Source: Flavobacterium psychrotrophum
Lineage (GTDB): Bacteria > Bacteroidota > Bacteroidia > Flavobacteriales > Flavobacteriaceae
Direction: 5' to 3'
DNA: 64,000 bases
Assembly: GCF_003403075.1 (NCBI RefSeq)
Contig: NZ_CP031557.1
Location: forward strand, 2,170,001-2,234,000
Each line of letters begins with the position of its first letter. Position 1 is the stretch's first letter. Position numbers and translations under genes: made by a program. Shown in pieces: positions 1 to 64,000 of this stretch. The notes below the pieces were generated by a model. It was not told where the DNA came from. It saw only the letters and a program-made list of their open reading frames with translations, and ran no database searches.

Positions 1-851
1 ATATCGAGTTGCAGGCCCACTGCAACAAAGAAAAACGCCATAAGGAAAACCCTGAAAGGTACGAGTGCCTTTCCAAGCCAGTGGGTCGATTTGTCCCCAC
101 CTATTATAATCCCTGCAATAAATGCCCCAAAGGCCGGAGACAGGCCAAACCAGTTACTTATTCCTGCCATCCCGAAACATATGCTCAGGCCCACAAAGAC
201 CTGAAGGTCATGGTCTGCAATAATCTCTTTCCGCATAGGCATTACAAAAAGTTTCCTGGTGACAGCCGCCCTCAAAAAGAGCAGCATGAGCAAGCCTCCA
301 ATGCAGACCTTGCCCAGTTCCAGCGTAGAGATACGGGTTCCGGACATGAAACTCAGCGTCAGGATCATGGGGATAACCAGGATATCCTGTATTAGCAGGA
401 CACCCCCGGTAATAAGGCCTAACTGGCTCTTAATCTCACCGGTGCGCGATAAGTATTGGAATACTATTGCTGAACTGCGCAGGCTGATTATAAAAGAGGT
501 GAGGATAATGGTTGGAATAGTCCACCCTCCATACTGGCCTATGGCAAACATACAGGCAAAACTCAATACAACCTGGACTATGCCGATAACCAAAGGTTTG
601 GAAATACTGCGTTTCAGGCTATTCAAATCGATTTCATTACCTATGGTGAATAGTAACAGCACAATGCCTATTTCTCCCAATTCCGATATGACCTCCGCTT
701 TATTGATCACATTAAAAGCCTGTGGGCCTAAGAGTATCCCCGAAGCGATATAAGCAATAAAATAGGGTTGCTTCAACTTACGAAGAAGCAGTATCAGTAA
801 AAGGATGATGCAGGACAGTACAGCTATACCGGAGAATAAGTGCGATGACAT
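1..851 (-). CDS. Cation:proton antiporter, KefB/CPA2 type (3' end outside the window)
   Basis: An open reading frame runs leftward from an ATG at 851 and is still open at the window edge, giving about 283 residues. It starts MSSHLFSGIAVLSCIILLL and consists of successive hydrophobic helices. Family signs are YIASGILLGP near residue 33, LGEIGIVLLLFTIG near residue 55, FGLSPAFGAFIAGI near residue 225 and the helix ending VAVGLQLD near the edge. These are typical of the CPA2 Na+(K+)/H+ antiporter fold in the inner membrane, used for cation or pH homeostasis. Open frames on the opposite strand here are shadows. Whether a C-terminal TrkA-N/RCK domain follows cannot be seen. The family assignment is firm; the transported ion is not known. 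Confidence 0.88.
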   Translation of the reverse strand, partial: MSSHLFSGIAVLSCIILLLILLLRKLKQPYFIAYIASGILLGPQAFNVINKAEVISELGEIGIVLLLFTIGNEIDLNSLKRSISKPLVIGIVQVVLSFACMFAIGQYGGWTIPTIILTSFIISLRSSAIVFQYLSRTGEIKSQLGLITGGVLLIQDILVIPMILTLSFMSGTRISTLELGKVCIGGLLMLLFLRAAVTRKLFVMPMRKEIIADHDLQVFVGLSICFGMAGISNWFGLSPAFGAFIAGIIIGGDKSTHWLGKALVPFRVFLMAFFFVAVGLQLD

Positions 852-917
852 GGCTATAGGTTTAATACGTAGAAAGCTGCCTTTTATGGGCAGCTTCCAA
901 CTAATTACAATGATACC

Positions 918-1370
918 TTAGGAGATCGTAATCATCCTTGGTGGTTTTTGTTTTACCTCTTCGCGCTTAGGGATGGTAAGCATCAAAAGGCCATTTTCAT
1001 AACGGGCACTGATCTTATCCTCGTCCACCACATTTTTGGGCAGTTCAAAACTTCGCTGGAAGGATTGGTAGCTAAATTCCTTACGCGTGAAAGATTCCTC
1101 GCGGGAGGCCTGCTGGTGTTCTTTTACCGATGAAATCGTAAGCAGGTTACCGTCTAAAGTAATTTTAAAATCACTTTTTTCCATTCCGGGTGCGGCGACT
1201 TCAACCTCATAGTTGTCTGAGGTTTCCTTAATGTTTACCGATGGCAGCGTAGTGCTTGTGTTTGAAAAATTGTTGTTTTCCCAATTGAAAAGCTCGCGGC
1301 CAGGGATGTCGTCAAAAAACAAACGTTGGAAACCCGGGATCTGGTTTCCGTTTCTTTTCATAAGATTCAT
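918..1370 (-). CDS. Small heat-shock protein, Hsp20/alpha-crystallin family
   Basis: This 150-residue protein has the normal sHSP layout: a variable N-terminus rich in Phe and Asn (residues 1-40), an alpha-crystallin beta-sandwich (about 45-140, beginning NIKETSDNYEVEVAAPGMEK) and a short tail ending RMITIS. The conserved ARYENGLLMLTIPK stretch matches the family A-x-x-x-G-x-L signature. sHSPs are ATP-independent holdases that bind unfolding proteins in the cytoplasm. The start could be M1 or the second Met (position 1361). A 15-bp perfect inverted repeat lies about 95 bp upstream and may regulate it. It stands alone, 66 bp from the antiporter. Confidence 0.95.
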   Translation of the reverse strand: MNLMKRNGNQIPGFQRLFFDDIPGRELFNWENNNFSNTSTTLPSVNIKETSDNYEVEVAAPGMEKSDFKITLDGNLLTISSVKEHQQASREESFTRKEFSYQSFQRSFELPKNVVDEDKISARYENGLLMLTIPKREEVKQKPPRMITIS

Positions 1371-1462
1371 AACAGTTTACTTTAAATTGTTAAACAATAA
1401 ATTTAGATCGTACACTCAAATAGTGTCAGAGAGCGAAAAACCAAAAGTATGCCAGCACAAAA

Positions 1463-1504
1463 AAATGACATTTTTTCAGAAACAGATATGAAAAAATGTC
1501 ATTT
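1463..1504. promoter_or_regulatory. Perfect 15-bp inverted repeat upstream of hsp20 (candidate operator or hairpin)
   Basis: AAATGACATTTTTTC is followed after 12 bases by its exact reverse complement GAAAAAATGTCATTT. It sits in the 364-bp gap between the divergent hsp20 and sensor-kinase genes, nearer to hsp20. As DNA it could be a dimeric repressor site; as RNA on the minus strand it would form a stable leader hairpin. There is no G+C-rich stem, so an intrinsic terminator is less likely. The rest of the gap holds no gene I can support. Confidence 0.5.
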
Positions 1505-1734
1505 GAGGTAAGCAGTTTCATATTTGCCTTCTAACCTTACGTTTCCGGTTTAAATTGTATCATATGTAACTTTCAATAGGATAAATGGATCTCACATTTG
1601 TAACGAAACATACAATTTTAAACTGCGCCATTAGCACCGTACGATGGGTGGTAGCCGATTCAATATGGCTATCTAGTCGTAATTTATTACCTTAGCTAAG
1701 AATTGCTGTATTACTTATTATACCCGAAACAAAA

Positions 1735-3687
1735 ATGGATATCACTCACAATAAAGCTTTATTCAAAACCGTCTTTGACTCTGCATTTAACGGCATTGCT
1801 GTGTTACAAATCCCAAATAACGAAAAGGGTGATATTGAAGATTTTACAATACTGCTCTTCAATTCCTATACCCTTAAGTGGATCGGTGATGTCGACTACC
1901 TCGGCAAACGCTATAGCGAAGTCTTTCCAATGGTAAGGGAAGCAGGAATTCTTCAAAAATTTATTGAAGTAGCCAAGACGGGCAATACCGCCAGTTTTGA
2001 AAGTTACTACACAGGTGAGGGACTGAAACACTGGTTTCACTTTACCGCTGTCAAACAAGACAATGTATTAGTGGTGACGACTCATGATATAACCCAGCAG
2101 AAGCAGGCAGAGATTTCCCTAAAAAATGGACTCGAAGATGCTGAAAAACAGAAGCGGCTTTATCATTCTATTACCAACAACACCCCTGACCTTGTTTACG
2201 TATTCGACCTCGACTACAGGTTTACCTACGCAAATAAGGCCCTGCTTACCATGTGGGGCAAAAGCGCTGAAGATGCCATAGGTCGCGGGCTGCGCGAAAA
2301 CGGATACGAAGAGTGGCACGCATTGATGCACGAGCGTGAAATTGATGAGGTTGTTGCTACCAAACGTTCGATCCGTGGTACCGTCTCTTTTCCCCACGCG
2401 GAATTGGGCAGGCGTATTTACGACTATATACTGGTACCTGTAGTCAACAAAGCAGGTGAAGTGGAAGCCGTAGCGGGAACGACCCGGGATATCACTGAAA
2501 TTAAACGCTCTGAAGATTTACTCCAGCAAAGCCATACCCGCTTCCGTGGCATGATCGATCAAACACCGGCCCCTACGTTAATCCTTATGGGTGATAATCT
2601 GGTAGTGGAACAGATCAACCAATCGATGCTCAGGATGATTGGCCACACCGAAGAAATTATAGGGATGCCATTTCTTACGGTGATGCCGGAACTGGCAGGC
2701 TCGTACATTTGGAATGAGGTTTTAAAAGTGTATAACGAAGGTACACCTTTTGACCAGCAGGAAGTACTCGTAACCCACAAGCGTACCGGAGAGATGAAGG
2801 ATTACTATTATAATATTGCCTACCGCCCGCTTAGGGAAGAAGGAAAAATCATCGGTATGATTCAGGTAGCAATCGATGTTACCGAACAGGTTCAGGCAAG
2901 AAAGAAAATCGAGGAAAGCGAAGCCCGGTATCGTATACTATCTGCATCCCTGGAGCTTCAGGTGGCTGAGCGCACAAGGGAATTACAACGCTCTAATGAA
3001 GACCTGCAGCAATTTGCCCACGTGGCCTCACACGATCTAAAAGAACCGGTGCGAAAAATAAAAACCTTTACAGGCAGGCTGCAGCAGCGCCTTGAGGACA
3101 AATTGGATGATGAATCCTCTCGTTTTATAGAGCGCATTAATGTTGCCACAGACCGGATGTTCACCATGATTGATGGCGTCCTGTCGTATTCCACCACCAA
3201 TGCCGTAAACCAGAAGGCAGAGTTAGTAAACCTTAACGAAGTGGTTAACAATATCCAGGTCGATCTTGAAATAGCCCTGCAAAGCAAAGCAGGTGTTATC
3301 GCTCATGAAAATCTACCTACCGTGGAAGGTGCGCCGGTATTACTCTATCAGCTTTTTTATAATCTTGTGAATAATTCTCTTAAATTCGCGCGTCCGGGTA
3401 TCCCTCCTATAATTAATATATCGTCCGAAATACATGGGGATGGAACCGTCAGGATCCTGGTAGCGGATAATGGAATCGGTTTTGACCCCCATCATGCCTC
3501 AAGGATATTCGAAACCTTTACCCGCCTTAATCCTAAAGATCAATTTGAAGGCACGGGCTTAGGGCTTTCGCTCTGCAAAAAAATTATCGAGCGCCATGGG
3601 GGCACTATCGAAGCGACTGCCATTTTAAATCAGGGTGCCCAATTTATAATCAATATTCCTTTACAACAATCAGATGGCCGAATGTAA
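1735..3687 (+). CDS. Multi-PAS hybridless sensor histidine kinase
   Basis: The 650-residue protein contains three PAS-like domains (about 8-120, 140-255 and 265-385), a coiled-coil linker (about 388-425), a HisKA dimerisation domain with the phospho-acceptor in VASHDLKEPVRK (His about 433) and a HATPase_c domain with the N box in NNSLKFA, the G1 box DNGIGF and the G2 box GTGLGLSLCKK. No transmembrane segment is evident, so it should be a soluble cytoplasmic sensor, perhaps of redox state or a ligand bound by the PAS domains. Its stop codon lies one base before the likely start of the response-regulator gene, which strongly suggests they are partners. The signal is unknown. Confidence 0.93.
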   Translation: MDITHNKALFKTVFDSAFNGIAVLQIPNNEKGDIEDFTILLFNSYTLKWIGDVDYLGKRYSEVFPMVREAGILQKFIEVAKTGNTASFESYYTGEGLKHWFHFTAVKQDNVLVVTTHDITQQKQAEISLKNGLEDAEKQKRLYHSITNNTPDLVYVFDLDYRFTYANKALLTMWGKSAEDAIGRGLRENGYEEWHALMHEREIDEVVATKRSIRGTVSFPHAELGRRIYDYILVPVVNKAGEVEAVAGTTRDITEIKRSEDLLQQSHTRFRGMIDQTPAPTLILMGDNLVVEQINQSMLRMIGHTEEIIGMPFLTVMPELAGSYIWNEVLKVYNEGTPFDQQEVLVTHKRTGEMKDYYYNIAYRPLREEGKIIGMIQVAIDVTEQVQARKKIEESEARYRILSASLELQVAERTRELQRSNEDLQQFAHVASHDLKEPVRKIKTFTGRLQQRLEDKLDDESSRFIERINVATDRMFTMIDGVLSYSTTNAVNQKAELVNLNEVVNNIQVDLEIALQSKAGVIAHENLPTVEGAPVLLYQLFYNLVNNSLKFARPGIPPIINISSEIHGDGTVRILVADNGIGFDPHHASRIFETFTRLNPKDQFEGTGLGLSLCKKIIERHGGTIEATAILNQGAQFIINIPLQQSDGRM

Positions 3688-3688
3688 C

Positions 3689-4141
3689 ATGGAACAAAGA
3701 ATTATTATGTTGGCCGATGACGACAGCGACGACACGGAAATGTTTTGTGAGGCGGTAGAAATAGCTTCCAGGAATCTCATATGCCATACTGCAATTAATG
3801 GTGAAGAACTTTTGAAAAAACTACAAAAACTGGAAAGGTTGCCCGACATTATTTTTTTAGACATGAATATGCCGATTATGAATGGGTGGGAATGTTTAGC
3901 TCTGCTAAAAGCAGACCAGCGCTATAAAGAAATTCCCGTGATTATGATCTCTACCTCTTCGCACAGGGAAGATGTGGCTACCTGCCTGGAAAGTGGTGCA
4001 CTTTGTTACCTTGTGAAACCTGCCGATTTCAATGTCCTGGTACGTCTTGTAAAGACAATTACTGAACATATAGGAAGAGGCAATCCATATTCAGAGCTTT
4101 TCCTGCATTTAAAAAATGAGGGCCACATAATGTGTAACTAA
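3689..4141 (+). CDS. Single-domain CheY-like response regulator
   Basis: A receiver domain without output domain. It has the acidic pocket ADDDSDDTEMF, the phospho-acceptor in IIFLDMNMP (Asp about 58), the Ser/Thr switch in VIMISTSSH and the conserved Lys in LVKPAD. The start MEQRIIM at 3689 is preferred, one base after the kinase stop; an in-frame ATG at 3674 would overlap the kinase by 14 bp. Regulators of this Rcp1-like type usually receive phosphate from an adjacent PAS/phytochrome-like kinase and pass it on by protein contact. The partner downstream is not visible here. Confidence 0.93.
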   Translation: MEQRIIMLADDDSDDTEMFCEAVEIASRNLICHTAINGEELLKKLQKLERLPDIIFLDMNMPIMNGWECLALLKADQRYKEIPVIMISTSSHREDVATCLESGALCYLVKPADFNVLVRLVKTITEHIGRGNPYSELFLHLKNEGHIMCN

Positions 4142-4217
4142 TTTTTTTCCCGCTAAAAGTGAGTAATAAAATGTGATCCAGCCGAAAGCGAATATTAAAA
4201 TCGCGACAGGTATATAG

Positions 4218-4697
4218 CTATCCACACCTGAGTTTCCACTTATTTTTCAGCTCGGCATACACTGTATTTGCTTCGGCTACCTGCCATTTATCGTAAAAAA
4301 TGGCAGCAGCTGCAGCCTTTTCGGCCTGTCCTGTGCCGCGTTCGAGTTGCTTATAATCATTTTCTTTATCGTATTTTTTACCGCCTTTATAATTGGCATA
4401 ACGCCTGGCGCGCGTAAATCCCATCTGCAAATATTTCCGGGCCATGTCAGCACCGACAAACTCGCCTTTGCTTACGTACGCGTTGAAAAGGGCGAAGATT
4501 TTTTCACTGCTCTCTTTAGCGATAGCTTCATTTTTAAAGCGCCAGTATTTACCTATCTCTTCTTTATAGGGCTGGCAGATCAACACGCCTTGTTCGCCTT
4601 TCCCTACACGGTACAGCTCCGGATGTTCCCGGTAGTTGATCTCGGGCTTCCAGGCATAAGTATCGGTGTCGAAATTGAGGTAGGTCGGTTTGTCCAT
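4218..4697 (-). CDS. DUF4385 family protein
   Basis: About 159 residues from the preferred start MDKPTYLNFDTDTYAW; an ORF extension to 4736 is less likely because the family begins close to this motif. The body has the YREHPELYRVGKGEQGVL stretch and a Lys/Arg-rich C-terminal half with ARKYLQMGFTRARRYANYKGG, which I recognise as the DUF4385 pattern. No signal peptide or membrane segment is seen. The function of the family is not established. It stands alone between a response regulator on the other strand and a small membrane-protein gene. Confidence 0.75.
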   Translation of the reverse strand: MDKPTYLNFDTDTYAWKPEINYREHPELYRVGKGEQGVLICQPYKEEIGKYWRFKNEAIAKESSEKIFALFNAYVSKGEFVGADMARKYLQMGFTRARRYANYKGGKKYDKENDYKQLERGTGQAEKAAAAAIFYDKWQVAEANTVYAELKNKWKLRCG

Positions 4698-4771
4698 GTT
4701 GAAATAGGATTCTAATAAAAAAATCCGGAAATGCAATTATTCATTTCCGGATTTTTCCTCATTTGCTGTTA

Positions 4772-5023
4772 TTACTCTTTATCATATTTGTCGCTGCCTT
4801 CGACTTTTACAAGTTTATTGTAAACCCCAAGCAGCAGGAATGGTGCAGCCCACTGGCCTACAAATAAAGCAGTCTTTTCGTTGCCCGCAATCTTAAGCCC
4901 GGCACTCACTGCCATTGAACCTAATGCAGCCCACAAGAATACATCTGAAGGTATTTTAGCGGTTTGTTTTTCTATTCCTTTTGCTACTTTTCCTTCTGTC
5001 TGGTCGTTGTCGTTAAAAGCCAT
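4772..5023 (-). CDS. Small predicted membrane protein
   Basis: An 83-residue protein from MAFNDNDQTEGKVAKGIEKQ. A hydrophilic N-terminus (1-25) is followed by two hydrophobic segments (about 28-45 and 55-72) separated by a short charged turn, and a Lys/Asp-rich tail. The longer frame to 5068 adds residues without a good reason. Such short two-helix proteins are common in Flavobacteriia, but I cannot assign a function. The 239-bp gap before the next gene shows no further ORF. Confidence 0.6.
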   Translation of the reverse strand: MAFNDNDQTEGKVAKGIEKQTAKIPSDVFLWAALGSMAVSAGLKIAGNEKTALFVGQWAAPFLLLGVYNKLVKVEGSDKYDKE

Positions 5024-5262
5024 AGTATTGATTTTTATAAGTTTATATAAAGATACCCTTATAAACATTCAACAATTTGTAGCAAGAAGTTAATAAGTGC
5101 TATGGATATGTTAAAGTAACTACCGGTTTGTTTGGGAAAATACATAAGAGGAACGAAACCTTAAATTAGCGTTAATATTGGTTAATCATTTACTAAACAA
5201 ATAACTTAGCTGATGGATGTACTTTAATTTTATAACATTGCATACTACTTAAACCTATCAAA

Positions 5263-6411
5263 ATGAAAATATACAACATCGGAATTATTGGTTATGGCGG
5301 TTTTGGCAGATTCTTACACCATTGGTGGAATGCGCTTGAAGGCGTAGAGGTTGTTGCGATTTCGGGCACTAATCTCGAGGATGCTGAACCCGGGGATGTA
5401 AAGCTGTACGATAACTGGGAAGACCTGATTGAAAATGAAGATATAGATATTGTCAGCATAGCGACTCCTCCTTCCCTCCACGTTGAAATGGCCTGTGCAG
5501 CGATGCGTCACAATAAACATGTTTTACTTGAAAAGCCGGTTGCGCTGAGCAACGAGGGGGTTGAAGAAATACTCCGGGTACAAAAGGAGACAGGAATGAT
5601 CATTACGGTAGATCACATGCTGCGTTATGACCCTATTGTCAAGTCGTTAATGCAGTTAAGTAAAGATGAAACCTTTGGGAAGTTGAGGCATGTGGTTGTG
5701 AGTAACTACGCGCAGGACGGATCGCTGCCTGCTGAACACTGGTTTTGGGATAAAGCCATTGCAGGCGGGATATTTATAGAACATGCCGTACACTTTTTTG
5801 ATATTGTAAATGCGCTGACCAACCAGAAAGTAGTCCGTGTTTCCGGCTGCACGCACAACAGGAATGAGCAGCAGGAAGATCAGGTCGCTGCAACGGTACT
5901 TTATAACGATGGATTAATAGCGACCCATTACCATTCATTTTCGGGTCCCGGTTTTTTCGAACAGACCACAATACGCCTTACCTACGACCTTGCCAGGATA
6001 GAAGTTGAAGGGTGGATCCCGATGGAGGGCAGGTTTCAGGCACTTGTAAATAAATCAGGCAGAGAAAGCCTGAATATCCTGCCCGGACTGAACCTCGATA
6101 AATCAACACCAATTTCAGAACTTACCGATATATCACGTCCTGAAGGTTGGGGAAGTTTAGCAGGCGAACCTCAAAATACGGTGCGCTGTGGGGGAATAGA
6201 TTACGCTGTAGACGATTTGGTAACGGGAACCTTTAAACTACCCCAAACAAAGTCAGAAATATATGGCTCATGTGTACAGCAAATTTTATCGGACGTTATA
6301 AAGAAAATCGAAAATCCGGATCACATTCTTAACGTTACACTACAAGACGCGCACGAAAGCCTTAAAATTGCCGTACTGGCCGACCAATCTGCTCATAAGG
6401 GAAATAAATAA
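5263..6411 (+). CDS. Gfo/Idh/MocA family NAD(P)-dependent oxidoreductase
   Basis: This 382-residue protein opens with a Rossmann fold (GIIGYGGFGRFLHHWW, GxGxxG at about 9-14), followed by the family's ATPPSLHVEMA and LLEKPVALS (the EKP motif whose Lys is catalytic or NAD-contacting). The C-terminal alpha/beta substrate domain contains GGIFIEHAVHFFD, matching the GG-x-x-x-D/E-x-x-x-H pattern. Members oxidise or reduce sugars, inositols and related alcohols. It is followed by aag after 66 bp, but a functional link is not evident. Substrate cannot be predicted. Confidence 0.92.
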   Translation: MKIYNIGIIGYGGFGRFLHHWWNALEGVEVVAISGTNLEDAEPGDVKLYDNWEDLIENEDIDIVSIATPPSLHVEMACAAMRHNKHVLLEKPVALSNEGVEEILRVQKETGMIITVDHMLRYDPIVKSLMQLSKDETFGKLRHVVVSNYAQDGSLPAEHWFWDKAIAGGIFIEHAVHFFDIVNALTNQKVVRVSGCTHNRNEQQEDQVAATVLYNDGLIATHYHSFSGPGFFEQTTIRLTYDLARIEVEGWIPMEGRFQALVNKSGRESLNILPGLNLDKSTPISELTDISRPEGWGSLAGEPQNTVRCGGIDYAVDDLVTGTFKLPQTKSEIYGSCVQQILSDVIKKIENPDHILNVTLQDAHESLKIAVLADQSAHKGNK

Positions 6412-6477
6412 CCTTGAATTGCTGTTTGATAACCAATATCGGGTTACTGATACACTATAATTATTAAATTAAATAGT

Positions 6478-7083
6478 TTGAAGTTACAACTACCGTACTA
6501 CCTGAACAGGGAGGTGATTTTTATTGCTAAAGACCTCTTAGGGAAAGTGCTTTTTACACAAATAGATGGGCAAATAACCGCCGGTGTTATAGTAGAAACC
6601 GAAGCCTATTATGGCGTAGAAGATAAAGCATCTCACGCTTACGGGGGCCGGCACACGAATCGGACTCAAACATTATACAGCCAGGGCGGAATTGCTTATG
6701 TTTATTTATGCTATGGTATCCATTACCTGTTTAATGTTGTAACCTCTGTTAACGGGGAGCCACACGCGGTATTAATCCGGGGTGTTGAACCTCTTATTGG
6801 GAAAGATATAATTGAATTGAGAAGAAATATGCCCGCTACAAAAGCTGCTGTTTCAGCAGGTCCCGGCTCAGCTGCAAAAGCACTGGGTATCGACCGCTCG
6901 TTTAATGGAAAAGATTTAACCGGCGATGAAGTATGGATCGAAGATCATGGTGTTCGGTATCCGCCCGGCGATATCGTTGCCTGCCCACGCGTAGGTGTCG
7001 CCTACGCCCAGGAGCACGCTGATTTGCCATGGCGGTTTTTTGTAAAGGGGAATAAATATGTCAGTAAACCCAATAAAATGTAA
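6478..7083 (+). CDS. DNA-3-methyladenine glycosylase, AAG/MPG family
   Basis: The 201-residue product has the AAG layout: LAKDLLGK-like start (IAKDLLGKVL), the catalytic glutamate in VETEAYYG, the SHAYGGRHTNRTQTLYSQGG segment and the YLCYGIHYLFNVV hairpin that inserts into DNA. The enzyme removes alkylated purines and hypoxanthine in base-excision repair. The only start that gives the complete family N-terminus is TTG at 6478. It ends two bases before the stop of the convergent UvrA2-like gene, so the two repair genes meet tail to tail. Confidence 0.93.
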   Translation: MKLQLPYYLNREVIFIAKDLLGKVLFTQIDGQITAGVIVETEAYYGVEDKASHAYGGRHTNRTQTLYSQGGIAYVYLCYGIHYLFNVVTSVNGEPHAVLIRGVEPLIGKDIIELRRNMPATKAAVSAGPGSAAKALGIDRSFNGKDLTGDEVWIEDHGVRYPPGDIVACPRVGVAYAQEHADLPWRFFVKGNKYVSKPNKM

Positions 7084-7085
7084 TT

Positions 7086-9602
7086 TCATATAAAGCCCGC
7101 GAGATAAGGTGCTGTCCTGCTATCCTTAGCCTTAACAATATCGGCTGGTATGCCTGCGGCAACAATAGTACCTCCCCTATCCCCTGCTCCAGGGCCAATG
7201 TCGATTACCCAGTCGCTGGCGGCTATAACCTGCATATCATGCTCTACTACTATAACCGTGTTTCCGGCATCTACCAGTCCGTTTAGCTGAATCATTAGTT
7301 TTTCAACATCCGATGGGTGCAACCCTGTAGTAGGTTCGTCAAGAATGTATAGGGTATTGCCATATTGCGTGCGCTGTAGTTCGGTAGCCAGTTTAATGCG
7401 CTGCGCCTCGCCGCCGGATAATTCGGTTGCCGACTGCCCCAGGCGTAAATAACCCAGCCCTACCTGCCTTAGCACGTCGAGCGCATGGTATATTTGCGGT
7501 ACTTCGTCAAAAAAAGTACAGGCTGCATCTACCGTCATACCCAATACCTGGGCAATGTTATTGTCTTTATAGGTAACCTCTAAGGTTTTAGGGTTATAGC
7601 GGGTGCCATGGCAGGTGGGGCAAGGCGTGTATACACTTGGCAAAAACAATAGCTCTACCATAACAAACCCTTCGCCCTGGCAGTGCGGACAGCGGCCTTT
7701 AGCCACATTAAAAGAAAAACGCCCCGCATCATACTTTCTTGACTTAGCCAGTTTTGTACCCGCAAATAACTTGCGTACGTGGTCAAACAATCCGGTATAA
7801 GTGGCAAGGTTAGAGCGCGGCGTGCGGCCAATAGGTTTTTGGTCTACCACTACCAGCCTTTTTATATGCTGCATACCATCGGTAATAGTACCACCGGTGG
7901 TTTCAACTATGTTTTGTTCTAAAGGGTTTTCGGTTTCATCGGCCTCAACCTCAATTTTAAGCCCTAAATGGTTAGCAACCAACTCTACCAATACCTGGCT
8001 TACAAGGCTACTCTTACCCGATCCCGACACCCCGGTTACGCTGGTAAAAACACCTAACGGAAATTGCACACTTACATTAATTAGGTTATTGCGCGATACA
8101 TCTTGCAGCTGTAGCCAGTTGTTTGCGGTACGTGGCGCAGGCGTGTTTTTAGGCGTATCATCAAAAATATAATGACGCGTAACCGATTCTTTTACCATCT
8201 TTAATCCGTCCGGTGGGCCGCTGTATAAAACCTTCCCGCCATTTTCACCGGCAGCAGGGCCCACATCTACAATCCAGTCGGCGTGTTTAATCACATCTAT
8301 TTCATGTTCTACCACAAAGAGTGAGTTGCCGGAATCTTTCAGTTTATCCAATGCCCGCAACAGTGCTTCGGTATCTGCTGGGTGCAATCCCGCAGAAGGC
8401 TCATCTAAAACATACACCACGCCAAACAGGTTGGAGCGCACCTGTGTAGCAAGCCTCAGGCGTTGCAATTCGCCTGGAGAAAGCGTTGGGGTACTGCGTT
8501 CTACAGTCAGGTAACCCAAGCCCAGGTCAAGCATGATAGCAAGGCGCGCCACAAGGTCTTCGGCAATGCGCTGGGCAACAATTAGCCTTTCGGGTGAAGC
8601 AGAACCAGAATGATTACCGGCTTTTGCAAACGGAGTGAAAATAGCGGCCAATTTTTCCAGTGGCTGGCGTGACATCTCAGTAATATCAAGCCCTGCAAAT
8701 TTTACAGATAGCGACTCAACCCGCAAACGCTTGCCATGGCACAACGGGCATTCGCTGCTAAGCATAAATTGCGCCGCCCGCTTTTTCATGAGCTGGCTTT
8801 GGGTGTTGGCAAAAGTGTGCATTACGTGGCGCTTAACCCCTGTAAAAGTGCCCATATAATCGGGCGGTATTTTATTTCTAATGGCTTTTTGCACCTGCTC
8901 GCGGCTAAGCCCCGGGTATACCGGCACTACAGGCTGCTCCTCGGTAAATAAGATCCAGTCGCGTGTTTCTTTGGGAAGGTCGCGCCAGGGCACATCTACA
9001 TCATAGCCCATTGTTATTAATATATCACGCTGGTTTTGCCCGCCCCATGCGGTAGGCCATGCGGCTATTGCGCGTTCGCGGATGGTAAGCGAATCATCGG
9101 GCACCATAGATCTTTCGGTAACCTCATATACCCTGCCCAGGCCGTGGCACTGTGGGCAGGCACCTTCGGGCGTATTGGGAGAAAATGACTCTGCATACAG
9201 TATGCCCTGCCCTTTAGGATAGTCACCCGCACGGGAATACAGCATCCTGAGTAAATTAGAAACTGTGGTAACACTTCCTACCGAAGAACGCGTACTGCCG
9301 GAGCTGCGTTGCTGCTGCAAGGCAATCGCGGGCGGCAGGCCTTCTATCTCATCCACCTCGGGTATCGACATTTGGTTAAACAACCTGCGGGCATAGGGCG
9401 AAACCGATTCCAGATAACGTCTTTGCGCCTCGGCATACAGCGTACCGAAGGCCAGTGATGATTTTCCTGAACCCGATATACCCGTAAAAACTACAAAAGC
9501 ATTGCGCGGAACGTCAAGGTCAACGTTTTTAAGATTGTGTTCTCTCGCTCCCCTAACTTTTATATACCCTGCAAATTCGTTTTGTGTAAGTCCTTTGTCC
9601 AT
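7086..9602 (-). CDS. UvrA2-like excinuclease ATPase (class II UvrA)
   Basis: 838 residues, about 100 shorter than standard UvrA. Two ABC ATPase modules are present, with Walker A motifs GISGSGKSS (about 41-49) and GVSGSGKSS, signatures [12 protein letters not shown] and [12 protein letters not shown], and zinc modules [16 protein letters not shown] and CPHCQGEG. After the first LRMLYSRAG the sequence goes straight to the first CxxC module, so the UvrB-interaction domain of canonical UvrA is missing. This matches UvrA2-type proteins associated with tolerance to DNA-binding drugs or DNA damage rather than the core UvrABC enzyme. The start ATG is well supported by the conserved [15 protein letters not shown]-terminus. 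Confidence 0.92.
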
Positions 9603-9815
9603 CGTTTATGTAATGTATCGGCCTAAATTTAAAATTAAATAGTGTGACTAAACATTTCGAGGGTAAAGATTTAAATCAGATTTAACGGTATAACTGTAGA
9701 AACCATTTCCACCCGTAATTTCTGTCCTACTATTCGTACTTTATGATCTCAAAAGGTTTGACGATTACAGATATTTATTTGTATCTTAAACGCCTCATAA
9801 TCCGGAGATATAAAA

Positions 9816-9876
9816 CCTTAGCTAAAGTTTTTATAAATACGATACATATTCAAAAACAACCTTTTAATTTTATAGA
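9816..9876 (+). promoter_or_regulatory. Recurring promoter-like motif, copy 1 (upstream of the 2H phosphoesterase)
   Basis: TTAGCTAAAGTTTTTATAAA begins at about 9818 and is followed about 20 bases later by an AACCTTTTAATTTTATAG box. The same two-box arrangement occurs at 14431 and 27753, and in weaker form on the minus strand at 11787-11814. It lies in the 381-bp gap before the gene starting at 9984, which holds no other feature. It is inferred to be a shared promoter or regulator site; it does not match the housekeeping TAnnTTTG box. Confidence 0.4.
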
Positions 9877-9983
9877 GGTCATCGGCGGATACGAATAAAA
9901 TGGATTCTGCCTATTAGGGCCAGACGAGCCGGACAAATCCTGTGGATGTAGTGGTTACAAAACTGAATTTGCATTGTAGCGAT

Positions 9984-10532
9984 ATGAAAAAGCGCATTTA
10001 TAATCAAACATCGCTTTTTGGGCCCCTGTATGCCTACTTAGTAGTGCTGTCTCCACCTGAAAAGGTAAAAGCTGAAATTGCGGCAATTAAGAAAGAACTG
10101 AACGCCATCGCTACTATAAGCGATAGAAACCTGCATTCTATTGCCCACATTACACTTACGGATAAGCTTACCGATGATACGGAACTGACAGATACTATAA
10201 CAGAACTTACTGCCCGGCAAAAGGCTTTTGCAGTTACATTAAATGGATGGGGCTACTTTGACCACGGGCATAGCATTACCATCTATTTAAAAATTACCGA
10301 TCCCGAACCGATAATAAATATGGCTGAAGCATTAAGGTCTTCCGCCAAAACGCCCCACATTAGCCTGGCTAAAAAAATACCACATCAAACATTTGGAAAG
10401 CTAAGGCCCTATCTCGACAATTTAAATTATTCCGCGCAATGGATGTGCACAGAAGTTACCGTGCTACGCAAGCTGATGTCTGAAAAGCATTTAGGCTTCA
10501 AAGAATCATTTAAAATTCCGTTACAGCTTTAA
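9984..10532 (+). CDS. 2H phosphoesterase / 2'-5' RNA ligase-like protein
   Basis: 182 residues from MKKRIYNQTSLFG. Two His-containing motifs are seen: SIAHITLTDK (HIT, about residue 55) and PHISLAKK (HIS, about residue 132). These correspond to the paired H-x-T/S motifs of the LigT-like 2H superfamily, which hydrolyse 2',3'-cyclic or 2'-5' phosphodiester bonds in RNA or nucleotides. A start at 9942 is possible but has no family support. A terminator follows 9 bp after the stop. The substrate is unknown. Confidence 0.8.
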   Translation: MKKRIYNQTSLFGPLYAYLVVLSPPEKVKAEIAAIKKELNAIATISDRNLHSIAHITLTDKLTDDTELTDTITELTARQKAFAVTLNGWGYFDHGHSITIYLKITDPEPIINMAEALRSSAKTPHISLAKKIPHQTFGKLRPYLDNLNYSAQWMCTEVTVLRKLMSEKHLGFKESFKIPLQL

Positions 10533-10540
10533 TAACAATA

Positions 10541-10574
10541 AATCCTGCTACATCACATAACAGGATTTTTTTTT
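10541..10574 (+). terminator. Rho-independent terminator after the 2H phosphoesterase gene
   Basis: AAATCCTG and CAGGATTT form an 8-bp stem with a 12-base loop, followed by a run of nine T. It lies just after the stop at 10532. Confidence 0.8.
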
Positions 10575-10642
10575 GCTTCATCCAAGGGTCTTTAGTCATA
10601 CGTGATGACCTGATTGCTGTCAGTAGTATTAATGCTGCATGG

Positions 10643-11647
10643 TTAAGGCTGCCCCGCACCACCTGCAGCCCCGTAAATCTGCCCCGTTGCATAACTGGCA
10701 TCGCTTGCGGCAAGCTGCACATATATAGAGGCTAATTCCACCGGCTGGCCCGGCCTGCCCATCGGTGTATCGCCACCAAATCCTTTTAGTTTTTCCATTG
10801 TAGCCCCGCCGCTAACCTGCAGTGGTGTCCATATTGGTCCAGGTGCAACGCCATTAACCCTGATGCCTTTTGGGCCAAGCTGTTTGGCCAGCGATTTAAT
10901 ATAATTCGTTGTAGCGGCCTTGGTCTGGGCATAATCATACAGGTCTTCACTTGGGTCTGTTGCCTGTACGGAACTCGTACCAATTATTGAGGCACCCGCT
11001 TTCAGGTGTGGCAATGCGGCCTTGATGATCCAGAAGGGCGCGTAGATGTTCGTTTTGATAGTAGCATCAAAAGCTTCTGAGGTAATATCCAGTATCGATT
11101 TCTGCGTTTGCTGCCTTGCGGCATTATTCACTAAAATATCCAGCCCGCCCAAAGCCTTAACCGCTTCATCGACAAGCTTTTTGCAAAATGCCTCATCCCG
11201 CAGATCTCCGGGAATCGCTACTGCCTTGCGCCCTTCAGCCTTTATCAGCGCAATGACTTCCTTAGCATCTTCTTCCTCGGTGGGATAATAGTTGATCGCT
11301 ACATCAGCACCTTCCCGGGCATAGGCAATGGCGGCTGCCCTTCCCATACCGGAATCCCCACCGGTAATCAGAGCCTTACGCCCTTTTAACCTGCCCGAAC
11401 CCTTATAGCTTTTCTCGCCATGATCCGGGCGGGGGTCCATCTTACTTACCAGTCCCGGCCATTCCTGCTTTTGCTCCTTAAAAGGTGGCCTAACGTATTT
11501 TGTGGTGGGATCTTCCAGTCCTGGGGCAGGAGTAAAATCCCCACTGCCTAAACCCTCCGCCATAGCCGGGCTAATTACTGTGGTAGCCAGCACGGCACCG
11601 ATGCTTCCGAGAGCCTTACGTCGGCTCATTGTGTTGTCTTCACTCAT
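10643..11647 (-). CDS. SDR family oxidoreductase with Tat-like N-terminus (YghA-like)
   Basis: 334 residues from MSEDNTMSRRKALG. Residues 7-30 look like a twin-arginine signal (SRRKALGSIGAVLATTVIS ending in AMA), so export to the periplasm is possible. A Pro-rich linker precedes the Rossmann domain: GGDSGMGRAAA (cofactor-binding Gly motif, about 92-102), LVNNAA, and the catalytic Ser and Tyr-x-x-x-Lys in SSVQ and YDYAQTKAA. This order, with the long extension holding EQKQEWPGL, is that of YghA-like glucose/ribitol dehydrogenase family members. A possible fourth copy of the recurrent promoter-like motif lies about 140 bp upstream. Confidence 0.88.
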   Translation of the reverse strand: MSEDNTMSRRKALGSIGAVLATTVISPAMAEGLGSGDFTPAPGLEDPTTKYVRPPFKEQKQEWPGLVSKMDPRPDHGEKSYKGSGRLKGRKALITGGDSGMGRAAAIAYAREGADVAINYYPTEEEDAKEVIALIKAEGRKAVAIPGDLRDEAFCKKLVDEAVKALGGLDILVNNAARQQTQKSILDITSEAFDATIKTNIYAPFWIIKAALPHLKAGASIIGTSSVQATDPSEDLYDYAQTKAATTNYIKSLAKQLGPKGIRVNGVAPGPIWTPLQVSGGATMEKLKGFGGDTPMGRPGQPVELASIYVQLAASDASYATGQIYGAAGGAGQP

Positions 11648-11786
11648 AACATTCTGATTTAAATTCCTAAAACTTAAAGTTATCACTCGCAATCCGGTAC
11701 TCTTTTAAAAAAGGGTTAAATGTTGCCTAAAGTATTTGCCATGTATTTGTTAGGATAATTTTTACAGTGTTGGAACGATTGAAAAA

Positions 11787-11814
11787 CGTTAATTATCAAA
11801 ACTTTATAATTTGC
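11787..11814 (-). promoter_or_regulatory. Recurring promoter-like motif, weak copy 4 (upstream of the YghA-like SDR)
   Basis: Read on the minus strand the segment contains ATAAAGTTTTGATAATTAAC, sharing AAAGTTTTGATAA with the three other copies, and is followed about 20 bases on by AACACTGTAAAAATTATC. It lies in the 244-bp gap between the divergent SDR and alcohol dehydrogenase genes. The match is weaker than the others. Confidence 0.25.
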
Positions 11815-11891
11815 ACAAGAAAACATTTTTATCTCAAATGGTAACTTGTATAATTCAAATTGATACTATAAACCAATTAAAAATTCTTCAT

Positions 11892-13061
11892 ATGAAAGCA
11901 GCTGTTATCCACGGACCGGGCTCGATTAAATGCGATACCATTGACGACCCAAAACTTCAAAATCCTGACGATATTATTTTAAAAGTTACTACCACGGCAA
12001 TTTGCGGCTCCGACCTGCATATTTATTCCGGCGGTATACCACAGCCCCGCCCCATGGTATTGGGGCATGAATTTATGGGTATTATCGAAGAAGTAGGCAA
12101 AAACGTTACCCACCTTAAACGTGGCGACCGGGTGGTTGTGCCTTTTCCTGTGGCTTGCGGCTCATGTTTCTTTTGTAACCATGAACTGCCGGGGCATTGT
12201 GAACACAGCAACCCGGAACATTATGGCCCTGAAGGCGGCCTGCTGACCGAAAAAGGCGGTGCACTCTTTGGCTATACCGACCTGTATGGCGGTTATGACG
12301 GCGGGCAGGCACAATATGTACGCGTGCCGTATGCTAATTTTGGGCCACGCGTTGTGCCGGATAACCTGACTGATGAGCAGGCCTTGTTCCTCACCGACAT
12401 CTTTCCTACCGGATATACAGGTATAGACTGGGGCGAGGTTAAGGGCGGTGAGACCGTTGCTATTTTTGGCTCAGGCCCCGTAGGGATTATGGCGGCTAAA
12501 AGTGCCTGGCTGCGCGGCGCAGGCAGGGTGGTAATTGTAGATACGGTACAGTACCGCCTGGATAAGGCAAAGGCAACCGCAGGCTGCGAAACTATTCTTT
12601 GGGAAGATGGCGCTAAAGATGTTATTGCCCAGATACGCGATATGACCCAGGGCCGTGGCGCCGATGTATGTGTTGACGCTGTAGGTTTTGAGCCGGACCG
12701 TAGTTTTCTGGACAGGGCTAAGGCAGTTATCAACCTTGAGAAAGGTTCGGTTAAGGTGCTGGAGGCCTGTATGAGCGCCGTACGCCGTGGCGGTATAGTC
12801 TCAGTACTGGGTGTATACCCCACTTATTATGATAATTTCCCGGTAGGCCAGTTCTTCGACAAAGGCATCATACTTAAAGGCGGGCAGGCTCCGGCCCACA
12901 AGCATATCGATAAATTGTTGAGCTATGTAACCGAAGGTAAGGTGGTACTTGATGATATCATCACCCACAGGCTACCCCTGACTGAGATATCGCATGCTTA
13001 TGATATCTTCAACAAAAAAGAAGACGGCTGCGTTAAGGTAGTGCTGGATCCCTGGGCCTAA
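11892..13061 (+). CDS. Zinc-dependent medium-chain alcohol dehydrogenase
   Basis: 389 residues from MKAAVIHGPGSIKCD; an upstream in-frame start at 11811 adds a non-conserved leader. Catalytic zinc ligands are in TTAICGSDLHIY and GHEFMGII (GHE), and the structural zinc site is the cysteine cluster CGSCFFCNHELPGHCEH. The cofactor fold is marked by FGSGPVGIMAAKSAW. The family includes glutathione-independent formaldehyde dehydrogenases and sorbitol/threonine dehydrogenase relatives; the long insertion after the Cys cluster (GGLLTEKGGALFGY) resembles the former. It is followed by an SDR gene 52 bp on, perhaps in one transcript. Confidence 0.92.
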   Translation: MKAAVIHGPGSIKCDTIDDPKLQNPDDIILKVTTTAICGSDLHIYSGGIPQPRPMVLGHEFMGIIEEVGKNVTHLKRGDRVVVPFPVACGSCFFCNHELPGHCEHSNPEHYGPEGGLLTEKGGALFGYTDLYGGYDGGQAQYVRVPYANFGPRVVPDNLTDEQALFLTDIFPTGYTGIDWGEVKGGETVAIFGSGPVGIMAAKSAWLRGAGRVVIVDTVQYRLDKAKATAGCETILWEDGAKDVIAQIRDMTQGRGADVCVDAVGFEPDRSFLDRAKAVINLEKGSVKVLEACMSAVRRGGIVSVLGVYPTYYDNFPVGQFFDKGIILKGGQAPAHKHIDKLLSYVTEGKVVLDDIITHRLPLTEISHAYDIFNKKEDGCVKVVLDPWA

Positions 13062-13113
13062 ATTTTATTAAAAACAAAATAGATCCAACAACTGTAAATT
13101 AAAACAATAAACT

Positions 13114-13911
13114 ATGTCAAACAATCAAAACTATGCACTTATTACAGGTGCTACCAGCGGTATAGGCTTCGAACTCGCCAAGCTTTTTGCAAAAGATAAT
13201 TACAATCTCGTTATTGTAGCCCGCAGTCAGGGCGAACTGGAAAGCAAAGCAGAGGAATTTAGATCGCAATACGGTGTAGAGGTAATAACTATTGCAAAAG
13301 ACCTTTTTAAAAGGGAGGAAGCATTTGCCCTTTGCCAGGAGGTTACAGCGAAAGGCATTCAGGTAGATGTTTTGGTTAATAATGCCGGCCAGGGGGCATA
13401 TGGCCTATTCCAGGATAATGACATTGAAAAGGAATTGGGGATTACTGACCTTAACATCGCTTCGCTGCTTATCATTACCAAGCACTTTGTAAAGGAAATG
13501 ACGGCGCGCAACAGTGGCAAAATATTAAACCTTGCCTCTATAGCCAGCGAAGTACCCGGCCCATGGCAGGCGGTGTACCATGCTACAAAGGCTTTTGTAC
13601 TCTCCTTCTCGGAGGCGTTGCGTTCAGAATTGAAAGATACCGAAATTACGGTTACTGCCCTGCAACCGGGCGCTACCGATACCGACTTCTTTAATAAGGC
13701 CGGTATGACCGACAGTAAAGCCGTGCAGGATAAAGATTCACTATCGAACCCTGCCGATGTAGCCAGGGATGGTTACGAAGCGCTAATGGCCGGTAAAGAC
13801 AAAGTAGTTTCAGGGTTTAAGAATAAAGTCCAGATAGCCTTAGGTAATATAACGCCGGACACCATGCTCGCTGACCAGATGAACAAACAGCAGGAACCTG
13901 TAGATAAATAA
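13114..13911 (+). CDS. Classical SDR family oxidoreductase
   Basis: 265 residues with the SDR landmarks TGATSGIGFELA (cofactor Gly motif, about 11-22), LVNNAGQG, catalytic Ser in NLASIAS and Y-x-x-x-K in YHATKAF. The C-terminal tail, ending DQMNKQQEPVDK, is hydrophilic. It is the DltE/YqjQ-like type often annotated as short-chain dehydrogenase of unknown substrate. It follows the alcohol dehydrogenase on the same strand and ends at a clear terminator. Confidence 0.93.
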   Translation: MSNNQNYALITGATSGIGFELAKLFAKDNYNLVIVARSQGELESKAEEFRSQYGVEVITIAKDLFKREEAFALCQEVTAKGIQVDVLVNNAGQGAYGLFQDNDIEKELGITDLNIASLLIITKHFVKEMTARNSGKILNLASIASEVPGPWQAVYHATKAFVLSFSEALRSELKDTEITVTALQPGATDTDFFNKAGMTDSKAVQDKDSLSNPADVARDGYEALMAGKDKVVSGFKNKVQIALGNITPDTMLADQMNKQQEPVDK

Positions 13912-13923
13912 AAATGAGAAGAT

Positions 13924-13950
13924 GCCCGGGCCTAAAATCCGGGCTTTTTT
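13924..13950 (+). terminator. Rho-independent terminator after the SDR gene
   Basis: GCCCGG and CCGGGC form a 6-bp G+C-rich stem with a 9-base loop, followed by six T. Confidence 0.85.
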
Positions 13951-13974
13951 AAACCATTAAACGTAAATCTTACT

Positions 13975-14338
13975 ATGTTACCAAAAGTTTTGTCTCCAAA
14001 ACAGCATGGAATTACTGATTGGGGTTTTGTAGCCGGATTGTTCATAATACCGGAAGTGATGAACGTGAATCCGAAGGCGAAAAGGTTGTAATGGATTATG
14101 TTATAATGTTGTGGCTGTTAATGGTTCAACCGATCACGGAGCGGGCTTTAAACCGGTTATCTCCATGAAGACGCACCAAAAGCTGGACTATGCCAACCTG
14201 GCTTTGCTTTACGGAATGTTTGCTGCAAAAAGAATCCAAAAAGATCGAAAGGCTCTTGCCTTTCATATAGTGCTGAGCGCATTAGCGACAGTAAATGTGC
14301 TTTTAACGGATTATGATAAAACCTACTATGCTATTTAG
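13975..14338 (+). pseudogene. Frameshifted small membrane-protein gene
   Basis: An ATG at 13975 opens MLPKVLSPKQHGITDWGFVA and stops after 38 codons (TAA at 14089). The continuation in another frame, from about 14102 (YNVVAVNGSTDHGAGF... to DYDKTYYAI), reads naturally from the first part if about 13 bases (roughly 14089-14101) are removed. The joined protein would be about 115 residues with two hydrophobic segments. I recognise the overall shape as a conserved small Bacteroidota protein of unknown function. Either a 13-bp insertion broke the gene or two short ORFs are made. Confidence 0.55.
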
Positions 14339-14430
14339 CAAATTTATCATTTTAGCGATACGTATGAGGTACAATAGTCGGGGTGCAGTATTAGCATAAC
14401 CTATATTTTGAGTCAACTGATGCTACTTCA

Positions 14431-14495
14431 AGCTAAAGTTATGATAAATCAAGTTTGTATTTGCTGTAATCAAGCTAACTTTAATTGAATTATAG
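14431..14495 (+). promoter_or_regulatory. Recurring promoter-like motif, copy 3 (upstream of ligD)
   Basis: AGCTAAAGTTATGATAAATC at 14431-14450 is followed by AAGCTAACTTTAATTGAATT about 24 bases later. It matches the copies at 9816 and 27753 in both boxes and lies directly upstream of the ligD start at 14507. Confidence 0.4.
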
Positions 14496-14506
14496 CAGTT
14501 AACATC

Positions 14507-17200
14507 ATGGCTTTAGACAAATACAATCAGAAACGCGATGCGTCCAAAACACCGGAGCCTTTCGGCGGCAATAGCAGCGATAACCAATTGAGATTCGTTA
14601 TCCAAAAGCATGCAGCGTCGCATTTACACTACGATTTCCGCCTGGAAATGGAAGGCGTGCTTAAAAGCTGGGCAGTACCTAAGGGACCGTCTTTGGATCC
14701 TGAGGTAAAACGCCTTGCCATGATGGTGGAAGACCATCCTTACGACTATCGCACTTTTGAAGGTATTATACCCCAGGGTGAATACGGGGGTGGCACTGTT
14801 ATCGTATGGGATGAAGGTACTTACGAGCCTTTGGAATCCGAAGCTACAGATAAGAAGATGCAGGAAAAAGAACTCCTACACGGCCTTCATAGCGGCAAGG
14901 TCAAATTCAACATGAAAGGCAAAAAACTTAAAGGGGACTTTGCGCTTATTAAAGCGCACGGCCGTGGCGAGAACGGCTGGCTGCTCATGAAGCTGGATGA
15001 CAAATACGCGACCACTGAAGACGTCACTAAAAAAGATAAATCCGTCATCTCAAAGAAAACCCTTGAGCAGGTAAGCGCAACCAGCACAAATATCTACGGT
15101 GAAAAGCCTGCGGAACCACAGCAGGATACGCTAAAGAAGAAAGTAGCAAAACGAGAAGTTAAGCAGGAAGAAAGTAAAATCAGTGCTGACATGCTATTGA
15201 AAAACAGCAAGCGCAGCAAAATGCCGGATAAAATAAAACCCATGCTGGCGACACTTGTGAATGAGCCTTTTGATGACCCGGACTGGACCTATGAGGTGAA
15301 GTGGGACGGCTACAGGTCCATTGCATACATCAATAAAGGTAGTGTGGAACTATCTTCACGCAACAATAAATCGTTTACCGAAAAATACTACCCACTGGTA
15401 AACACTATGAAGGAATGGACAGTCAATGCCGTCCTTGATGGTGAAATTTTAGTAATTGGCAAGGATGGCAAGGCTAATTTCGGCGCCTTGCAGAACTGGC
15501 GTAGTGAAGCCGACGGCGACCTGGTATACTATGCCTTTGACCTCTTATGGTACGAAGGGAAAGATATTATGGGGCTGCCGCTGTCCGAAAGGCAGGCCAT
15601 CCTTAAAGAAATACTGCCGACGAACGATGACCATGTCCGCTTAAGCCAGGTCTTTACCGCAAGCGGGCTGGAATTCTTTGAAGCGGCAAAGCAAATGCAG
15701 CTTGAAGGCATTATGGCCAAGAAATCCAGCAGTACCTATCATCCCGATGCGCGCTCTAAAGAATGGCTGAAAGTAAAAGTGAACCAACGGCAGGAAGTGG
15801 TTATCGGGGGCTTTACCAAAAATGAAGGCTCATCCAAAACGTTCAGTTCGCTACTGCTGGGTGTTTACCAAAACGGTAAGCTGGAATATGTCGGAAAAGT
15901 CGGTACGGGATTTAACGCGAAGAAGCAAAAGGAAATGATGGAGCAGTTCAAACCGCTCATCACGGATTCCATTCCATTTTCCGCGGAGCCGGATGTTAAT
16001 AAGCCTTCCCGTTTCAGGCCTAACCCTCCTAAAGCAAAAGCAACCTGGTTAAAGCCGGAACTGGTATGCGAAGTCAGTTTCGCGGAAGTAACTTCCGACG
16101 GGGTTTTCAGGCATCCATCCTTTGAAGGTATGCGTGATGACAAAAAGGCTAAAGAAGTTGTAAGGGAGACTGCTACTGCTACTGAAGCTGTAACAAAAGC
16201 TTCTAATGATAGCCCGGCAAATACTAAAACAAAATTGGTAGCAGCGCCAAAACGTGGCGGTAAACAAACACTTTTAAACCCAACGGAAGAAACCCAGGTT
16301 AAAAAAGTGAATGGGCACGACCTTAAATTTAGTAACCTCAGCAAAGTGTACTGGCCTGAGGAGGGCTATACCAAACGCGATATGTTTAATTACTATTATC
16401 AGGTAGCCGAATTTATATTGCCTTATTTAAAAGACCGCCCTGTATCATTAAACCGGTATCCCGGTGGTATCCATGGCAAGAGTTTTTACCAAAAAGATGT
16501 AAAAGGCAAAGCACCGGAGTGGGCAAATACTTTTCCGTACCATACCAGTGATGGGGAGGATAAGGAATTTTTGGTAGGTGATAATGAAGCAACATTGCTA
16601 TGGATGGCATCCCTGGGCTGCATTGAAATGAACCCCTGGTTCAGCCGTACCGCGCATCCGGACAATCCCGACTACTGTGTTATTGATCTCGACCCCTCAG
16701 ACACAACCACTTTTGAACAGGTCATACAAGCTGCCCAGGAAGTAAAGAAAGTATTGGATGCCATAGACGTAGTCAGCTATGTAAAAACCTCCGGATCAAC
16801 AGGTATCCACATTTATATCCCTCTGGGTGCAAAATACACTTATAATCAGTCTCAGATGTTTGCCCGGCTGCTCGTTTCCATTGTGCATGAGAGGCTCCCA
16901 GGTTTTACTTCGCTTGAAAGAAAAATAAAAGACCGCGATGGTAAAATGTACTTAGACTTTTTGCAGAACAGGCCTGGCGCAACCATTGCCTGTGCTTATT
17001 CGTTACGGCCAAAGGTGGGCGCAACGGTTTCCATGCCGTTACATTGGGATGAAGTAAAGAAAGGACTAACGATGAAAGATTTTACTATCTCTAATGCACT
17101 CGCCCGTATTAAAAGTGAAGGCGACCTTTTTAAAGGCACGCTTGGAAAAGGTATAGAGATGGAAAAAGCACTCGAGAAAGCGCAAACAGTGTTTTATTAA
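14507..17200 (+). CDS. ligD: DNA ligase D (phosphoesterase-ligase-polymerase)
   Basis: 897 residues with all three LigD modules. The N-terminal 3'-phosphoesterase (about 1-190) has HAASHLHYDFRLEMEG and WAVPKGPS. The ATP-dependent ligase (about 235-540) has the adenylated lysine in YEVKWDGYRS and later KVKVNQRQEVVIGG. The primase-like polymerase (about 600-897) has VYWPEEGYTKRDMFNYYY, SLNRYPGGI and the metal-binding DLDPSD. The enzyme repairs double-strand breaks by non-homologous end joining, normally with Ku, yet no Ku gene is in this window. The order PE-LIG-POL is one of the known arrangements. A shared promoter-like motif lies just upstream. Confidence 0.97.
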   Translation: MALDKYNQKRDASKTPEPFGGNSSDNQLRFVIQKHAASHLHYDFRLEMEGVLKSWAVPKGPSLDPEVKRLAMMVEDHPYDYRTFEGIIPQGEYGGGTVIVWDEGTYEPLESEATDKKMQEKELLHGLHSGKVKFNMKGKKLKGDFALIKAHGRGENGWLLMKLDDKYATTEDVTKKDKSVISKKTLEQVSATSTNIYGEKPAEPQQDTLKKKVAKREVKQEESKISADMLLKNSKRSKMPDKIKPMLATLVNEPFDDPDWTYEVKWDGYRSIAYINKGSVELSSRNNKSFTEKYYPLVNTMKEWTVNAVLDGEILVIGKDGKANFGALQNWRSEADGDLVYYAFDLLWYEGKDIMGLPLSERQAILKEILPTNDDHVRLSQVFTASGLEFFEAAKQMQLEGIMAKKSSSTYHPDARSKEWLKVKVNQRQEVVIGGFTKNEGSSKTFSSLLLGVYQNGKLEYVGKVGTGFNAKKQKEMMEQFKPLITDSIPFSAEPDVNKPSRFRPNPPKAKATWLKPELVCEVSFAEVTSDGVFRHPSFEGMRDDKKAKEVVRETATATEAVTKASNDSPANTKTKLVAAPKRGGKQTLLNPTEETQVKKVNGHDLKFSNLSKVYWPEEGYTKRDMFNYYYQVAEFILPYLKDRPVSLNRYPGGIHGKSFYQKDVKGKAPEWANTFPYHTSDGEDKEFLVGDNEATLLWMASLGCIEMNPWFSRTAHPDNPDYCVIDLDPSDTTTFEQVIQAAQEVKKVLDAIDVVSYVKTSGSTGIHIYIPLGAKYTYNQSQMFARLLVSIVHERLPGFTSLERKIKDRDGKMYLDFLQNRPGATIACAYSLRPKVGATVSMPLHWDEVKKGLTMKDFTISNALARIKSEGDLFKGTLGKGIEMEKALEKAQTVFY

Positions 17201-17350
17201 AAACCGAACGATTCCCAATGCTAACGTTCTTATACCATAACCTTAAGAAATATTGGGTATGTATTGGAAAAAGTCCGAAATAAATCGGGTCACCGCCTGT
17301 AAGGCCAAAACGAGGAGCCAAGCGTCTATCTTTTAATTAAATGCACGAAA

Positions 17351-17767
17351 ATGAAATTATCCATTAAAGCAGAGAAACTGTCACGGGCCTTTAAAAAGTA
17401 TCACGTTCAGGGGCTGCCTTTCGCGGCTTCATTCAATGAATTTAGCGCTCCGGATACTGGTGATCCGCACGACCATCCATTTGATTTCATTACCCATATT
17501 TTAAGCGGTGGATATACGGAACGAAACTATTCAATAAATGAGCTTGGCGACGTCGATATTACTGATATTGAACGAAAAACCGGTACATCACATTACGTCA
17601 AAGCGACTGACATCCATCAGATTATTGACCTGCCGACGGAACATTGTGTAACGTTGATGATCCCGCAATCCGGTCATGTAAAGCCTACCTATTTTTATCG
17701 TTTTATCGACGGGAAGGCGTACCGAAGGTTGTGGAATAAACGCAAATTCCTGCCGGTTGAAAGTTGA
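17351..17767 (+). CDS. Cupin-like protein of unknown function
   Basis: 138 residues without signal peptide or membrane segment. The central part (DPHDHPFDFITHILSGGY, then HYVKATDIHQI) has the His-x-His and Gly-rich turn spacing expected of a small beta-barrel (cupin-fold) protein, and a Tyr/Arg-rich tail. Similar sequences are found as conserved hypotheticals, sometimes in phages. I cannot assign a ligand or reaction. The 150-bp gap from ligD shows no clear site. Confidence 0.55.
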   Translation: MKLSIKAEKLSRAFKKYHVQGLPFAASFNEFSAPDTGDPHDHPFDFITHILSGGYTERNYSINELGDVDITDIERKTGTSHYVKATDIHQIIDLPTEHCVTLMIPQSGHVKPTYFYRFIDGKAYRRLWNKRKFLPVES

Positions 17768-17801
17768 TTAATTTCACAGTAAGCTTTACCGTATCCATCG
17801 A

Positions 17802-18089
17802 CTATTTGTAGATTGGTCCTGATTGGGTAAAACACATTAATTTCGTAACGCAATCTTTGGCGTTTACCAGGCAAATTTTATGTAAAGCGCGAAGCGCTGC
17901 CTGATCGTTAGTAAGCCCGAATTTTGATATAAATTCCTTTTTGAAGCTCTGGAATTCTTCTTCAATTCTACGCAGGCCCACATCCAACTTATATATCTTA
18001 TACTCTTTTACATTGGCCTCCTCCTGTAAAATACGGTCTACCTTTAAACCACATTCACTTCTCGCAATATTTAATAGCTCTCTATCCAT
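17802..18089 (-). CDS. Hypothetical protein
   Basis: 95 residues from MDRELLNIARSECGLK (a longer frame begins at 18170). It is charged and mostly helical by composition, with a predicted amphipathic stretch RRIEEEFQSFKKEF and a C-terminal part holding three cysteines. No family is recognised. It lies convergent to the cupin-like gene, 34 bp away. The 263-bp A/T-rich gap upstream, shared with cinA, holds no other gene. Confidence 0.45.
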   Translation of the reverse strand: MDRELLNIARSECGLKVDRILQEEANVKEYKIYKLDVGLRRIEEEFQSFKKEFISKFGLTNDQAALRALHKICLVNAKDCVTKLMCFTQSGPIYK

Positions 18090-18352
18090 CGTGCCAATTT
18101 TAGAAAGATAAAATTTACAAAATAAGTTGAAAAGGATCAAACATTTTGACACTATTTTAAGAAAATACACATCGCTAATTAATTAATAATGAGTAATTAG
18201 CTTTCTCCACACCCTGATTTAAGAGATGCTAAAATTTTTATAAATAGGAATTTCATTAATGAATTATATAATAATTTTATTTACGCTTAGTGATAGGGTG
18301 TGATAACCTTCAGGTAGCGAATAGGAATAGGATCTATTTAAATCGTAAAGAT

Positions 18353-18835
18353 ATGCCATCAGAAATAGTATTACAATGTGCAGAGGCCATTGCCTCAAAA
18401 GGCCTGAACATTGCTTTTGTTGAAAGCGCAACCGCTGGCCGCATGTGTTCAGAGTTTTCTTTATCGCCAAGGTCAGGAGACATTCTCCGCGGCGGCATCT
18501 CCTGCTATGAGGTATTTATAAAAGAAAACATTCTTAAAGTGCCCCACGACCTTATAAAAAGGTATACGCCGGAATCTGCCGAGGTAACTGCTTCACTAGC
18601 CGAACATGCGTCTAAACTTTTTAAGACGGATTTTACCGTAGCTGTTACGGGGCTTACTACGCCGGGAGGTAGTGAAACCAATGAAAAACCGGTGGGAACG
18701 ATGTTCATCTATATTCTCTCACGGTATGGATACATAGCTGATCGAACGGTTTACAGCGGAACTCCTGAAGAAATAGTGTTACAAACTATTGATAGGGCGG
18801 CTAAACTTCTTATCGAATATATAAACGAAACGTAA
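18353..18835 (+). CDS. CinA C-terminal domain protein (nicotinamide-nucleotide amidase family)
   Basis: 160 residues from MPSEIVLQCAEAIASKGLN. The stand-alone CinA-C/PncC fold is marked by FVESATAGRMCSEF, the GGISCYEVFIKENIL segment and TVAVTGLTTPGG. In canonical PncC the corresponding motifs are ESCTGG and GIAGPGG; here Cys and Gly in both are replaced (ESATAG, GLTTPGG), so deamidase activity on NMN is uncertain and the protein could be a divergent paralog. A start at 18290 is possible but not conserved. Confidence 0.8.
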   Translation: MPSEIVLQCAEAIASKGLNIAFVESATAGRMCSEFSLSPRSGDILRGGISCYEVFIKENILKVPHDLIKRYTPESAEVTASLAEHASKLFKTDFTVAVTGLTTPGGSETNEKPVGTMFIYILSRYGYIADRTVYSGTPEEIVLQTIDRAAKLLIEYINET

Positions 18836-18961
18836 CGATAGTTACTATAAGTAAGCGGAGAATCGAAAGGCTGTTAAACTAAAGCTAATTAAGAGTATTT
18901 TACAAATTACTGATTATCAGTACTGTAAATTTATAGTATAACCACTTAAAAACTTTACATT

Positions 18962-19528
18962 ATGCCAAATTCATCAAAACAGGGAAGCGACGGCAGGGGA
19001 CAGAGAATTGTGCCTGCCAAATCCTCAGCAGCTGAAGGATTAAAAGAGTTATTTATTGACGAATTAAAAGACATTATCTATGCGGAAAGGGCGCTGGTAA
19101 AGGCACTTCCAAAAATGGCTAACAATGCTTTTGATGCTAAACTAAAAAGTGCCATCGAAGAACACGTTGCGGTAACCGAACGCCAGGTCGAACGACTGAC
19201 ACAGGTATTTGAAATACTGGGAGAATCGAACAGGGGAAAAAAATGCGATGCCATGGAAGGCTTGATCAAAGAAGGTGAATCCATCCTTGAAGATACCGAA
19301 CCGGGGCCTGTACGTGATGCCGGAATCATTTCAGCCTCACAAAAAATTGAGCACTACGAAATTGCCTCGTATGGTACGCTGATCGCTTTTGCAAAAATAT
19401 TGGGCGAAGAAGAAATCGCTGCCCTGCTGCTTGAAACGCTGGAAGAAGAAAAAGACGCTGACAACATCCTGACCGATGCAGCATACAACAGCATCAATCT
19501 CGAAGCGGCTGAAGAAGATCAGGCATAA
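18962..19528 (+). CDS. DUF892 ferritin-like protein (YciE/YciF family)
   Basis: 188 residues: a polar N-terminus (1-25), then a four-helix domain with GLKELFIDELKDIIYAERAL, EHVAVTERQVERL, ISASQKIEHYEIASYGTL and LLLETLEEEKDADNIL. Glu/His residues spaced along these helices form the di-iron-like site of the family. Such proteins are induced by osmotic, oxidative and envelope stress in enterobacteria, though their reaction is unresolved. A close paralog lies downstream of the catalase gene. A terminator follows the stop. Confidence 0.92.
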   Translation: MPNSSKQGSDGRGQRIVPAKSSAAEGLKELFIDELKDIIYAERALVKALPKMANNAFDAKLKSAIEEHVAVTERQVERLTQVFEILGESNRGKKCDAMEGLIKEGESILEDTEPGPVRDAGIISASQKIEHYEIASYGTLIAFAKILGEEEIAALLLETLEEEKDADNILTDAAYNSINLEAAEEDQA

Positions 19529-19542
19529 TAAGAACCTACAAT

Positions 19543-19569
19543 CCCCGTCATATCCGGCGGGGAATTTTC
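19543..19569 (+). terminator. Probable terminator after the DUF892 gene
   Basis: CCCCG and CGGGG pair across a 10-base loop that includes a second small C/G pairing; a short A/T tract (AATTTT) follows. Confidence 0.5.
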
Positions 19570-19598
19570 AAGTCTTTAATTATTAATCAGAAAATAGT

Positions 19599-20783
19599 AT
19601 GTGTAGACAATTACTGTTAACCGGCACCTTACTGCTGCTAAGCCTGCACGGGGCCTTTGCTCAACGCGGAATCCCGCCTAAAGAAGTAACTACCACAACC
19701 CACACCACAAAATATGCGGAACACCTGGATTTTTTGCCGGAGATGGTTAAGCTGCTGAAAGTACCCGACGGATGGAACGTTAGTGTTGCCGCATCAGGTT
19801 TAGGCAAACCGCGGATGCTTTATCTGGGACCTAATGGCGAACTGTACATTACCCGAAGGGATGCAGGTGATGTCTTATTACTTAAGGACACCAATGGTGA
19901 TAATAAATTTGAGGAAGTAAGCACAGTTGTTGCTGAATTTAAAGGCGTGCACGGCATTACCATAAAAGACGGCTGGCTATACCTGTGCAACAACAATGAG
20001 CTTCGCCGCTACAAGTTAAACAGTGATGGAACCGTTGGGGTAAAAGAAATGCTGTTTAAAGACATGCCCAGCGCCGGGCAGCACCCCAATCGAACCATGG
20101 ATTTTGGGCCCGACGGAATGCTATATATTTCCATAGGAACGCTTTGCAACGATTGTAAAGAATCGGATAAAGAAGCTGCCACGCTGGTACAGGTTGACCC
20201 TGTTACCTGGAAAAGGACGATCTATGCTTCAGGCCTTAGAAATATGATCGGTTTTGATTTTCATCCGCAAACCAAAGAACTCTGGGGTGCCGACAATGGC
20301 GGAGACGCGAAAGGAGATAATTGGCCACCTGAAGAGATTAACCAAATAGTGAAAGGTAAAAATTACGGTTATCCGTTTGCTTATGGTAAGAAAGAGGTTG
20401 ATGAAAGCCGTGAAGACCCTGCCGGAAACAGCAAAAAAGAATGGGTTAAAAATACAGAAGGCTCCGTGCTCGAACTTCAGGCGCACATGGCCCCAATTGC
20501 ATTTGAGTTTTTTGGTACGGGATCTGGGACACCTGCCGGATATACCGGAGATGCCCTGGTGTGCTGGCATGGCTCATGGAACAGGGATAAGCCTGTAGGG
20601 TTTAAGGTCCAAAGGATCAATTTTGAAAACGGCGTTGCTGTAAGTGCTGACGATTTTTTAACCGGCTTCCTTCAGGGCAAGACCCGTTTTGGCCGTCCGG
20701 CAGGAGCCGCCATTACCGATGCGGGAGTGGTATACATCTCAGATGATGCCAACGGAGTGCTCTATTGTGTTAAACCCAACTAA
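19599..20783 (+). CDS. PQQ-type sugar dehydrogenase (sorbosone dehydrogenase-like), secreted
   Basis: 394 residues with a clear signal peptide (MCRQLLLTGTLLLLSLHGAFA). The mature part is a six-bladed propeller with KPRMLYLGPNGELYITRR, GVHGITIKDGWLYLCNN, NRTMDFGPDGMLYISIG, SGLRNMIGFDFHP and WHGSWNRDKPVGFKV; these are characteristic of soluble PQQ-dependent glucose/sorbosone dehydrogenases acting in the periplasm. PQQ synthesis genes are not present here. It is followed after 10 bp by an SMP-30-like lipoprotein gene, suggesting joint sugar-lactone metabolism. Confidence 0.9.
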   Translation: MCRQLLLTGTLLLLSLHGAFAQRGIPPKEVTTTTHTTKYAEHLDFLPEMVKLLKVPDGWNVSVAASGLGKPRMLYLGPNGELYITRRDAGDVLLLKDTNGDNKFEEVSTVVAEFKGVHGITIKDGWLYLCNNNELRRYKLNSDGTVGVKEMLFKDMPSAGQHPNRTMDFGPDGMLYISIGTLCNDCKESDKEAATLVQVDPVTWKRTIYASGLRNMIGFDFHPQTKELWGADNGGDAKGDNWPPEEINQIVKGKNYGYPFAYGKKEVDESREDPAGNSKKEWVKNTEGSVLELQAHMAPIAFEFFGTGSGTPAGYTGDALVCWHGSWNRDKPVGFKVQRINFENGVAVSADDFLTGFLQGKTRFGRPAGAAITDAGVVYISDDANGVLYCVKPN

Positions 20784-20793
20784 GACCTTTATT

Positions 20794-21765
20794 ATGAAAA
20801 AAATACTATACTGTTTTTTATTTGCCGGCTGCGCCGCTGTAATACCGTCTGAACCTACGGCACGGCTAGAATTCAGCGCCCCTGATAGTTATCCGGAGGG
20901 CATTGCTTATGATAGCATTGCCAACAAATATTATGTGTCTTCTGCGAGGTTAGGTACCATAGGAAGCGTTACATCCGCAGGTGCCTATACTGCACTGTAT
21001 ACAGACCCAACACTTAAATCAAGCTACGGCCTGAAGCTGCATCCTGATGGGAAGAGCCTTTATGCCTGTATTGGCGATGCCAATTACAGCAAGTTCACTT
21101 CGCCCGACACCCGTAAAAAGATGGCGAGGCTTATAAGTATTGACATTACAACCGGTAAAAAACTGCAGGATATTGACCTTTCTACTTTAGTGCCCGGCGA
21201 ACATTTCCCAAACGACCTTATTTTTGACAGCAATCGCAATGCCTATATAACAGACAGCTTTGCGAACGTAATCTACAAGGTGACACCGGAGGGAAAAGCC
21301 AACGTGTTTGCTGACAGCCCCCTTTTCAAAACGAAAGGCGTGGGTTTAAACGGTATAGTATTCCACCCCAATGGCTACCTGCTGGCATGCAGTAGCGGTA
21401 CCGGCGCTGTTTATAAAATAAGCATAAGTAATCCTAAACAAGTACAAAAAGTGAGTACTGACCAGTTTTTTGTTAATGCTGATGGACTTTTACTCACTAA
21501 TGCTAAAAAGCTTATACTTGTGCAAAATGGCGGTAGTGATAAAATTTATGAGCTGACATCAGAAGATGGATGGTCCAGTGCAAAACTTTCTGCATCTACG
21601 CTTGCCGCCGACCGATTTACCTATCCTTCTACAGCGACAAAAGCGATGGATAAAGTTATGGTAATGAATGCCAACTTCAGCGAATTAGTAGACAGCACTT
21701 CTGTGCCATCCCAAAAATTTGCAATCCAGCATGCAAGGCTGATGCCACTGCCAAAGAGCAAATAA
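20794..21765 (+). CDS. SMP-30/gluconolactonase-like propeller lipoprotein
   Basis: 323 residues from MKKILYCFLFAGCAAVIP; LFAGC fits a lipobox, so it is probably a lipoprotein. The remainder is a repeat-built propeller (EFSAPDSYPEGIAYDSIANK, YGLKLHPDGKSLYACIG, FPNDLIFDSNRNAYITDS, GLNGIVFHPNGYLLA) resembling SMP-30/gluconolactonases. A frame extension up to 20689 overlaps the upstream gene and is rejected. With the preceding dehydrogenase it could hydrolyse the lactone produced. The substrate is inferred only from the pairing. Confidence 0.8.
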   Translation: MKKILYCFLFAGCAAVIPSEPTARLEFSAPDSYPEGIAYDSIANKYYVSSARLGTIGSVTSAGAYTALYTDPTLKSSYGLKLHPDGKSLYACIGDANYSKFTSPDTRKKMARLISIDITTGKKLQDIDLSTLVPGEHFPNDLIFDSNRNAYITDSFANVIYKVTPEGKANVFADSPLFKTKGVGLNGIVFHPNGYLLACSSGTGAVYKISISNPKQVQKVSTDQFFVNADGLLLTNAKKLILVQNGGSDKIYELTSEDGWSSAKLSASTLAADRFTYPSTATKAMDKVMVMNANFSELVDSTSVPSQKFAIQHARLMPLPKSK

Positions 21766-21910
21766 ATTTCTAATAATCCAATTGGATGTCAAGCATGCAG
21801 TTGTGGTGCTGGCGGGTTATAGCAACGATCTCAGAAGCTAAACCCATATGCGTGTGCGCTCCTTATAACAGTCTTTGATGTAAATGTGTACTCAAAGCTG
21901 ATAATACTTT

Positions 21911-21946
21911 ATAAAAAAGCCGCTGTAATTACAGCGGCTTTTTTAT
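21911..21946. terminator. Bidirectional rho-independent terminator
   Basis: A perfect palindrome with arms AAAAAAGCCGCTGTAA and its complement ends in T runs on both strands, lying between the convergent SMP-30-like and DUF892 genes. It can serve both. Confidence 0.93.
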
Positions 21947-21959
21947 AAGCAGTTACTAA

Positions 21960-22559
21960 CTACTCTGCAATATCCTGTTGCAGGGTATTTTCTGCTGCGT
22001 CGAAGTTAATAGCACTATACGCGGCATCACTTAGCAACATATCGGCCTCTTTTTCTTCTGCAAGGGTTTGTGTAAGCAATTTAGCCGCGTCATTCTCGCC
22101 AAGGGTTTTTGCGAATGCAATCAGCGTACCATAAGTAGCTATCTCATAATGCTCAATTTTTTGCGAGGCAGCGATTATGCCTGCATCACGCACCGGCCCG
22201 GGAGCCGTTTCTTCCAGTATGCTGTCGCCTTCTTTTAAAAGCCCGGCCATAGCTTCGCATTTTTTCCCCTCCGCCTTTTCTCCCAAAAGGTCGAAAATGG
22301 TTTCCAGGCGTACCACTTGGTTTTTGGTCACGGCAAGGTGCTCTTTAATGGTTGAGGCCAGGTGTGGCGATGTAGCATTGGCTATCATTTTAGGCAGCGC
22401 ACTAACCAGTGCATTCTCCGCCCAGTAGATATCCTTCAGGGAATCAATGAAGAAGTCTTTAAGTTCTGTAGCTGCATCTCCCGCCGGGCTTACTATTAGA
22501 CCGGGTTGTTTATCCTGTTCTTTTGCCTTGTTGTTAACCGGCTTTTCTGAATTTTTCAT
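21960..22559 (-). CDS. DUF892 ferritin-like protein, second copy, in operon with catalase
   Basis: 199 residues from MKNSEKPVNNKAKEQDKQ, a hydrophilic tail of about 45 residues followed by the same four-helix domain as the protein at 18962, with conserved PGPVRDAGII, ASQKIEHYEIATYGTL and EEKEADMLLSDAAY. The gene starts 25 bp after the catalase stop on the same strand, so it is almost certainly co-transcribed and probably acts in peroxide or iron stress. The long ORF reaching to 22757 overlaps catalase and is rejected. The extra N-terminus may be a disordered extension. Confidence 0.92.
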   Translation of the reverse strand: MKNSEKPVNNKAKEQDKQPGLIVSPAGDAATELKDFFIDSLKDIYWAENALVSALPKMIANATSPHLASTIKEHLAVTKNQVVRLETIFDLLGEKAEGKKCEAMAGLLKEGDSILEETAPGPVRDAGIIAASQKIEHYEIATYGTLIAFAKTLGENDAAKLLTQTLAEEKEADMLLSDAAYSAINFDAAENTLQQDIAE

Positions 22560-22584
22560 GTCTTTATTTTTAGTATGTTGTTGT

Positions 22585-24741
22585 TTATACTGTTGCTTCA
22601 CGTGCCCAGAAACGGTGGTTGGCCATCGCTGTAATAAATTTTGCGGCAAAAGCCTGGTTGTCAACCTCACGGTCGATGATAATGCCGTCGTCTTCGTTAT
22701 GAATTTTAGAGGCAAAACCGGTTCCCGAAAGCAGGTCCAGGCCGCCTGCCTGTGCACCGATTACTTTACAATGCCTATAGGCATCACTAAGAAAATCCAG
22801 CACATCGCTGTCCTGTGAAAGTTCGTTAAGATCGAGTCCGCCGGGAATATAGATAGCGTCAAACAAGACTGATGATGAAGTAAGGAACGTGAAATCGACG
22901 GCCAGCTCGCCGCCTGCATCGCCTTTTACGACACCATTATAAGGTGCAATTACGCAGCCTTTAGCGCCCTGCTTAATAAGCGCTTCTTTAATATCCAGGA
23001 CAGCTTGTTCATCCACGCCATCAGCACAGACAATGGCTACCTTACGCGATTCAATTGTTGGTTTAACAGTGGGGTTGTTAATCATGCTCAGTGCGGAAGA
23101 TGCTTCAACGGATGAAGGTACCGATTTCGGTTCCTGGTCCCCGCCAAGATTTTCGGGCGATACTCCATGATTCATGGGATGCTCCGGTTTAGCGGGTATA
23201 GTTAGCCTTAAGCCCGCAGCCACTTTATTAGCGAGGTCGGTATCAACTTGTGAAAGTATACCCAGCATTCGCACCCTGATGGCGGTGGTTTCTACTTTAC
23301 CAAGCTCAAAGCGCAATGCTTTTACGATATGGTCTTTTTCAGTTTGTGTCTGGCTGTTATAAAACAATTTTGCCTGGCCAAAATGGTCAGAAAAGCTTTC
23401 GCTCCTGCCGCGCACCTTGTGCGCCTCTATTCTTTCATTAAAGCTGGCAAAGCCACCTTCAGCTATCTTTGCCTGGTACGGGCACCCACCACCTAATGAA
23501 TTTGGTGAATAGCTAACCCTGCCTACATTGATTTCCTGGCGCATATGGCCGTCGCGTTGGTTATTGTGTACCGGTGCTACCGACCTGTTAATGGGGATTT
23601 CATGAAAGTTAGGGCTGCCAAGGCGTGACAACTGCGTATCAGTATAAGAAAAGAGCCTCCCTTGTAAAAGTGGGTCGTTTGTGAAATCGATACCCGGCAC
23701 TATGTGACCTGGGTGAAAAGCGATTTGCTCCGTCTCGGCAAAGAAATTATCCGGGTTACGGTTAAGTACCATTTTACCAATTATAGTTACGGGAACAAGC
23801 TCTTCAGGGATAATTTTTGTAGGGTCCAGCAGGTCAAATTCATACTTGTGCTCATCGGCTTCCGGCACTATTTGCACACCAAGTTCCCATTCAGGGAATT
23901 TACCCGTATCAATCGCCTCCCAAAGGTCCCGCCTATGGAAATCAGGATCTTTTCCCGAAATCTTCTGAGCCTCATCCCAAACCACGGCATGGGTACCTAA
24001 TTTTGGTTTCCAGTGGATCTTCACAAAGTGCGACTCATTCTGCTCGTTGATAAAACGGAATGTGTGTACCCCAAAACCTTCCATCATACGGTAGCTTCTA
24101 GGTATTGCCCGGTCAGACATCAGCCACATGATCATGTGTGCCGACTCGGGCATCAGTGAGATAAAATCCCAAAACGTATCGTGCGCAGAGGCCGCTTGTG
24201 GAATCTCGTTGTGTGGCTCCGGTTTTACGGCATGCACAAGGTCCGGGAATTTAGTGGCATCCTGTATAAAAAATACCGGGATATTGTTGCCCACAAAGTC
24301 ATAAATACCTTCCTGGGTGTAAAACTTAACCGAGAAGCCGCGTACATCGCGTGCAAGGTCGGTAGAGCCACGCGATCCTGCAACTGTTGAAAAGCGTGCA
24401 AAAACCGGTGTTTTAAGGCCTGCTTCCTGCAGGAAGCCAGCTTTGGTAAACTGCGGTATGGGGTTGGTTACTTCAAAGTAGCCGTGTGCGCCGGACCCCC
24501 TTGCGTGTACAATGCGTTCCGGGATGCGCTCATGGTCAAAGTGGGTAATTTTTTCTCTGAGGATAAAATCTTCAAGTAAAGATGGCCCACGTTCTCCCGC
24601 TTTCAGCGAGTTGTTGTCATCATTAATTTTAACGCCCTGATTGGTAGTCAGAACTTTGTTGGTACCGTCAGATTTGTTGGTGAGCAAATCCTTTTGCTTA
24701 TCATCCTGATGGTTGATTCCCCTTGCGTTGTTTTGTTCCAT
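22585..24741 (-). CDS. katE: Large-subunit catalase (HPII type) with C-terminal DJ-1/PfpI-like domain
   Basis: 718 residues, the size of clade-2 large catalases. The catalase core shows the distal His in RIPERIVHARGSGAHG (about 79), the distal Asn in FVGNNIPVFFIQD (about 153) and the haem-ligand tyrosine in RLFSYTDTQLSRLG. The last 150 residues (KVAIVCADGVDEQAVLDI to VIGAQAGGLDLLSG) form the flavodoxin/GATase-like domain typical of KatE; the position of the usual nucleophile Cys is filled by Ala (IGAQAGG), as usual for these enzymes. It destroys hydrogen peroxide in the cytoplasm. The downstream DUF892 gene is in the same operon. Confidence 0.96.
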   Translation of the reverse strand: MEQNNARGINHQDDKQKDLLTNKSDGTNKVLTTNQGVKINDDNNSLKAGERGPSLLEDFILREKITHFDHERIPERIVHARGSGAHGYFEVTNPIPQFTKAGFLQEAGLKTPVFARFSTVAGSRGSTDLARDVRGFSVKFYTQEGIYDFVGNNIPVFFIQDATKFPDLVHAVKPEPHNEIPQAASAHDTFWDFISLMPESAHMIMWLMSDRAIPRSYRMMEGFGVHTFRFINEQNESHFVKIHWKPKLGTHAVVWDEAQKISGKDPDFHRRDLWEAIDTGKFPEWELGVQIVPEADEHKYEFDLLDPTKIIPEELVPVTIIGKMVLNRNPDNFFAETEQIAFHPGHIVPGIDFTNDPLLQGRLFSYTDTQLSRLGSPNFHEIPINRSVAPVHNNQRDGHMRQEINVGRVSYSPNSLGGGCPYQAKIAEGGFASFNERIEAHKVRGRSESFSDHFGQAKLFYNSQTQTEKDHIVKALRFELGKVETTAIRVRMLGILSQVDTDLANKVAAGLRLTIPAKPEHPMNHGVSPENLGGDQEPKSVPSSVEASSALSMINNPTVKPTIESRKVAIVCADGVDEQAVLDIKEALIKQGAKGCVIAPYNGVVKGDAGGELAVDFTFLTSSSVLFDAIYIPGGLDLNELSQDSDVLDFLSDAYRHCKVIGAQAGGLDLLSGTGFASKIHNEDDGIIIDREVDNQAFAAKFITAMANHRFWAREATV

Positions 24742-24876
24742 TTTTTTTTGCTGTTATAGTATTCCTAAAGGTCAGTATTATATTTTTGTACTCTTCATAA
24801 TTTTATACTAAAATAAATACTATAAGTCGCTGATAGATTGTCTTGTAAGAGGCTTTGCGTCCGGCGATCAGTACTG

Positions 24877-26019
24877 TTAGGTGGCTATGAATGAATATTG
24901 ATTTTCTAATGCAGCCTGAAGAAGGGTGCTACCTTCCCGTATCTTACTGATAACTGGAAAATGCGGTATCCGGTTTTTATTTTCGTCGAGGTCCCATATC
25001 CCACAATCATGATATACGTTCAGATCATCCCAGTCAGGCCTGTCCGTTACCGGATAAATACACGCCCCTAACAATGGTATACCTCTTTGCAATGCCTTTA
25101 TACATTCGTTCGTAACCTCGTCCATCCACAGGGCACGGCCTACGCCAAAATGGCCGGTTTCTGATAAAAAGAGCGGTTTGCCGTAACGCAGGTACGCCAT
25201 TTCCAGAAGGTCAGCGATACCCGTGCGCCGGGGCACATCGTTCTCAGGCCAGTCAAGCGATCCTATTCCATGGTCCCACTGGCTGTTCCAATAGTAATTA
25301 AAGCCAAGTATTTCGAGGTAGTCTTCTTTACCGCCCAATTCGGGGCACATCCGGCCTGCAATAATATCCATTGCCTGAAACTGGTGCCCGTTAAGGTTTT
25401 CGATATGCTCAAGATTGGTTTCAAAACCCGGATGTATTTTTATAAGCGGCTCTACTAACACGATCCTGCAATCCGGGTTTATATCTTTAAGCATGCTAAT
25501 ACCTAAAATAGCTGCCCGACATAAATGGTATTTTATATCCCAGCCACTGTTCACTGCAAAGGGTACAGTGCCGCGTACATCGCCTGAATGCCATGACAAA
25601 AAACTGATCTCATTGATAGGCACTACGAAAAGTTGTTGCGTTGTAGCGGATTTATGGAATAATGCAAAAGCCTCGCACAGTGCGACAAACCGCAGGTGAA
25701 AATGCGGGTGCGTAGGATATATGCCGTCGGGATAGCCGAAATGACACAAATCCCAAATAATCTGGATGCCGTATTCTTCAGCAGCGCTTATCCTATTTTT
25801 AACCTCACTAAAATCAAACGCATAGGGTGCTGTCTCCACGGCGCTCCAGCAGATTCCTTCACGCACGGTCGTAATACCCAAGGTAAGCAAATCGCGATAA
25901 TCTTCCCTGACACGCGCATCATGCTGCGTCACCCTAAGCAGGTTAACCCTTTCCCCAGAACGGTTGATATGGTCGGCACATTCATAGCCTCCCATAAAGA
26001 ACGACCTGAAGATACTCAT
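24877..26019 (-). CDS. Glycoside hydrolase of GH-A clan (family 1-like), cytoplasmic
   Basis: 380 residues lacking a signal peptide. It reads as a (beta/alpha)8 barrel with VREGICWSAVE, WDLCHFGYPDG, an acid/base candidate in VPINEISFLSWHSGD (NE) and a nucleophile candidate in PLFLSETGHFGVG. Family is near GH1 but shorter. Its start overlaps the glf stop by 4 bp (ATGA), so the two are translationally coupled and would function together, perhaps in turnover of galactofuranose- or glucose-containing glycans. Because glf is truncated, expression of this gene may be lost or altered. Confidence 0.75.
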   Translation of the reverse strand: MSIFRSFFMGGYECADHINRSGERVNLLRVTQHDARVREDYRDLLTLGITTVREGICWSAVETAPYAFDFSEVKNRISAAEEYGIQIIWDLCHFGYPDGIYPTHPHFHLRFVALCEAFALFHKSATTQQLFVVPINEISFLSWHSGDVRGTVPFAVNSGWDIKYHLCRAAILGISMLKDINPDCRIVLVEPLIKIHPGFETNLEHIENLNGHQFQAMDIIAGRMCPELGGKEDYLEILGFNYYWNSQWDHGIGSLDWPENDVPRRTGIADLLEMAYLRYGKPLFLSETGHFGVGRALWMDEVTNECIKALQRGIPLLGACIYPVTDRPDWDDLNVYHDCGIWDLDENKNRIPHFPVISKIREGSTLLQAALENQYSFIAT

Positions 26020-27095
26020 ATAGCCTCCTGGATTAGGGATTCAGGAGTGGTTTCCAAAGCCTTAAAAAGATCAAGCGCATTTTTAAAAGCCTGGTCCATA
26101 TTAAAGTACTTGTAGTTGGCCAACCTGCCTACAAAGTATACATCCGTTAACGCCTCAGCATCCGCTTTATATTTTTCATAGATCGTTTGGTTCTTTGCAT
26201 TGGGCACCGGGTAGTACGGATCTCCTACATCCGTGGTAAATTCTTTTACTACAGTGGTTTTTTCCGATGCCTGATTACCAAAATGCTTATATTCAATAAT
26301 ACGGGTAAAGCCCACTTCATTGCCCGGATAATTCACTACAGAATTCTCCTGGAAAAATTCTGCATCAATTGTTTCTGAGGCAAAGTTAATGGACCTGTAT
26401 TCTAACTTATCGTCAAGGCTGTGCTTAAACTCGAAGAACCGATCAATTGGCCCGGTATAGAATAGTTTATCATAGCCCTTAACCTGGTCTTTAATATCAA
26501 AATAGTCGGTGTTAAGAACCACTTTAATATTAGGGTGGTCTAGAATCGCATCGAAGAGCTTCGTATACCCGCCCTCCGGCAGTGCCTGGTAGGTATCCGA
26601 AAAGTAACGGTCGTCATAGTTACTGCGCACCGGTATACGGTCAAGCACCGAGGCGTCCAGCTCTTCGGGGTATTTATCCCACTGCTTTTTAGTGTAATGG
26701 CGAAACATCTTTTCGTAGAGTACCGCGCCGACTTTATTAAGTGCCGCTTCTTTTCCGTTGGATGGATTAAGGTAGGGCTCGCGGTTTTCGTCAAGCCAGG
26801 TTTTCATCTCCTCCTCAGAATTGATATTGAGGCCGAATATCTTATTTACCGTAGTGATGTTTACCGGTATGGGCAACAAATCACCTTCTACTTTTGCCAC
26901 GACCTTATGCTCCCAGTTATACCAGTTAGCATACCGGTTTACATAGTCCCATACCTGTTCTTCATTGGTATGAAAAAGATGTGCACCATACTTGGAAACA
27001 AGTATGCCGTTTTCATCGATATAATCGTAGCAGTTACCTGCTATGTGATCGCGTTTTTCAATTACCAGTACCTTTTTTCCTATTGCGATGCTGGA
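26016..27095 (-). pseudogene. glf: UDP-galactopyranose mutase, 5'-truncated
   Basis: The frame gives a continuous UGM from KKVLVIEKRDHIAGNCYDYI through SKYGAHLFHTNEEQVWDYV, KKQWDKYPEELDASVLDRIP, LPEGGYTKLFDAIL and PGNEVGFTRIIEYKHFG to YKYFNMDQAF. Only the first 25-30 residues, which should hold the FAD-binding GxGxxG and the start codon, are missing. Upstream of about 27095 the frame runs into unrelated sequence, a GH2 fragment on the other strand. Without the Rossmann Gly motif the enzyme should not bind FAD. A later in-frame ATG at 26900 would make an even shorter product. Homology boundary is good to about 10 bp. Confidence 0.85.
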
Positions 27096-27675
27096 CCTTA
27101 TCGGTACACATCCATCGGTTGTTATTTGGAGCCTCTACAATGAAGACTGGGGAGCGCAGGATATTGCGACCAACACTGAGACAAGGGCCTATATTATGAG
27201 CATGTACCATTATCTGCAAATAGCCTACCCGCAGTTCCTGGTTGTAGATAATGACGGATGGCGCCATATATCCTATGAGGGCCGCCTAAAGTCTGACCTG
27301 CTTACAGTCCATATTTACACAGCTGAATTTGAACGGTGGTCGCAGCTCCTCAACGAACTTGAAAGCGGCAATATGGATACGGTAGCTGCATTTCCACTAA
27401 CCGTTGGTGACCCATTCTTTTTCAGGAAACAGGTGCCTCTTGTAATTAGTGAGTGGGGCGGTTTCGGATTTGCAGATTATGGTGGCCCACAGGACGATCA
27501 GGACAGGTCGTCCAAAATTGCCCTATACAAGAAAGAATTAAGCAAGCATGCGATTGCAGGCGATGTATATACTCAAGCCACGAATATAGAAGATGAAAAG
27601 AATGGCCCGATTGATTTTGCAAGTGGCGAATTAAACGTGCCGGAAAACCTGCTTGGCAGTAAAAACCACTTTTAA
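27085..27675 (+). pseudogene. Glycoside hydrolase family 2 C-terminal fragment
   Basis: The sequence from about MLDLIGTHPSVVIWSLYNED continues YLQIAYPQFLVVDNDGWR, TVHIYTAEFERWSQLL, PLVISEWGGFGFADYGG and stops at 27675. HPSVVIWSLYNEDWG (with the acid/base Glu) and VISEWGG (nucleophile Glu) are hallmarks of the GH2 TIM barrel, but all N-terminal jelly-roll and Ig-like domains (about 400 residues) are absent. The 5' end coincides with the point where glf is broken on the opposite strand. An ATG at 27088 exists by chance; a functional enzyme is unlikely. Confidence 0.85.
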
Positions 27676-27686
27676 TAATTTGTAGT

Positions 27687-27707
27687 AAAGCTTTAGGCTT
27701 TTTTTGT
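27687..27707 (+). terminator. Weak terminator after the GH2 fragment
   Basis: AAAGC and GCTTT pair across a five-base loop, followed by six further T. The stem is short. Confidence 0.45.
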
Positions 27708-27752
27708 TAACCGATTCGGTAAAAGATACAACTCAATTCAAGGGAACTCAAA

Positions 27753-27813
27753 GCTTAGCTAAAGTTTTGATAAATACCGCTGTTAAGCAAACACAACTTT
27801 CTAATTTAGATAC
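27753..27813 (+). promoter_or_regulatory. Recurring promoter-like motif, copy 2 (upstream of FMN reductase)
   Basis: TTAGCTAAAGTTTTGATAAA begins at 27755 and is followed by ACAACTTTCTAATTTAGATA about 15 bases later. It is nearly identical to copy 1 at 9816 over 24 bases and lies about 60 bp before the gene at 27875. Confidence 0.45.
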
Positions 27814-27874
27814 GCTGATAACAGTAGATCACACATGACCAAAACCTTATAATAACAACATCAAGACTCAAAAT

Positions 27875-28456
27875 ATGAAAGCTATAATCTTATTGGGTAC
27901 TTTAAAAGAAAAAGGAACATCTAACACACAGGTGCTAACTGAATTTGCCGTAAGCTACCTGGAAAAGCAGGACATTGAGTGCGAAATAATCCGCCTTGCT
28001 GAGCATAACATTGTAAACGGTACCTATACCGATATGGGTGCCGGAGACGACTGGCCCGGTATTTACGAGAAAGTGGTAGCGGCAGATATACTACTGTTTG
28101 CAACGCCTATTTGGTGGAACAGCCATTCTTCTGAATTGCAAAGGGCCATTGAGCGGCTTGATGAAGTATATGATATTATCAACGCAGGTGAAGATTCGCC
28201 TCTCGACGGCAAGTTGGGTGGGGTAATAATTACAGGAGACTCCGATGGTGTGGAGCATGTAACCGGCAATATCGCTAATTTTTTCTGCAGCCTCGGTATT
28301 ACAGTGCCTGCCTATTCGTCGCTGGGAGTTATCTGGGAAGGCCATGGCAAAGACAAAAAAACTACAAAAGCCAACCTTTTGAAATACTATAAGAAAGAGT
28401 ATGCCCAGGATGCTGAGGCTATGGCCGAATCCTTCGCCAAATTTGCCGGTAAATAA
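27875..28456 (+). CDS. NAD(P)H-dependent FMN reductase / flavodoxin-fold oxidoreductase
   Basis: 193 residues beginning MKAIILLGTLKEKGTSNTQV. The fold is flavodoxin-like: phosphate loop LGTLKEKGTSNT, LLFATPIWWNSHSSELQRA (flavin contact) and GGVIITGDSDGVEHVTGN. It probably reduces FMN, quinones or azo compounds. A paralog with roughly two-thirds identical residues lies at 61699. It is followed by two DUF421 genes after 38 bp, and the shared promoter-like motif precedes it, so it may head a small redox-stress operon. Confidence 0.88.
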   Translation: MKAIILLGTLKEKGTSNTQVLTEFAVSYLEKQDIECEIIRLAEHNIVNGTYTDMGAGDDWPGIYEKVVAADILLFATPIWWNSHSSELQRAIERLDEVYDIINAGEDSPLDGKLGGVIITGDSDGVEHVTGNIANFFCSLGITVPAYSSLGVIWEGHGKDKKTTKANLLKYYKKEYAQDAEAMAESFAKFAGK

Positions 28457-28494
28457 AGTAGCGCATCTAATCCCTAACACATACAGGAAATCCA

Positions 28495-29178
28495 GTGGCA
28501 CAGCAAAAAATAGAAGCATTCGATGTAGAGCGCATGCTCTTTGGCGAAGCCGCGCCTGAATTTCTTATCGAAGTTTTTTTCAGGGGGCTTGCGCTATACC
28601 TGTTCATGCTGTTCATAGTACGCTTATTAGGCAAGCGTATGGCGGGCGAGCTCACTATAACCGAAATGGTACTGATGATCACTCTTGGTGGATCTGTAGC
28701 GGTTGCCATGCAGGTACCGGAAGGCGGCGCACTTATAGGCTTTGTAGTACTTACATGTGCCTTTGTTTTTGAAAGGATTGTAAGCAAACTGACGTTAGCA
28801 AGCAAAAATTTTGAAACGGTAAGCCAGGGCAGCGTTTCCATTCTTATCAGGGACGGTGTATTGCAAAAAGATAAGATGAAGGATACCCGCGTGACCAAAG
28901 AGCAACTATTTGCCGCGCTGCGCCATGAAAAAGTGCACCAGTTAGGTGAGGTAGAGCGGCTGTACCTTGAGGCTGGCGGTGGTTTTAGTATTTACAAATA
29001 TAAGAACGATGCACCGGCAGGGCTGGCTGTATATCCTGAAGAAGACACCATTTTAGAGGAAAAGAAAGCAAGTGGAGATATGCAGGCATGTTACGACTGT
29101 GGTTTTCTTCTTCCCGTTACAATGAAGGCGGAATGCAATCATTGCCATGGTAATAAATGGGTAAAAGCAATAAACTGA
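28495..29178 (+). CDS. YetF/DUF421 membrane protein with C-terminal zinc ribbon (copy 1)
   Basis: 227 residues from a GTG start (MAQQKIEAFDVERMLFGEAA). Three hydrophobic helices (about 25-45, 57-75, 82-100) carry the family sequence RLLGKRMAGELTITEMVLMITLGG. The cytoplasmic DUF421 domain follows (GSVSILIRDGVLQKDKM, FAALRHEKVHQLGEVERLYLEAGGGFS). The last 30 residues contain CYDCG and CNHCHG, a two-knuckle zinc ribbon that ordinary YetF proteins do not have. The function of the family is unclear. The stop is one base before the next start, so translation is coupled to copy 2. Confidence 0.88.
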   Translation: MAQQKIEAFDVERMLFGEAAPEFLIEVFFRGLALYLFMLFIVRLLGKRMAGELTITEMVLMITLGGSVAVAMQVPEGGALIGFVVLTCAFVFERIVSKLTLASKNFETVSQGSVSILIRDGVLQKDKMKDTRVTKEQLFAALRHEKVHQLGEVERLYLEAGGGFSIYKYKNDAPAGLAVYPEEDTILEEKKASGDMQACYDCGFLLPVTMKAECNHCHGNKWVKAIN

Positions 29179-29179
29179 C

Positions 29180-29848
29180 ATGAAAAAAGAAGATATTGAT
29201 ATAACCGACTGGGCAAGGATTCTATTTGGTGAGGCGGAACCGCTTTATTTATTAGAGGTAGTTGTTAGGGTTGCAATAGTGTATATTATTATATTAGTTG
29301 CTATACGCTTTATGGGTAAGCGCATGTCCTCAGAAATGAGCCGCGCTGATATGGTTGCACGCGTATGCCTTGCAGCAGCAGTGGGCCTGCCGATACAGCG
29401 TCCTGGTCGTGGATTGTTAGTCGCCCTCGTAATGGTGATCGTAATTGTAATAGTTGGACGCTGGATAGCTCAATTAGTATTTTACAAACGCGGTATAGAA
29501 AAAGTATTCCAAGGCAAGCACGGCATCCTTGTAGAGGACGGCATTATGAATAAAGACTTAATGAAAACAATGTACCTGACAAGGGAGCGCCTTTTCGCTG
29601 CACTTAGAAAAGAAGGCATACGGCATCTGGGCGAAGTGAAACGGTTATACATTGAAGCTAATGGAGCATTTTCTTTGGTCGAAAAAAAAGAGCCTAAACC
29701 GGGTCTGTGCATAATACCGGATGTGGATGCAGACCTTCATGATAAGCAACAATTTACTACGGAAAAAGTATGTTCGTCGTGTGGCAGGCATGCCTTGGAA
29801 AAAGAAAAATGTAATTGTGGTAGTACTACATATGAACACGCCCTGTAA
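29180..29848 (+). CDS. YetF/DUF421 membrane protein with C-terminal zinc ribbon (copy 2)
   Basis: 222 residues with the same plan as the preceding gene: RMLFGEA-like start (RILFGEAEPLYLLEV), three helices with RFMGKRMSSEMSRADM, the cytoplasmic domain GKHGILVEDGIMNKDLMK and AALRKEGIRHLGEVKRLYIE, and a terminal ribbon CSSCGRHALEKEKCNCG. The two copies share clear similarity but differ greatly in the helices, so they may form a heteromer. It lies one base after copy 1. The 72-bp gap before the next gene is A/T-rich without a clear terminator. Confidence 0.88.
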   Translation: MKKEDIDITDWARILFGEAEPLYLLEVVVRVAIVYIIILVAIRFMGKRMSSEMSRADMVARVCLAAAVGLPIQRPGRGLLVALVMVIVIVIVGRWIAQLVFYKRGIEKVFQGKHGILVEDGIMNKDLMKTMYLTRERLFAALRKEGIRHLGEVKRLYIEANGAFSLVEKKEPKPGLCIIPDVDADLHDKQQFTTEKVCSSCGRHALEKEKCNCGSTTYEHAL

Positions 29849-29920
29849 ATGTATAATTTGAAGTAACATAGAAATATATAAAACATATAAAAATTAAGCT
29901 ATAACTTAAAAATTTAAACC

Positions 29921-32134
29921 ATGAAACTGATTTCTCCTTGGGCAGCAACGGCGCAGTCAGATATTAAGAACAGTGCCGTTCTTCTTGAAAAAAGATTTTT
30001 AGATTATACTTTTACCCTACACAACGCAGGCAGCTCGGTATGGATCGTAAGTACTGCCGCAAACGGAAGCAAGCTTGGCTTCAGGGCAGCATTTGGCCTC
30101 GACTGCGATTTTGAAGTTTTAGAATTAAATGAAAGAGATACGGGTTGTACTCTTTTGCTGCAAACTTCGATTGGGCGATACAAAGTAGCTGTGGATTTTC
30201 CCGATACCGAGAATACAATTTTACACTATAAAGCAACTTTTACTCCCGCCATCCCTGTCGTAATTCCTTTTTGGCCAAAGGATATCGTTCCACTTACCGA
30301 AAAAGGCAGTATCGAAAATACAACAGCAACCATTCACCTGCACCAGGCGGGCACACGTTCGGGCCTGCTTTTTGCAAGCACATCAAGCCCTAAAAAAGGA
30401 TCTTTTTTATATTTCCAAAACCTCACTGCGCTATCGGACTACTGCAATGCGACAGAAACCTCCCTTGCCGAAACCGTTGGGGGCGAATGGCCGGAAATCG
30501 GATTTAGCCTTCCTGTTAGTAAAGAGAAGGCAATTGCTGCGGCTACCGACTATGTAGTATCTGACGCCTATGTTTTATTTAGCCCTGAAGTTCCTTCAGA
30601 TGATATTGCTATTTCCAAACAATATCTTAATCATTTAGCGGCAATTTATAGCGTTATACCCAAACCTGATACTAAATACCACGACTGGTTAACGACTTCT
30701 AAAACCGCATTAAACGACCTTACGTTTAATAAGGGCTGCTGGACCTATACTAAAGGGCGCCCCTATCTAAATGCATATTTATGCGACTATAAAACGCCTG
30801 CAGAAATAATGGTGCAGCTCTCTGTTCTCTATGCCGTACATGAATATGCCCAATGGACCGGCGAAAGTTTTCCTGTGATAGACGAAATTAAAGGCGGCTT
30901 ACAATCATTTTATGATGATAAGCTAAAAACAATTTCGAGATGGCTGCCATCGCAGCGTGGGGAACTGGACGAATCTGAAGAGCAAAAGAAGGCCATGACC
31001 ATGGACTCCTGGTACCTGCACCACCCCTTGATGAACCTGTCGAAGCTGGCACTGGATGGCGATAAAGAAGCTAAAGATTTATTGCTTGATTCTATTGATT
31101 ATGCTATAAAAGTGGCCCATCATTTTAATTATGAGTGGCCGGTGTTTTACAAAATGGACACCCTTGAAACTTTAAAAGCAGAGACGGTGCCCGGCAGCGG
31201 CGGCGAGAAAGATGTTGCCGGTGGGTATGCGCACCTTATGATAAACGTATGGAAGGTAACTGGCGAAAAAAAGTATTTAAATGAAGCCCTAAAAGCCGCC
31301 AGGAAGTTGCGGGATAGGGGCATGAACATTTTTTACCAGGCTAACAATACGGCTTTTTCTGCACTGGCAATGCTGCGCTTATACAGAGAAACGAAAGAAG
31401 AACTCTTTCTGGATATCAGCTACCTGTGCATAGCCGGTATCATGAAAAACGTACAGTTATGGGAATGTAACTATGGAAACGCTGTAAACTTTGATAACTT
31501 CTTTGGTATATTTCCTCTTAATGATGCCCCTTACAAAGCGGCTTATGAAGAAATGGAAGTGTATGCTGCCCTCAACGATTATATTAAAGAAGCGGTTGCA
31601 ATCAAAGCACCCATTTTACCATCAGTAATGCTGCTGCTGCCGGAACTTGTGCGCTATAGTGTAAGCAGGTTGCCCGGTTATTATCCACCACTGTTACCTG
31701 AAGATATTCTATCGGACGAAGTAAAAACAGGAGAAGTAGACCCTAAATTATGGATACCTGTGGAAGACCTGCAGGACGGCTGGGAACAACATGGCCAGGT
31801 GGGCCAGGAAGTGTACGGCGCCGGTGTGGGATTTGGTGTGGTGCCCAGGCAATATGTAAAAATCGAAGAAGGTGACTTTATACTTTTTACAGATTATCCA
31901 ATCACTTCTTTCACTAAAGCTAAAGATGGATCGCTGGGCTTTACGATAATTGGCAGTGAGAATTTCACATCGCGCCTTATACTACTGGCTAATGACGATA
32001 AAAAGACCCTTCGCAACATAAAGGTTAGCCTTGCCAAAGGAGATAAAGATTCAATCCTAACGTCAGCAAGATCGTCACCAAAATCTGTGGAATACGACGT
32101 TACCGGCGGGCAGAAAATTATTTTGAGATTTTGA
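29921..32134 (+). CDS. Large alpha/alpha-barrel hydrolase-like protein, unassigned
   Basis: 737 residues, no signal peptide. The N-terminal third (about 1-230) has the beta-strand-rich character of a carbohydrate-binding or beta-sandwich domain. Residues about 240-570 look like a six-hairpin alpha/alpha barrel, with repeated helices and clusters of aromatic and acidic residues (MTMDSWYLHHPLMNLSKLAL, KDVAGGYAHLMINVWKVTG, WECNYGNAVNFDNFFGIFPL). The C-terminus returns to beta structure (VGFGVVPRQYVKIEEGDFIL). This shape occurs in bacterial polysaccharide-degrading enzymes, but I do not recognise the family or a catalytic pair. The gene follows the DUF421 pair on the same strand. Confidence 0.6.
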   Translation: MKLISPWAATAQSDIKNSAVLLEKRFLDYTFTLHNAGSSVWIVSTAANGSKLGFRAAFGLDCDFEVLELNERDTGCTLLLQTSIGRYKVAVDFPDTENTILHYKATFTPAIPVVIPFWPKDIVPLTEKGSIENTTATIHLHQAGTRSGLLFASTSSPKKGSFLYFQNLTALSDYCNATETSLAETVGGEWPEIGFSLPVSKEKAIAAATDYVVSDAYVLFSPEVPSDDIAISKQYLNHLAAIYSVIPKPDTKYHDWLTTSKTALNDLTFNKGCWTYTKGRPYLNAYLCDYKTPAEIMVQLSVLYAVHEYAQWTGESFPVIDEIKGGLQSFYDDKLKTISRWLPSQRGELDESEEQKKAMTMDSWYLHHPLMNLSKLALDGDKEAKDLLLDSIDYAIKVAHHFNYEWPVFYKMDTLETLKAETVPGSGGEKDVAGGYAHLMINVWKVTGEKKYLNEALKAARKLRDRGMNIFYQANNTAFSALAMLRLYRETKEELFLDISYLCIAGIMKNVQLWECNYGNAVNFDNFFGIFPLNDAPYKAAYEEMEVYAALNDYIKEAVAIKAPILPSVMLLLPELVRYSVSRLPGYYPPLLPEDILSDEVKTGEVDPKLWIPVEDLQDGWEQHGQVGQEVYGAGVGFGVVPRQYVKIEEGDFILFTDYPITSFTKAKDGSLGFTIIGSENFTSRLILLANDDKKTLRNIKVSLAKGDKDSILTSARSSPKSVEYDVTGGQKIILRF

Positions 32135-32432
32135 AAGATCTGAACGAAAGCTTTTGCTTTCTTGTGTCGGTAAGGGTACGACACAGGGAAATCTCTCTAT
32201 CAAAAAATTTACGCAGACGATAGGTAATAATCTTCACTGTTTATTTGATTTAGAGTTGCATAAATATAATCATCTTTTTATAGTAGAACCGGTAATATGT
32301 TTTCATCAAGGATTCGTAATCACATGGACAAAAGTAGAAGCGCTACAAAATTAATTCCAAAGGTTACAAGGTTTGCACAGCTATATTTTTATGTTTAAAT
32401 TCACGGTCTGTAATACAACAAATACCCTTACC

Positions 32433-32846
32433 ATGAAAAATATTCGTTGCATTATTATTGATGATGACCCTGATGATAGGGAGCTTTTTGAAATTGCGCT
32501 GGAAAATTCGGGGCATCCCTTTAACCTGCTACCATTATCCAGTGGTAGTAAAGCATTGGAAATCTTTACAGACATTGAGGCTGGTGATATTCCGGATTAT
32601 ATTTTCCTTGACCTGAACATGCCGTTACTTTCCGGTAAAGAGTGTTTGCAGGAAATAAGAAAGGTTTCTGTACTACATATAACACCGGTAATTATTTACA
32701 GTACGTCTTCGTATCATTTAGACATTGCGGAAACTAAAGAATATGGTGCTACTCATTTTCTTACCAAAACGCCCGATGTAGACCGCCTTTCCGTGATCTT
32801 AGGTAAACTTTTTAGTAAGACAGCACTTCCGTACGAGTTGAGTTAA
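32433..32846 (+). CDS. CheY-like response regulator
   Basis: 137 residues from MKNIRCIIIDDDPDDREL; an upstream frame start at 32373 is not conserved. A receiver domain with IDDDPDDRE (acidic pocket), YIFLDLNMPLLSG (phospho-Asp about 60), VIIYSTSS and the conserved Lys in LTKTPD. It lies 25 bp before a PAS histidine kinase on the same strand, in the reverse gene order to the pair at 1.7-4.1 kb. There is no output domain. The 298-bp gap upstream holds only a weak hairpin (32146-32161). Confidence 0.92.
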   Translation: MKNIRCIIIDDDPDDRELFEIALENSGHPFNLLPLSSGSKALEIFTDIEAGDIPDYIFLDLNMPLLSGKECLQEIRKVSVLHITPVIIYSTSSYHLDIAETKEYGATHFLTKTPDVDRLSVILGKLFSKTALPYELS

Positions 32847-32871
32847 TTATAATTGCCCTAAACTTAAAAAA

Positions 32872-34005
32872 ATGGATAGCAAGCAGGAGGACATAGTGCC
32901 GCAGGTTTTTAAATCTAATGACCAACGCTATTTAAAGATGATCGAAGAGGTGCAGGACTATGCTATCATTCTACTGGATCGCGATGGTACGATACTTAAC
33001 TGGAATAAAGGGGCCGAGAAAATAAAAGGGTATCCTGAAAAAGAAATAGTAGGCAAAAATTTTAGCTGCTTCTATCTTAAAGAAGACAGGAAAACCGGAC
33101 TGCCCCAACATCTGATCAAAGAAGCAGCCCTAAATGGAAGGGCTAAACATGAAGGCTGGCGCTTGCGTAAAGATGGGAGTACTTTTTGGGGTTACATTGT
33201 TATTACAGCGTTGCACGGAGATAATGAGGAAGTGATTGGTTTCTCTAAAGTTACCCGCGACCTCACGGAACGAAAACTTGCTGAAGACCGCAGGGATCGC
33301 GATGCGCGAAATATTGCGCTTCAAAATAAGCAGCTCGAAGAATTTGCTTATATCACATCGCATGACCTTCAGGAACCTGTGCGGAAAATACAGACCTTTG
33401 CGAAGCTGCTTGAAAAAAACATATCCGATGAAGGACAGGTACAAAAATACCTGGAGAAGATTAATCTTTCTGCAAACAGGATGGTAACCTTAATTAAAAG
33501 TGTACTGGATTACTCCCGCCTTTCACAAACCCAGGAACAATTTATTGATACAGATCTTAACACTGTACTTCAAGCTGTAAAAGAGGATTTTGAGGTTCTA
33601 TTTACAGAAAAGGACGTGACCATCATTGCCGATGATTTACCTGTAATTAAGGCAATCCCAATACAAATGCACCAGCTTTTCTTTAACCTTATTGGTAATT
33701 CTATTAAATTCAATACACATGAACCGCTTATTGAGATCTCAACCGGTAAATTTAAGGATAATGATAAGCATTTTGATTCTGAAACCGAGTATCTTTTATT
33801 ACAGTTTACTGATAACGGAATTGGGTTTGACCAGAAATACGCCGATCAGGCATTCCAACCTTTTAAAAGGCTGAATTCCGATTACAGTGGTACAGGGATT
33901 GGATTGGCTTTGTGTAAAAGGATTGTGGATAATCATAAAGGATATATAGAAGTCAGGAGTGCAGTTAATAAGGGTACAACTTTTGAAATTTATCTTCCTA
34001 TGTAA
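32872..34005 (+). CDS. PAS sensor histidine kinase
   Basis: 377 residues without membrane segments: one PAS/PAC domain (about 20-145, with ILLDRDGTILNWNKGAEKIK and GFSKVTRDLTERK), HisKA with the phospho-acceptor in YITSHDLQEPVRK (His about 164) and HATPase_c with FTDNGIGFDQ and GTGIGLALCKRIV. The kinase core is closely similar to the multi-PAS kinase at 1735 (the HDLKEPVRK/HDLQEPVRK region). It should phosphorylate the regulator encoded just upstream. The input signal is unknown. Confidence 0.93.
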   Translation: MDSKQEDIVPQVFKSNDQRYLKMIEEVQDYAIILLDRDGTILNWNKGAEKIKGYPEKEIVGKNFSCFYLKEDRKTGLPQHLIKEAALNGRAKHEGWRLRKDGSTFWGYIVITALHGDNEEVIGFSKVTRDLTERKLAEDRRDRDARNIALQNKQLEEFAYITSHDLQEPVRKIQTFAKLLEKNISDEGQVQKYLEKINLSANRMVTLIKSVLDYSRLSQTQEQFIDTDLNTVLQAVKEDFEVLFTEKDVTIIADDLPVIKAIPIQMHQLFFNLIGNSIKFNTHEPLIEISTGKFKDNDKHFDSETEYLLLQFTDNGIGFDQKYADQAFQPFKRLNSDYSGTGIGLALCKRIVDNHKGYIEVRSAVNKGTTFEIYLPM

Positions 34006-34275
34006 TTTAAGGCCTGTATATAATTAAAATAAAGAATTAACTTTAATGTAGTTAGTCCAAAGCTGTATCGGCAATATCTACTAAGACGCTTGTTTTAAAA
34101 GATTATTTTTGCTAAGAGGAAATGTCTTACATACATCCTCTATAATTATTGAAGGATAGGCCTATAGTAAAAAAACGGCTATAATTTAAATTGAAACTTA
34201 GTGAGCGTATAAGGAAGGGTAAATATCTATGGTTCTTCCTACCTGCACTCCCAATAAAATGCTAAATGCAATTGA

Positions 34276-34530
34276 ATGCCACAAAAGGAGGGTGAAGCTT
34301 CAAAGACCTGGCTTAAAAGTTTTGAGGTTCGAAAGCTCTTGGGCATTTCTGCCGGCACGCTACAAAATCTTAGGGTTAATGGCACATTACCCTATACAAA
34401 AATAGGTGGCCTCATATAATATAAATATGAAGATATACTTAGACTGATGGATAAAAATACTACTGATGAGAAAGTAATTCCCTATATTTTTATATTAAAT
34501 GTAGCATTTCATATTTCAAATCATTAAATC
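34276..34530 (+). pseudogene. HTH_17 excisionase-like gene, remnant 1
   Basis: From ATG at 34276 the frame reads MPQKEGEASKTWLKSFEVRK, continues LLGISAGTLQNLRVNGTLPY and hits TAA at position 34417-34419, where the intact relatives have Tyr (YYKYEDIL). After the stop YKYEDILRLMDKN continues in the same frame. It is therefore one nonsense mutation away from an HTH_17 gene like those at 44327 and 58428. The following 300 bp resemble the DNA behind remnant 2 and end at the shared GTCGGACTnCCAC. The remaining 695-bp gap (34006-34700) holds no other gene. Confidence 0.75.
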
Positions 34531-34700
34531 TGCATCAGTTACCGCTCAAATTAAATGTAAACAATTCGGTGAGCATGTATTTGAGGCTGAGAACATTATA
34601 ATAATTCAGTTACGCTTACAAATAAAGGGTGTCGGACTGCCACCCAATAAAAGCACAACAGAATGTCACCTTTGCAATCAAAACAATTCCCTGGCAATTT

Positions 34701-35681
34701 TTAAAAATAATCGGGGCAGCCCTGGCATTTCTTCTCCCAATCAAATTGGTAAAGCAGCGAAAATTCATGCACGCCACCATTACGCCCCATACTATTTGTA
34801 ATAACATCATAAGAATAGCCAATTTTAAAATGCTCGTACTGAACACCAAAATAAGGGTTTATGGATGTTAGTAAAGGTGCATTTGGATTATTCCTCGCCG
34901 GGTTTGTTGCGGCAATCACGCCAAAGAAAAAGCGTTCAAAAATAAGCCCTGCGCCCAAGTCAAAACGATTAAATTTTGATTGTTGCATATAATTTGCAGT
35001 TATTAGCAACTTTGAATCAAATGGGAAAAATGAATTGGAGACTTCGGTTTCAAATCCTCCATTAATTGAAAAGAACATATCCAGCGGCAAGTTACCAGCC
35101 ATTGTAAACGAAATATTTGGCTTGTTAAGGTGGCGTAACGAACCCCCAATCCAACAATCTTCATTATTGAATAAAAAGCCTGCGCCAACATCGAAATACC
35201 CAACTTTATTATTTAAAGCCAATGGATCTGAACTTGTAGGATCTATTGTACCGCTACCTATGTTAATCTGGTCTTCAAGCACCATGTTCTGAAATCCATA
35301 CGACTTGCTTCCGTATCCCACCTCAAGTGCAGGGTGAAAATACCAGTAGTCCGATATCTGTACGCGGTAGGTGTAGCTGGCATTAACCTGAGAAAGGCTG
35401 TAGTTGGTAAATGATTCACGCTGGCTCAGGAAGTTGACTCCAAAACCACTGTTCATATCTTCTGACCAGGTATTGAGGAAGGCATAGTCGCTATTAATTT
35501 TTAGTTTGGCATCTGGCCATTGGCTGCGGTGCACAACTCCGGCACTTGTGGTTTCCATAAAGGCGGTAAATGCCGGGTTAATAGTTTGGGGTACCATAAA
35601 ATACTGTGTGAATATTGGGTCCTGTGCCTGCACCGTTAACGCGGTTATTATGAATAATATAGTGATTGTAAGCTTTTTCAT
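34701..35681 (-). CDS. PorP/SprF family type IX secretion outer-membrane protein
   Basis: 326 residues with a signal peptide (MKKLTITILFIITALTVQA) and the family opening QDPIFTQYFMVPQTINPAFTA, then alternating beta strands ending in GVHEFSLLYQFDW. PorP/SprF proteins are outer-membrane partners needed to deliver or anchor a particular type IX secretion client. It begins 18 bp after the giant adhesin gene on the same strand, the usual arrangement for an adhesin with its dedicated SprF. It ends with the CQGCPDYF tail. Confidence 0.95.
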   Translation of the reverse strand: MKKLTITILFIITALTVQAQDPIFTQYFMVPQTINPAFTAFMETTSAGVVHRSQWPDAKLKINSDYAFLNTWSEDMNSGFGVNFLSQRESFTNYSLSQVNASYTYRVQISDYWYFHPALEVGYGSKSYGFQNMVLEDQINIGSGTIDPTSSDPLALNNKVGYFDVGAGFLFNNEDCWIGGSLRHLNKPNISFTMAGNLPLDMFFSINGGFETEVSNSFFPFDSKLLITANYMQQSKFNRFDLGAGLIFERFFFGVIAATNPARNNPNAPLLTSINPYFGVQYEHFKIGYSYDVITNSMGRNGGVHEFSLLYQFDWEKKCQGCPDYF

Positions 35682-35699
35682 GATGTAGATTGGGGATGG

Positions 35700-38600
35700 T
35701 TATTTGATAAGTACGAATGGGCCGTTAAACTCGATGACCTGGCCATAAAAAGTTTCGGCTTTGATGCGGTAATAAAAGTTACCGTTTTCCGACGGGTTTC
35801 CTTTTATATAACCGCTCCATCCTGTTATTACTTCACCTTTTTCAGAATATAACAGCGCTCCCCATGTATCAAAAACATTCAATTCAATTGATTTCAAACC
35901 TCTGTGTACAGCTTTAAACGTATCATTCATGCCATCGGCATTGGGTGTAAAAGCATTTGGTACCATTACATCATATCCTTTTGTAACCACCAAAGTTATA
36001 CGGTAGGTATCATTGCACCCGTAAGGATAGACTACATGGAGGGTCACCGTGTAAGTCCCTTCATTTAGATAAGTATGTGAAGGGCTAATTTCGCTGGAAC
36101 TCCCGCCGTCACCAAAATCCCAGCCGACTTCCAAGTAATCACCTGTGGATACGTTATCAAACTGGACAGGATCTGATATTGAGTATTCCTGATAGGTAGT
36201 AAACGCGTAGGAACCTGCCGTAAAATTAGCCTCGCCAAGTTGTTCTGTTTGTACTTCAAAAGTGGATGTAGCAGTACATCCTTTAGAATCAGTAGCCGTT
36301 ACAATCACAGTACCATTTTGGTCGGTATTCATAAGTTGGCCAAAAGCTCCCGAAACTGTTCCGCTACTCCAGGTATACTGGAAAGGTGGTACCCCACCCG
36401 CTGCTTGTGCTGTATTAGTTTGCCTAACATAATGGGTATCGCAGTTATGTACAACATTGCTGGTTATATTAAGCACTATCGGTGCCGGCCGTGTTATGGT
36501 ATAAGTGCCTGAAACAGTACAGCCAGAAGCATCGGTAATAGTAACTGAATACGTGCCGGAAGTAATGGCGGACAGGTCTTCTATAGTCTGGCCGTTAGAC
36601 CAGTTATACGTGTAGGGTAACGTTCCACCGGCTACTAACAGGTCTATAGCACCGCTTGTAGTGTCATTACAATCCAATGCATGGGTAAGGTTTGCTGCTA
36701 CCGTAAGCGCAGCAGGTTCTATAATAGTAAACGTACGGATGATCTGGCAGGGTGTGCCATCTGTAATGGTAGCGGTGTATGTGCCGGGCCCTAAATTATT
36801 ACGTTGCGTTCCGGCTGTCGAGCCATCGCTCCAAACCAATGTAACGGGCGCAATACCACCGGTAAGATTAAGGGTTATACTTCCGTCGTTTGCTCCATGG
36901 CATGAAACGTTGGCAAATACAGGCTCAACTTTAAACACCGGTGCTTCGGGTATGGGTACAGCAATCATTTTGACACAATTGCTGGCATCGGTTACTGTAA
37001 TGGTATAAATGGCTGCTGCAAGGTTATCCTGATAGGTTCCCGTTGCAAGGTTGCTCCAGTCGGCAGTGTATGGTGGGTTCCCTCCAATAATGTTAAGCGA
37101 TATCGAGGCATTGTTGGCGCCATAGCAAGTAATCGGCGTAGTTGTAGGTGTAATTATTATTTCAGGCTGCTGTGTAACGTTTACCGATAGCGGTATTGTA
37201 CACCCGTTAGCATCAGTAACAATAAGGTTATAGGCACCCGCAACAATAGTTATTACATCTTCGGAAGATGCCGTAAAGCCATTAGGGCCAGTCCACGCAA
37301 AGGTGTAGCTGCCGGAACCGTTAGCAATACCTCCTGTAACGGTAACATCAATAGCCCCGGTAGCGGCACCAAAACATAATACATTTACCTGGGTTTGACT
37401 TATCGCCAATGCTGTTGGCTGAGTAAGTGTAAAACTTTGAGCCGGGGCACTACAGCCGTTACTGTCGGCCATAGTAACAGCGTAGGTACCAATAGAAAGC
37501 CCGCTAAGATTTTGGGTCGATGCGGTAAAGCCATTCGGGCCTGTCCAGGCATAGGTGTAGACTGCTGTCCCGCCGGAAGGTGTAATGTTTATAGTACCAT
37601 TAGTCCCCCCAAAACAGCTTATTTGGTAACCATTAAATGCCGACATGGCCCCTGTAAAAGTTACCTGCTGTGGTTCGGTAATCGTAAAGTTTTGTGTCAG
37701 AGGGCAGGCGTTTGTAGTGTCAAAAATAGTAACAGTATACACGCCGGGTGCCAGTGCGGCAATGTCTTCGGTAGTAGCGGTAAATCCGTCTGGCCCCGTC
37801 CAGCTGTATGTATAGGTAGGATAACCACCAGTTACTGTTAAATTAATACTGCCATCGTTTGCACCATTACAGCTTATATTGAAACCGTTGAAATTTGAAA
37901 TAATGCTGTTGCTTATGGCAAGGCCAGTTGCTGGCTGTGTTACCTCTACCCCATTTATATACTTAATCGTGCCGTTAGCATCGGTTACACGTATATTATA
38001 CGTTCCGGCAGGCAGGTTGTCAAAAACATAATTTAATGCTGTAAGATTGTCTGCACTCTCTACAACAGTACCATCTGGCAGCAATATGGCATAGTCAAAA
38101 GGCGCGATAGATACTGTGGTAACCGCCACCTCAACCACTCCGGTAGACTGGCCATAGCAGTTAACATTTATGTGGCTGGCTGTAACCTCGGCAATAACCA
38201 GCGGCATCGGTTCGGCAATAAGTACTGTTATCGAAATAGTACTGCATAAGCCATCGGCTATTACAACAGTATAGGTACCGGGGCCAAGATTGGCTACGTT
38301 TTGGCTTGAAGCCATAAAACCATTAGGTCCCGTCCATGAATAGGTATAGTTTCCTGACCCGCCCGTAGGCGAAAGGTTAATAAACGCATCATTAGCACCA
38401 GCCGAACTGATCTGGAAGCCATTGTAATTTGATACGGTATGGGTTACTGTGAACACCGGGTTAACTGTTACTGTCAGAGTAAAGCTTGCCCCGTTACAGT
38501 TGCCCTGCGGTGAAAGAGGCGTTATGGTATATGTTGCAGTTTGAACCGAAGCTGTAGCATTGTTGAGCGTTCCTGTTATGATGCTTTGTGCAGTACCGGC

Positions 38601-41600
38601 CGTTCCACCGGTTATAGTACCCGTTGGTGCGTTCCAGTTAAATACCGTACCGTTAGGGAAAATAGTTGCCGTAGTGGCGGGATCAAAACTGAAAGCCGTA
38701 CCGCTGCATAGTGTTATTGAACCATTAGGTATAATAGCAGTCGGATTTATAGTAACAGCAACATTAAAAGGTACTCCGTCGCAACCGTTATAATGCGGTG
38801 TAATTGTATAGGTTGCTATTACAGCAGTGTTGGTTGTATTAACCAACGTTTGGTTCAGGCTGGTTTGCGGAGTACTTTGTGCTGACCCTCCGGTAAATCC
38901 GCTTCCGGTTGGTGCGGTCCAGGTGAAAGTTACCCCCGCAGGCATATTATTGCCGCCGGTATTAGAAGGTATATAATTTAGTGCAGTACCACTACAAGTG
39001 CTTATTTGGGGCGTACCGTTCACAAAAGGGACTGGCGTTACAGTTATACTGTATGCCGTAGTTGCTCCTGGACAGGCTGAAAGGTCAGATGTTGTGGCTG
39101 AAGCGGTATAGATAACTGTAATTGGGGCATTGGTAGTATTTACCAGTGTTTGCACCGGGATGGAAGTCGTACCATTTGTTGCTACCCCTGTAATACCTGC
39201 CGGCTGTGTTGCCGTCCAGCTTATTGTTGTATTTGGGGTGGCACTACTAAGGTTAACCGTTGTGGTGGCATTGCCTGAACAAATGGTTTGGCCTGTTTGA
39301 GAAAAAATTACCGAAGGTGCCGGGTTAACGGTAATGGTAAAGGTTTGCGGGACACCGTTGCAGCCATTGATTTCAGGGATAACTGTTACAGTAGCCGTTA
39401 CCGGCGTGGTACCACTATTTAAGGCTGTAAAAGTTGGTATAGACCCGGATCCGCTTGTGGCAAGCCCTATAGATGCAGTACTGTTTGTCCAGTTAAATGT
39501 TGTCCCGGTTATTGTTCCGGTAAAGTTTATTGCAGCAGTAGCAGACTGGTTACATACAGTCTGGCTGTTTACAGCTGCCACTGTTGGTGTAGGCGCGACT
39601 GTAAGGGTTACATCAAAACTGCTTCCTGTACAGCCGTTCGCTATAGGGGTTACAACATAAGTTATTGTAACCGTTGCAGTAGTTGTATTGGTAATAGTGC
39701 CCGATATAGCAGCGCTGTTAGTGCCTGCTCCCAAACCAGATACGCCCGGAGGGCCTGTTGGAGCTGCCCAACTATACACTGTGCCTGAAGGCACTGTACC
39801 GTTAACACCATCTGCTGGTGTGATGGTAAAAGAAGTACCACTACAGCTGTTTTGGGTTATATTGTTGATAACCGGTTTCGGGTTTACCGTAACGGTAACG
39901 GTAAATGTATTTCCGGTACAGGTCTGGCTACCTGAAGTCCATTTTGGCGTCACGGTATACGTAGCGGTTTGTATAGTATTGGTATTGTTTGTTAGGGTTC
40001 CACCTATACCTAGTGCATCGGTACCTGATAGCCCTCCCGCTACACCAGGACTTACCACAGGCATGCCCCACGAATATGTAGTGCCTGCCGGTACTATATT
40101 TCCACTGCCATTAGCGGGAGTTATTGTAAACGTGCCTTCACTACAAGTAGTTGCTGTTTGTGCCGTTACTGAAGGTTTAGGGTTTACTGTAATAGTAACG
40201 CTGAACGGTAGGCCGCTGCATCCGTTAGCTACCGGTGTAACAGTGTAAACCACTGTTACCGGCGCATTAGTAGTATTTACCAGTGTCTGCCCTATACCAT
40301 TCTGAGGTGTAGTTTGATTGGCTTCCCCTGTAATATTTGCATTGGCAGGTACCGTCCAGGTGTACTGCGTGCCTGTAGGGATTGTATTCCCGATAGTACC
40401 CGGAGTGATACTAACTGTATCACCACTACAAATTGTGGCTGTTTCGTTGCTTGTAATTACAGGTTTTTGGTTAAGCACAATTGCTGCGGCACTTGTGGTA
40501 AGCACGCTGCATCCGCCACCGGGAAAGGTAATGACTGCATAATAATATAATGTGCCCATAGTTGACGGTGGCAGATAGGTAGTTGTGGTAGCACCCGAAA
40601 TGGCTGTACCACCTGCGGTGCTGTTTGCTGTATTGCTGTACCACTGGTACGCAGGTGTACCGGTACCATTTTGATATGCAATAGAAAGTTGCGCCGGGCT
40701 TTGCCCTTCGCAAAGGGTTTGCGACTGCGGCTGCGATGTAACAATTGGAGCTGCAATAACGGTGACCTGTGCTGTGGCACTGGCAGCGTTACAACCCGAA
40801 ACACCTGTAGCTACCACGCAGTAATAATACGTTGTGCCAACTGTTGTGGTAGGTGGTGTATATGTTGCTGCTGTAGCACTTGAGATAGCAGTACCTGTTG
40901 TGTTATTGTTTGCAGTGCTTGCATACCATTGATATGTTAATGTACTCCCTCCCGTAGCTGTAATTGTTAGCGCAGATGCTGTACCGCCTGCGCAAAGCGT
41001 TTGTGTAGACAGCGGATTCTGCGATATAACTGGCGGGTTGGTAAGGCTTATGGCTGCAATATTGGTAAAGCTGCTGCAGGAAACGCCGTTTATAGTGCTG
41101 GTATCTACCCGGCGGTACCAGGTATTTTGGGTAAGAATTGGTGGATTATAGTTGGCAGTCGTAGCACCTGCTAGATTTGTAAAGGTACTATTATCTACTG
41201 ATGATTGCCACTGGTAGCTGATAGTACCTCCACCTGTGGCCGCTGTGCCGCTAAGTGCGGTAGGGTCGCCACCGGAACAAATTTGCTGGTCACTTCCTAT
41301 AGTTCCCGCTGTTATGGTATTTATATATATGCTTACAAAATTGCCTGTTACAGTACACGCCTCCCCGTTAAGGGTTGAGGTTACTTTCCTCCTGTACCAA
41401 GTATTTTGTGTAAGTACGGGTGGATCATAAGTAGCCAAAGTAGCCCCGGAAATATCACTATATCCTGATGTTGCATTTGCTGTAGAACTTTCCCACTGAT
41501 AGGTAATCGTACCGGCACCCGTGGCAGCCGCTGCTACCGTAAATGCGGAAGGATCTGTGCCGCTACAAACGGTCTGGTCGCTCGCTATAGCACCGGGATT

Positions 41601-44054
41601 AATTGTATTACGGTACACAATTACCTGGTCTGTAGCAGTACAGGCGCTGCTACCATTTCCTGTACTTACGGTAAGGGTATATGTTGTAGTTACAGATGGG
41701 TTTGCAGTTGGGTTAGCAATGTTAGCATTTGAAAGCCCTGCACTTGGTAACCAGCTATAGTTTAGCGTAGCGCCCACCCCGGCAGTGCCCGATCCTGTAA
41801 GTTGTAAGGTTTCGCCGGCACAAAGGGTTTCATCAGCACCGGCATTAGCGGTTACGCCAGGTGTAACGGTAAAGGTTTCGTTATCAGTAGTAGTACCACA
41901 TTCATTGGTAACGGCAAGGCTAACCGTATAGGATCCCGCAGTGGTATATGAAATGGCAGGTGGTACTACCCCGGTATAGGATGATGGTGTACCGCCTATA
42001 AAACTCCACACGTATGTAAGCGGTGTTTGAGCAGCACAATTAGTCACCGTAGCTGTAGGTGATATGGTTGCCGATGTACCCCCGCAAATATTAGCGATGG
42101 CCGCTATAGCCACCGTAGGCGGAGCTTTTACAGTTACGGTTTGCGTCGCGGTTTGGTTACCGCAAGAATTATGTGCCGTAAGGGTTACGGTGTACGTCCC
42201 GGGATTGGGGAAGTTAAACGACGGGTTGGCAGACGTATTTGTAGTGCCTCCTGTAAAATAGTTGTAGCTATTGCCGGGAGAGGTTCCGCAGTTGGAAGCT
42301 GTATAATTTACAGCCCAATTGTATGTAACATTACAGGCACTTGCTGTAGGCGTAGTATTGGTTGCCTGCGCTGTAAGCGCCCCACAACCCACTGTATTAT
42401 TTAGCGTAAAAGATGCAGACGCGAGCGGCGCTTCGATGCAAATAGTTTTTACAACTTCATCATCAATGCCACATCGATTACCTGATTTCATTTTAATGGT
42501 ATACGTGCCAGCCTGTGTAAACTTAATACATAAATTCGTACTTCCTGTTAACCATGAAGATGGGTCGGCAGGATCTAGTGCCATACCTAATGAACCACTA
42601 GTAATTGTATAATTTGTGTTGGGTATAATTGTCCATAAAATTGGAGCACCATTACTGCAATCACCATTTGCTGCATCGATGCTGTTTGAGTTTACTGTAG
42701 CATTTGTAAAACATGTTGTGGTATTAATACATGCGATTGTATTTTGCATTGTAAAATCAGCATCAGGGCGTGTTGAAATATAAATAGGCACCACTGATAC
42801 CTGTGATTGGGAGCAAGGGTTTCTAGCTACTATCGTGGCAGAAAATGAATTTTGAAATCCTGGTAAATTTGATCCACAGGACGTTGCATTATAAATATGC
42901 GAAACTTCGGCCGGGGGTGGATGGTTGAAAATTTGAGGGTTTAAAGGGTCATCGCTGAAAGTGACGGTATATGTGGTTCCATTGGCGTTGTTAGCCGTAT
43001 TGTTTATTGGAAAAGTAAGTGTATCATTATTTGGATTACCAGTAATACAAATGTCGGTATTTCCCGGATTACCAAGACTTACGGCGGGATTTGATCCTAC
43101 AAAAACCTTATATATTTTGGTAATCGAACAATTATTATCGCCATCAATAGTGAAAGTTAATGTCCATAAACCTACCTGATACAAATGGCCTATTGGAGAC
43201 GAGAAAGTTGCACTATTATAGTCAGCAGTTCCATCACCCCAGTCTATTGTATAATTTGTGTTTGAAGCTTGTGTTGATGACCCATTTCCGAAATTGAGTG
43301 TAGATGGACTGTTAACGCAGTTTTTAAACGTGGTATACCCATTAAAATTACTTGAATTACTTCCTAAAAGCATTGGATCAGGCAATTGTTTTACGGCAAC
43401 ATTATGTGTCACTGAGTTACTACATCCTGTAGCTGAATTTGTAACAGTTAATGTGATGGTGAATGTCTGGTTTCCGTTGCCTGGGTTAAGTATAAATATA
43501 TGGGAAGGATTGATGTTGGTAGCTGTATTATTGGTTCCAGAATCCGGGTTGTCAAAATTCCATGAGTAATCGATATTAGTACCTGTTGTGGATTGATTTG
43601 TAAATGTTAATGCCTGATTAGCGCAGTTTATTGTTGTTGGCGCTGTAAAAGCTGCCACTGGTGGTGCTACCACCGTAATTACTGCTGAGTTGTTTATAAT
43701 TATAGGTGAACCCGCTGTTTCGGCCACTGTGGTAAGGTTATAAGTAAACTGTCCAGTTGCATTTGTAGGTGCATTTACTGTAGCAATACCGGCTCCGTTA
43801 GACACTGCAGTAAGAGGGTTCCCGCCATTGATGGTATAACTAAACGTGTATGGCGCATTACCCCCACTTCCGGTAAATGTAAGTTGAGGCTGTGCACCGT
43901 TAAGGCACACGGTATTACTTCCTGTAATAGTAGCATTTACAGCTACAATTTTATTTTTTGTTAGTTCTACGCCATGTATCGAAACTGGATTAGCTTGTAA
44001 TGACTGCGCAAATAGAAGTATAAAAATAAGGATTAGCTTGTAGCTTTGTTTCAT
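35700..44054 (-). CDS. Giant gliding-motility-type adhesin (SprB-like), type IX secreted
   Basis: 2784 residues. A signal peptide (MKQSYKLILIFILLFAQS) is followed by PKD-like domains (YSWNFDNPDSG near residue 165, YTIDWGDGTADY near 265), several Ig-like blocks (ADETLCAGETLQL; SYQWQSSVDNST), about eight tandem PKD-like repeats each ending VTITVNPKP, and a series of SprB-type repeats (GSINLTVTGGYPTYTYSWTG). The last 90 residues are the gliding-motility-associated domain (VPNAFTPNADGMNDTF) recognised by the type IX system. Such proteins are cell-surface adhesins used in gliding or attachment. The PorP/SprF gene follows directly. Confidence 0.95.
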   Translation of the reverse strand: MKQSYKLILIFILLFAQSLQANPVSIHGVELTKNKIVAVNATITGSNTVCLNGAQPQLTFTGSGGNAPYTFSYTINGGNPLTAVSNGAGIATVNAPTNATGQFTYNLTTVAETAGSPIIINNSAVITVVAPPVAAFTAPTTINCANQALTFTNQSTTGTNIDYSWNFDNPDSGTNNTATNINPSHIFILNPGNGNQTFTITLTVTNSATGCSNSVTHNVAVKQLPDPMLLGSNSSNFNGYTTFKNCVNSPSTLNFGNGSSTQASNTNYTIDWGDGTADYNSATFSSPIGHLYQVGLWTLTFTIDGDNNCSITKIYKVFVGSNPAVSLGNPGNTDICITGNPNNDTLTFPINNTANNANGTTYTVTFSDDPLNPQIFNHPPPAEVSHIYNATSCGSNLPGFQNSFSATIVARNPCSQSQVSVVPIYISTRPDADFTMQNTIACINTTTCFTNATVNSNSIDAANGDCSNGAPILWTIIPNTNYTITSGSLGMALDPADPSSWLTGSTNLCIKFTQAGTYTIKMKSGNRCGIDDEVVKTICIEAPLASASFTLNNTVGCGALTAQATNTTPTASACNVTYNWAVNYTASNCGTSPGNSYNYFTGGTTNTSANPSFNFPNPGTYTVTLTAHNSCGNQTATQTVTVKAPPTVAIAAIANICGGTSATISPTATVTNCAAQTPLTYVWSFIGGTPSSYTGVVPPAISYTTAGSYTVSLAVTNECGTTTDNETFTVTPGVTANAGADETLCAGETLQLTGSGTAGVGATLNYSWLPSAGLSNANIANPTANPSVTTTYTLTVSTGNGSSACTATDQVIVYRNTINPGAIASDQTVCSGTDPSAFTVAAAATGAGTITYQWESSTANATSGYSDISGATLATYDPPVLTQNTWYRRKVTSTLNGEACTVTGNFVSIYINTITAGTIGSDQQICSGGDPTALSGTAATGGGTISYQWQSSVDNSTFTNLAGATTANYNPPILTQNTWYRRVDTSTINGVSCSSFTNIAAISLTNPPVISQNPLSTQTLCAGGTASALTITATGGSTLTYQWYASTANNNTTGTAISSATAATYTPPTTTVGTTYYYCVVATGVSGCNAASATAQVTVIAAPIVTSQPQSQTLCEGQSPAQLSIAYQNGTGTPAYQWYSNTANSTAGGTAISGATTTTYLPPSTMGTLYYYAVITFPGGGCSVLTTSAAAIVLNQKPVITSNETATICSGDTVSITPGTIGNTIPTGTQYTWTVPANANITGEANQTTPQNGIGQTLVNTTNAPVTVVYTVTPVANGCSGLPFSVTITVNPKPSVTAQTATTCSEGTFTITPANGSGNIVPAGTTYSWGMPVVSPGVAGGLSGTDALGIGGTLTNNTNTIQTATYTVTPKWTSGSQTCTGNTFTVTVTVNPKPVINNITQNSCSGTSFTITPADGVNGTVPSGTVYSWAAPTGPPGVSGLGAGTNSAAISGTITNTTTATVTITYVVTPIANGCTGSSFDVTLTVAPTPTVAAVNSQTVCNQSATAAINFTGTITGTTFNWTNSTASIGLATSGSGSIPTFTALNSGTTPVTATVTVIPEINGCNGVPQTFTITVNPAPSVIFSQTGQTICSGNATTTVNLSSATPNTTISWTATQPAGITGVATNGTTSIPVQTLVNTTNAPITVIYTASATTSDLSACPGATTAYSITVTPVPFVNGTPQISTCSGTALNYIPSNTGGNNMPAGVTFTWTAPTGSGFTGGSAQSTPQTSLNQTLVNTTNTAVIATYTITPHYNGCDGVPFNVAVTINPTAIIPNGSITLCSGTAFSFDPATTATIFPNGTVFNWNAPTGTITGGTAGTAQSIITGTLNNATASVQTATYTITPLSPQGNCNGASFTLTVTVNPVFTVTHTVSNYNGFQISSAGANDAFINLSPTGGSGNYTYSWTGPNGFMASSQNVANLGPGTYTVVIADGLCSTISITVLIAEPMPLVIAEVTASHINVNCYGQSTGVVEVAVTTVSIAPFDYAILLPDGTVVESADNLTALNYVFDNLPAGTYNIRVTDANGTIKYINGVEVTQPATGLAISNSIISNFNGFNISCNGANDGSINLTVTGGYPTYTYSWTGPDGFTATTEDIAALAPGVYTVTIFDTTNACPLTQNFTITEPQQVTFTGAMSAFNGYQISCFGGTNGTINITPSGGTAVYTYAWTGPNGFTASTQNLSGLSIGTYAVTMADSNGCSAPAQSFTLTQPTALAISQTQVNVLCFGAATGAIDVTVTGGIANGSGSYTFAWTGPNGFTASSEDVITIVAGAYNLIVTDANGCTIPLSVNVTQQPEIIITPTTTPITCYGANNASISLNIIGGNPPYTADWSNLATGTYQDNLAAAIYTITVTDASNCVKMIAVPIPEAPVFKVEPVFANVSCHGANDGSITLNLTGGIAPVTLVWSDGSTAGTQRNNLGPGTYTATITDGTPCQIIRTFTIIEPAALTVAANLTHALDCNDTTSGAIDLLVAGGTLPYTYNWSNGQTIEDLSAITSGTYSVTITDASGCTVSGTYTITRPAPIVLNITSNVVHNCDTHYVRQTNTAQAAGGVPPFQYTWSSGTVSGAFGQLMNTDQNGTVIVTATDSKGCTATSTFEVQTEQLGEANFTAGSYAFTTYQEYSISDPVQFDNVSTGDYLEVGWDFGDGGSSSEISPSHTYLNEGTYTVTLHVVYPYGCNDTYRITLVVTKGYDVMVPNAFTPNADGMNDTFKAVHRGLKSIELNVFDTWGALLYSEKGEVITGWSGYIKGNPSENGNFYYRIKAETFYGQVIEFNGPFVLIK

Positions 44055-44151
44055 ACGGTGTAAATTGTTGGTTGGGCAAATATATTACAAAAATGTATTG
44101 TTAAAATTTTCTTAAAAGGGCGTGAAGGTAGTCTCTTATATTAAGTATTGC

Positions 44152-44171
44152 AATACCTATTACTAGGTATT
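44152..44171. promoter_or_regulatory. Inverted repeat upstream of the giant adhesin
   Basis: AATACCT and AGGTATT flank a 6-base spacer about 100 bp before the adhesin start. It could be an operator for the adhesin or, in the other direction, for the HTH gene at 44327. The rest of the 272-bp gap shows nothing. Confidence 0.3.
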
Positions 44172-44326
44172 TTACAGATAATTAAATACTTAAAAAGTTA
44201 TGCCCTTGGTGGAACCCTGCAATAATGTGATAGTAGAGACTTTTAATTCCAAATCAATCCATAGCAAGACTATTTAAAAACAACCTCCTACAGAATAATA
44301 GCTTTATTTCCTTAAAATTATGAGTT

Positions 44327-44611
44327 ATGAACGAGCAGATCACAAAAGATGACCTTATCCAGTTTGGCAGGATGCTGGTTAACGAGATAAGTATTATGGT
44401 AAAGGGAGATTATAATCGGGAGAAAGATACTTCCGATCCTGAATGGCTTAAAAGCCGAGGGGCAAGGAAATTATTGGATATTTCCGCCGGATCGCTCCAG
44501 AACCTTCGCATTACCGGGAAGGTGCGCTACAAAAAAGTTATGGGTTCGTACTACTATAATAAGGCCGACCTTTTAGGACTATTTAATGATGTTTCGTCAA
44601 AAGATAGTTAG
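44327..44611 (+). CDS. HTH_17 excisionase-like protein, copy A
   Basis: 94 residues. The first 45 residues are variable and acidic/basic; from residue 44 comes the winged-helix motif EWLKSRGARKLLDISAGSLQ and NLRITGKVRYKKVMGSYYYN of the AlpA/excisionase-like HTH_17 family, where the helix-turn-helix binds DNA near recombination sites. The second half and the DNA behind it are almost identical to copy B at 58428, whereas the first halves differ. It sits between an adhesin module and an efflux module and is not part of an operon. Confidence 0.8.
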   Translation: MNEQITKDDLIQFGRMLVNEISIMVKGDYNREKDTSDPEWLKSRGARKLLDISAGSLQNLRITGKVRYKKVMGSYYYNKADLLGLFNDVSSKDS

Positions 44612-44899
44612 TTGATGTTTTCTCATAATCAATGTGAACTGTCCTCTTTATGTCGAATCACCACCATAAGCAAAATTGCACCACTAAGTGCATACCTACG
44701 AATATTTAAAAGGCAATAATTGATGGCTATTTTCAATTCTCTGTGTAAATATTTTTTATAAGTTTGCATCTCTAACAGTTTTATGAAATAACAACTGTAA
44801 ATCAACACTTTAAACTTAGGTGTAAATTCGGTGCAACTTTTTTTCGGCCACTAAAAATATAGGTTTATAAGGGTTTTCGAATCAGGTTCGATTTTTGGC
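44473..44899. repeat. Direct repeat A, ending in a tRNA-3'-like att core
   Basis: Contains the 3' half of HTH gene A and about 290 bp of non-coding DNA that matches 58571-58980 along its length (for example AAAGATAGTTAGTTGAT, GGCAATAATTGATGGCTATT, ATGAAATAACAACTGTAAAT). It ends with AAGGGTTTTCGAATCAGGTT followed by CGATTTTTGGC, a decayed form of the core at the right copy. I judge about 85-90% identity by eye. Confidence 0.85.
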
Positions 44900-45099
44900 A
44901 AAACCTGGCTTAAGAGTAAGGAGGTGCGTAAACTCTTGGACATATTAAAAGGCACGCTCCAAGACCTACACATAAATGGTACTTTACCCTATAGCAAAAT
45001 TGGAAGACTACTTACTATAAATATTGCGATATCCTCAAACTGATAAGCGATAAAAAGAGGTCAGATGACACCCGAGAACTAATTTCAAATATGAGGTAA
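44900..45099 (+). pseudogene. HTH_17 excisionase-like gene, remnant 2
   Basis: Directly after the att-like core the DNA reads KTWLKSKEVRKLLDILKGTL, then QDLHINGTLPYSKIGRLL; a one-base shift is needed to continue YYKYCDILKLISDKKRSDD and stop at 45099. No start codon is present because the att core replaces the 5' end. It is the same family as the copies at 34276, 44327 and 58428. The following 600 bp to 45697 hold no gene I can support; a GAGTAGG...CCTACTC inverted repeat lies at about 45212-45241. Confidence 0.65.
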
Positions 45100-45211
45100 G
45101 TCTGTGAAGAAATCACTAAATCCTCTTTGAAATTACCGTTAAAATTCATGCGTGAGTTATTCTGTGCAAGAGTTAAAATTCAGGCACATCTAATTCTTTT
45201 ACAAGTATTTA

Positions 45212-45241
45212 CGAGTAGGTTGTCGGACTACCACTCCTACT
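45212..45241. repeat. Inverted repeat at the end of remnant module 2
   Basis: GAGTAGG and CCTACTC flank TTGTCGGACTACCACT. The inner TGTCGGACTACCAC recurs as TGTCGGACTGCCAC at 34629-34642, about 325 bp behind the first HTH remnant, at a matching distance from it. It may be an element end or a recombination site. Confidence 0.4.
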
Positions 45242-45697
45242 CAAACAACAATTAAACGCCCTATAACTATTTATTATTTATAAATTTTTAATGAAGACCA
45301 CGCTGTAAAAAATATCCAACGCGACCATCAGGAGCGCCTACTATCCTACTGGGAGCGTTTTAAGAAGCAAGGCGTGCCGAGAAAAGAACCTAGCCGACAC
45401 AAAACCCGAACTTTCTGGAAAGCATATCTAATCTAAATAACTTTAGTCCCTTTAAAAAGAATATCCAGTGTCCAACTATAAAAGGAGATTTCGAATCCCC
45501 AGCTTATAAATGCTTTTTGCTCCTACCTGCTCAGGTACAACAGAAAGCTGCGAAGTGCATGGTATAAAAGTTTCTAAAATCGAATATACGTCGCAGGCAC
45601 CAGTTGGTATAAGAACGGGGGGAATTGGTATAATTTCCAAAACCAGCCTTATAAAAACGGGTATTTTGGCACTCATAATGACCAGAGTACCGAATTT

Positions 45698-47017
45698 ATG
45701 AGCAAAAAAATCATCACACTTCTTCTTATTGCTGTATCCTGCCAGCTCTATGCACAGGAAACCTGGCAGCTAAGGCAGTGTATCGAATACGGCCTTGAAC
45801 ACAACCGTAACAATGCGATTTATGCCAATCAGAAACGCGCCGCCGACGCACGCGCACGGGAAGCGCTGGCCGACTACCTACCGCGCATCAGCCTGACCTC
45901 CACGCTTGACAACAATCTCAAGCTGCAGCAAACCGTGATACCGGCAGGGATATTCGGTGACCAGGACCTAAGGGTCAGCCTTACCAAGAAATTTGCCAGC
46001 AATGCGACGGCGCAGGTAGACCAGGTACTCTACGACCAGGCACTCCTTACCGGGCTTAGGGCGAACAAATACAACCGGCAGCAGGCAGCACTCAACCTCC
46101 AGCAATCCCGGGAGGCCATCATATACAACATTACCGCCGCCTACCTGGACATCTTTGTGTACCGCCAGCAGCTGGAACTCCTTCACTACAACCTTGAAAC
46201 CTACCAGGGGCAGATAAATGTGCTCCAATTACAGGTGGACAAAGGCGTAACGCTACAAAAAGACCTGGATAAGGTACAGGTGGATTATAACAACACCCGC
46301 TCCCAGCAGCGCGTAGCCCAAAGCAACCTGGAACTGGCGCACAATGAGCTTAAATTCGAAATGGGCTACCCCTTCGATACCCCCTTAAAGGTGGATACCG
46401 CTGCACCGGCGAACCCTGCTATAGAAAAGGATGTAGCATTCTCCCCCGAAGCCCGTATCGATTACCGCCTGGCTGCGCTGGATGTGCGGTTGAAGGAACT
46501 ACAGCAAAAGAGCATCCGGGCCGGGGCACTCCCTACCCTTTCTGCCTACGCACGTTATGGGGCCGTGGGGTTTGGCGACCACCTGGACCAGGCCTACCGC
46601 GATCTCAACCCTTTTTCGGCCGTAGGCCTAAAGCTGACCATACCACTGCTGGACTTTTACAGGCGCAACGCCCGCTACCGCCAGGCAGAGGTGGAGCGCC
46701 TCAATGCCGAGGAAAATCTTACCCTTTCCGAAGGGCGCTACAGGATGGAATTTGACAACGCACAGGCCAAGCTCCTGCAGGCGCAATCCAATGTAGAGAA
46801 CGACCAGCGCAACGTTACCCTCGCCCAGTCTGTACTTACCGTTACTGACCTGCAGTTTAAAAAGGGAACAACCGACCTGACCGACTGGCTCACGACACAA
46901 AACGCCTTGAAGCAGTCCCAGAACAGTTACCTTAGTTCACTCTATACCTATTACCTGGCGCGCATCGACCTTGAAAAAGCTGCCGGCACATTGCAAAATT
47001 TTTACAATTCATTATAA
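45698..47017 (+). CDS. TolC-family outer-membrane efflux protein
   Basis: 439 residues with a signal peptide (MSKKIITLLLIAVSCQLYAQ) and two outer-membrane efflux repeats of long helices (for example QCIEYGLEHNRNNAIYANQK at the start; YRMEFDNAQAKLLQAQSNVE in the second half). TolC proteins form the exit duct of RND pumps. It is the first gene of an operon with an adaptor (5 bp downstream) and an RND permease. The coding DNA is visibly richer in G and C than the adhesin region. Confidence 0.95.
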   Translation: MSKKIITLLLIAVSCQLYAQETWQLRQCIEYGLEHNRNNAIYANQKRAADARAREALADYLPRISLTSTLDNNLKLQQTVIPAGIFGDQDLRVSLTKKFASNATAQVDQVLYDQALLTGLRANKYNRQQAALNLQQSREAIIYNITAAYLDIFVYRQQLELLHYNLETYQGQINVLQLQVDKGVTLQKDLDKVQVDYNNTRSQQRVAQSNLELAHNELKFEMGYPFDTPLKVDTAAPANPAIEKDVAFSPEARIDYRLAALDVRLKELQQKSIRAGALPTLSAYARYGAVGFGDHLDQAYRDLNPFSAVGLKLTIPLLDFYRRNARYRQAEVERLNAEENLTLSEGRYRMEFDNAQAKLLQAQSNVENDQRNVTLAQSVLTVTDLQFKKGTTDLTDWLTTQNALKQSQNSYLSSLYTYYLARIDLEKAAGTLQNFYNSL

Positions 47018-47022
47018 GCACC

Positions 47023-48081
47023 ATGAAAAAGAAAGTACTGCTTGCCCTGATGGTAATTGGCCTTACGGCACTTATAGTTATCCGGCTGGTTTCCAACAAG
47101 AATACTATAGACAAACGCAACCAACCGGGAACTGAAGTGGCCAAAGGCATCCCGGTAACCGTGGCAACTGCCGTTGAAGAAACCCTAAGCACCGAACTGG
47201 TAAAAACCGGTACACTGGCGCCCTTCCGCCAGGCCACCGTACTTGCAACGGCCAGCGGAAAATTGCTGCGCCTGGATTTTGAGCTGGGTACCCCGGTACA
47301 GGAAGGGCAGCTGCTGGGGCGTATTGATACGCAACTTTTGCAGCTTGACCTTGAAAAATCGGAATCTGCCGCCCAAAAGCTCAGGCGTGACCTGCAGACG
47401 TACAGTGAACTCCTGGAAGGCAACGCCGCAACCCGCGAAAAGGTTGAGGAGGTCCGCCAAAGCTACAACGAGGCGGCCAACCGCTCCTCTCAGCTGCGCC
47501 GTCAGATAGCTGATGCTTCCCTGAAGGCTCCCATTAGTGGTGTTATTGCCTCAAGGCCGGTAGAGCAGGGTGTCTTTGTCGCCTCCGGAAGCGAGGTGGC
47601 GACCATTGTCAACCTCTCCCGTGTCAAGGTAACGGTAAACCTGACCGAGGCGGAAGTGTACCAGGTTAGCGCGGGCCAAAAAATACTACTGCAAACTGAC
47701 GTTTACCCCGGCAGGGAGTGGCAGGGCACCCTATCGTACATCAGCCCGCAGGCCGACGCAGCACACAATTACGCTGTAGAGATCTCCGCCGAAAACAACC
47801 GGGAGGCCCCACTGCGCTCCGGCACGTTCGTCAGGGTGGATTTCGCCGGAAGAGCGCCGCAGAAAATGCTGCTCATCCCTAGGGAAGCACTCCTGGAATC
47901 CACGCGTGATGCCTCGGTATATGTAATCCAGGCCGGCAAAGCGGTGCTGCGCCCCGTAAAGGCAGGCTCCGATTATGGCGGCCGCGTAGCCATAATCGAA
48001 GGGCTTAAGCCGGGTGAGCAGGTCGTGACCTCGGGGCAGATCAATCTGCAAAGCGGAACGCCGGTAACCATCTCAAAATAA
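47023..48081 (+). CDS. RND efflux periplasmic adaptor (membrane-fusion protein)
   Basis: 352 residues with one N-terminal membrane anchor (LLALMVIGLTALIVIRLV). The biotinyl-lipoyl-like halves are seen in GRIDTQLLQLDLEKSES before and KAPISGVIASRPVEQGVFV after a helical hairpin, followed by the beta-barrel (INLQSGTPVTI end) region. Adaptors of this kind bridge TolC and the inner-membrane pump. Spacing to its neighbours is 5 and 8 bp. Confidence 0.95.
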   Translation: MKKKVLLALMVIGLTALIVIRLVSNKNTIDKRNQPGTEVAKGIPVTVATAVEETLSTELVKTGTLAPFRQATVLATASGKLLRLDFELGTPVQEGQLLGRIDTQLLQLDLEKSESAAQKLRRDLQTYSELLEGNAATREKVEEVRQSYNEAANRSSQLRRQIADASLKAPISGVIASRPVEQGVFVASGSEVATIVNLSRVKVTVNLTEAEVYQVSAGQKILLQTDVYPGREWQGTLSYISPQADAAHNYAVEISAENNREAPLRSGTFVRVDFAGRAPQKMLLIPREALLESTRDASVYVIQAGKAVLRPVKAGSDYGGRVAIIEGLKPGEQVVTSGQINLQSGTPVTISK

Positions 48082-48089
48082 TTTAAGCC

Positions 48090-51000
48090 ATGTCTATAAC
48101 CGAAATTGCCATAAAGCGGCCCTTGCTGCTCATTGTAATCTTTACCGTGCTGGTGCTCTTCGGGGTGCAGTGCTACCTGAGCCTCAACTACAACCTGCTG
48201 CCCAAAATCGAGGTACCCACCGTATCGGTAAGCACCCTATATCCCGGGGCTTCCGCCTCGGAAGTCCAGGTATCGGTAACCAAAAAGCTGGAGGATGCCT
48301 TTGCGGCTGTGGAAGGCCTTGACCAGATGAATTCCACTTCCCAGGAAAGCGTCTCGCAAATTACCCTCCAGTTTAAAAGCGGCACCAACCTCGAAGAGGC
48401 AGAACGCGCCGTGCAGCGTAAGGCCGACCAGGCCCTGAATGACCTGCCCGATACTTCCGAGAGGCCCCAGGTGAATAAGGTCAACCTGGAAGAAACCCCC
48501 GTGATAAAAGCCGGGGTAACCGCCGCCATGCCCCCAAGGGAACTTTATGATTTTGTGGATACCCAGCTGCGCCCCCTGTTGCAAAACGTGGCAGGTGTGG
48601 GGCAGGTAATTATTATCGGTGGCGAACAGCGCGAGGTTCAGGTGCAGATCAACCGGGAACGCCTTCAGCAATACGGGCTTTCCCTCTCGCAGGTAACACA
48701 GGCGGTAAATAATGCCAACCTCTCCTTCCCTGCCGGCAGCATAGAAACACCCTCCCGACAGCTTTCCATACGTTACGATGCCAACCTGAAGTCCCTGGAA
48801 GAATTGCGCCGCCTCGCGGTGGCTACGGGAAAAGACGGCAGTATGATTTACCTTTCCGATGTGGCTGAGGTTGCCGATGGGACGGCAAAGACGACGGCGA
48901 TCAACCACATTAACGGCATCCCATCCATAGGGATACAGATCATAAAGCAAAACGATGCCAACGCTGTTGATGTAAGCCACCTGGTCAAACAGGCGCTACA
49001 GTCTATGGAAAGCCAATATGGCGCGCGTAAACTGCACTTTGCCATCTCTTCGGACCAGAGCGTCTATACCCTGGAATCGGCCGATGCGGTAATGCACGAC
49101 CTGGTACTGGCGGTAGCCATCGTGGGGATTGTAATGCTGGCCTTCCTTCACAGCCTGCGCAGTTCGCTGTTTGTACTGGTAGCACTCCCCTCGTCGATCA
49201 TACCTACCTTCATCGCGATGTACCTTCTGGGTTTTTCCCTTAACCTGATGACCCTTATGGCCATGTCACTGGTCGTTGGGATATTGGTCGATGACTCTAT
49301 TGTGGTGCTTGAGAATATTTACAGGCACCTGGAAATGGGCACCGATAAACGGACCGCTGCCCTAAAGGGCCGTAACGAGATCGGCTTTACCGCACTGGCC
49401 ATAACCCTTGTGGATGTCGTGGTATTCCTGCCCCTGGCCCTGGCCGGGGGAATGATCGGCTCCATCCTCCGGGAATTCTCCCTGGTCGTGGTGATCTCGA
49501 CCCTGATGAGCCTGTTTGTATCCTTTACCATCACTCCCCTATTGGCAAGCCGCTTTGGGCGTGTGGAGCATCTAAACAAGGCAACCTTGTGGGGACGCGC
49601 AAACCTGGGCTTTGAGCAGTTCCTGGACCGCATTAAGGAAGATTACGGCACACTGCTGAAAATCGCGTTGGGCAAAAAAAGGTGGGTGCTCTCAGCCACA
49701 CTACTGCTCCTTATCGGTTCCATTGCCCTGGTGCCTACAGGATTTATTGGGGCGGCGTTCATACCGGCTACCGACCAGGGCGACCTGGTGATCAACCTCG
49801 AACTGGAGCCTACCGCACCAATTTACCGTACCAACCTGATGGCCCAGAAAGCCGAAAAGATACTGCTGTCCCAACCCCAGGTAAAGCAGGCTTTTTCAAG
49901 TATCGGTTTTGTAAGTGGCAGCGTCTCGGGAGCCGCCTCTAATGCCAACCTGGCGGAGATAACCATAACCCTGGTCGACAAAAAGCAGCGTAACCAAAGT
50001 GCCGAAGAATTCGGTATTGCCATGCAGCGCAGGCTGAGCAGTGTGCTACCGGGGGTAAAGATAACCGCTTCCGCCATATCCATAACCGGAAATGTCAACA
50101 GTGCCCCGGTACAGATCGCCATTAAGGGTACGGATATAACACAGGTACGACAGGTCGCGGAAGCCTACAGGAGTGTTGTCGCCTCCATACCGGGCACTAA
50201 ATTTGTAAAACTTTCCGTAAAGAACCCTAAGCCCGAGGTAGCGATACAGCTCGACCGTGAGAAAATGGCGCTCCTGGGGCTCAACGCCGCACAGGTGGGT
50301 GCTACCCTGCAAAATGCGTTCAGCGGCAGTGACCAGAGCCTATTCCGCCAGGGGGGCAATGAATACGACATACTGGTGCGCCTGGACCATTTTAACCGTT
50401 CCGATATAAGTAATGTACGCAACATGCCCTTTGTGAACACGCTGGGACAAACGGTAACACTGGGACAATTTGCAACAGTGGGCGAAGTGCTGGGTGAGAC
50501 CACCCTGCAGCGTATCAACAGGCTAAACGCCATCACCGTGCAGGCCAATGTTGCCGGCCGGCCTTCCGGTACCGTTACCGATGAGATCAGGTCCAAAGCA
50601 GCCTCGGTCAAAATTCCCGAGGGCATCGCCGTCAGCTACCTTGGGGACGCCAAGAACCAGGGTGATGCCTTTGGAAGCCTGGGCCTGGCACTGCTTACCG
50701 CCATCATCCTGGTTTACCTGATCATGGTGGCACTGTATGAGAATGCGGTGTACCCCTTTGTCGTGCTTTTTTCAATCCCCGTGGCGCTCGTGGGTGCGCT
50801 CCTTGCACTGGCCCTGACCATGGAAACCCTGAACATATTTACCATCATAGGGATGATCATGCTCCTGGGGCTGGTATCCAAGAATGCAATACTGATTGTC
50901 GATTTCACCAACCACCTGAGGGATGAAGGGCATAACGTTCGCCAGGCTTTAGTGGAGGCCGGTAAAGAACGTTTACGCCCGATCCTGATGACCACACTCG

Positions 51001-51185
51001 CCATGATACTTGGCATGCTCCCCATCGCCATTGCCAGCGGTGCCGGCTCTGAAATTAAGAACGGCATGGCATGGGTAATTATCGGCGGGCTCACAAGTTC
51101 CATGGTGCTTACCTTATTTGTGGTGCCCAGCATGTACCTGATCATCGACAACCTGCTCACGGCACTAAAACGCCCCAAACCCTGA
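48090..51185 (+). CDS. RND-family efflux permease (HAE-1/AcrB-like)
   Basis: 1031 residues, the usual size. Twelve membrane helices are expected; the first is LLLIVIFTVLVLFGVQCYL. The proton-relay Asp pair is in GILVDDSIVVLENIYRHLE (TM4), and the pattern is repeated in the second half (LLGLVSKNAILIVDFTNHLR, GKERLRPILMTTLAMILG). The porter domain contains YPGASASEVQVSVTKKLEDA. Sequence features point to the multidrug/HAE-1 group rather than the metal (CusA/CzcA) group, but the substrate is not certain. A bidirectional terminator follows. Confidence 0.95.
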   Translation: MSITEIAIKRPLLLIVIFTVLVLFGVQCYLSLNYNLLPKIEVPTVSVSTLYPGASASEVQVSVTKKLEDAFAAVEGLDQMNSTSQESVSQITLQFKSGTNLEEAERAVQRKADQALNDLPDTSERPQVNKVNLEETPVIKAGVTAAMPPRELYDFVDTQLRPLLQNVAGVGQVIIIGGEQREVQVQINRERLQQYGLSLSQVTQAVNNANLSFPAGSIETPSRQLSIRYDANLKSLEELRRLAVATGKDGSMIYLSDVAEVADGTAKTTAINHINGIPSIGIQIIKQNDANAVDVSHLVKQALQSMESQYGARKLHFAISSDQSVYTLESADAVMHDLVLAVAIVGIVMLAFLHSLRSSLFVLVALPSSIIPTFIAMYLLGFSLNLMTLMAMSLVVGILVDDSIVVLENIYRHLEMGTDKRTAALKGRNEIGFTALAITLVDVVVFLPLALAGGMIGSILREFSLVVVISTLMSLFVSFTITPLLASRFGRVEHLNKATLWGRANLGFEQFLDRIKEDYGTLLKIALGKKRWVLSATLLLLIGSIALVPTGFIGAAFIPATDQGDLVINLELEPTAPIYRTNLMAQKAEKILLSQPQVKQAFSSIGFVSGSVSGAASNANLAEITITLVDKKQRNQSAEEFGIAMQRRLSSVLPGVKITASAISITGNVNSAPVQIAIKGTDITQVRQVAEAYRSVVASIPGTKFVKLSVKNPKPEVAIQLDREKMALLGLNAAQVGATLQNAFSGSDQSLFRQGGNEYDILVRLDHFNRSDISNVRNMPFVNTLGQTVTLGQFATVGEVLGETTLQRINRLNAITVQANVAGRPSGTVTDEIRSKAASVKIPEGIAVSYLGDAKNQGDAFGSLGLALLTAIILVYLIMVALYENAVYPFVVLFSIPVALVGALLALALTMETLNIFTIIGMIMLLGLVSKNAILIVDFTNHLRDEGHNVRQALVEAGKERLRPILMTTLAMILGMLPIAIASGAGSEIKNGMAWVIIGGLTSSMVLTLFVVPSMYLIIDNLLTALKRPKP

Positions 51186-51213
51186 CCCCTTTTACCGTCC
51201 TCTATAGAAAGGG

Positions 51214-51240
51214 AAAGCCAGCCGATAACGGCTGGCTTTT
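51214..51240. terminator. Bidirectional terminator between the RND and LytTR operons
   Basis: AAAGCCAGCCG and CGGCTGGCTTT form an 11-bp stem with a four-base loop; T runs appear on both strands. The two convergent operons end here. Confidence 0.93.
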
Positions 51241-51262
51241 CTGATTTAAAGCGGCTCCCACC

Positions 51263-51988
51263 TTACGGTTCCGGGTTGAGCGCACCGCCGGTGTATTTGC
51301 TGAAAAACTCTTTCTTGTAGACCTCCCCCAACGGGATCTCCGATTCGCCGAGGTAAATGGTATGATGGTCAAAAGAATCGATATAATCCCTGTTGATCAG
51401 GTAGGATTTACTCACGCGCATAAAAATATGCTGCGCTATTCTCTGGTGGATGTTCTTCAGGTTCATCGCTGTGATCAGCTTTTGCGTTCTGGTATGGATT
51501 ACCACATAATCTTTTAAACCCTCGATGTAACGGATGTCGGCGTAGGCGATCCGGTGGAAGCGTCGCTCGGATTTAATAACAAGGTAATCCTCACTATTGC
51601 CCTCAACAGTGCTTTTTTCGGTAGCCTCGGAAAGCAGCCCTGCATAAGCTGCCGCTTTTTTTATCGTCCGCTCCAGCCTGCCTTTCTCCACCGGCTTCAA
51701 AAGGTAATCGATCGCATCCAGCTCATAGCTCCTGAGCGCGTATTGCGGATAGGCAGTAGTGAAAACAATAAGGCTTTCACCGGAAACCTGGGCAGCAAAT
51801 TCCAGGCCGTTGACCATCGGCATTTCAATATCCAGGAACATCAGGTCTACACGGTGCTCCCTCATATAACCAAGTGCTGCCGGTGCGTTGGAAAAGGTGC
51901 CCAGGATCTCAAGGTCTGAAACTTCCCGTATAAGGGCCTCCATCTCCGCGCGGGCAAGCGGCTCATCGTCAATAATGATACAATTCAT
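51263..51988 (-). CDS. LytTR-family response regulator
   Basis: 241 residues: receiver domain with IIIDDEPLARAEME and the phospho-Asp in LMFLDIEMPMVNG (Asp about 53), then a LytTR DNA-binding domain (about 135-235) with RRFHRIAYADIRYIEGLKDY, FMRVSKSYLINRDYI and GESEIPLGEVYKK. It overlaps the upstream kinase by 4 bp (ATGA) and forms a two-component system with it. It lies convergent to the efflux operon and may control it or the DUF6268 gene. Confidence 0.96.
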   Translation of the reverse strand: MNCIIIDDEPLARAEMEALIREVSDLEILGTFSNAPAALGYMREHRVDLMFLDIEMPMVNGLEFAAQVSGESLIVFTTAYPQYALRSYELDAIDYLLKPVEKGRLERTIKKAAAYAGLLSEATEKSTVEGNSEDYLVIKSERRFHRIAYADIRYIEGLKDYVVIHTRTQKLITAMNLKNIHQRIAQHIFMRVSKSYLINRDYIDSFDHHTIYLGESEIPLGEVYKKEFFSKYTGGALNPEP

Positions 51989-53064
51989 ATTGGAATATTT
52001 AAAATAACGGTATATTCTTTTTCGGTAGTGCTGATATCCAGCCTGTAGCCCGTGCCATACAACAGGCTGAGGCGCCTTTTTATATTGGGCAGGCCCAGCC
52101 CGCTGCTGCCTTCCCCGGGCGCAACATAGTCCACACTTTTTGAATTGCGGCAGGTAAATTCCAGCCGCTCGCCCTTTACCTCCACGCTCATACAGATATA
52201 GGAGGGGCTATCACTGATGTCCACACTGTGCTTTACCGCATTTTCGGCAAAAGTGGTAAAAAGGTTGGGGGGTATAAGCAGGGTGCCCAGCAATTTTGGG
52301 TCTGCCATAGATGTAATGTTTACCGAGAGATTGTCCCGGCGAAGCTTCTCCAGATCCATGAAGTTGGACAGAAAATTTATTTCAGAACGCAAAGGCGTAC
52401 CGGGTTCATTATTGTCATAAAGCTGGTAACGCAAAAATTCCGATAGCTTCATGATCACCATAGTTGCCTTTTCAGGGTTGCTGCGCACCAGCGCCTTGAT
52501 CCCGTTGAGCATATTAAAGAGGAAGTGCGGGTTGATCTGGTTGCGAAGCTCGCTAAGCTCCATCGACAAGGTCAGGTTGCTCAGTTCGGTAATCCGCTGG
52601 TTATCGGTTTTCCAGCGTTCAAAAAGCGAAAATGCTGTGGTCATCAGTATAATAGGCATCACTATGATGATCCCCTCATAAAATCCGGTATCATCAGCCG
52701 CCTGTTGCCGCACTTCTGCTATCCTTAAGGGATCAAGGTACTTGGTAAGGACGCCTGACATAAGGAACAGGCCCAGGCTGACCAGCAGCAGCAAAAAGAG
52801 AAAGTACAGCGCGTACTGTCCACGGAAAAAAAACCGGGGTACCAGTACGTACATATTAATGTAAAACATGGCGATGAAGGAGATGTGCACACACAGCAGC
52901 CTTAGTAGCTTTACAGTGCCGCTGTACTCCTTAAGCCAGTTCGAAAAAAAGATAATGCCCAGTAAAATGACCCACAGCAATATATGGCGCAGTACCTTAT
53001 AACGGGACTCAAAAAGCAGGTCAATCGCCCTTTTATCCCGGATCTGTGGGGTAGCTTGTTGCAT
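51985..53064 (-). CDS. LytS-like sensor histidine kinase (His_kinase family)
   Basis: 359 residues: four hydrophobic segments (about 26-42, 55-75, 86-105, 132-148), a short coiled-coil, the His_kinase motif QINPHFLFNMLNGIKALV (His about 180) and an ATPase tail with NLFTTFAENAVKHS and GSSGLGLPNIKRRLSLLYG. It is the partner of the LytTR regulator downstream. Members of this group sense unknown envelope or small-molecule signals. The 268-bp gap to the divergent DUF6268 gene holds no obvious site. Confidence 0.96.
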   Translation of the reverse strand: MQQATPQIRDKRAIDLLFESRYKVLRHILLWVILLGIIFFSNWLKEYSGTVKLLRLLCVHISFIAMFYINMYVLVPRFFFRGQYALYFLFLLLLVSLGLFLMSGVLTKYLDPLRIAEVRQQAADDTGFYEGIIIVMPIILMTTAFSLFERWKTDNQRITELSNLTLSMELSELRNQINPHFLFNMLNGIKALVRSNPEKATMVIMKLSEFLRYQLYDNNEPGTPLRSEINFLSNFMDLEKLRRDNLSVNITSMADPKLLGTLLIPPNLFTTFAENAVKHSVDISDSPSYICMSVEVKGERLEFTCRNSKSVDYVAPGEGSSGLGLPNIKRRLSLLYGTGYRLDISTTEKEYTVILNIPI

Positions 53065-53332
53065 CGTGGTAATGGTATTAATGATTCTTTAAAGCAAATA
53101 TAGGGGATTATCCCGCCGGGGCGTTTACTATTATACCAACCCCCCTGTTCGTTCTACCAAATTTACCATGCAGCCCGTTTAGTCTAATTTGTAAGGGGTT
53201 TGGTATAAATTTTAAATACCGCTTTCAGATAATCCCTTCTTTTGTTACGGGAAGGCCTGGGATATCTATAGGGTACCTTGGGGCATTGCCATGAGAACGA
53301 GACGCTTTATGACCATAAATTAACACGACCCT

Positions 53333-54324
53333 ATGAAGATTCTTAAAAAAACACTATTAGCCTGTTGTGCACTTGTGCCCTCTTTAGCAAGTTTCGCCCA
53401 AACCGCTACCGACAGCATCCCAAAAAGAGCCATCGCTTATGCAGCGGACAAATTCCCGATTGCCCGTGCCCTGAACATTGAGTTCACGCACACGGCACCC
53501 TACAATTTTTCACCGGAGCAGCGCGGTACCGCCATGCCCGATGGGCGCGTAAACGGACTGAACCTGGCGAAAGTAAGCGCTAACATCAACTTTATAAAAA
53601 AAAGGAGCTGGATGCTGGGAGCCACCCTAAGTTATAAATACCTTAATTCGGAAGCAGCACTCACCTCCCCACAACCGGGGAGAAAAGGCTGTTACAGGAA
53701 GATTTCCACTATCAGTTTACCACGATTAATTTTATATACTTTACACGCATCTTTAAAAAAACCACCATATTTACCTCTAGCCTGATGCTGGACGGCAGTG
53801 ATAAGCATTTCGAGAGGTTTAAAGGTATCCTTACCGGAACGATGGTGCTCAAGGCAAATGCAAAAACCAAAATGACCGTTGGCCTGCTGGGGAACATCGA
53901 CCCTACCGCACAAACCCCCATCATCCCAACCTTTGGCTACGAACATCATTTTAATAATGGGTTCATCATTGACATCAACCTGCCTAAAAGCCTTATGCTG
54001 CGTAAAAATGTATTCAGCAATGGAAGGGTTTCCCTGGGTACCGAACTGGACCAGACTTCCTTTTATTTGTATAACCTGGATACAACCGGCCGCAGGTATG
54101 AATTCAGGCAGCTCGATATCAATTCCGGGCTCCTGTACGAGCACATGGTGGCCAACTATTTTATCATCACGGCGAAAACCGGGATCAAGCTAAGCCCTAA
54201 CGGAAGGATCTTTGAAAAAAGTGGCTCATTTGCCGACCCCGTTTTTGAAATTAAAAACGACCCGTCCTTTTACTTTAACTTTGGTGTATCCTTCAATCCG
54301 TTTGCTAAATACAAAAAGAGATAA
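53333..54324 (+). pseudogene. DUF6268-like outer-membrane protein, split by a frameshift
   Basis: The first ORF (53333-53785) has a signal peptide (LLACCALVPSLASFA) and reads well to EAALTSPQP, then ends in unrelated residues. From about 53680 another frame reads EKRLLQEDFHYQFTTINFIY, FTRIFKKTTIFTSSL and continues as the second ORF (from MLDGSDKHFERFK at 53785) to KYKKR. Joining them across the run CCCCACAACCGGGG with a one-base change gives one beta-barrel protein of about 330 residues. Either a pseudogene or a sequencing error. Divergent from the LytS operon, so possibly its target. Confidence 0.75.
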
Positions 54325-54389
54325 CACCCTTTACAACGGTTGCTTCATAAGCCCTCGTAAAATAAATAAGCCCAACACAAGCACATACT

Positions 54390-54638
54390 ATGGAAGGTAC
54401 CGTTTACCATATCAATGCGGATAAGGCACGCTATTCACTCTACATAAGTGGCGACCTGTTTCTGATTTTCGAGCCCATTGGCCATTGTGAGCTGCTAAGG
54501 GGTGATATTATCAGGACGACGCCGGAGCGACTGGGTGAGGCCTCACTCTATAATATATCTACCAACTGCCAGTTTGATGCCTACCTGGAGAATCTTGTTT
54601 CCGGGGAACGTGCCGCAAAGCGCGAATGCCTGCTCTAA
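54390..54638 (+). CDS. Hypothetical protein
   Basis: 82 residues beginning MEGTVYHINADKARYSLYIS. The first half has the alternating pattern of beta strands (YSLYISGDLFLIFEPI, HCELLRGDIIRTTPE), similar in feel to an OB-fold. No family recognised. It lies 65 bp behind the frameshifted DUF6268 gene and ends before a bidirectional hairpin; it could belong to that transcript. Confidence 0.5.
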   Translation: MEGTVYHINADKARYSLYISGDLFLIFEPIGHCELLRGDIIRTTPERLGEASLYNISTNCQFDAYLENLVSGERAAKRECLL

Positions 54639-54744
54639 GTGGCACTACCAACTCATTGCTCTCTTACTACGATACGTTCCTCTAACTGTATGTTGACAAT
54701 GTTAGCGCAGCTAAAAAATAACATCAAGGTTAATTATAATTCTG

Positions 54745-54777
54745 AAAAGCTCCAGTTTTATACAAGCAGGAGCTTTT
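54745..54777. terminator. Terminator between the hypothetical gene and the P-type ATPase
   Basis: AAAAGCTCC and GGAGCTTTT form a 9-bp stem with a 15-base loop between convergent genes; A/T tracts lie on both sides. Confidence 0.65.
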
Positions 54778-54794
54778 AAATTTATATTGAGGAG

Positions 54795-56753
54795 CTATTT
54801 CAACTTCATTTTCTGTATCCTTACTGCGTTAAGTATAGCCAGCAACGCCACACCCACATCAGCAATAACAGCCTCCCATAAATTTGCAATACCACCTGCC
54901 CCAAGTACTAACACAACTACCTTAACAACCATGGCTATAGTAATGTTTTGCCATACTACCTGTTTAGTAATCTTGCCCACCCTTATGGCAGCAATAATTT
55001 TAGAGGGCTGGTCGTTCTGGATCACAATATCTGCGGTTTCAATAGTGGCATCACTGCCCAGGCCTCCCATAGCAATACCTGCATCTGCAAGGGCAACTAC
55101 CGGCGCATCATTTACACCATCGCCCACAAAGGCTATCCGGCTACCGGAATCTTTTAATGCCTGCACCTTCTCTACTTTCCCTTCAGGCAGCAAGTCTCCA
55201 TAAGCTTGGTCAATACCCAATGTTTTAGCAACCTTATCTACTACCGCCTGCTTATCGCCCGATAACATAACGGTTTGTATATTTAGCTTGTGCATTTGGT
55301 CGATTGCTTCTTTGGCATCGTCTTTAATTTCATCTGCAATGGTTATATAACCCGCATAATTGCCATCTATAGCCAATACTACCACGGTATCTATCAAACT
55401 ATTTATTTCCTCCGGATACGATATATCATATTTTTTGAGCAGTTTTGCATTACCCGCATGTATGATCTTTCCATCCACTTTACCCACCAACCCGTGGCCT
55501 GAAATTTCTTCTACACCTTCTGCTTTTAGCCCTAACTCTTTACCTACATGGTCTACCACTGCCCGCGCTATAGGGTGTGTAGAGCTTTTTTCCAGAGCGG
55601 CTGCATGGTTTACCAACTCTGTTTTATCTATTCCCACAGCTACAACTTCCTGAACTTTAAACACTCCTTTTGTAAGCGTACCGGTTTTATCCATAATAAC
55701 CACATTAATCGTGGTCATTACATCTAAAAAGTTAGAGCCTTTAAACAGGATACCGTTTCTGGAAGCCAGTCCTATACCGCCAAAATAGCCCAGCGGAATA
55801 GAAACCACTAAGGCACACGGGCAACTTATAACAAGAAATACCAGTGCCCGGTAAAACCAGTCATGAAAATTGTAAGGGTTAATAAAAAAATAGGGTACAA
55901 AACAAACCAGTAAAGCCAGGGCAAATACAATAGGGGTATAAATTTTGGCAAAACGGCTTATAAAAAGCTGTGTTTGCGATTTGCGTGCCGTAGCATCCTG
56001 CACCATCTCTAATATCTTGCTAAGCTTACTATCTGTAAAAAGCGAGGCAACTTCTACTTCTGTCACCTTATCAAGATTAATCATACCGGCATATACAGCC
56101 TCCCCTTTTCGTTTGGTATCAGGTTTGCTTTCGCCTGTAAGGGCTGCAGTGTTAAAGGTTCCGGCATCTGAAAGAAGGACGCCGTCGAGTGCTACTTTTT
56201 CACCGGACTTAACCTCTATAGTCTCGCTAACTTTAATCTCTTTAGGGTTTACGACCACCGTTTTTCCGTCCCTTTTAACGGTAACTTTATCAGGCCTTAT
56301 ATCGAGCAACGCTTTAATACTTCGTTTAGCCCTGTCTACGGCTGCATCCTGAAACCACTCACCTATCGAATAAAATACCATTACTGCTACCCCTTCGCTA
56401 TACGACCCAATGCTAAAGGCACCAATTGTTGCAACGCTCATCAGGAAAAATTCATTAAAAAAATCAAAGCGCTTTGCCTTACGCCAGGCCATGCCCAGTA
56501 CGTTATAACCCGCTAGCAAAAATGCCACAGAAAAAATGATCAGGTTAACTGGAAATGGCGGTTGGTAAGAAAATCCAAATTCGAGGGTCAGCATAACGGC
56601 CAGGATAGCAAATGCAGTAAGTAGCGGCCAGTGGCTTACCCATCCCCCGGCTTCAGAATCCTCGTTTATATCCAATTTTTCTTCATCATGCTCATTTATG
56701 ATCTTTTGATCATTTAATAGTGAAGTTGTTGGACTTAGCTTATCTTCTTTCAT
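54795..56753 (-). CDS. Heavy-metal P1B-type ATPase (Cd/Zn/Pb-exporting type)
   Basis: 652 residues. The metal-binding CPC in the sixth helix is in VISCPCALVVS; phosphorylation motif DKTGTLTKG; HP locus SSTHPIARAV; nucleotide hinge GDGVNDAPVV. The N-terminus has no CxxC/HMA domain, only a short acidic segment (EHDEEKLDINEDSEAGG). CPC with the C-terminal Lys (LNAVRIQKMKLK) fits the CadA/ZntA group, which expels Zn2+, Cd2+ or Pb2+. No metal regulator is adjacent. It occupies the efflux module of the accessory region. Confidence 0.93.
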   Translation of the reverse strand: MKEDKLSPTTSLLNDQKIINEHDEEKLDINEDSEAGGWVSHWPLLTAFAILAVMLTLEFGFSYQPPFPVNLIIFSVAFLLAGYNVLGMAWRKAKRFDFFNEFFLMSVATIGAFSIGSYSEGVAVMVFYSIGEWFQDAAVDRAKRSIKALLDIRPDKVTVKRDGKTVVVNPKEIKVSETIEVKSGEKVALDGVLLSDAGTFNTAALTGESKPDTKRKGEAVYAGMINLDKVTEVEVASLFTDSKLSKILEMVQDATARKSQTQLFISRFAKIYTPIVFALALLVCFVPYFFINPYNFHDWFYRALVFLVISCPCALVVSIPLGYFGGIGLASRNGILFKGSNFLDVMTTINVVIMDKTGTLTKGVFKVQEVVAVGIDKTELVNHAAALEKSSTHPIARAVVDHVGKELGLKAEGVEEISGHGLVGKVDGKIIHAGNAKLLKKYDISYPEEINSLIDTVVVLAIDGNYAGYITIADEIKDDAKEAIDQMHKLNIQTVMLSGDKQAVVDKVAKTLGIDQAYGDLLPEGKVEKVQALKDSGSRIAFVGDGVNDAPVVALADAGIAMGGLGSDATIETADIVIQNDQPSKIIAAIRVGKITKQVVWQNITIAMVVKVVVLVLGAGGIANLWEAVIADVGVALLAILNAVRIQKMKLK

Positions 56754-57032
56754 AGTGCTTAACTTTAAAATAGAATATTACCCTACTGGTAAACAAACGT
56801 TTATATAATGTGATTTCATAGATATCCTAAGCAGGTATCGGAAGATAAAGTAAAGCTATTATTGATTTTCATTACTATAAAAAGAAGTTAATTTAGTGAT
56901 CTGGGTCCTGCTCTGAATACAACCTATAATTCACGGTGATTAGTAACCAAATAATAAATTGTATAAAAAACAGAAGTAGCAATATTGACAGTCACTTCTG
57001 TACTTAAAAATTAACAGTATCCAAGATAGGGA

Positions 57033-57063
57033 TTGCGCAAGTAAGCAAAAATGCTTACATTTG
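57033..57063 (+). promoter_or_regulatory. Bacteroidota promoter of the toxin-antitoxin operon
   Basis: TTG at 57033-57035 and TACATTTG at 57056-57063 (a match to the TAnnTTTG -7 box) are 20 bases apart. The -7 box ends 4 bases before the antitoxin ATG at 57068, so transcription would start at or beside the start codon. The rest of the 314-bp gap from 56754 holds nothing recognisable. Confidence 0.6.
57041..57058. promoter_or_regulatory. Palindromic operator in the toxin-antitoxin promoter
   Basis: GTAAGCA and TGCTTAC are perfect arms around AAAA. The palindrome lies between the -33 and -7 boxes and overlaps the latter, as expected for autoregulation by the XRE antitoxin. Confidence 0.65.
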
Positions 57064-57067
57064 AATT

Positions 57068-57574
57068 ATGAACCCACAATTTGAGAAATATAAAGGTATC
57101 CATCCCGGTGCTATACTTGAACGTGAACTCAAAAAAAGAGACCTTGCGCAACGCCCTTTTGCCTTATCAATTGGGATTGCCCCCCAGTCATTTAACCAAA
57201 TTATTAAAACTAAGAGGCCCTTACCGATATCTGCCGCTCTAAAGATAGAAAGAGCCCTTAACTTGGAAGAGGGCGCTTTAGCCTTATTGCAAACCTATTA
57301 TGATATCAGTGTTGAAAAAATGAAAAACTCATTTCATCCGAAACCTAATTTAATACACTTACGAAAAAGCCTGTTTTGGGATACCGCTATTGACACAATA
57401 GATTGGGAAAAACAATCAAAAGCGGTAATTGAAAGAATTTTTGAACGGGGAAATTTAACTGAGAAGAAAGAAATCATACGTTTTTATGGCTCTTCCAAGA
57501 TCCGTGCTATAATCTTCGCGCCATCAGCTAAAGCAAAACTTACAAGAGGTATACAAATTAAACCAATACTATAG
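57068..57574 (+). CDS. XRE-type antitoxin of an AbiE-like toxin-antitoxin pair
   Basis: 168 residues. The N-terminus (about 8-75) is a HigA-like helix-turn-helix: GIHPGAILERELKKRDL, FALSIGIAPQSFNQIIK and ISAALKIERALNLEEGALAL. The C-terminal half (80-168) is a separate domain with ERIFERGNLTEKKEIIRFYG that probably touches the toxin. Its stop is one base before the toxin start. It should bind the palindrome in its own promoter. Confidence 0.85.
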   Translation: MNPQFEKYKGIHPGAILERELKKRDLAQRPFALSIGIAPQSFNQIIKTKRPLPISAALKIERALNLEEGALALLQTYYDISVEKMKNSFHPKPNLIHLRKSLFWDTAIDTIDWEKQSKAVIERIFERGNLTEKKEIIRFYGSSKIRAIIFAPSAKAKLTRGIQIKPIL

Positions 57575-57575
57575 G

Positions 57576-58241
57576 ATGATATATTGGAAAACTGTAAATG
57601 ATCTGCTTCGGGAAACTTTACTGCTCCTAATGCGTTCAAAAGAATTAGATGAATTTCGCCTTGTAGGTGGCACTGCACTAAGCCTGCAGTTAGGTCACAG
57701 AATGTCAGTAGATATAGACCTTTTCACTGACACTGAGTACGGTTCAATGGATTTTAAAAGCATTGAAAGTTTTCTAGAAGCAAACTTCTCCTACGTCGAT
57801 AAAGGATTTGGGGACGTTATCGGAATGGGAAAATCCTATCTCGTAGGATCAGATGTAAACGACACAATCAAGCTTGACCTTTATTACACTACAGATCCGT
57901 TTATAGAACCGCCATTGATAATAGAAGAGATTAGGATGGCAACCCTAAATGAGATCATAGCCATGAAAGTGGATGTTATCCAGCGTACCGGCCGTAAGAA
58001 AGATTTTTGGGACCTTTATGAAGTACTATCAAAATATAGTATAAAGGATATGATAGCACTCCATAAAAGCCGGTATAAATATTCACATGATGAAGTTTTG
58101 ATACGAGGCAACTTTGTGAATTTTAGTGAAGCAGACGATGATTTCGAACCTATTTGTCTCCGCGGCAATTATTGGGAATTCATTAAGGAAGATATTATCA
58201 ACGCAATCGAAAAGGAATATAAGACTATGCGTAAAAATTAA
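57576..58241 (+). CDS. AbiEii/AbiGii-type nucleotidyltransferase toxin
   Basis: 221 residues. The nucleotidyltransferase motif is RLVGGTALSLQLGHR followed by SVDIDLFTD (GG-x(9-13)-D-x-D), with the third acidic residue in IKLDLYY and a substrate Lys in IIAMKVDVIQRTGRKKDFWDL. Such toxins modify tRNA or other targets with nucleotides and, paired with an HTH antitoxin, give abortive infection or stabilise mobile DNA. It is the second gene of the pair. The 186-bp gap after it shows no terminator. Confidence 0.88.
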   Translation: MIYWKTVNDLLRETLLLLMRSKELDEFRLVGGTALSLQLGHRMSVDIDLFTDTEYGSMDFKSIESFLEANFSYVDKGFGDVIGMGKSYLVGSDVNDTIKLDLYYTTDPFIEPPLIIEEIRMATLNEIIAMKVDVIQRTGRKKDFWDLYEVLSKYSIKDMIALHKSRYKYSHDEVLIRGNFVNFSEADDDFEPICLRGNYWEFIKEDIINAIEKEYKTMRKN

Positions 58242-58427
58242 AGGAGAGTAAATTCTGTATCGTAACATCACAATGGAAGCTCCCATATTTATATCGGCAC
58301 TTTATTTTTGACGTGATATTGCAGTAGACTACAAGTTCCAAGAAATGAAATCTGATGCCCTATTGCATATATTTCCTTTTTGCATCATTACATTGACAGC
58401 AATTATTCGTAAGCTAATAGTAGTGTT

Positions 58428-58697
58428 ATGAAAGAGCCATTTACGAAAGAAGATCTTTGGCAATTCGCCTCGGAAATTATTCGTGAAGTAACAAAAATCA
58501 ATAACCCGCTGACCAATCAATCTGAAGTCATAAGTGACGAGTGGTTGAAAAGCAAAGCTGTCCGCAAGATATTGGATATTTCCGCCGGATCGCTCCGGAA
58601 CCTTCGTATTACCTGCAAATTGCGCTACAAAAAAGTTATGGGCTCGTACTACTATAATAAGGCCGACCTTTTAGGACTATTTAACGATGTTTCGTAA
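58428..58697 (+). CDS. HTH_17 excisionase-like protein, copy B
   Basis: 89 residues. Residues 1-40 (MKEPFTKEDLWQFASEIIRE) differ from copy A, but from WLKSKAVRKILDISAGSLR through NLRITCKLRYKKVMGSYYY it is nearly identical, in both protein and DNA. The motif is the same small winged HTH used by recombination directionality factors. It lies about 250 bp before a tRNA-like att core that overlaps a serine recombinase gene, as would be expected for a control factor of that recombinase. Confidence 0.8.
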   Translation: MKEPFTKEDLWQFASEIIREVTKINNPLTNQSEVISDEWLKSKAVRKILDISAGSLRNLRITCKLRYKKVMGSYYYNKADLLGLFNDVS

Positions 58698-58980
58698 AAA
58701 GATAGTTAGTTGATTTTGCTTCGCATAATTAATGTGAACTCCCCTCCTTATTTCGAATCTCCACCATCAGCAAAATTGCAATATTAAAAAGGCAATAATT
58801 GATGGCTATTTTCAATTCTGCGCGTAAATATTTTTTATAAGTTTGCATTATAACAGTTTTATGAAATAACAACTGTAAATCAACACTTTACAACTTAGGT
58901 GCAAATCAGGTGCAAGTTTTAATTGCATGCTTTAAAATATAGGTTTTACAAGGGTTTTCGAAGCAGGTTCGATTCCCGGC
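58571..58980. repeat. Direct repeat B, ending in a tRNA-3'-like att core
   Basis: Second copy of the repeat at 44473-44899, in the same orientation and 14.1 kb away. It ends in AAGGGTTTTCGAAGCAGGTT followed by CGATTCCCGGC. The region between the gene at 58428 and the recombinase (58698-58931) is entirely repeat DNA. Confidence 0.85.
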
Positions 58981-60515
58981 GACTCCACTTGACCGGAAAG
59001 GTACGCAGATTTTTGTCCTTTCCGGTTTTTTATTGAATATAAGTCGTTGTTTATCAAATAGATAAGCCGGGCTGCTTCATTGAGCTTAGGTGTTCGATAA
59101 TCTTTCCCGTCAAAAACGATTTTTTCGGGATATATCGAACCTATCAGCTCTCTTTTCTTACTTACTGGCAAAGTGCTATAGTACGTATCCAACCTTGAAA
59201 GCGTGCTAATTGCCTTATCCATAAGCTTTTCCACCTGCATCTGCGAGGGCTTATTAGCGCCTATGGTGTTCAATAATCTTTCGGCCTTCTTGATTTCATT
59301 TTCCGCTTCTTCTTTTAAAGCTTTATAATCCTCCGCATCTATCACGTCTGCCAGCAGCAGGTTCCGTGCTTTGGAAATTTTTTGGCTTAGCCTGTCAATA
59401 TCGTCAGAGATTCTTTTGCGTTGGTCATTTTCCGGCTTTGTAAATTCTGAAAAAAGCTTTCCGACAATCACCTTATACAATTCTTTGATTGCAGGATGCG
59501 GTACAAATTTCCTCAATTCACGCTCAAAAAGCTCATTCAGCTCGTCGGCGCGATAGCGATACCTGCATCCTGGCTGGCAGTGGTAATACGGATAGTGTCT
59601 AGTCTTGCCTTTTGAGGAACTGGCTGTAAGCATACCGCCGCAATGTGGGCATTGCAGAAATCCACGCAGCGGAAAATTCTCGTCAGCCTCGATTTTTGAC
59701 CTTGAACGTACCTTTCGTTTCTTGCCATCCAGTACATCCTGAACTTCATAAAAAAGGTACTCGGACAAAATCGGATCATGTGTTCCCTTTACAAACCGTT
59801 CTTCCTCATCTTTGTAGGCAGGTACATAAATTAATCCGCAGTATATCGGATTGCGCACCATCGTATAAAAAACGGAACTTCCGCATTTTAATCCCATACG
59901 GTTCACTTCCTTCCTGATCTGGTCGGCTGGCTTAACGCCTCTTGCTAACTCTTCGAAAGCCCACCGTATATAGGTCGCATGTGGCTCAACTATCCCAAAA
60001 TATTTCTTTCCGTCTTCAGTAATCTTATTTTTATACCCAATTGGTGCAATTCCTAATGCCCTTCCCTCCTTCTTGGCACGGCGCATGCCATGAAATACGT
60101 TAAGCGCCCTGCGGTCATTTTCCACCTCAGGGGTGGCAAGGTAAAGGGCCAGCATTATTTTGTTTTCCGGAATGCTGAAATCCAGTGGCTGCTCGATAGC
60201 CTGGGGCTCAACTCCGAATTTTCTAAGGATGTTGATCATTTGGTAGGCATCGCCGGCGTTCCTGCTGAACCTGTCCCACTTGGTGAACAGCACGACATCC
60301 GAGCGTCGCTTCTCTCTTTTTAGGATTTCAAGGTATTTGATCCATTCCGGACGGTTAAAGCTTTTTGCGGAATGGTCTTCCAAAATCACATTTTGGACGC
60401 TTATGTCATTATTCTCGCAATACTTGCGGAGCATATCTTCCTGATTACGCTGCGAATAGCCTTTATCCGCCTGTTCGTCAGTACTTACCCTTATATATAA
60501 ATCGGCATTTTTCAT
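58932..60515 (-). CDS. Large serine recombinase
   Basis: 527 residues. The N-terminal resolvase domain begins MKNADLYIRVSTDEQADKGY (catalytic Ser about 11) and contains FTKWDRFSRNAGDAYQM. The Recombinase domain has RRAKKEGRALGIAPIGYKNK, followed by a zinc ribbon (CPHCGGMLTASSS and CQPGCRYRY) and a coiled-coil (IDRLSQKISKARNLL). It catalyses integration and excision of a mobile element. The last 25 residues (SGQVESPGIEPASKTLVKPIF) are encoded by the att core and the repeat DNA, so the C-terminus changes with the integration site. A 58-residue gene lies 21 bp upstream. Confidence 0.94.
   Translation of the reverse strand: MKNADLYIRVSTDEQADKGYSQRNQEDMLRKYCENNDISVQNVILEDHSAKSFNRPEWIKYLEILKREKRRSDVVLFTKWDRFSRNAGDAYQMINILRKFGVEPQAIEQPLDFSIPENKIMLALYLATPEVENDRRALNVFHGMRRAKKEGRALGIAPIGYKNKITEDGKKYFGIVEPHATYIRWAFEELARGVKPADQIRKEVNRMGLKCGSSVFYTMVRNPIYCGLIYVPAYKDEEERFVKGTHDPILSEYLFYEVQDVLDGKKRKVRSRSKIEADENFPLRGFLQCPHCGGMLTASSSKGKTRHYPYYHCQPGCRYRYRADELNELFERELRKFVPHPAIKELYKVIVGKLFSEFTKPENDQRKRISDDIDRLSQKISKARNLLLADVIDAEDYKALKEEAENEIKKAERLLNTIGANKPSQMQVEKLMDKAISTLSRLDTYYSTLPVSKKRELIGSIYPEKIVFDGKDYRTPKLNEAARLIYLINNDLYSIKNRKGQKSAYLSGQVESPGIEPASKTLVKPIF
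58936..58988 (+). other. Putative att core resembling a tRNA 3' end
   Basis: TTCGATTCCCGGCGACTCCA at 58968-58987 has the T-loop sequence, the 3' strand of a T stem, a seven-base acceptor strand and the discriminator A of a tRNA. The bases before it (GCAGG) do not pair well with CCCGG, so the tRNA part begins in the T-loop and only the 3' end is present. This is the usual footprint of integration into a tRNA gene. The complete tRNA gene is not in the window. Confidence 0.55.
58992..59031 (+). terminator. Terminator-like hairpin inside the 3' end of the recombinase gene
   Basis: ACCGGAAAGG and CCTTTCCGGT form a 10-bp stem followed by six T on the plus strand, directly behind the tRNA-like core. 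It would terminate a tRNA transcript or leftover readthrough from the left. It is antisense to the recombinase coding sequence. Confidence 0.7.
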
Positions 60516-60536
60516 AGTCTCAAGTAAAGCTGCAAT

Positions 60537-60713
60537 TTAAGAATTTTGAGCCGGATAGAGGTACAATGACACCGACTCATTTGCCATTTTGTATAAAAAT
60601 TTCAATATGATAAACAGCTGCTCATCAGCAACTTCCATACCACCTTGTCGCAGTATTTTCTTCGCTTGTTCAGTTGGGATAAATCCCGCCTCCGCTTTTA
60701 ATCTCCTTCTCAT
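60537..60713 (-). CDS. Small protein encoded upstream of the recombinase
   Basis: A 58-residue frame: MRRRLKAEAGFIPTEQAKKI at the start, with EQLFIILKFLYKMANES in the middle and PAQNS at the end. Basic N-terminus, amphipathic middle. The start is 37 bp beyond the winged-helix gene stop and it ends 21 bp before the recombinase start, on the same strand. It was found by reading the gap. The position suggests a role with the recombinase, but no family is recognised. Confidence 0.5.
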   Translation of the reverse strand: MRRRLKAEAGFIPTEQAKKILRQGGMEVADEQLFIILKFLYKMANESVSLYLYPAQNS

Positions 60714-60733
60714 GGCTGAACTGTTAAAGTAAA

Positions 60734-60751
60734 AAAGCCCTCGCGGGCTTT
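60734..60751 (-). terminator. Terminator after the winged-helix gene (minus strand)
   Basis: AAAGCCC and GGGCTTT pair across a four-base loop (TCGC), with a T run on the minus strand. The stop codon of the winged-helix gene lies in the stem. Confidence 0.65.
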
Positions 60752-61028
60752 AAGTATTCAGGAAAAAAATCTTGCTGGGTAGATTTTTCTTTTTTGAGGC
60801 TTCGTAACGCAGGTAGCCATAAGCATCCAGCTCCTGCATGCACTTGCTGTAAGTACGTAACGCAGAAACCTTTGCAATTGCCATAATCTCATGGCTGTAC
60901 GCCCGATATGGGTTTAGAGATCCCCTGTCAGTGCTGTACTGCACCAGGGCAGCAAATATCCCGATATGGGTAGTGCTCACGCGCTGGTCATTCACGCTTC
61001 TGTGGAAAAAAGCTGACAGGGGATTCAT
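60750..61028 (-). CDS. Winged-helix protein of Bacteroidota mobile elements
   Basis: 92 residues starting MNPLSAFFHRSVNDQRVST, then THIGIFAALVQYSTDRG, YSHEIMAIAKVSALRTYSKC and MQELDAYGYLRYEASKKKN. The pattern (helix, helix, 'ISKISAKATYHKCMKEL'-like turn, beta wing) is common to small proteins found beside replication or recombination genes on Bacteroidota elements. It may be a regulator or replication-associated protein. It is separated from the DUF3945 remnant by three bases. Confidence 0.7.
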   Translation of the reverse strand: MNPLSAFFHRSVNDQRVSTTHIGIFAALVQYSTDRGSLNPYRAYSHEIMAIAKVSALRTYSKCMQELDAYGYLRYEASKKKNLPSKIFFLNT

Positions 61029-61031
61029 GAT

Positions 61032-61478
61032 TTACATTTTTTGCGCCTTCCTGCGCTGTTTTTGTCCCCCTTCCTCACCAGGGCTGTCCTCGGCAGAAGC
61101 CGACTGGGCCTTTTTGGCATCCTGCTTCTGGGAGGTTCCTTCCTTTTCAGACTGCTGCTGCTCTTTTGCCTGCCTTGTATCAATGCGTTTGTGTTCGGCA
61201 TCGTAAACAGTAAGGGTCTTAAATTGAGGGCTTGCTTCTATATACTGCTTTACCTCCTGGCCATCCTTGATGAACGTGGCGGACTGCCTGTTGCCTTTTT
61301 TCAGTGAATTAAGGAGGTCTTCCTTGTGGGAAGGATTTCCAAGCTCCTTGATTGGGTGTTTGGAGATTACCGCATCTAAATCATAACCGTAATTTTCATG
61401 GTAATGCTTCTGGCGGAAATTGCCATTGGAATCAGCATCTTTAAAATCCAGCTGTACCCTGCGCAATTGCTTATTGCT
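61032..61478 (-). pseudogene. DUF3945-type mobile-element protein, C-terminal fragment
   Basis: Residues corresponding to NKQLRRVQLDFKDADSNGN, FRQKHYHENYGYDLDAVI, HPIKELGNPSHKEDLLNSL, KKGNRQSATFIKDGQEVKQY and IEASPQFKTLTVYDAEHKR are the repeated element of DUF3945 proteins found on Bacteroidota conjugative elements, followed by a low-complexity Gln/Glu/Lys tail. The protein should be several hundred residues long; everything upstream of about 61478 is missing and replaced by a fragment of an ankyrin gene in the opposite direction. It ends the mobile DNA on the right. Confidence 0.8.
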
Positions 61479-61691
61479 AATGGCGCTGATGTAAACGCAA
61501 TGCACGGCAACGGCGGCACCGCCCTTATGTTTGCCGTGATGTTTGGCCGCAACGATATTATCGAAACGTTGATAGACAACGACGCCGACGTAAATCTTAA
61601 GGACAAGCGCGGACTTGATGTACTGGATATTGCCTTCCAGCAGGGAAACAAGGCAGCCTTGGATGCCCTTCAAAAAATTAAAGCCGCTTAG
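61455..61691 (+). pseudogene. Ankyrin-repeat protein, C-terminal fragment
   Basis: From about 61461 the plus strand reads AQLLIANGADVNAMHGNGG, TALMFAVMFGRNDIIETL, IDNDADVNLKDKRGLDVLD and stops at 61691; these are two ankyrin repeats and a capping helix. The upstream part of the frame is antisense to the DUF3945 gene, so the gene has lost its start. It is followed 7 bp on by the FMN reductase gene. The breakpoint is shared with the DUF3945 fragment. Confidence 0.8.
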
Positions 61692-61698
61692 TAGCTGT

Positions 61699-62292
61699 AT
61701 GAAAGCACTTATTTTACTGGGCACCCTTAAAGAAAAGGGTCCATCTAACACGGCTATACTGAGCGAATTTGCCATAAGCTACCTGCAAAAAGAAAATATT
61801 GAATGTGAGGTGGTACGCCTTGCTGAGCACAACATCCTGCCAGGCTCATACATCACCCTCGATGCGCAGGATGATTTTGCGGGTATTTATGAAAAGATAC
61901 TCGGCGCCGACATCCTGATTTTTGCGACCCCCATATGGTGGAACAGCCATTCATCAGAATTGCAACGCATAATAGAGAGGCTCGACGAGGTATACCATAT
62001 TGTGGAATCGGGCAAGCCCTCTCCGCTTTACGGAAAGCTGGGCGGGGTGATTATAACGGGAGATTCTGACGGCGCAGAGCACATAACCGGCAACATCGCC
62101 AACTTTTTTACCTGCATAGGTGTCACAGTACCTGCCTATGCCTCACTGGGTGTTATATGGGAAGGCCACACTAAAGGAAAGACCACACCAAGGGCGGAAC
62201 TGTTGAAATATTATGAAAAAAAGTATGGGCAGGATGCCGAAAATATGGCTAAATCATTTTCCAGGCTGGGCAACTTACAAAAGAAGAATTAA
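61699..62292 (+). CDS. NAD(P)H-dependent FMN reductase, second copy
   Basis: 197 residues from MKALILLGTLKEKGPSNTAI; the frame start at 61615 is rejected because it lies in the ankyrin fragment. It shares long identical runs with the gene at 27875, such as ADILIFATPIWWNSHSSELQ, GGVIITGDSDG and VPAYASLGVIWEG, and has a divergent tail. As flavin reductases they may support quinone or electrophile detoxification. It would be transcribed from the broken ankyrin gene region unless it has its own promoter. Confidence 0.88.
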   Translation: MKALILLGTLKEKGPSNTAILSEFAISYLQKENIECEVVRLAEHNILPGSYITLDAQDDFAGIYEKILGADILIFATPIWWNSHSSELQRIIERLDEVYHIVESGKPSPLYGKLGGVIITGDSDGAEHITGNIANFFTCIGVTVPAYASLGVIWEGHTKGKTTPRAELLKYYEKKYGQDAENMAKSFSRLGNLQKKN

Positions 62293-62357
62293 AACTTAGC
62301 AGGGTTTTCCTTTGCGCCAAGGCACATTCAGGCCGTTACCGTGCAAAAATAGGAGCT

Positions 62358-63089
62358 TTAGTACTCATCATTTAGCCTTTTTGCCTGCAGAGCGTTAATA
62401 ATACCAGCAGTCGATGCTGTATTATTAAAATAGATATAAATCTGCTTAAAATTTTTACGTACAACCTCATTGTACATATCTGCAATTTGTTCTTCCGTAT
62501 ATTCCGAATAAAACAGCCTGGGGTTGCCATGCATCCGCACATAGCCCTTTTGGTTGGTTTTTATTACAGCAGTAGGTAATTTGGGGTAATTCACACTGCA
62601 AAAACTAATATTGTTGCTCTCCAGTATGTCCATGACATCTTCCCTCCACCAACTTTCATTCCTGAACTCGACAACATTAGTAAATTCAGGATTAACAGCC
62701 GCAATAATGGCCTCCAGGCGTTCCGGGCTGTAGGTAAAGCTTGGCGGCAACTGAAAAAGCACACACCCCAATTTGTCCTTGAGACCTTCGCGCGCCACCT
62801 GATAAAACTTCTCAATATCATCCTTACAATCTTCCATCCTTTTAATGTGGGTAATTGTTTTTGGGATTTTAATACTGAAAAGAAAACCATTAGGTGCTTT
62901 TTCATACCAGGCTTCCAGGCTTTTTAGCGTAGGGAAGTGGTAAAATGTAGCATTGAGCTCATACGTATTGAAATAGTTACAATAATAGTCAAACCATTTC
63001 TTTTTGGGTAAACCTTCCGGAAAAAAAAGGGGCTGCCAAGATGCGGTAGCATAACTGGAACATCCTATATGTACAGTTGTTTTTTTCAT
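62358..63089 (-). CDS. DUF72 family protein
   Basis: 243 residues from MKKTTVHIGCSSYATASW; the first ATG 18 bp upstream is not preferred. It has the TIM-barrel-like DUF72 landmarks: YCNYFNTYELNATFYHFP, FLFSIKIPKTITHIKRM, CVLFQLPPSF, VVEFRNESWW and MHGNPRLFYSEY. It overlaps the Nei-type glycosylase gene by 4 bp (ATGA), so the two are translationally coupled. DUF72 proteins are repeatedly found with DNA-repair genes, but their activity is unknown. Confidence 0.94.
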   Translation of the reverse strand: MKKTTVHIGCSSYATASWQPLFFPEGLPKKKWFDYYCNYFNTYELNATFYHFPTLKSLEAWYEKAPNGFLFSIKIPKTITHIKRMEDCKDDIEKFYQVAREGLKDKLGCVLFQLPPSFTYSPERLEAIIAAVNPEFTNVVEFRNESWWREDVMDILESNNISFCSVNYPKLPTAVIKTNQKGYVRMHGNPRLFYSEYTEEQIADMYNEVVRKNFKQIYIYFNNTASTAGIINALQAKRLNDEY

Positions 63090-63817
63090 GCGTAAAGTTC
63101 CTGGCAATTGGTACAGAAGAAACTGCGGCGCTTTTTGGTCCCGGTATATTCTTTGTGCATAGGCAGTTCGCAGCGTTTACATGTTTTTTTGGTATGGGCC
63201 AGCCAGTGCTTTTTCAGGGTACCTTCGTTTTTCCACTTCAAAAAATCAAAGCTATACTCCCTTGCCTGTTCTGCAATTTCTTTGAGTTTTTCATCCGGTA
63301 TATTCCCGCTACGTGATTCCGGATGCACGTGCACCCTGTATAATACCTCGTTTTTTATAATATTGCCCACACCCGAAAAAATATCCTGTTCTAATAAAGC
63401 ATCGCATATCATCATATCAGGCTTATGGCTGAGTTTTTCCAGGGCGGCTTTTTCATCCCATTGCTCGTGCATCACATCGGCAGACCAGTCATAATGGGAA
63501 TTAATGTCACCTTCTAAAATTTTAACGCCAGCAGTATAAATGTTGATTTCCCCGTTATTAAAAGTCAGGCCCAACCGAAGCTTGGCCTCTTTTGTTTCGT
63601 TAATTCGGTAGGTGCCAAATAGTAAAAAATGGACGCGTACGGTAAACCCTTTAAAGCACAGTAACAGGTGCTTGCCCCAGGTTTTAATGTCAAGAAGTCT
63701 TTTGTTTTCCAATAACGACATGTCTATTGCAGCATTGCCTAAAGCGGCAATGACTTTATGGCCTGTAAATGCTACCATATTTTCTTTAGCAATTATTATA
63801 CTTGGACCTTCAGGCAT
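63086..63817 (-). CDS. Fpg/Nei-family DNA glycosylase
   Basis: 243 residues with the N-terminal Pro-Glu nucleophile (MPEGPSIIIAKE), the H2TH helix (IFSGVGNIIKNEVLYRVHVHP) and a terminal zinc finger CKRCELP and FFCTNCQELYA. The enzymes excise oxidised bases and cleave the abasic site. The domain pattern resembles endonuclease VIII-like (Nei) proteins. It forms an operon with DUF72 and adds another repair function to the window. Confidence 0.94.
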   Translation of the reverse strand: MPEGPSIIIAKENMVAFTGHKVIAALGNAAIDMSLLENKRLLDIKTWGKHLLLCFKGFTVRVHFLLFGTYRINETKEAKLRLGLTFNNGEINIYTAGVKILEGDINSHYDWSADVMHEQWDEKAALEKLSHKPDMMICDALLEQDIFSGVGNIIKNEVLYRVHVHPESRSGNIPDEKLKEIAEQAREYSFDFLKWKNEGTLKKHWLAHTKKTCKRCELPMHKEYTGTKKRRSFFCTNCQELYA

Positions 63818-63867
63818 ACTTGCTTGGATTTAGATTTTATTTTTCATGTACTTTGGATGCTGTCAAA

Positions 63868-64000
63868 TCAGGAGTTGCTTTCCCTGGCTACATTGGCCTG
63901 TGGCTGCTCTGTTTCTTTTTCCTCAACATATACCGCATACTCAGCAGGCAATATCCTCTCCCCTTTAAATGCGGCATAGGCACGCGTAAATTCGGCACTG
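63868..64000 (-). CDS. C-terminal end of an unidentified protein (5' part outside the window)
   Basis: From the window edge the minus strand is open and reads SAEFTRAYAAFKGERILPA, then EYAVYVEEKETEQPQANVA, to a TGA at 63868. It is a hydrophilic tail of a gene upstream of the Nei glycosylase, 50 bp away and on the same strand, so it may head the repair operon. I cannot identify the family from 43 residues. Confidence 0.55.
   Translation of the reverse strand, partial: SAEFTRAYAAFKGERILPAEYAVYVEEKETEQPQANVARESNS

Follow-up and report, generated by a model that had tools for sequence, protein, structure and literature searches.

The window analysed here, a stretch of 64,000 nucleotides from Flavobacterium psychrotrophum (NZ_CP031557.1, positions 2,170,001-2,234,000; genome 4.84 Mb, one contig; coordinates are window positions unless otherwise stated), probably contains integrative elements arrayed in tandem at copies of the ssrA 3' end, among which a 14.1-kb unit resembling a cis-mobilizable element (CIME) lies between a left element and a serine-recombinase element. 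In the catalysis and the order of events that we infer, such elements would use the 3' end of the tmRNA gene ssrA as their recombination site, by means of one clade of Flavobacterium tyrosine recombinases, and an ssrA-type right end (attR) would comprise an HTH_17-like gene, a small gene that is absent here, an arm with a direct repeat, and an ssrA core. The right end at 44.3-44.9 kb would close a left element with the PorP/adhesin cargo; the interval 44,869-58,982 would be the CIME-like element, with its own right end and without an integrase; and at core 3 the unit would abut a serine-recombinase element of the ssrA type, of which this is the left end and which appears truncated at about 61.46 kb (table 1).

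Table 1. Positions of the proposed elements, their att cores and arms, and the HTH_17-like copies in the window.
Feature	Position	Strand	Remark
Clade-2 HTH remnant, internal TAA	34276..34470	+	no att core detected alongside
PorP/SprF gene and giant PKD/SprB/CHU_C protein, right-hand part of putative left element	34701..44054	-	
HTH2, intact clade-1 HTH_17-like gene	44327..44611	+	open frame, 94 aa
Arm 2	44612..44883	+	direct repeat at 44819-44839 (GGTGTAAATTC/GGTGCAACTT)
Core 2, degenerate ssrA-end-like; left end of 14.1-kb unit	44884..44905	+	F. rivuli similarity from 44869, stepping up at 44884
Clade-2 HTH remnant, N-terminal third absent	44900..45058	+	directly after core 2; present in F. 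rivuli too
Unit cargo: OEP/HlyD/AcrB efflux, LytTR-HisK, DUF6268 gene in two frames, P-type ATPase, AbiE-like pair	45698..58241	.	
HTH4, intact clade-1 HTH_17-like gene, right end of unit	58428..58697	+	open frame, 89 aa
Arm 3	58698..58964	+	direct repeat at 58898-58917 (GGTGCAAATC/GGTGCAAGTT)
Large serine recombinase, left end of putative ssrA-type element	58932..60515	-	C-terminus antisense through core 3
Core 3, copy of ssrA 3' end	58965..58989	+	F. rivuli match stops inside, at 58982
Small conserved gene of the HTH module of such elements	60750..61028	-	no Pfam family; 58% to G224
C-terminal piece of an HTH-module gene, cut at about 61457	61035..61457	-	63% G224, 47% F. rivuli
Ankyrin gene, C-terminal piece, other side of broken right junction	61461..61691	+	

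Four HTH_17-like copies were present in the window, at 34276, 44327, 44900, and 58428, every one on the plus strand; this number, placement, and common orientation, reported in an earlier sequence-only reading of the same DNA, was borne out by the open frames and the remnant matches. Across the genome, HTH_17-like sequences occurred at 10 places at E<=0.01, of which 4 lie within these 24 kb. The copies had been regarded as a single small family, and all of them are indeed HTH_17-like, but they fall into two clades, with the intact copies at 44327 and 58428 in clade 1 and the remnants at 34276 and 44900 in clade 2. The remnant at 34276 showed 76% identity over 59 aa to the HTH protein of the element L029 of the same genome, compared with 49-52% to the intact copies, and the remnant at 44900 showed 74% to the L029 protein (38 aa) and 46-56% to the intact copies. 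In L029, an intact clade-2 HTH gene lies in an element with tRNA-Pro/Ser, a tyrosine integrase, a Toprim primase, and a relaxase, and the clade-1 relatives at L027 and L028 adjoin a relaxase. The window copies have no integrase, small partner gene, relaxase, or primase nearby, except for the serine recombinase beside the copy at 58428. The regions of the two intact copies align over 427 nt at 85% identity (E 1e-137), and the non-coding arm and the core make up about 250-270 nt of this alignment; by this comparison the likeness of the two copies far exceeds chance.

Downstream of each intact HTH gene, a conserved arm of about 270 nt leads into an ssrA (tmRNA) 3'-end copy that is near-exact at 58966 (core 3) and degenerate at 44884 (core 2); both arms and both cores are read directly from the DNA. 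Core 3 matches the ssrA 3' end over 24 nt with one difference (58966-58989), and the 427-nt stretch shared by the intact copies terminates at 58974 and 44893. When the 22-nt 3' end of ssrA was searched with <=3 mismatches, three places were found in the genome, namely the tmRNA gene itself (1,995,996; called by ARAGORN), window position 58966, and chromosome position 5724; the same pattern read backwards, as a control, matched 0 places in the genome. From ssrA across the wider zone, strict core patterns matched only ssrA, core 2, and core 3, and a search with core patterns detected no ssrA-like core at 34276. A looser core pattern gave two extra minus-strand matches (one at 45407, the other 11 kb outside the window, to its left) with 2 mismatches each, which we regarded as chance. 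Islands at ssrA are recognised as being bounded by ssrA or by a direct repeat of its 3' end, and such a boundary is present at core 3 and, in part, at core 2. Alignment of arms 2 and 3 with the F. rivuli left junction and with the loci L198 and L222 revealed a common right-end plan, consisting of a repeat region, about 50 nt, GGGTTTT, and then the GTTCGATT core. The motif GGTGCAA, which was chosen after the fact, occurs twice each in arm 2 (where one of the two copies lies within the direct repeat), arm 3, and the arm of the ssrA-adjacent integrase of this genome; it was found in 2/61 other arms and in 0/3 other clade integrases of this genome, and 27/5000 random 320-nt windows contained at least two copies. 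The exact 29-nt arm pattern gave no match across the genome contigs, the F. rivuli sequence being off by one base. An arm search of 121 genomes of the genus gave matches in 46, which outside the genome's own were short only and nearly all to the ssrA end, and in a search of 398 genomes of the genus the arm was found in one, the genome itself, and in none of the others.

The extent of the unit was delimited by its copy in F. rivuli WB 3.3-2, the only carrier found besides this genome. Contig NZ_KB899973.1 of that strain matches window positions 44869-54690 (97.28%) and 54689-58982 (97.23%), with 782 additional bases between the two blocks, and the nine unit proteins compared are 97.0-99.1% identical. 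At the right end, 17/17 bases are identical before 58982 and 4/10 beyond it; at the left end (anchor AGGTTCGATT), 21/22 bases are identical inside the unit, and 2/7, 9/18, 9/25, and 7/50 outside. The similarity begins at 44869 and steps up at 44884, and the 9-nt AAGGGTTTT just outside the left end is common to both species and forms part of the motif of all right ends. The neighbours of the unit differ between the two species at both ends: in F. rivuli, conjugation-like frames (identified by eye), an HTH gene, a small gene, an AbiE-like pair, and a different right arm lie to the left, and other DNA with a partial tRNA-Tyr end lies to the right. In the 5.9 kb further right, matching pieces are 69-84% identical to this genome, a range that describes the best pieces only and may include paralogues. 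An identity of 97% against 69-84% for neighbouring genes, ends inside att cores, and other neighbours together indicate that the unit was horizontally transferred and that its ends lie in the att cores. The comparison of the 45.1-58.4 kb interval in another context, which had been suggested as a check on the sequence-only reading, thus came out in favour of a separate unit.

The gene content agreed with that reading as well, since Pfam confirmed both cargoes and the serine recombinase at the right: a PorP_SprF gene stands beside the giant adhesin, a PKD/SprB/CHU_C protein of 2784 aa, and the unit encodes OEP, HlyD, and AcrB-type efflux proteins, a LytTR/His-kinase pair, an E1-E2 ATPase, and AbiEii with an HTH_3/DUF6922 partner. 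Within 44869-58982, no integration or transfer genes were found by Pfam (11 proteins; very small frames left out), and tblastn with integrases, relaxases, and primase gave no match. In two respects the unit thus corresponds to a CIME, in that it lacks integration or transfer genes by these searches and has kept att sites at both ends (44884 and 58965), of which core 2 is degenerate; a CIME would in addition be mobilised in cis by a neighbour. Taken together, the sequence comparisons indicate that 44.9-59.0 kb is a discrete integrase-less unit in a tandem array, abutted by an ssrA-type serine recombinase. A plasmid search returned one record, with the metal ATPase at 73%. The DUF6268 gene occupies two frames here (53333-54324) and a single frame of 330 aa in F. 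rivuli, and the 782 bases (F. rivuli contig 181598-182379), which include a small gene, are absent here at about 54690; the split gene and the missing bases would represent decay of the unit. The unit (57068-58241) and the unrelated element to the left of the F. rivuli unit (L236 11185-12279) each have an AbiE-like pair immediately inside their right end, the two pairs being 73% alike in DNA. Such a pair is perhaps an island stabiliser, and the one in the unit may stabilise it.

The order of genes at the right ends was also observed in two other species. In Flavobacterium sp. A45 (L198) and F. aquicola (L222), an HTH gene, a small gene, and an arm are followed by a partial tmRNA end, 631 nt and 664 nt, respectively, past the HTH and small genes, and in L222 the DNA past the tmRNA end resembles the ssrA-downstream DNA of relatives. 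This order with an ssrA core was found in only 2 of the 80 named relative loci, which are the best 80 of 157 confirmed, and its sequence identifies it as the right end (attR) of ssrA-type elements; the small gene is absent from both right ends of the window. Among the same best 80 of 157, a tyrosine recombinase of one clade is present in 62, and in 57 of these it is encoded on the opposite strand less than 2 kb downstream; a small gene lies just downstream of the HTH gene in 79, and only L196, which is the HTH4 copy of F. rivuli, lacks a partner. In 25 relative loci counted by eye (L031-L055), all 25 have an integrase, small partner gene, relaxase, or primase in their flanks of about 1.5 kb. 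The clade integrases, where seen, begin near the 3' end of a tRNA (Tyr, Ser, Ala, Val, or Leu) or tmRNA gene. This genome has a clade integrase 304 nt after the intact ssrA, 233 kb from the array, and the DNA directly after its ssrA resembles that of relatives without an integrase there. We infer that this ssrA-adjacent integrase is the partner of the window right ends; the ssrA end is a candidate for its own core. In G020, two integrases of the same clade (L177 15249 and L179 3891) lie beside partial tRNA-Ser ends and a third beside an intact tRNA-Ser, which is likely another stack.

The most likely role of the small HTH protein is that of excisionase (directionality factor) for the tyrosine recombinase. 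The genetic partnership with a tyrosine integrase in 57 of the best 80 of 157 loci is as expected for an excisionase, and the window copies do not show it. No family match reached its cut-off, as Pfam HTH_17 scored 19.2 and 18.8 bits in the two intact proteins against a curated threshold of 27, and NCBIfam and PHROGs returned no match for HTH2 or HTH4; the HTH relatives in L029 and L027 gave weak matches to excisionase PHROGs. A winged-helix fold would be expected of such an excisionase; the predicted fold shows helices, a hairpin, and a helix in order at a mean pLDDT of 65, with no Foldseek match at E<=0.001, and a sequence search of the PDB gave 0 matches. Small proteins of Bacteroides tyrosine-integrase elements, NBU1 Orf2x and CTnDOT Xis2c/Xis2d, are required for excision, and by description they are comparable to the HTH protein.

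At core 3, the serine recombinase C-terminus VESPGIEPAS is read antisense across the core, for which the antisense frame of the true ssrA gives VESPGIEPGS. Homologues of this recombinase (25-38%) abut ssrA ends in five relatives (G077, G001, G107, G114, and G229). ARAGORN called an intact tmRNA beside the recombinase in G077 and G114 and none in G001 and G107, though the 3' end is identical there, and in G229 ssrA matches over the full 394-nt gene. The far ends of these elements were not found within the stretches examined in G229, G107, and G114. In the window, the right junction at about 61457/61461 has the sequence of a broken end, with no att site. One contig of G001 begins in the same ssrA end and continues without the recombinase (L160 1-180 versus L061), so that ssrA with and without the serine recombinase in one assembly perhaps reflects an active or polymorphic element. 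Another large serine recombinase (L014 14162-15846) likewise has a C-terminus that overlaps a tRNA-Met gene antisense.

The ssrA gene lies to the left, at a distance of 219 kb from core 2 and 233 kb from core 3. The frames from ssrA to 2,170,000 look accessory by eye, with conjugation-like genes at 2.10-2.12 Mb, and ARAGORN detected no tRNA gene from ssrA to 2,265,000. The aroB gene adjoins ssrA in G048 and here lies 148 kb to its left. In G224, the 40 kb after ssrA include an integrase (69%), a metal ATPase (76% to that of the unit), and an HTH module, along with many homologues of genes from both sides of the array; this layout fits a large ssrA hot spot, a single 219-kb left element being unproven. 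Synteny comparisons with G048, G305, G206, and G388 and with the ssrA-downstream genes of relatives revealed no empty site for the whole array, and no chromosome border to the right of the array was identified in the relatives compared; homologues of the window flanks are clustered in relatives, but their order differs. On either side of the array, at 9900-32100 and at about 61700-75700 (to 2,245,700), stands a set of stress genes (among them DNA ligase D, SDR, zinc dehydrogenase, and FMN reductase), the two sets being paralogous in part, and the relatives G048, G305, and G224 have one such cluster. At chromosome positions 5722-5757 (L014), a GHMP kinase-like frame (by eye) contains, in antisense, 36 nt identical to the ssrA 3' end, possibly an integration scar in a core gene. 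An Rfam search of 33.0-62.5 kb gave a single sub-threshold CRISPR-DR4 match, which we regarded as chance, and a tandem repeat search gave 0.

These observations bear on how the unit came to lie between its present neighbours. It might never have moved by itself and have come inside a larger conjugative element, with the neighbours inserted or lost at both cores. The F. rivuli unit lies directly to the right of another right end (HTH gene, small gene, and AbiE-like pair), so the tandem could have travelled together, and tandem transfer of a CIME with an ICE is described in PMC5704250; however, because the neighbours are unlike at both ends in the two species, at least two independent exchanges exactly at the cores would be needed, and the same att sites would still be relied upon. 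We consider this course of events unlikely. Far less credible is that the HTH-arm copies have nothing to do with integration and stem from an old segmental duplication or are ordinary regulators, with an ssrA-like core arising by chance: HTH_17-like genes are frequent in this genome (10 places), but in F. aquicola and sp. A45 an ssrA core closes the same gene order, similarity to F. rivuli breaks off inside core 3, and the backward-pattern control found 0 places. Several observations count against the tandem array of ssrA-type elements that we favour: the distance of its cores from ssrA, the degenerate core 2, the ssrA right-end order in only 2 of the 80 loci, the small gene absent from both window right ends, the resemblance of the DNA after ssrA to that of relatives without the integrase, the motif chosen after the fact, the HTH_17 scores below the cut-off, the fold prediction with no Foldseek match, the lack of an empty site or a right-hand chromosome border in the relatives compared, and the single further carrier of the unit. 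For this array a more specific version can be formulated, in which the unit is non-autonomous, with two att ends and its own excisionase, and travels between Flavobacterium species by borrowing a resident ssrA-type tyrosine recombinase; this version is possible but doubtful. If it were true, an own excisionase, and not an integrase, would be the minimal kit of a travelling cassette.

The sequence-only reading had also proposed that orphan HTH genes mark cargo boundaries, each left behind by an insertion in a region growing stepwise at one site. The boundaries hold at 44.3-44.9 and 58.4-59.0 kb, which end at ssrA-derived cores, but do not extend to the remnants, which belong to the other HTH clade, the one at 34276 having no core and the one at 44900 lying inside the unit, as its left end. 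Instead of being left behind by insertion, the HTH gene appears to be a regular end gene of such elements. Stepwise growth gains from the F. rivuli copy of the unit with its ends in cores; because no empty site for the whole array appeared in the relatives compared, the case for such growth is built on the unit. A guess from one sequence has thus become a delimited element that has mapped ends, another natural copy, and a named candidate integrase, and with such a unit and candidate, excision and trans-mobilisation become testable. For annotation in this clade, we suggest that an orphan HTH_17-like gene, an arm of about 270 nt, and a copy of a tRNA/tmRNA 3' end be taken as the right end of an element, the integrase of which may be distant or lost.

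A literature search, mostly outside subscription journals, found no paper on this array. As far as the available parts of the sources describe them, the closest systems are CIME accretion (PMC5704250) and the ssrA islands of Dehalococcoides (PMC3146451). In ICE/IME-CIME accretion, att-bearing units without integration or transfer genes stand in tandem at one target (PMC5704250); the unit described here likewise lacks such genes, keeps its att sites, and stands in tandem at one target, but differs from the accretion described there in its occurrence in Flavobacterium, its ssrA-type core, its own HTH_17-like gene, and a second natural copy with ends in cores. In Dehalococcoides, several islands lie in tandem downstream of ssrA; 20-bp direct repeats of the ssrA end delimit them, and next to attL the reverse strand encodes a serine recombinase of about 540 residues (PMC3146451). 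The tandem elements at ssrA-end repeats and a reverse-strand serine recombinase, here beside core 3, are shared features; in contrast to those islands as described, tyrosine- and serine-recombinase ends meet here at one core, which is 233 kb from ssrA, whereas the Dehalococcoides repeats all lie within 100 kb (PMC3146451). The 10K island of Riemerella anatipestifer, a related bacterium, has a tRNA-adjacent tyrosine integrase, 53-bp direct repeats, and experimental integration and excision (PMC6764341); by description it is comparable in its tyrosine integrase, and it differs in being a single island at tRNA-Arg (PMC6764341). CTnDOT-like islands of Mucilaginibacter, also Bacteroidota, carry metal resistance beside tyrosine recombinases and conjugation genes (PMC6316836); their metal-resistance cargo is similar to that of the unit, but they have self-transfer modules, and no ssrA core is reported in the available part of that source (PMC6316836). 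Genome growth by stacked elements is already known, and the array described here would be a new example of it, with a clean boundary test in a second species.
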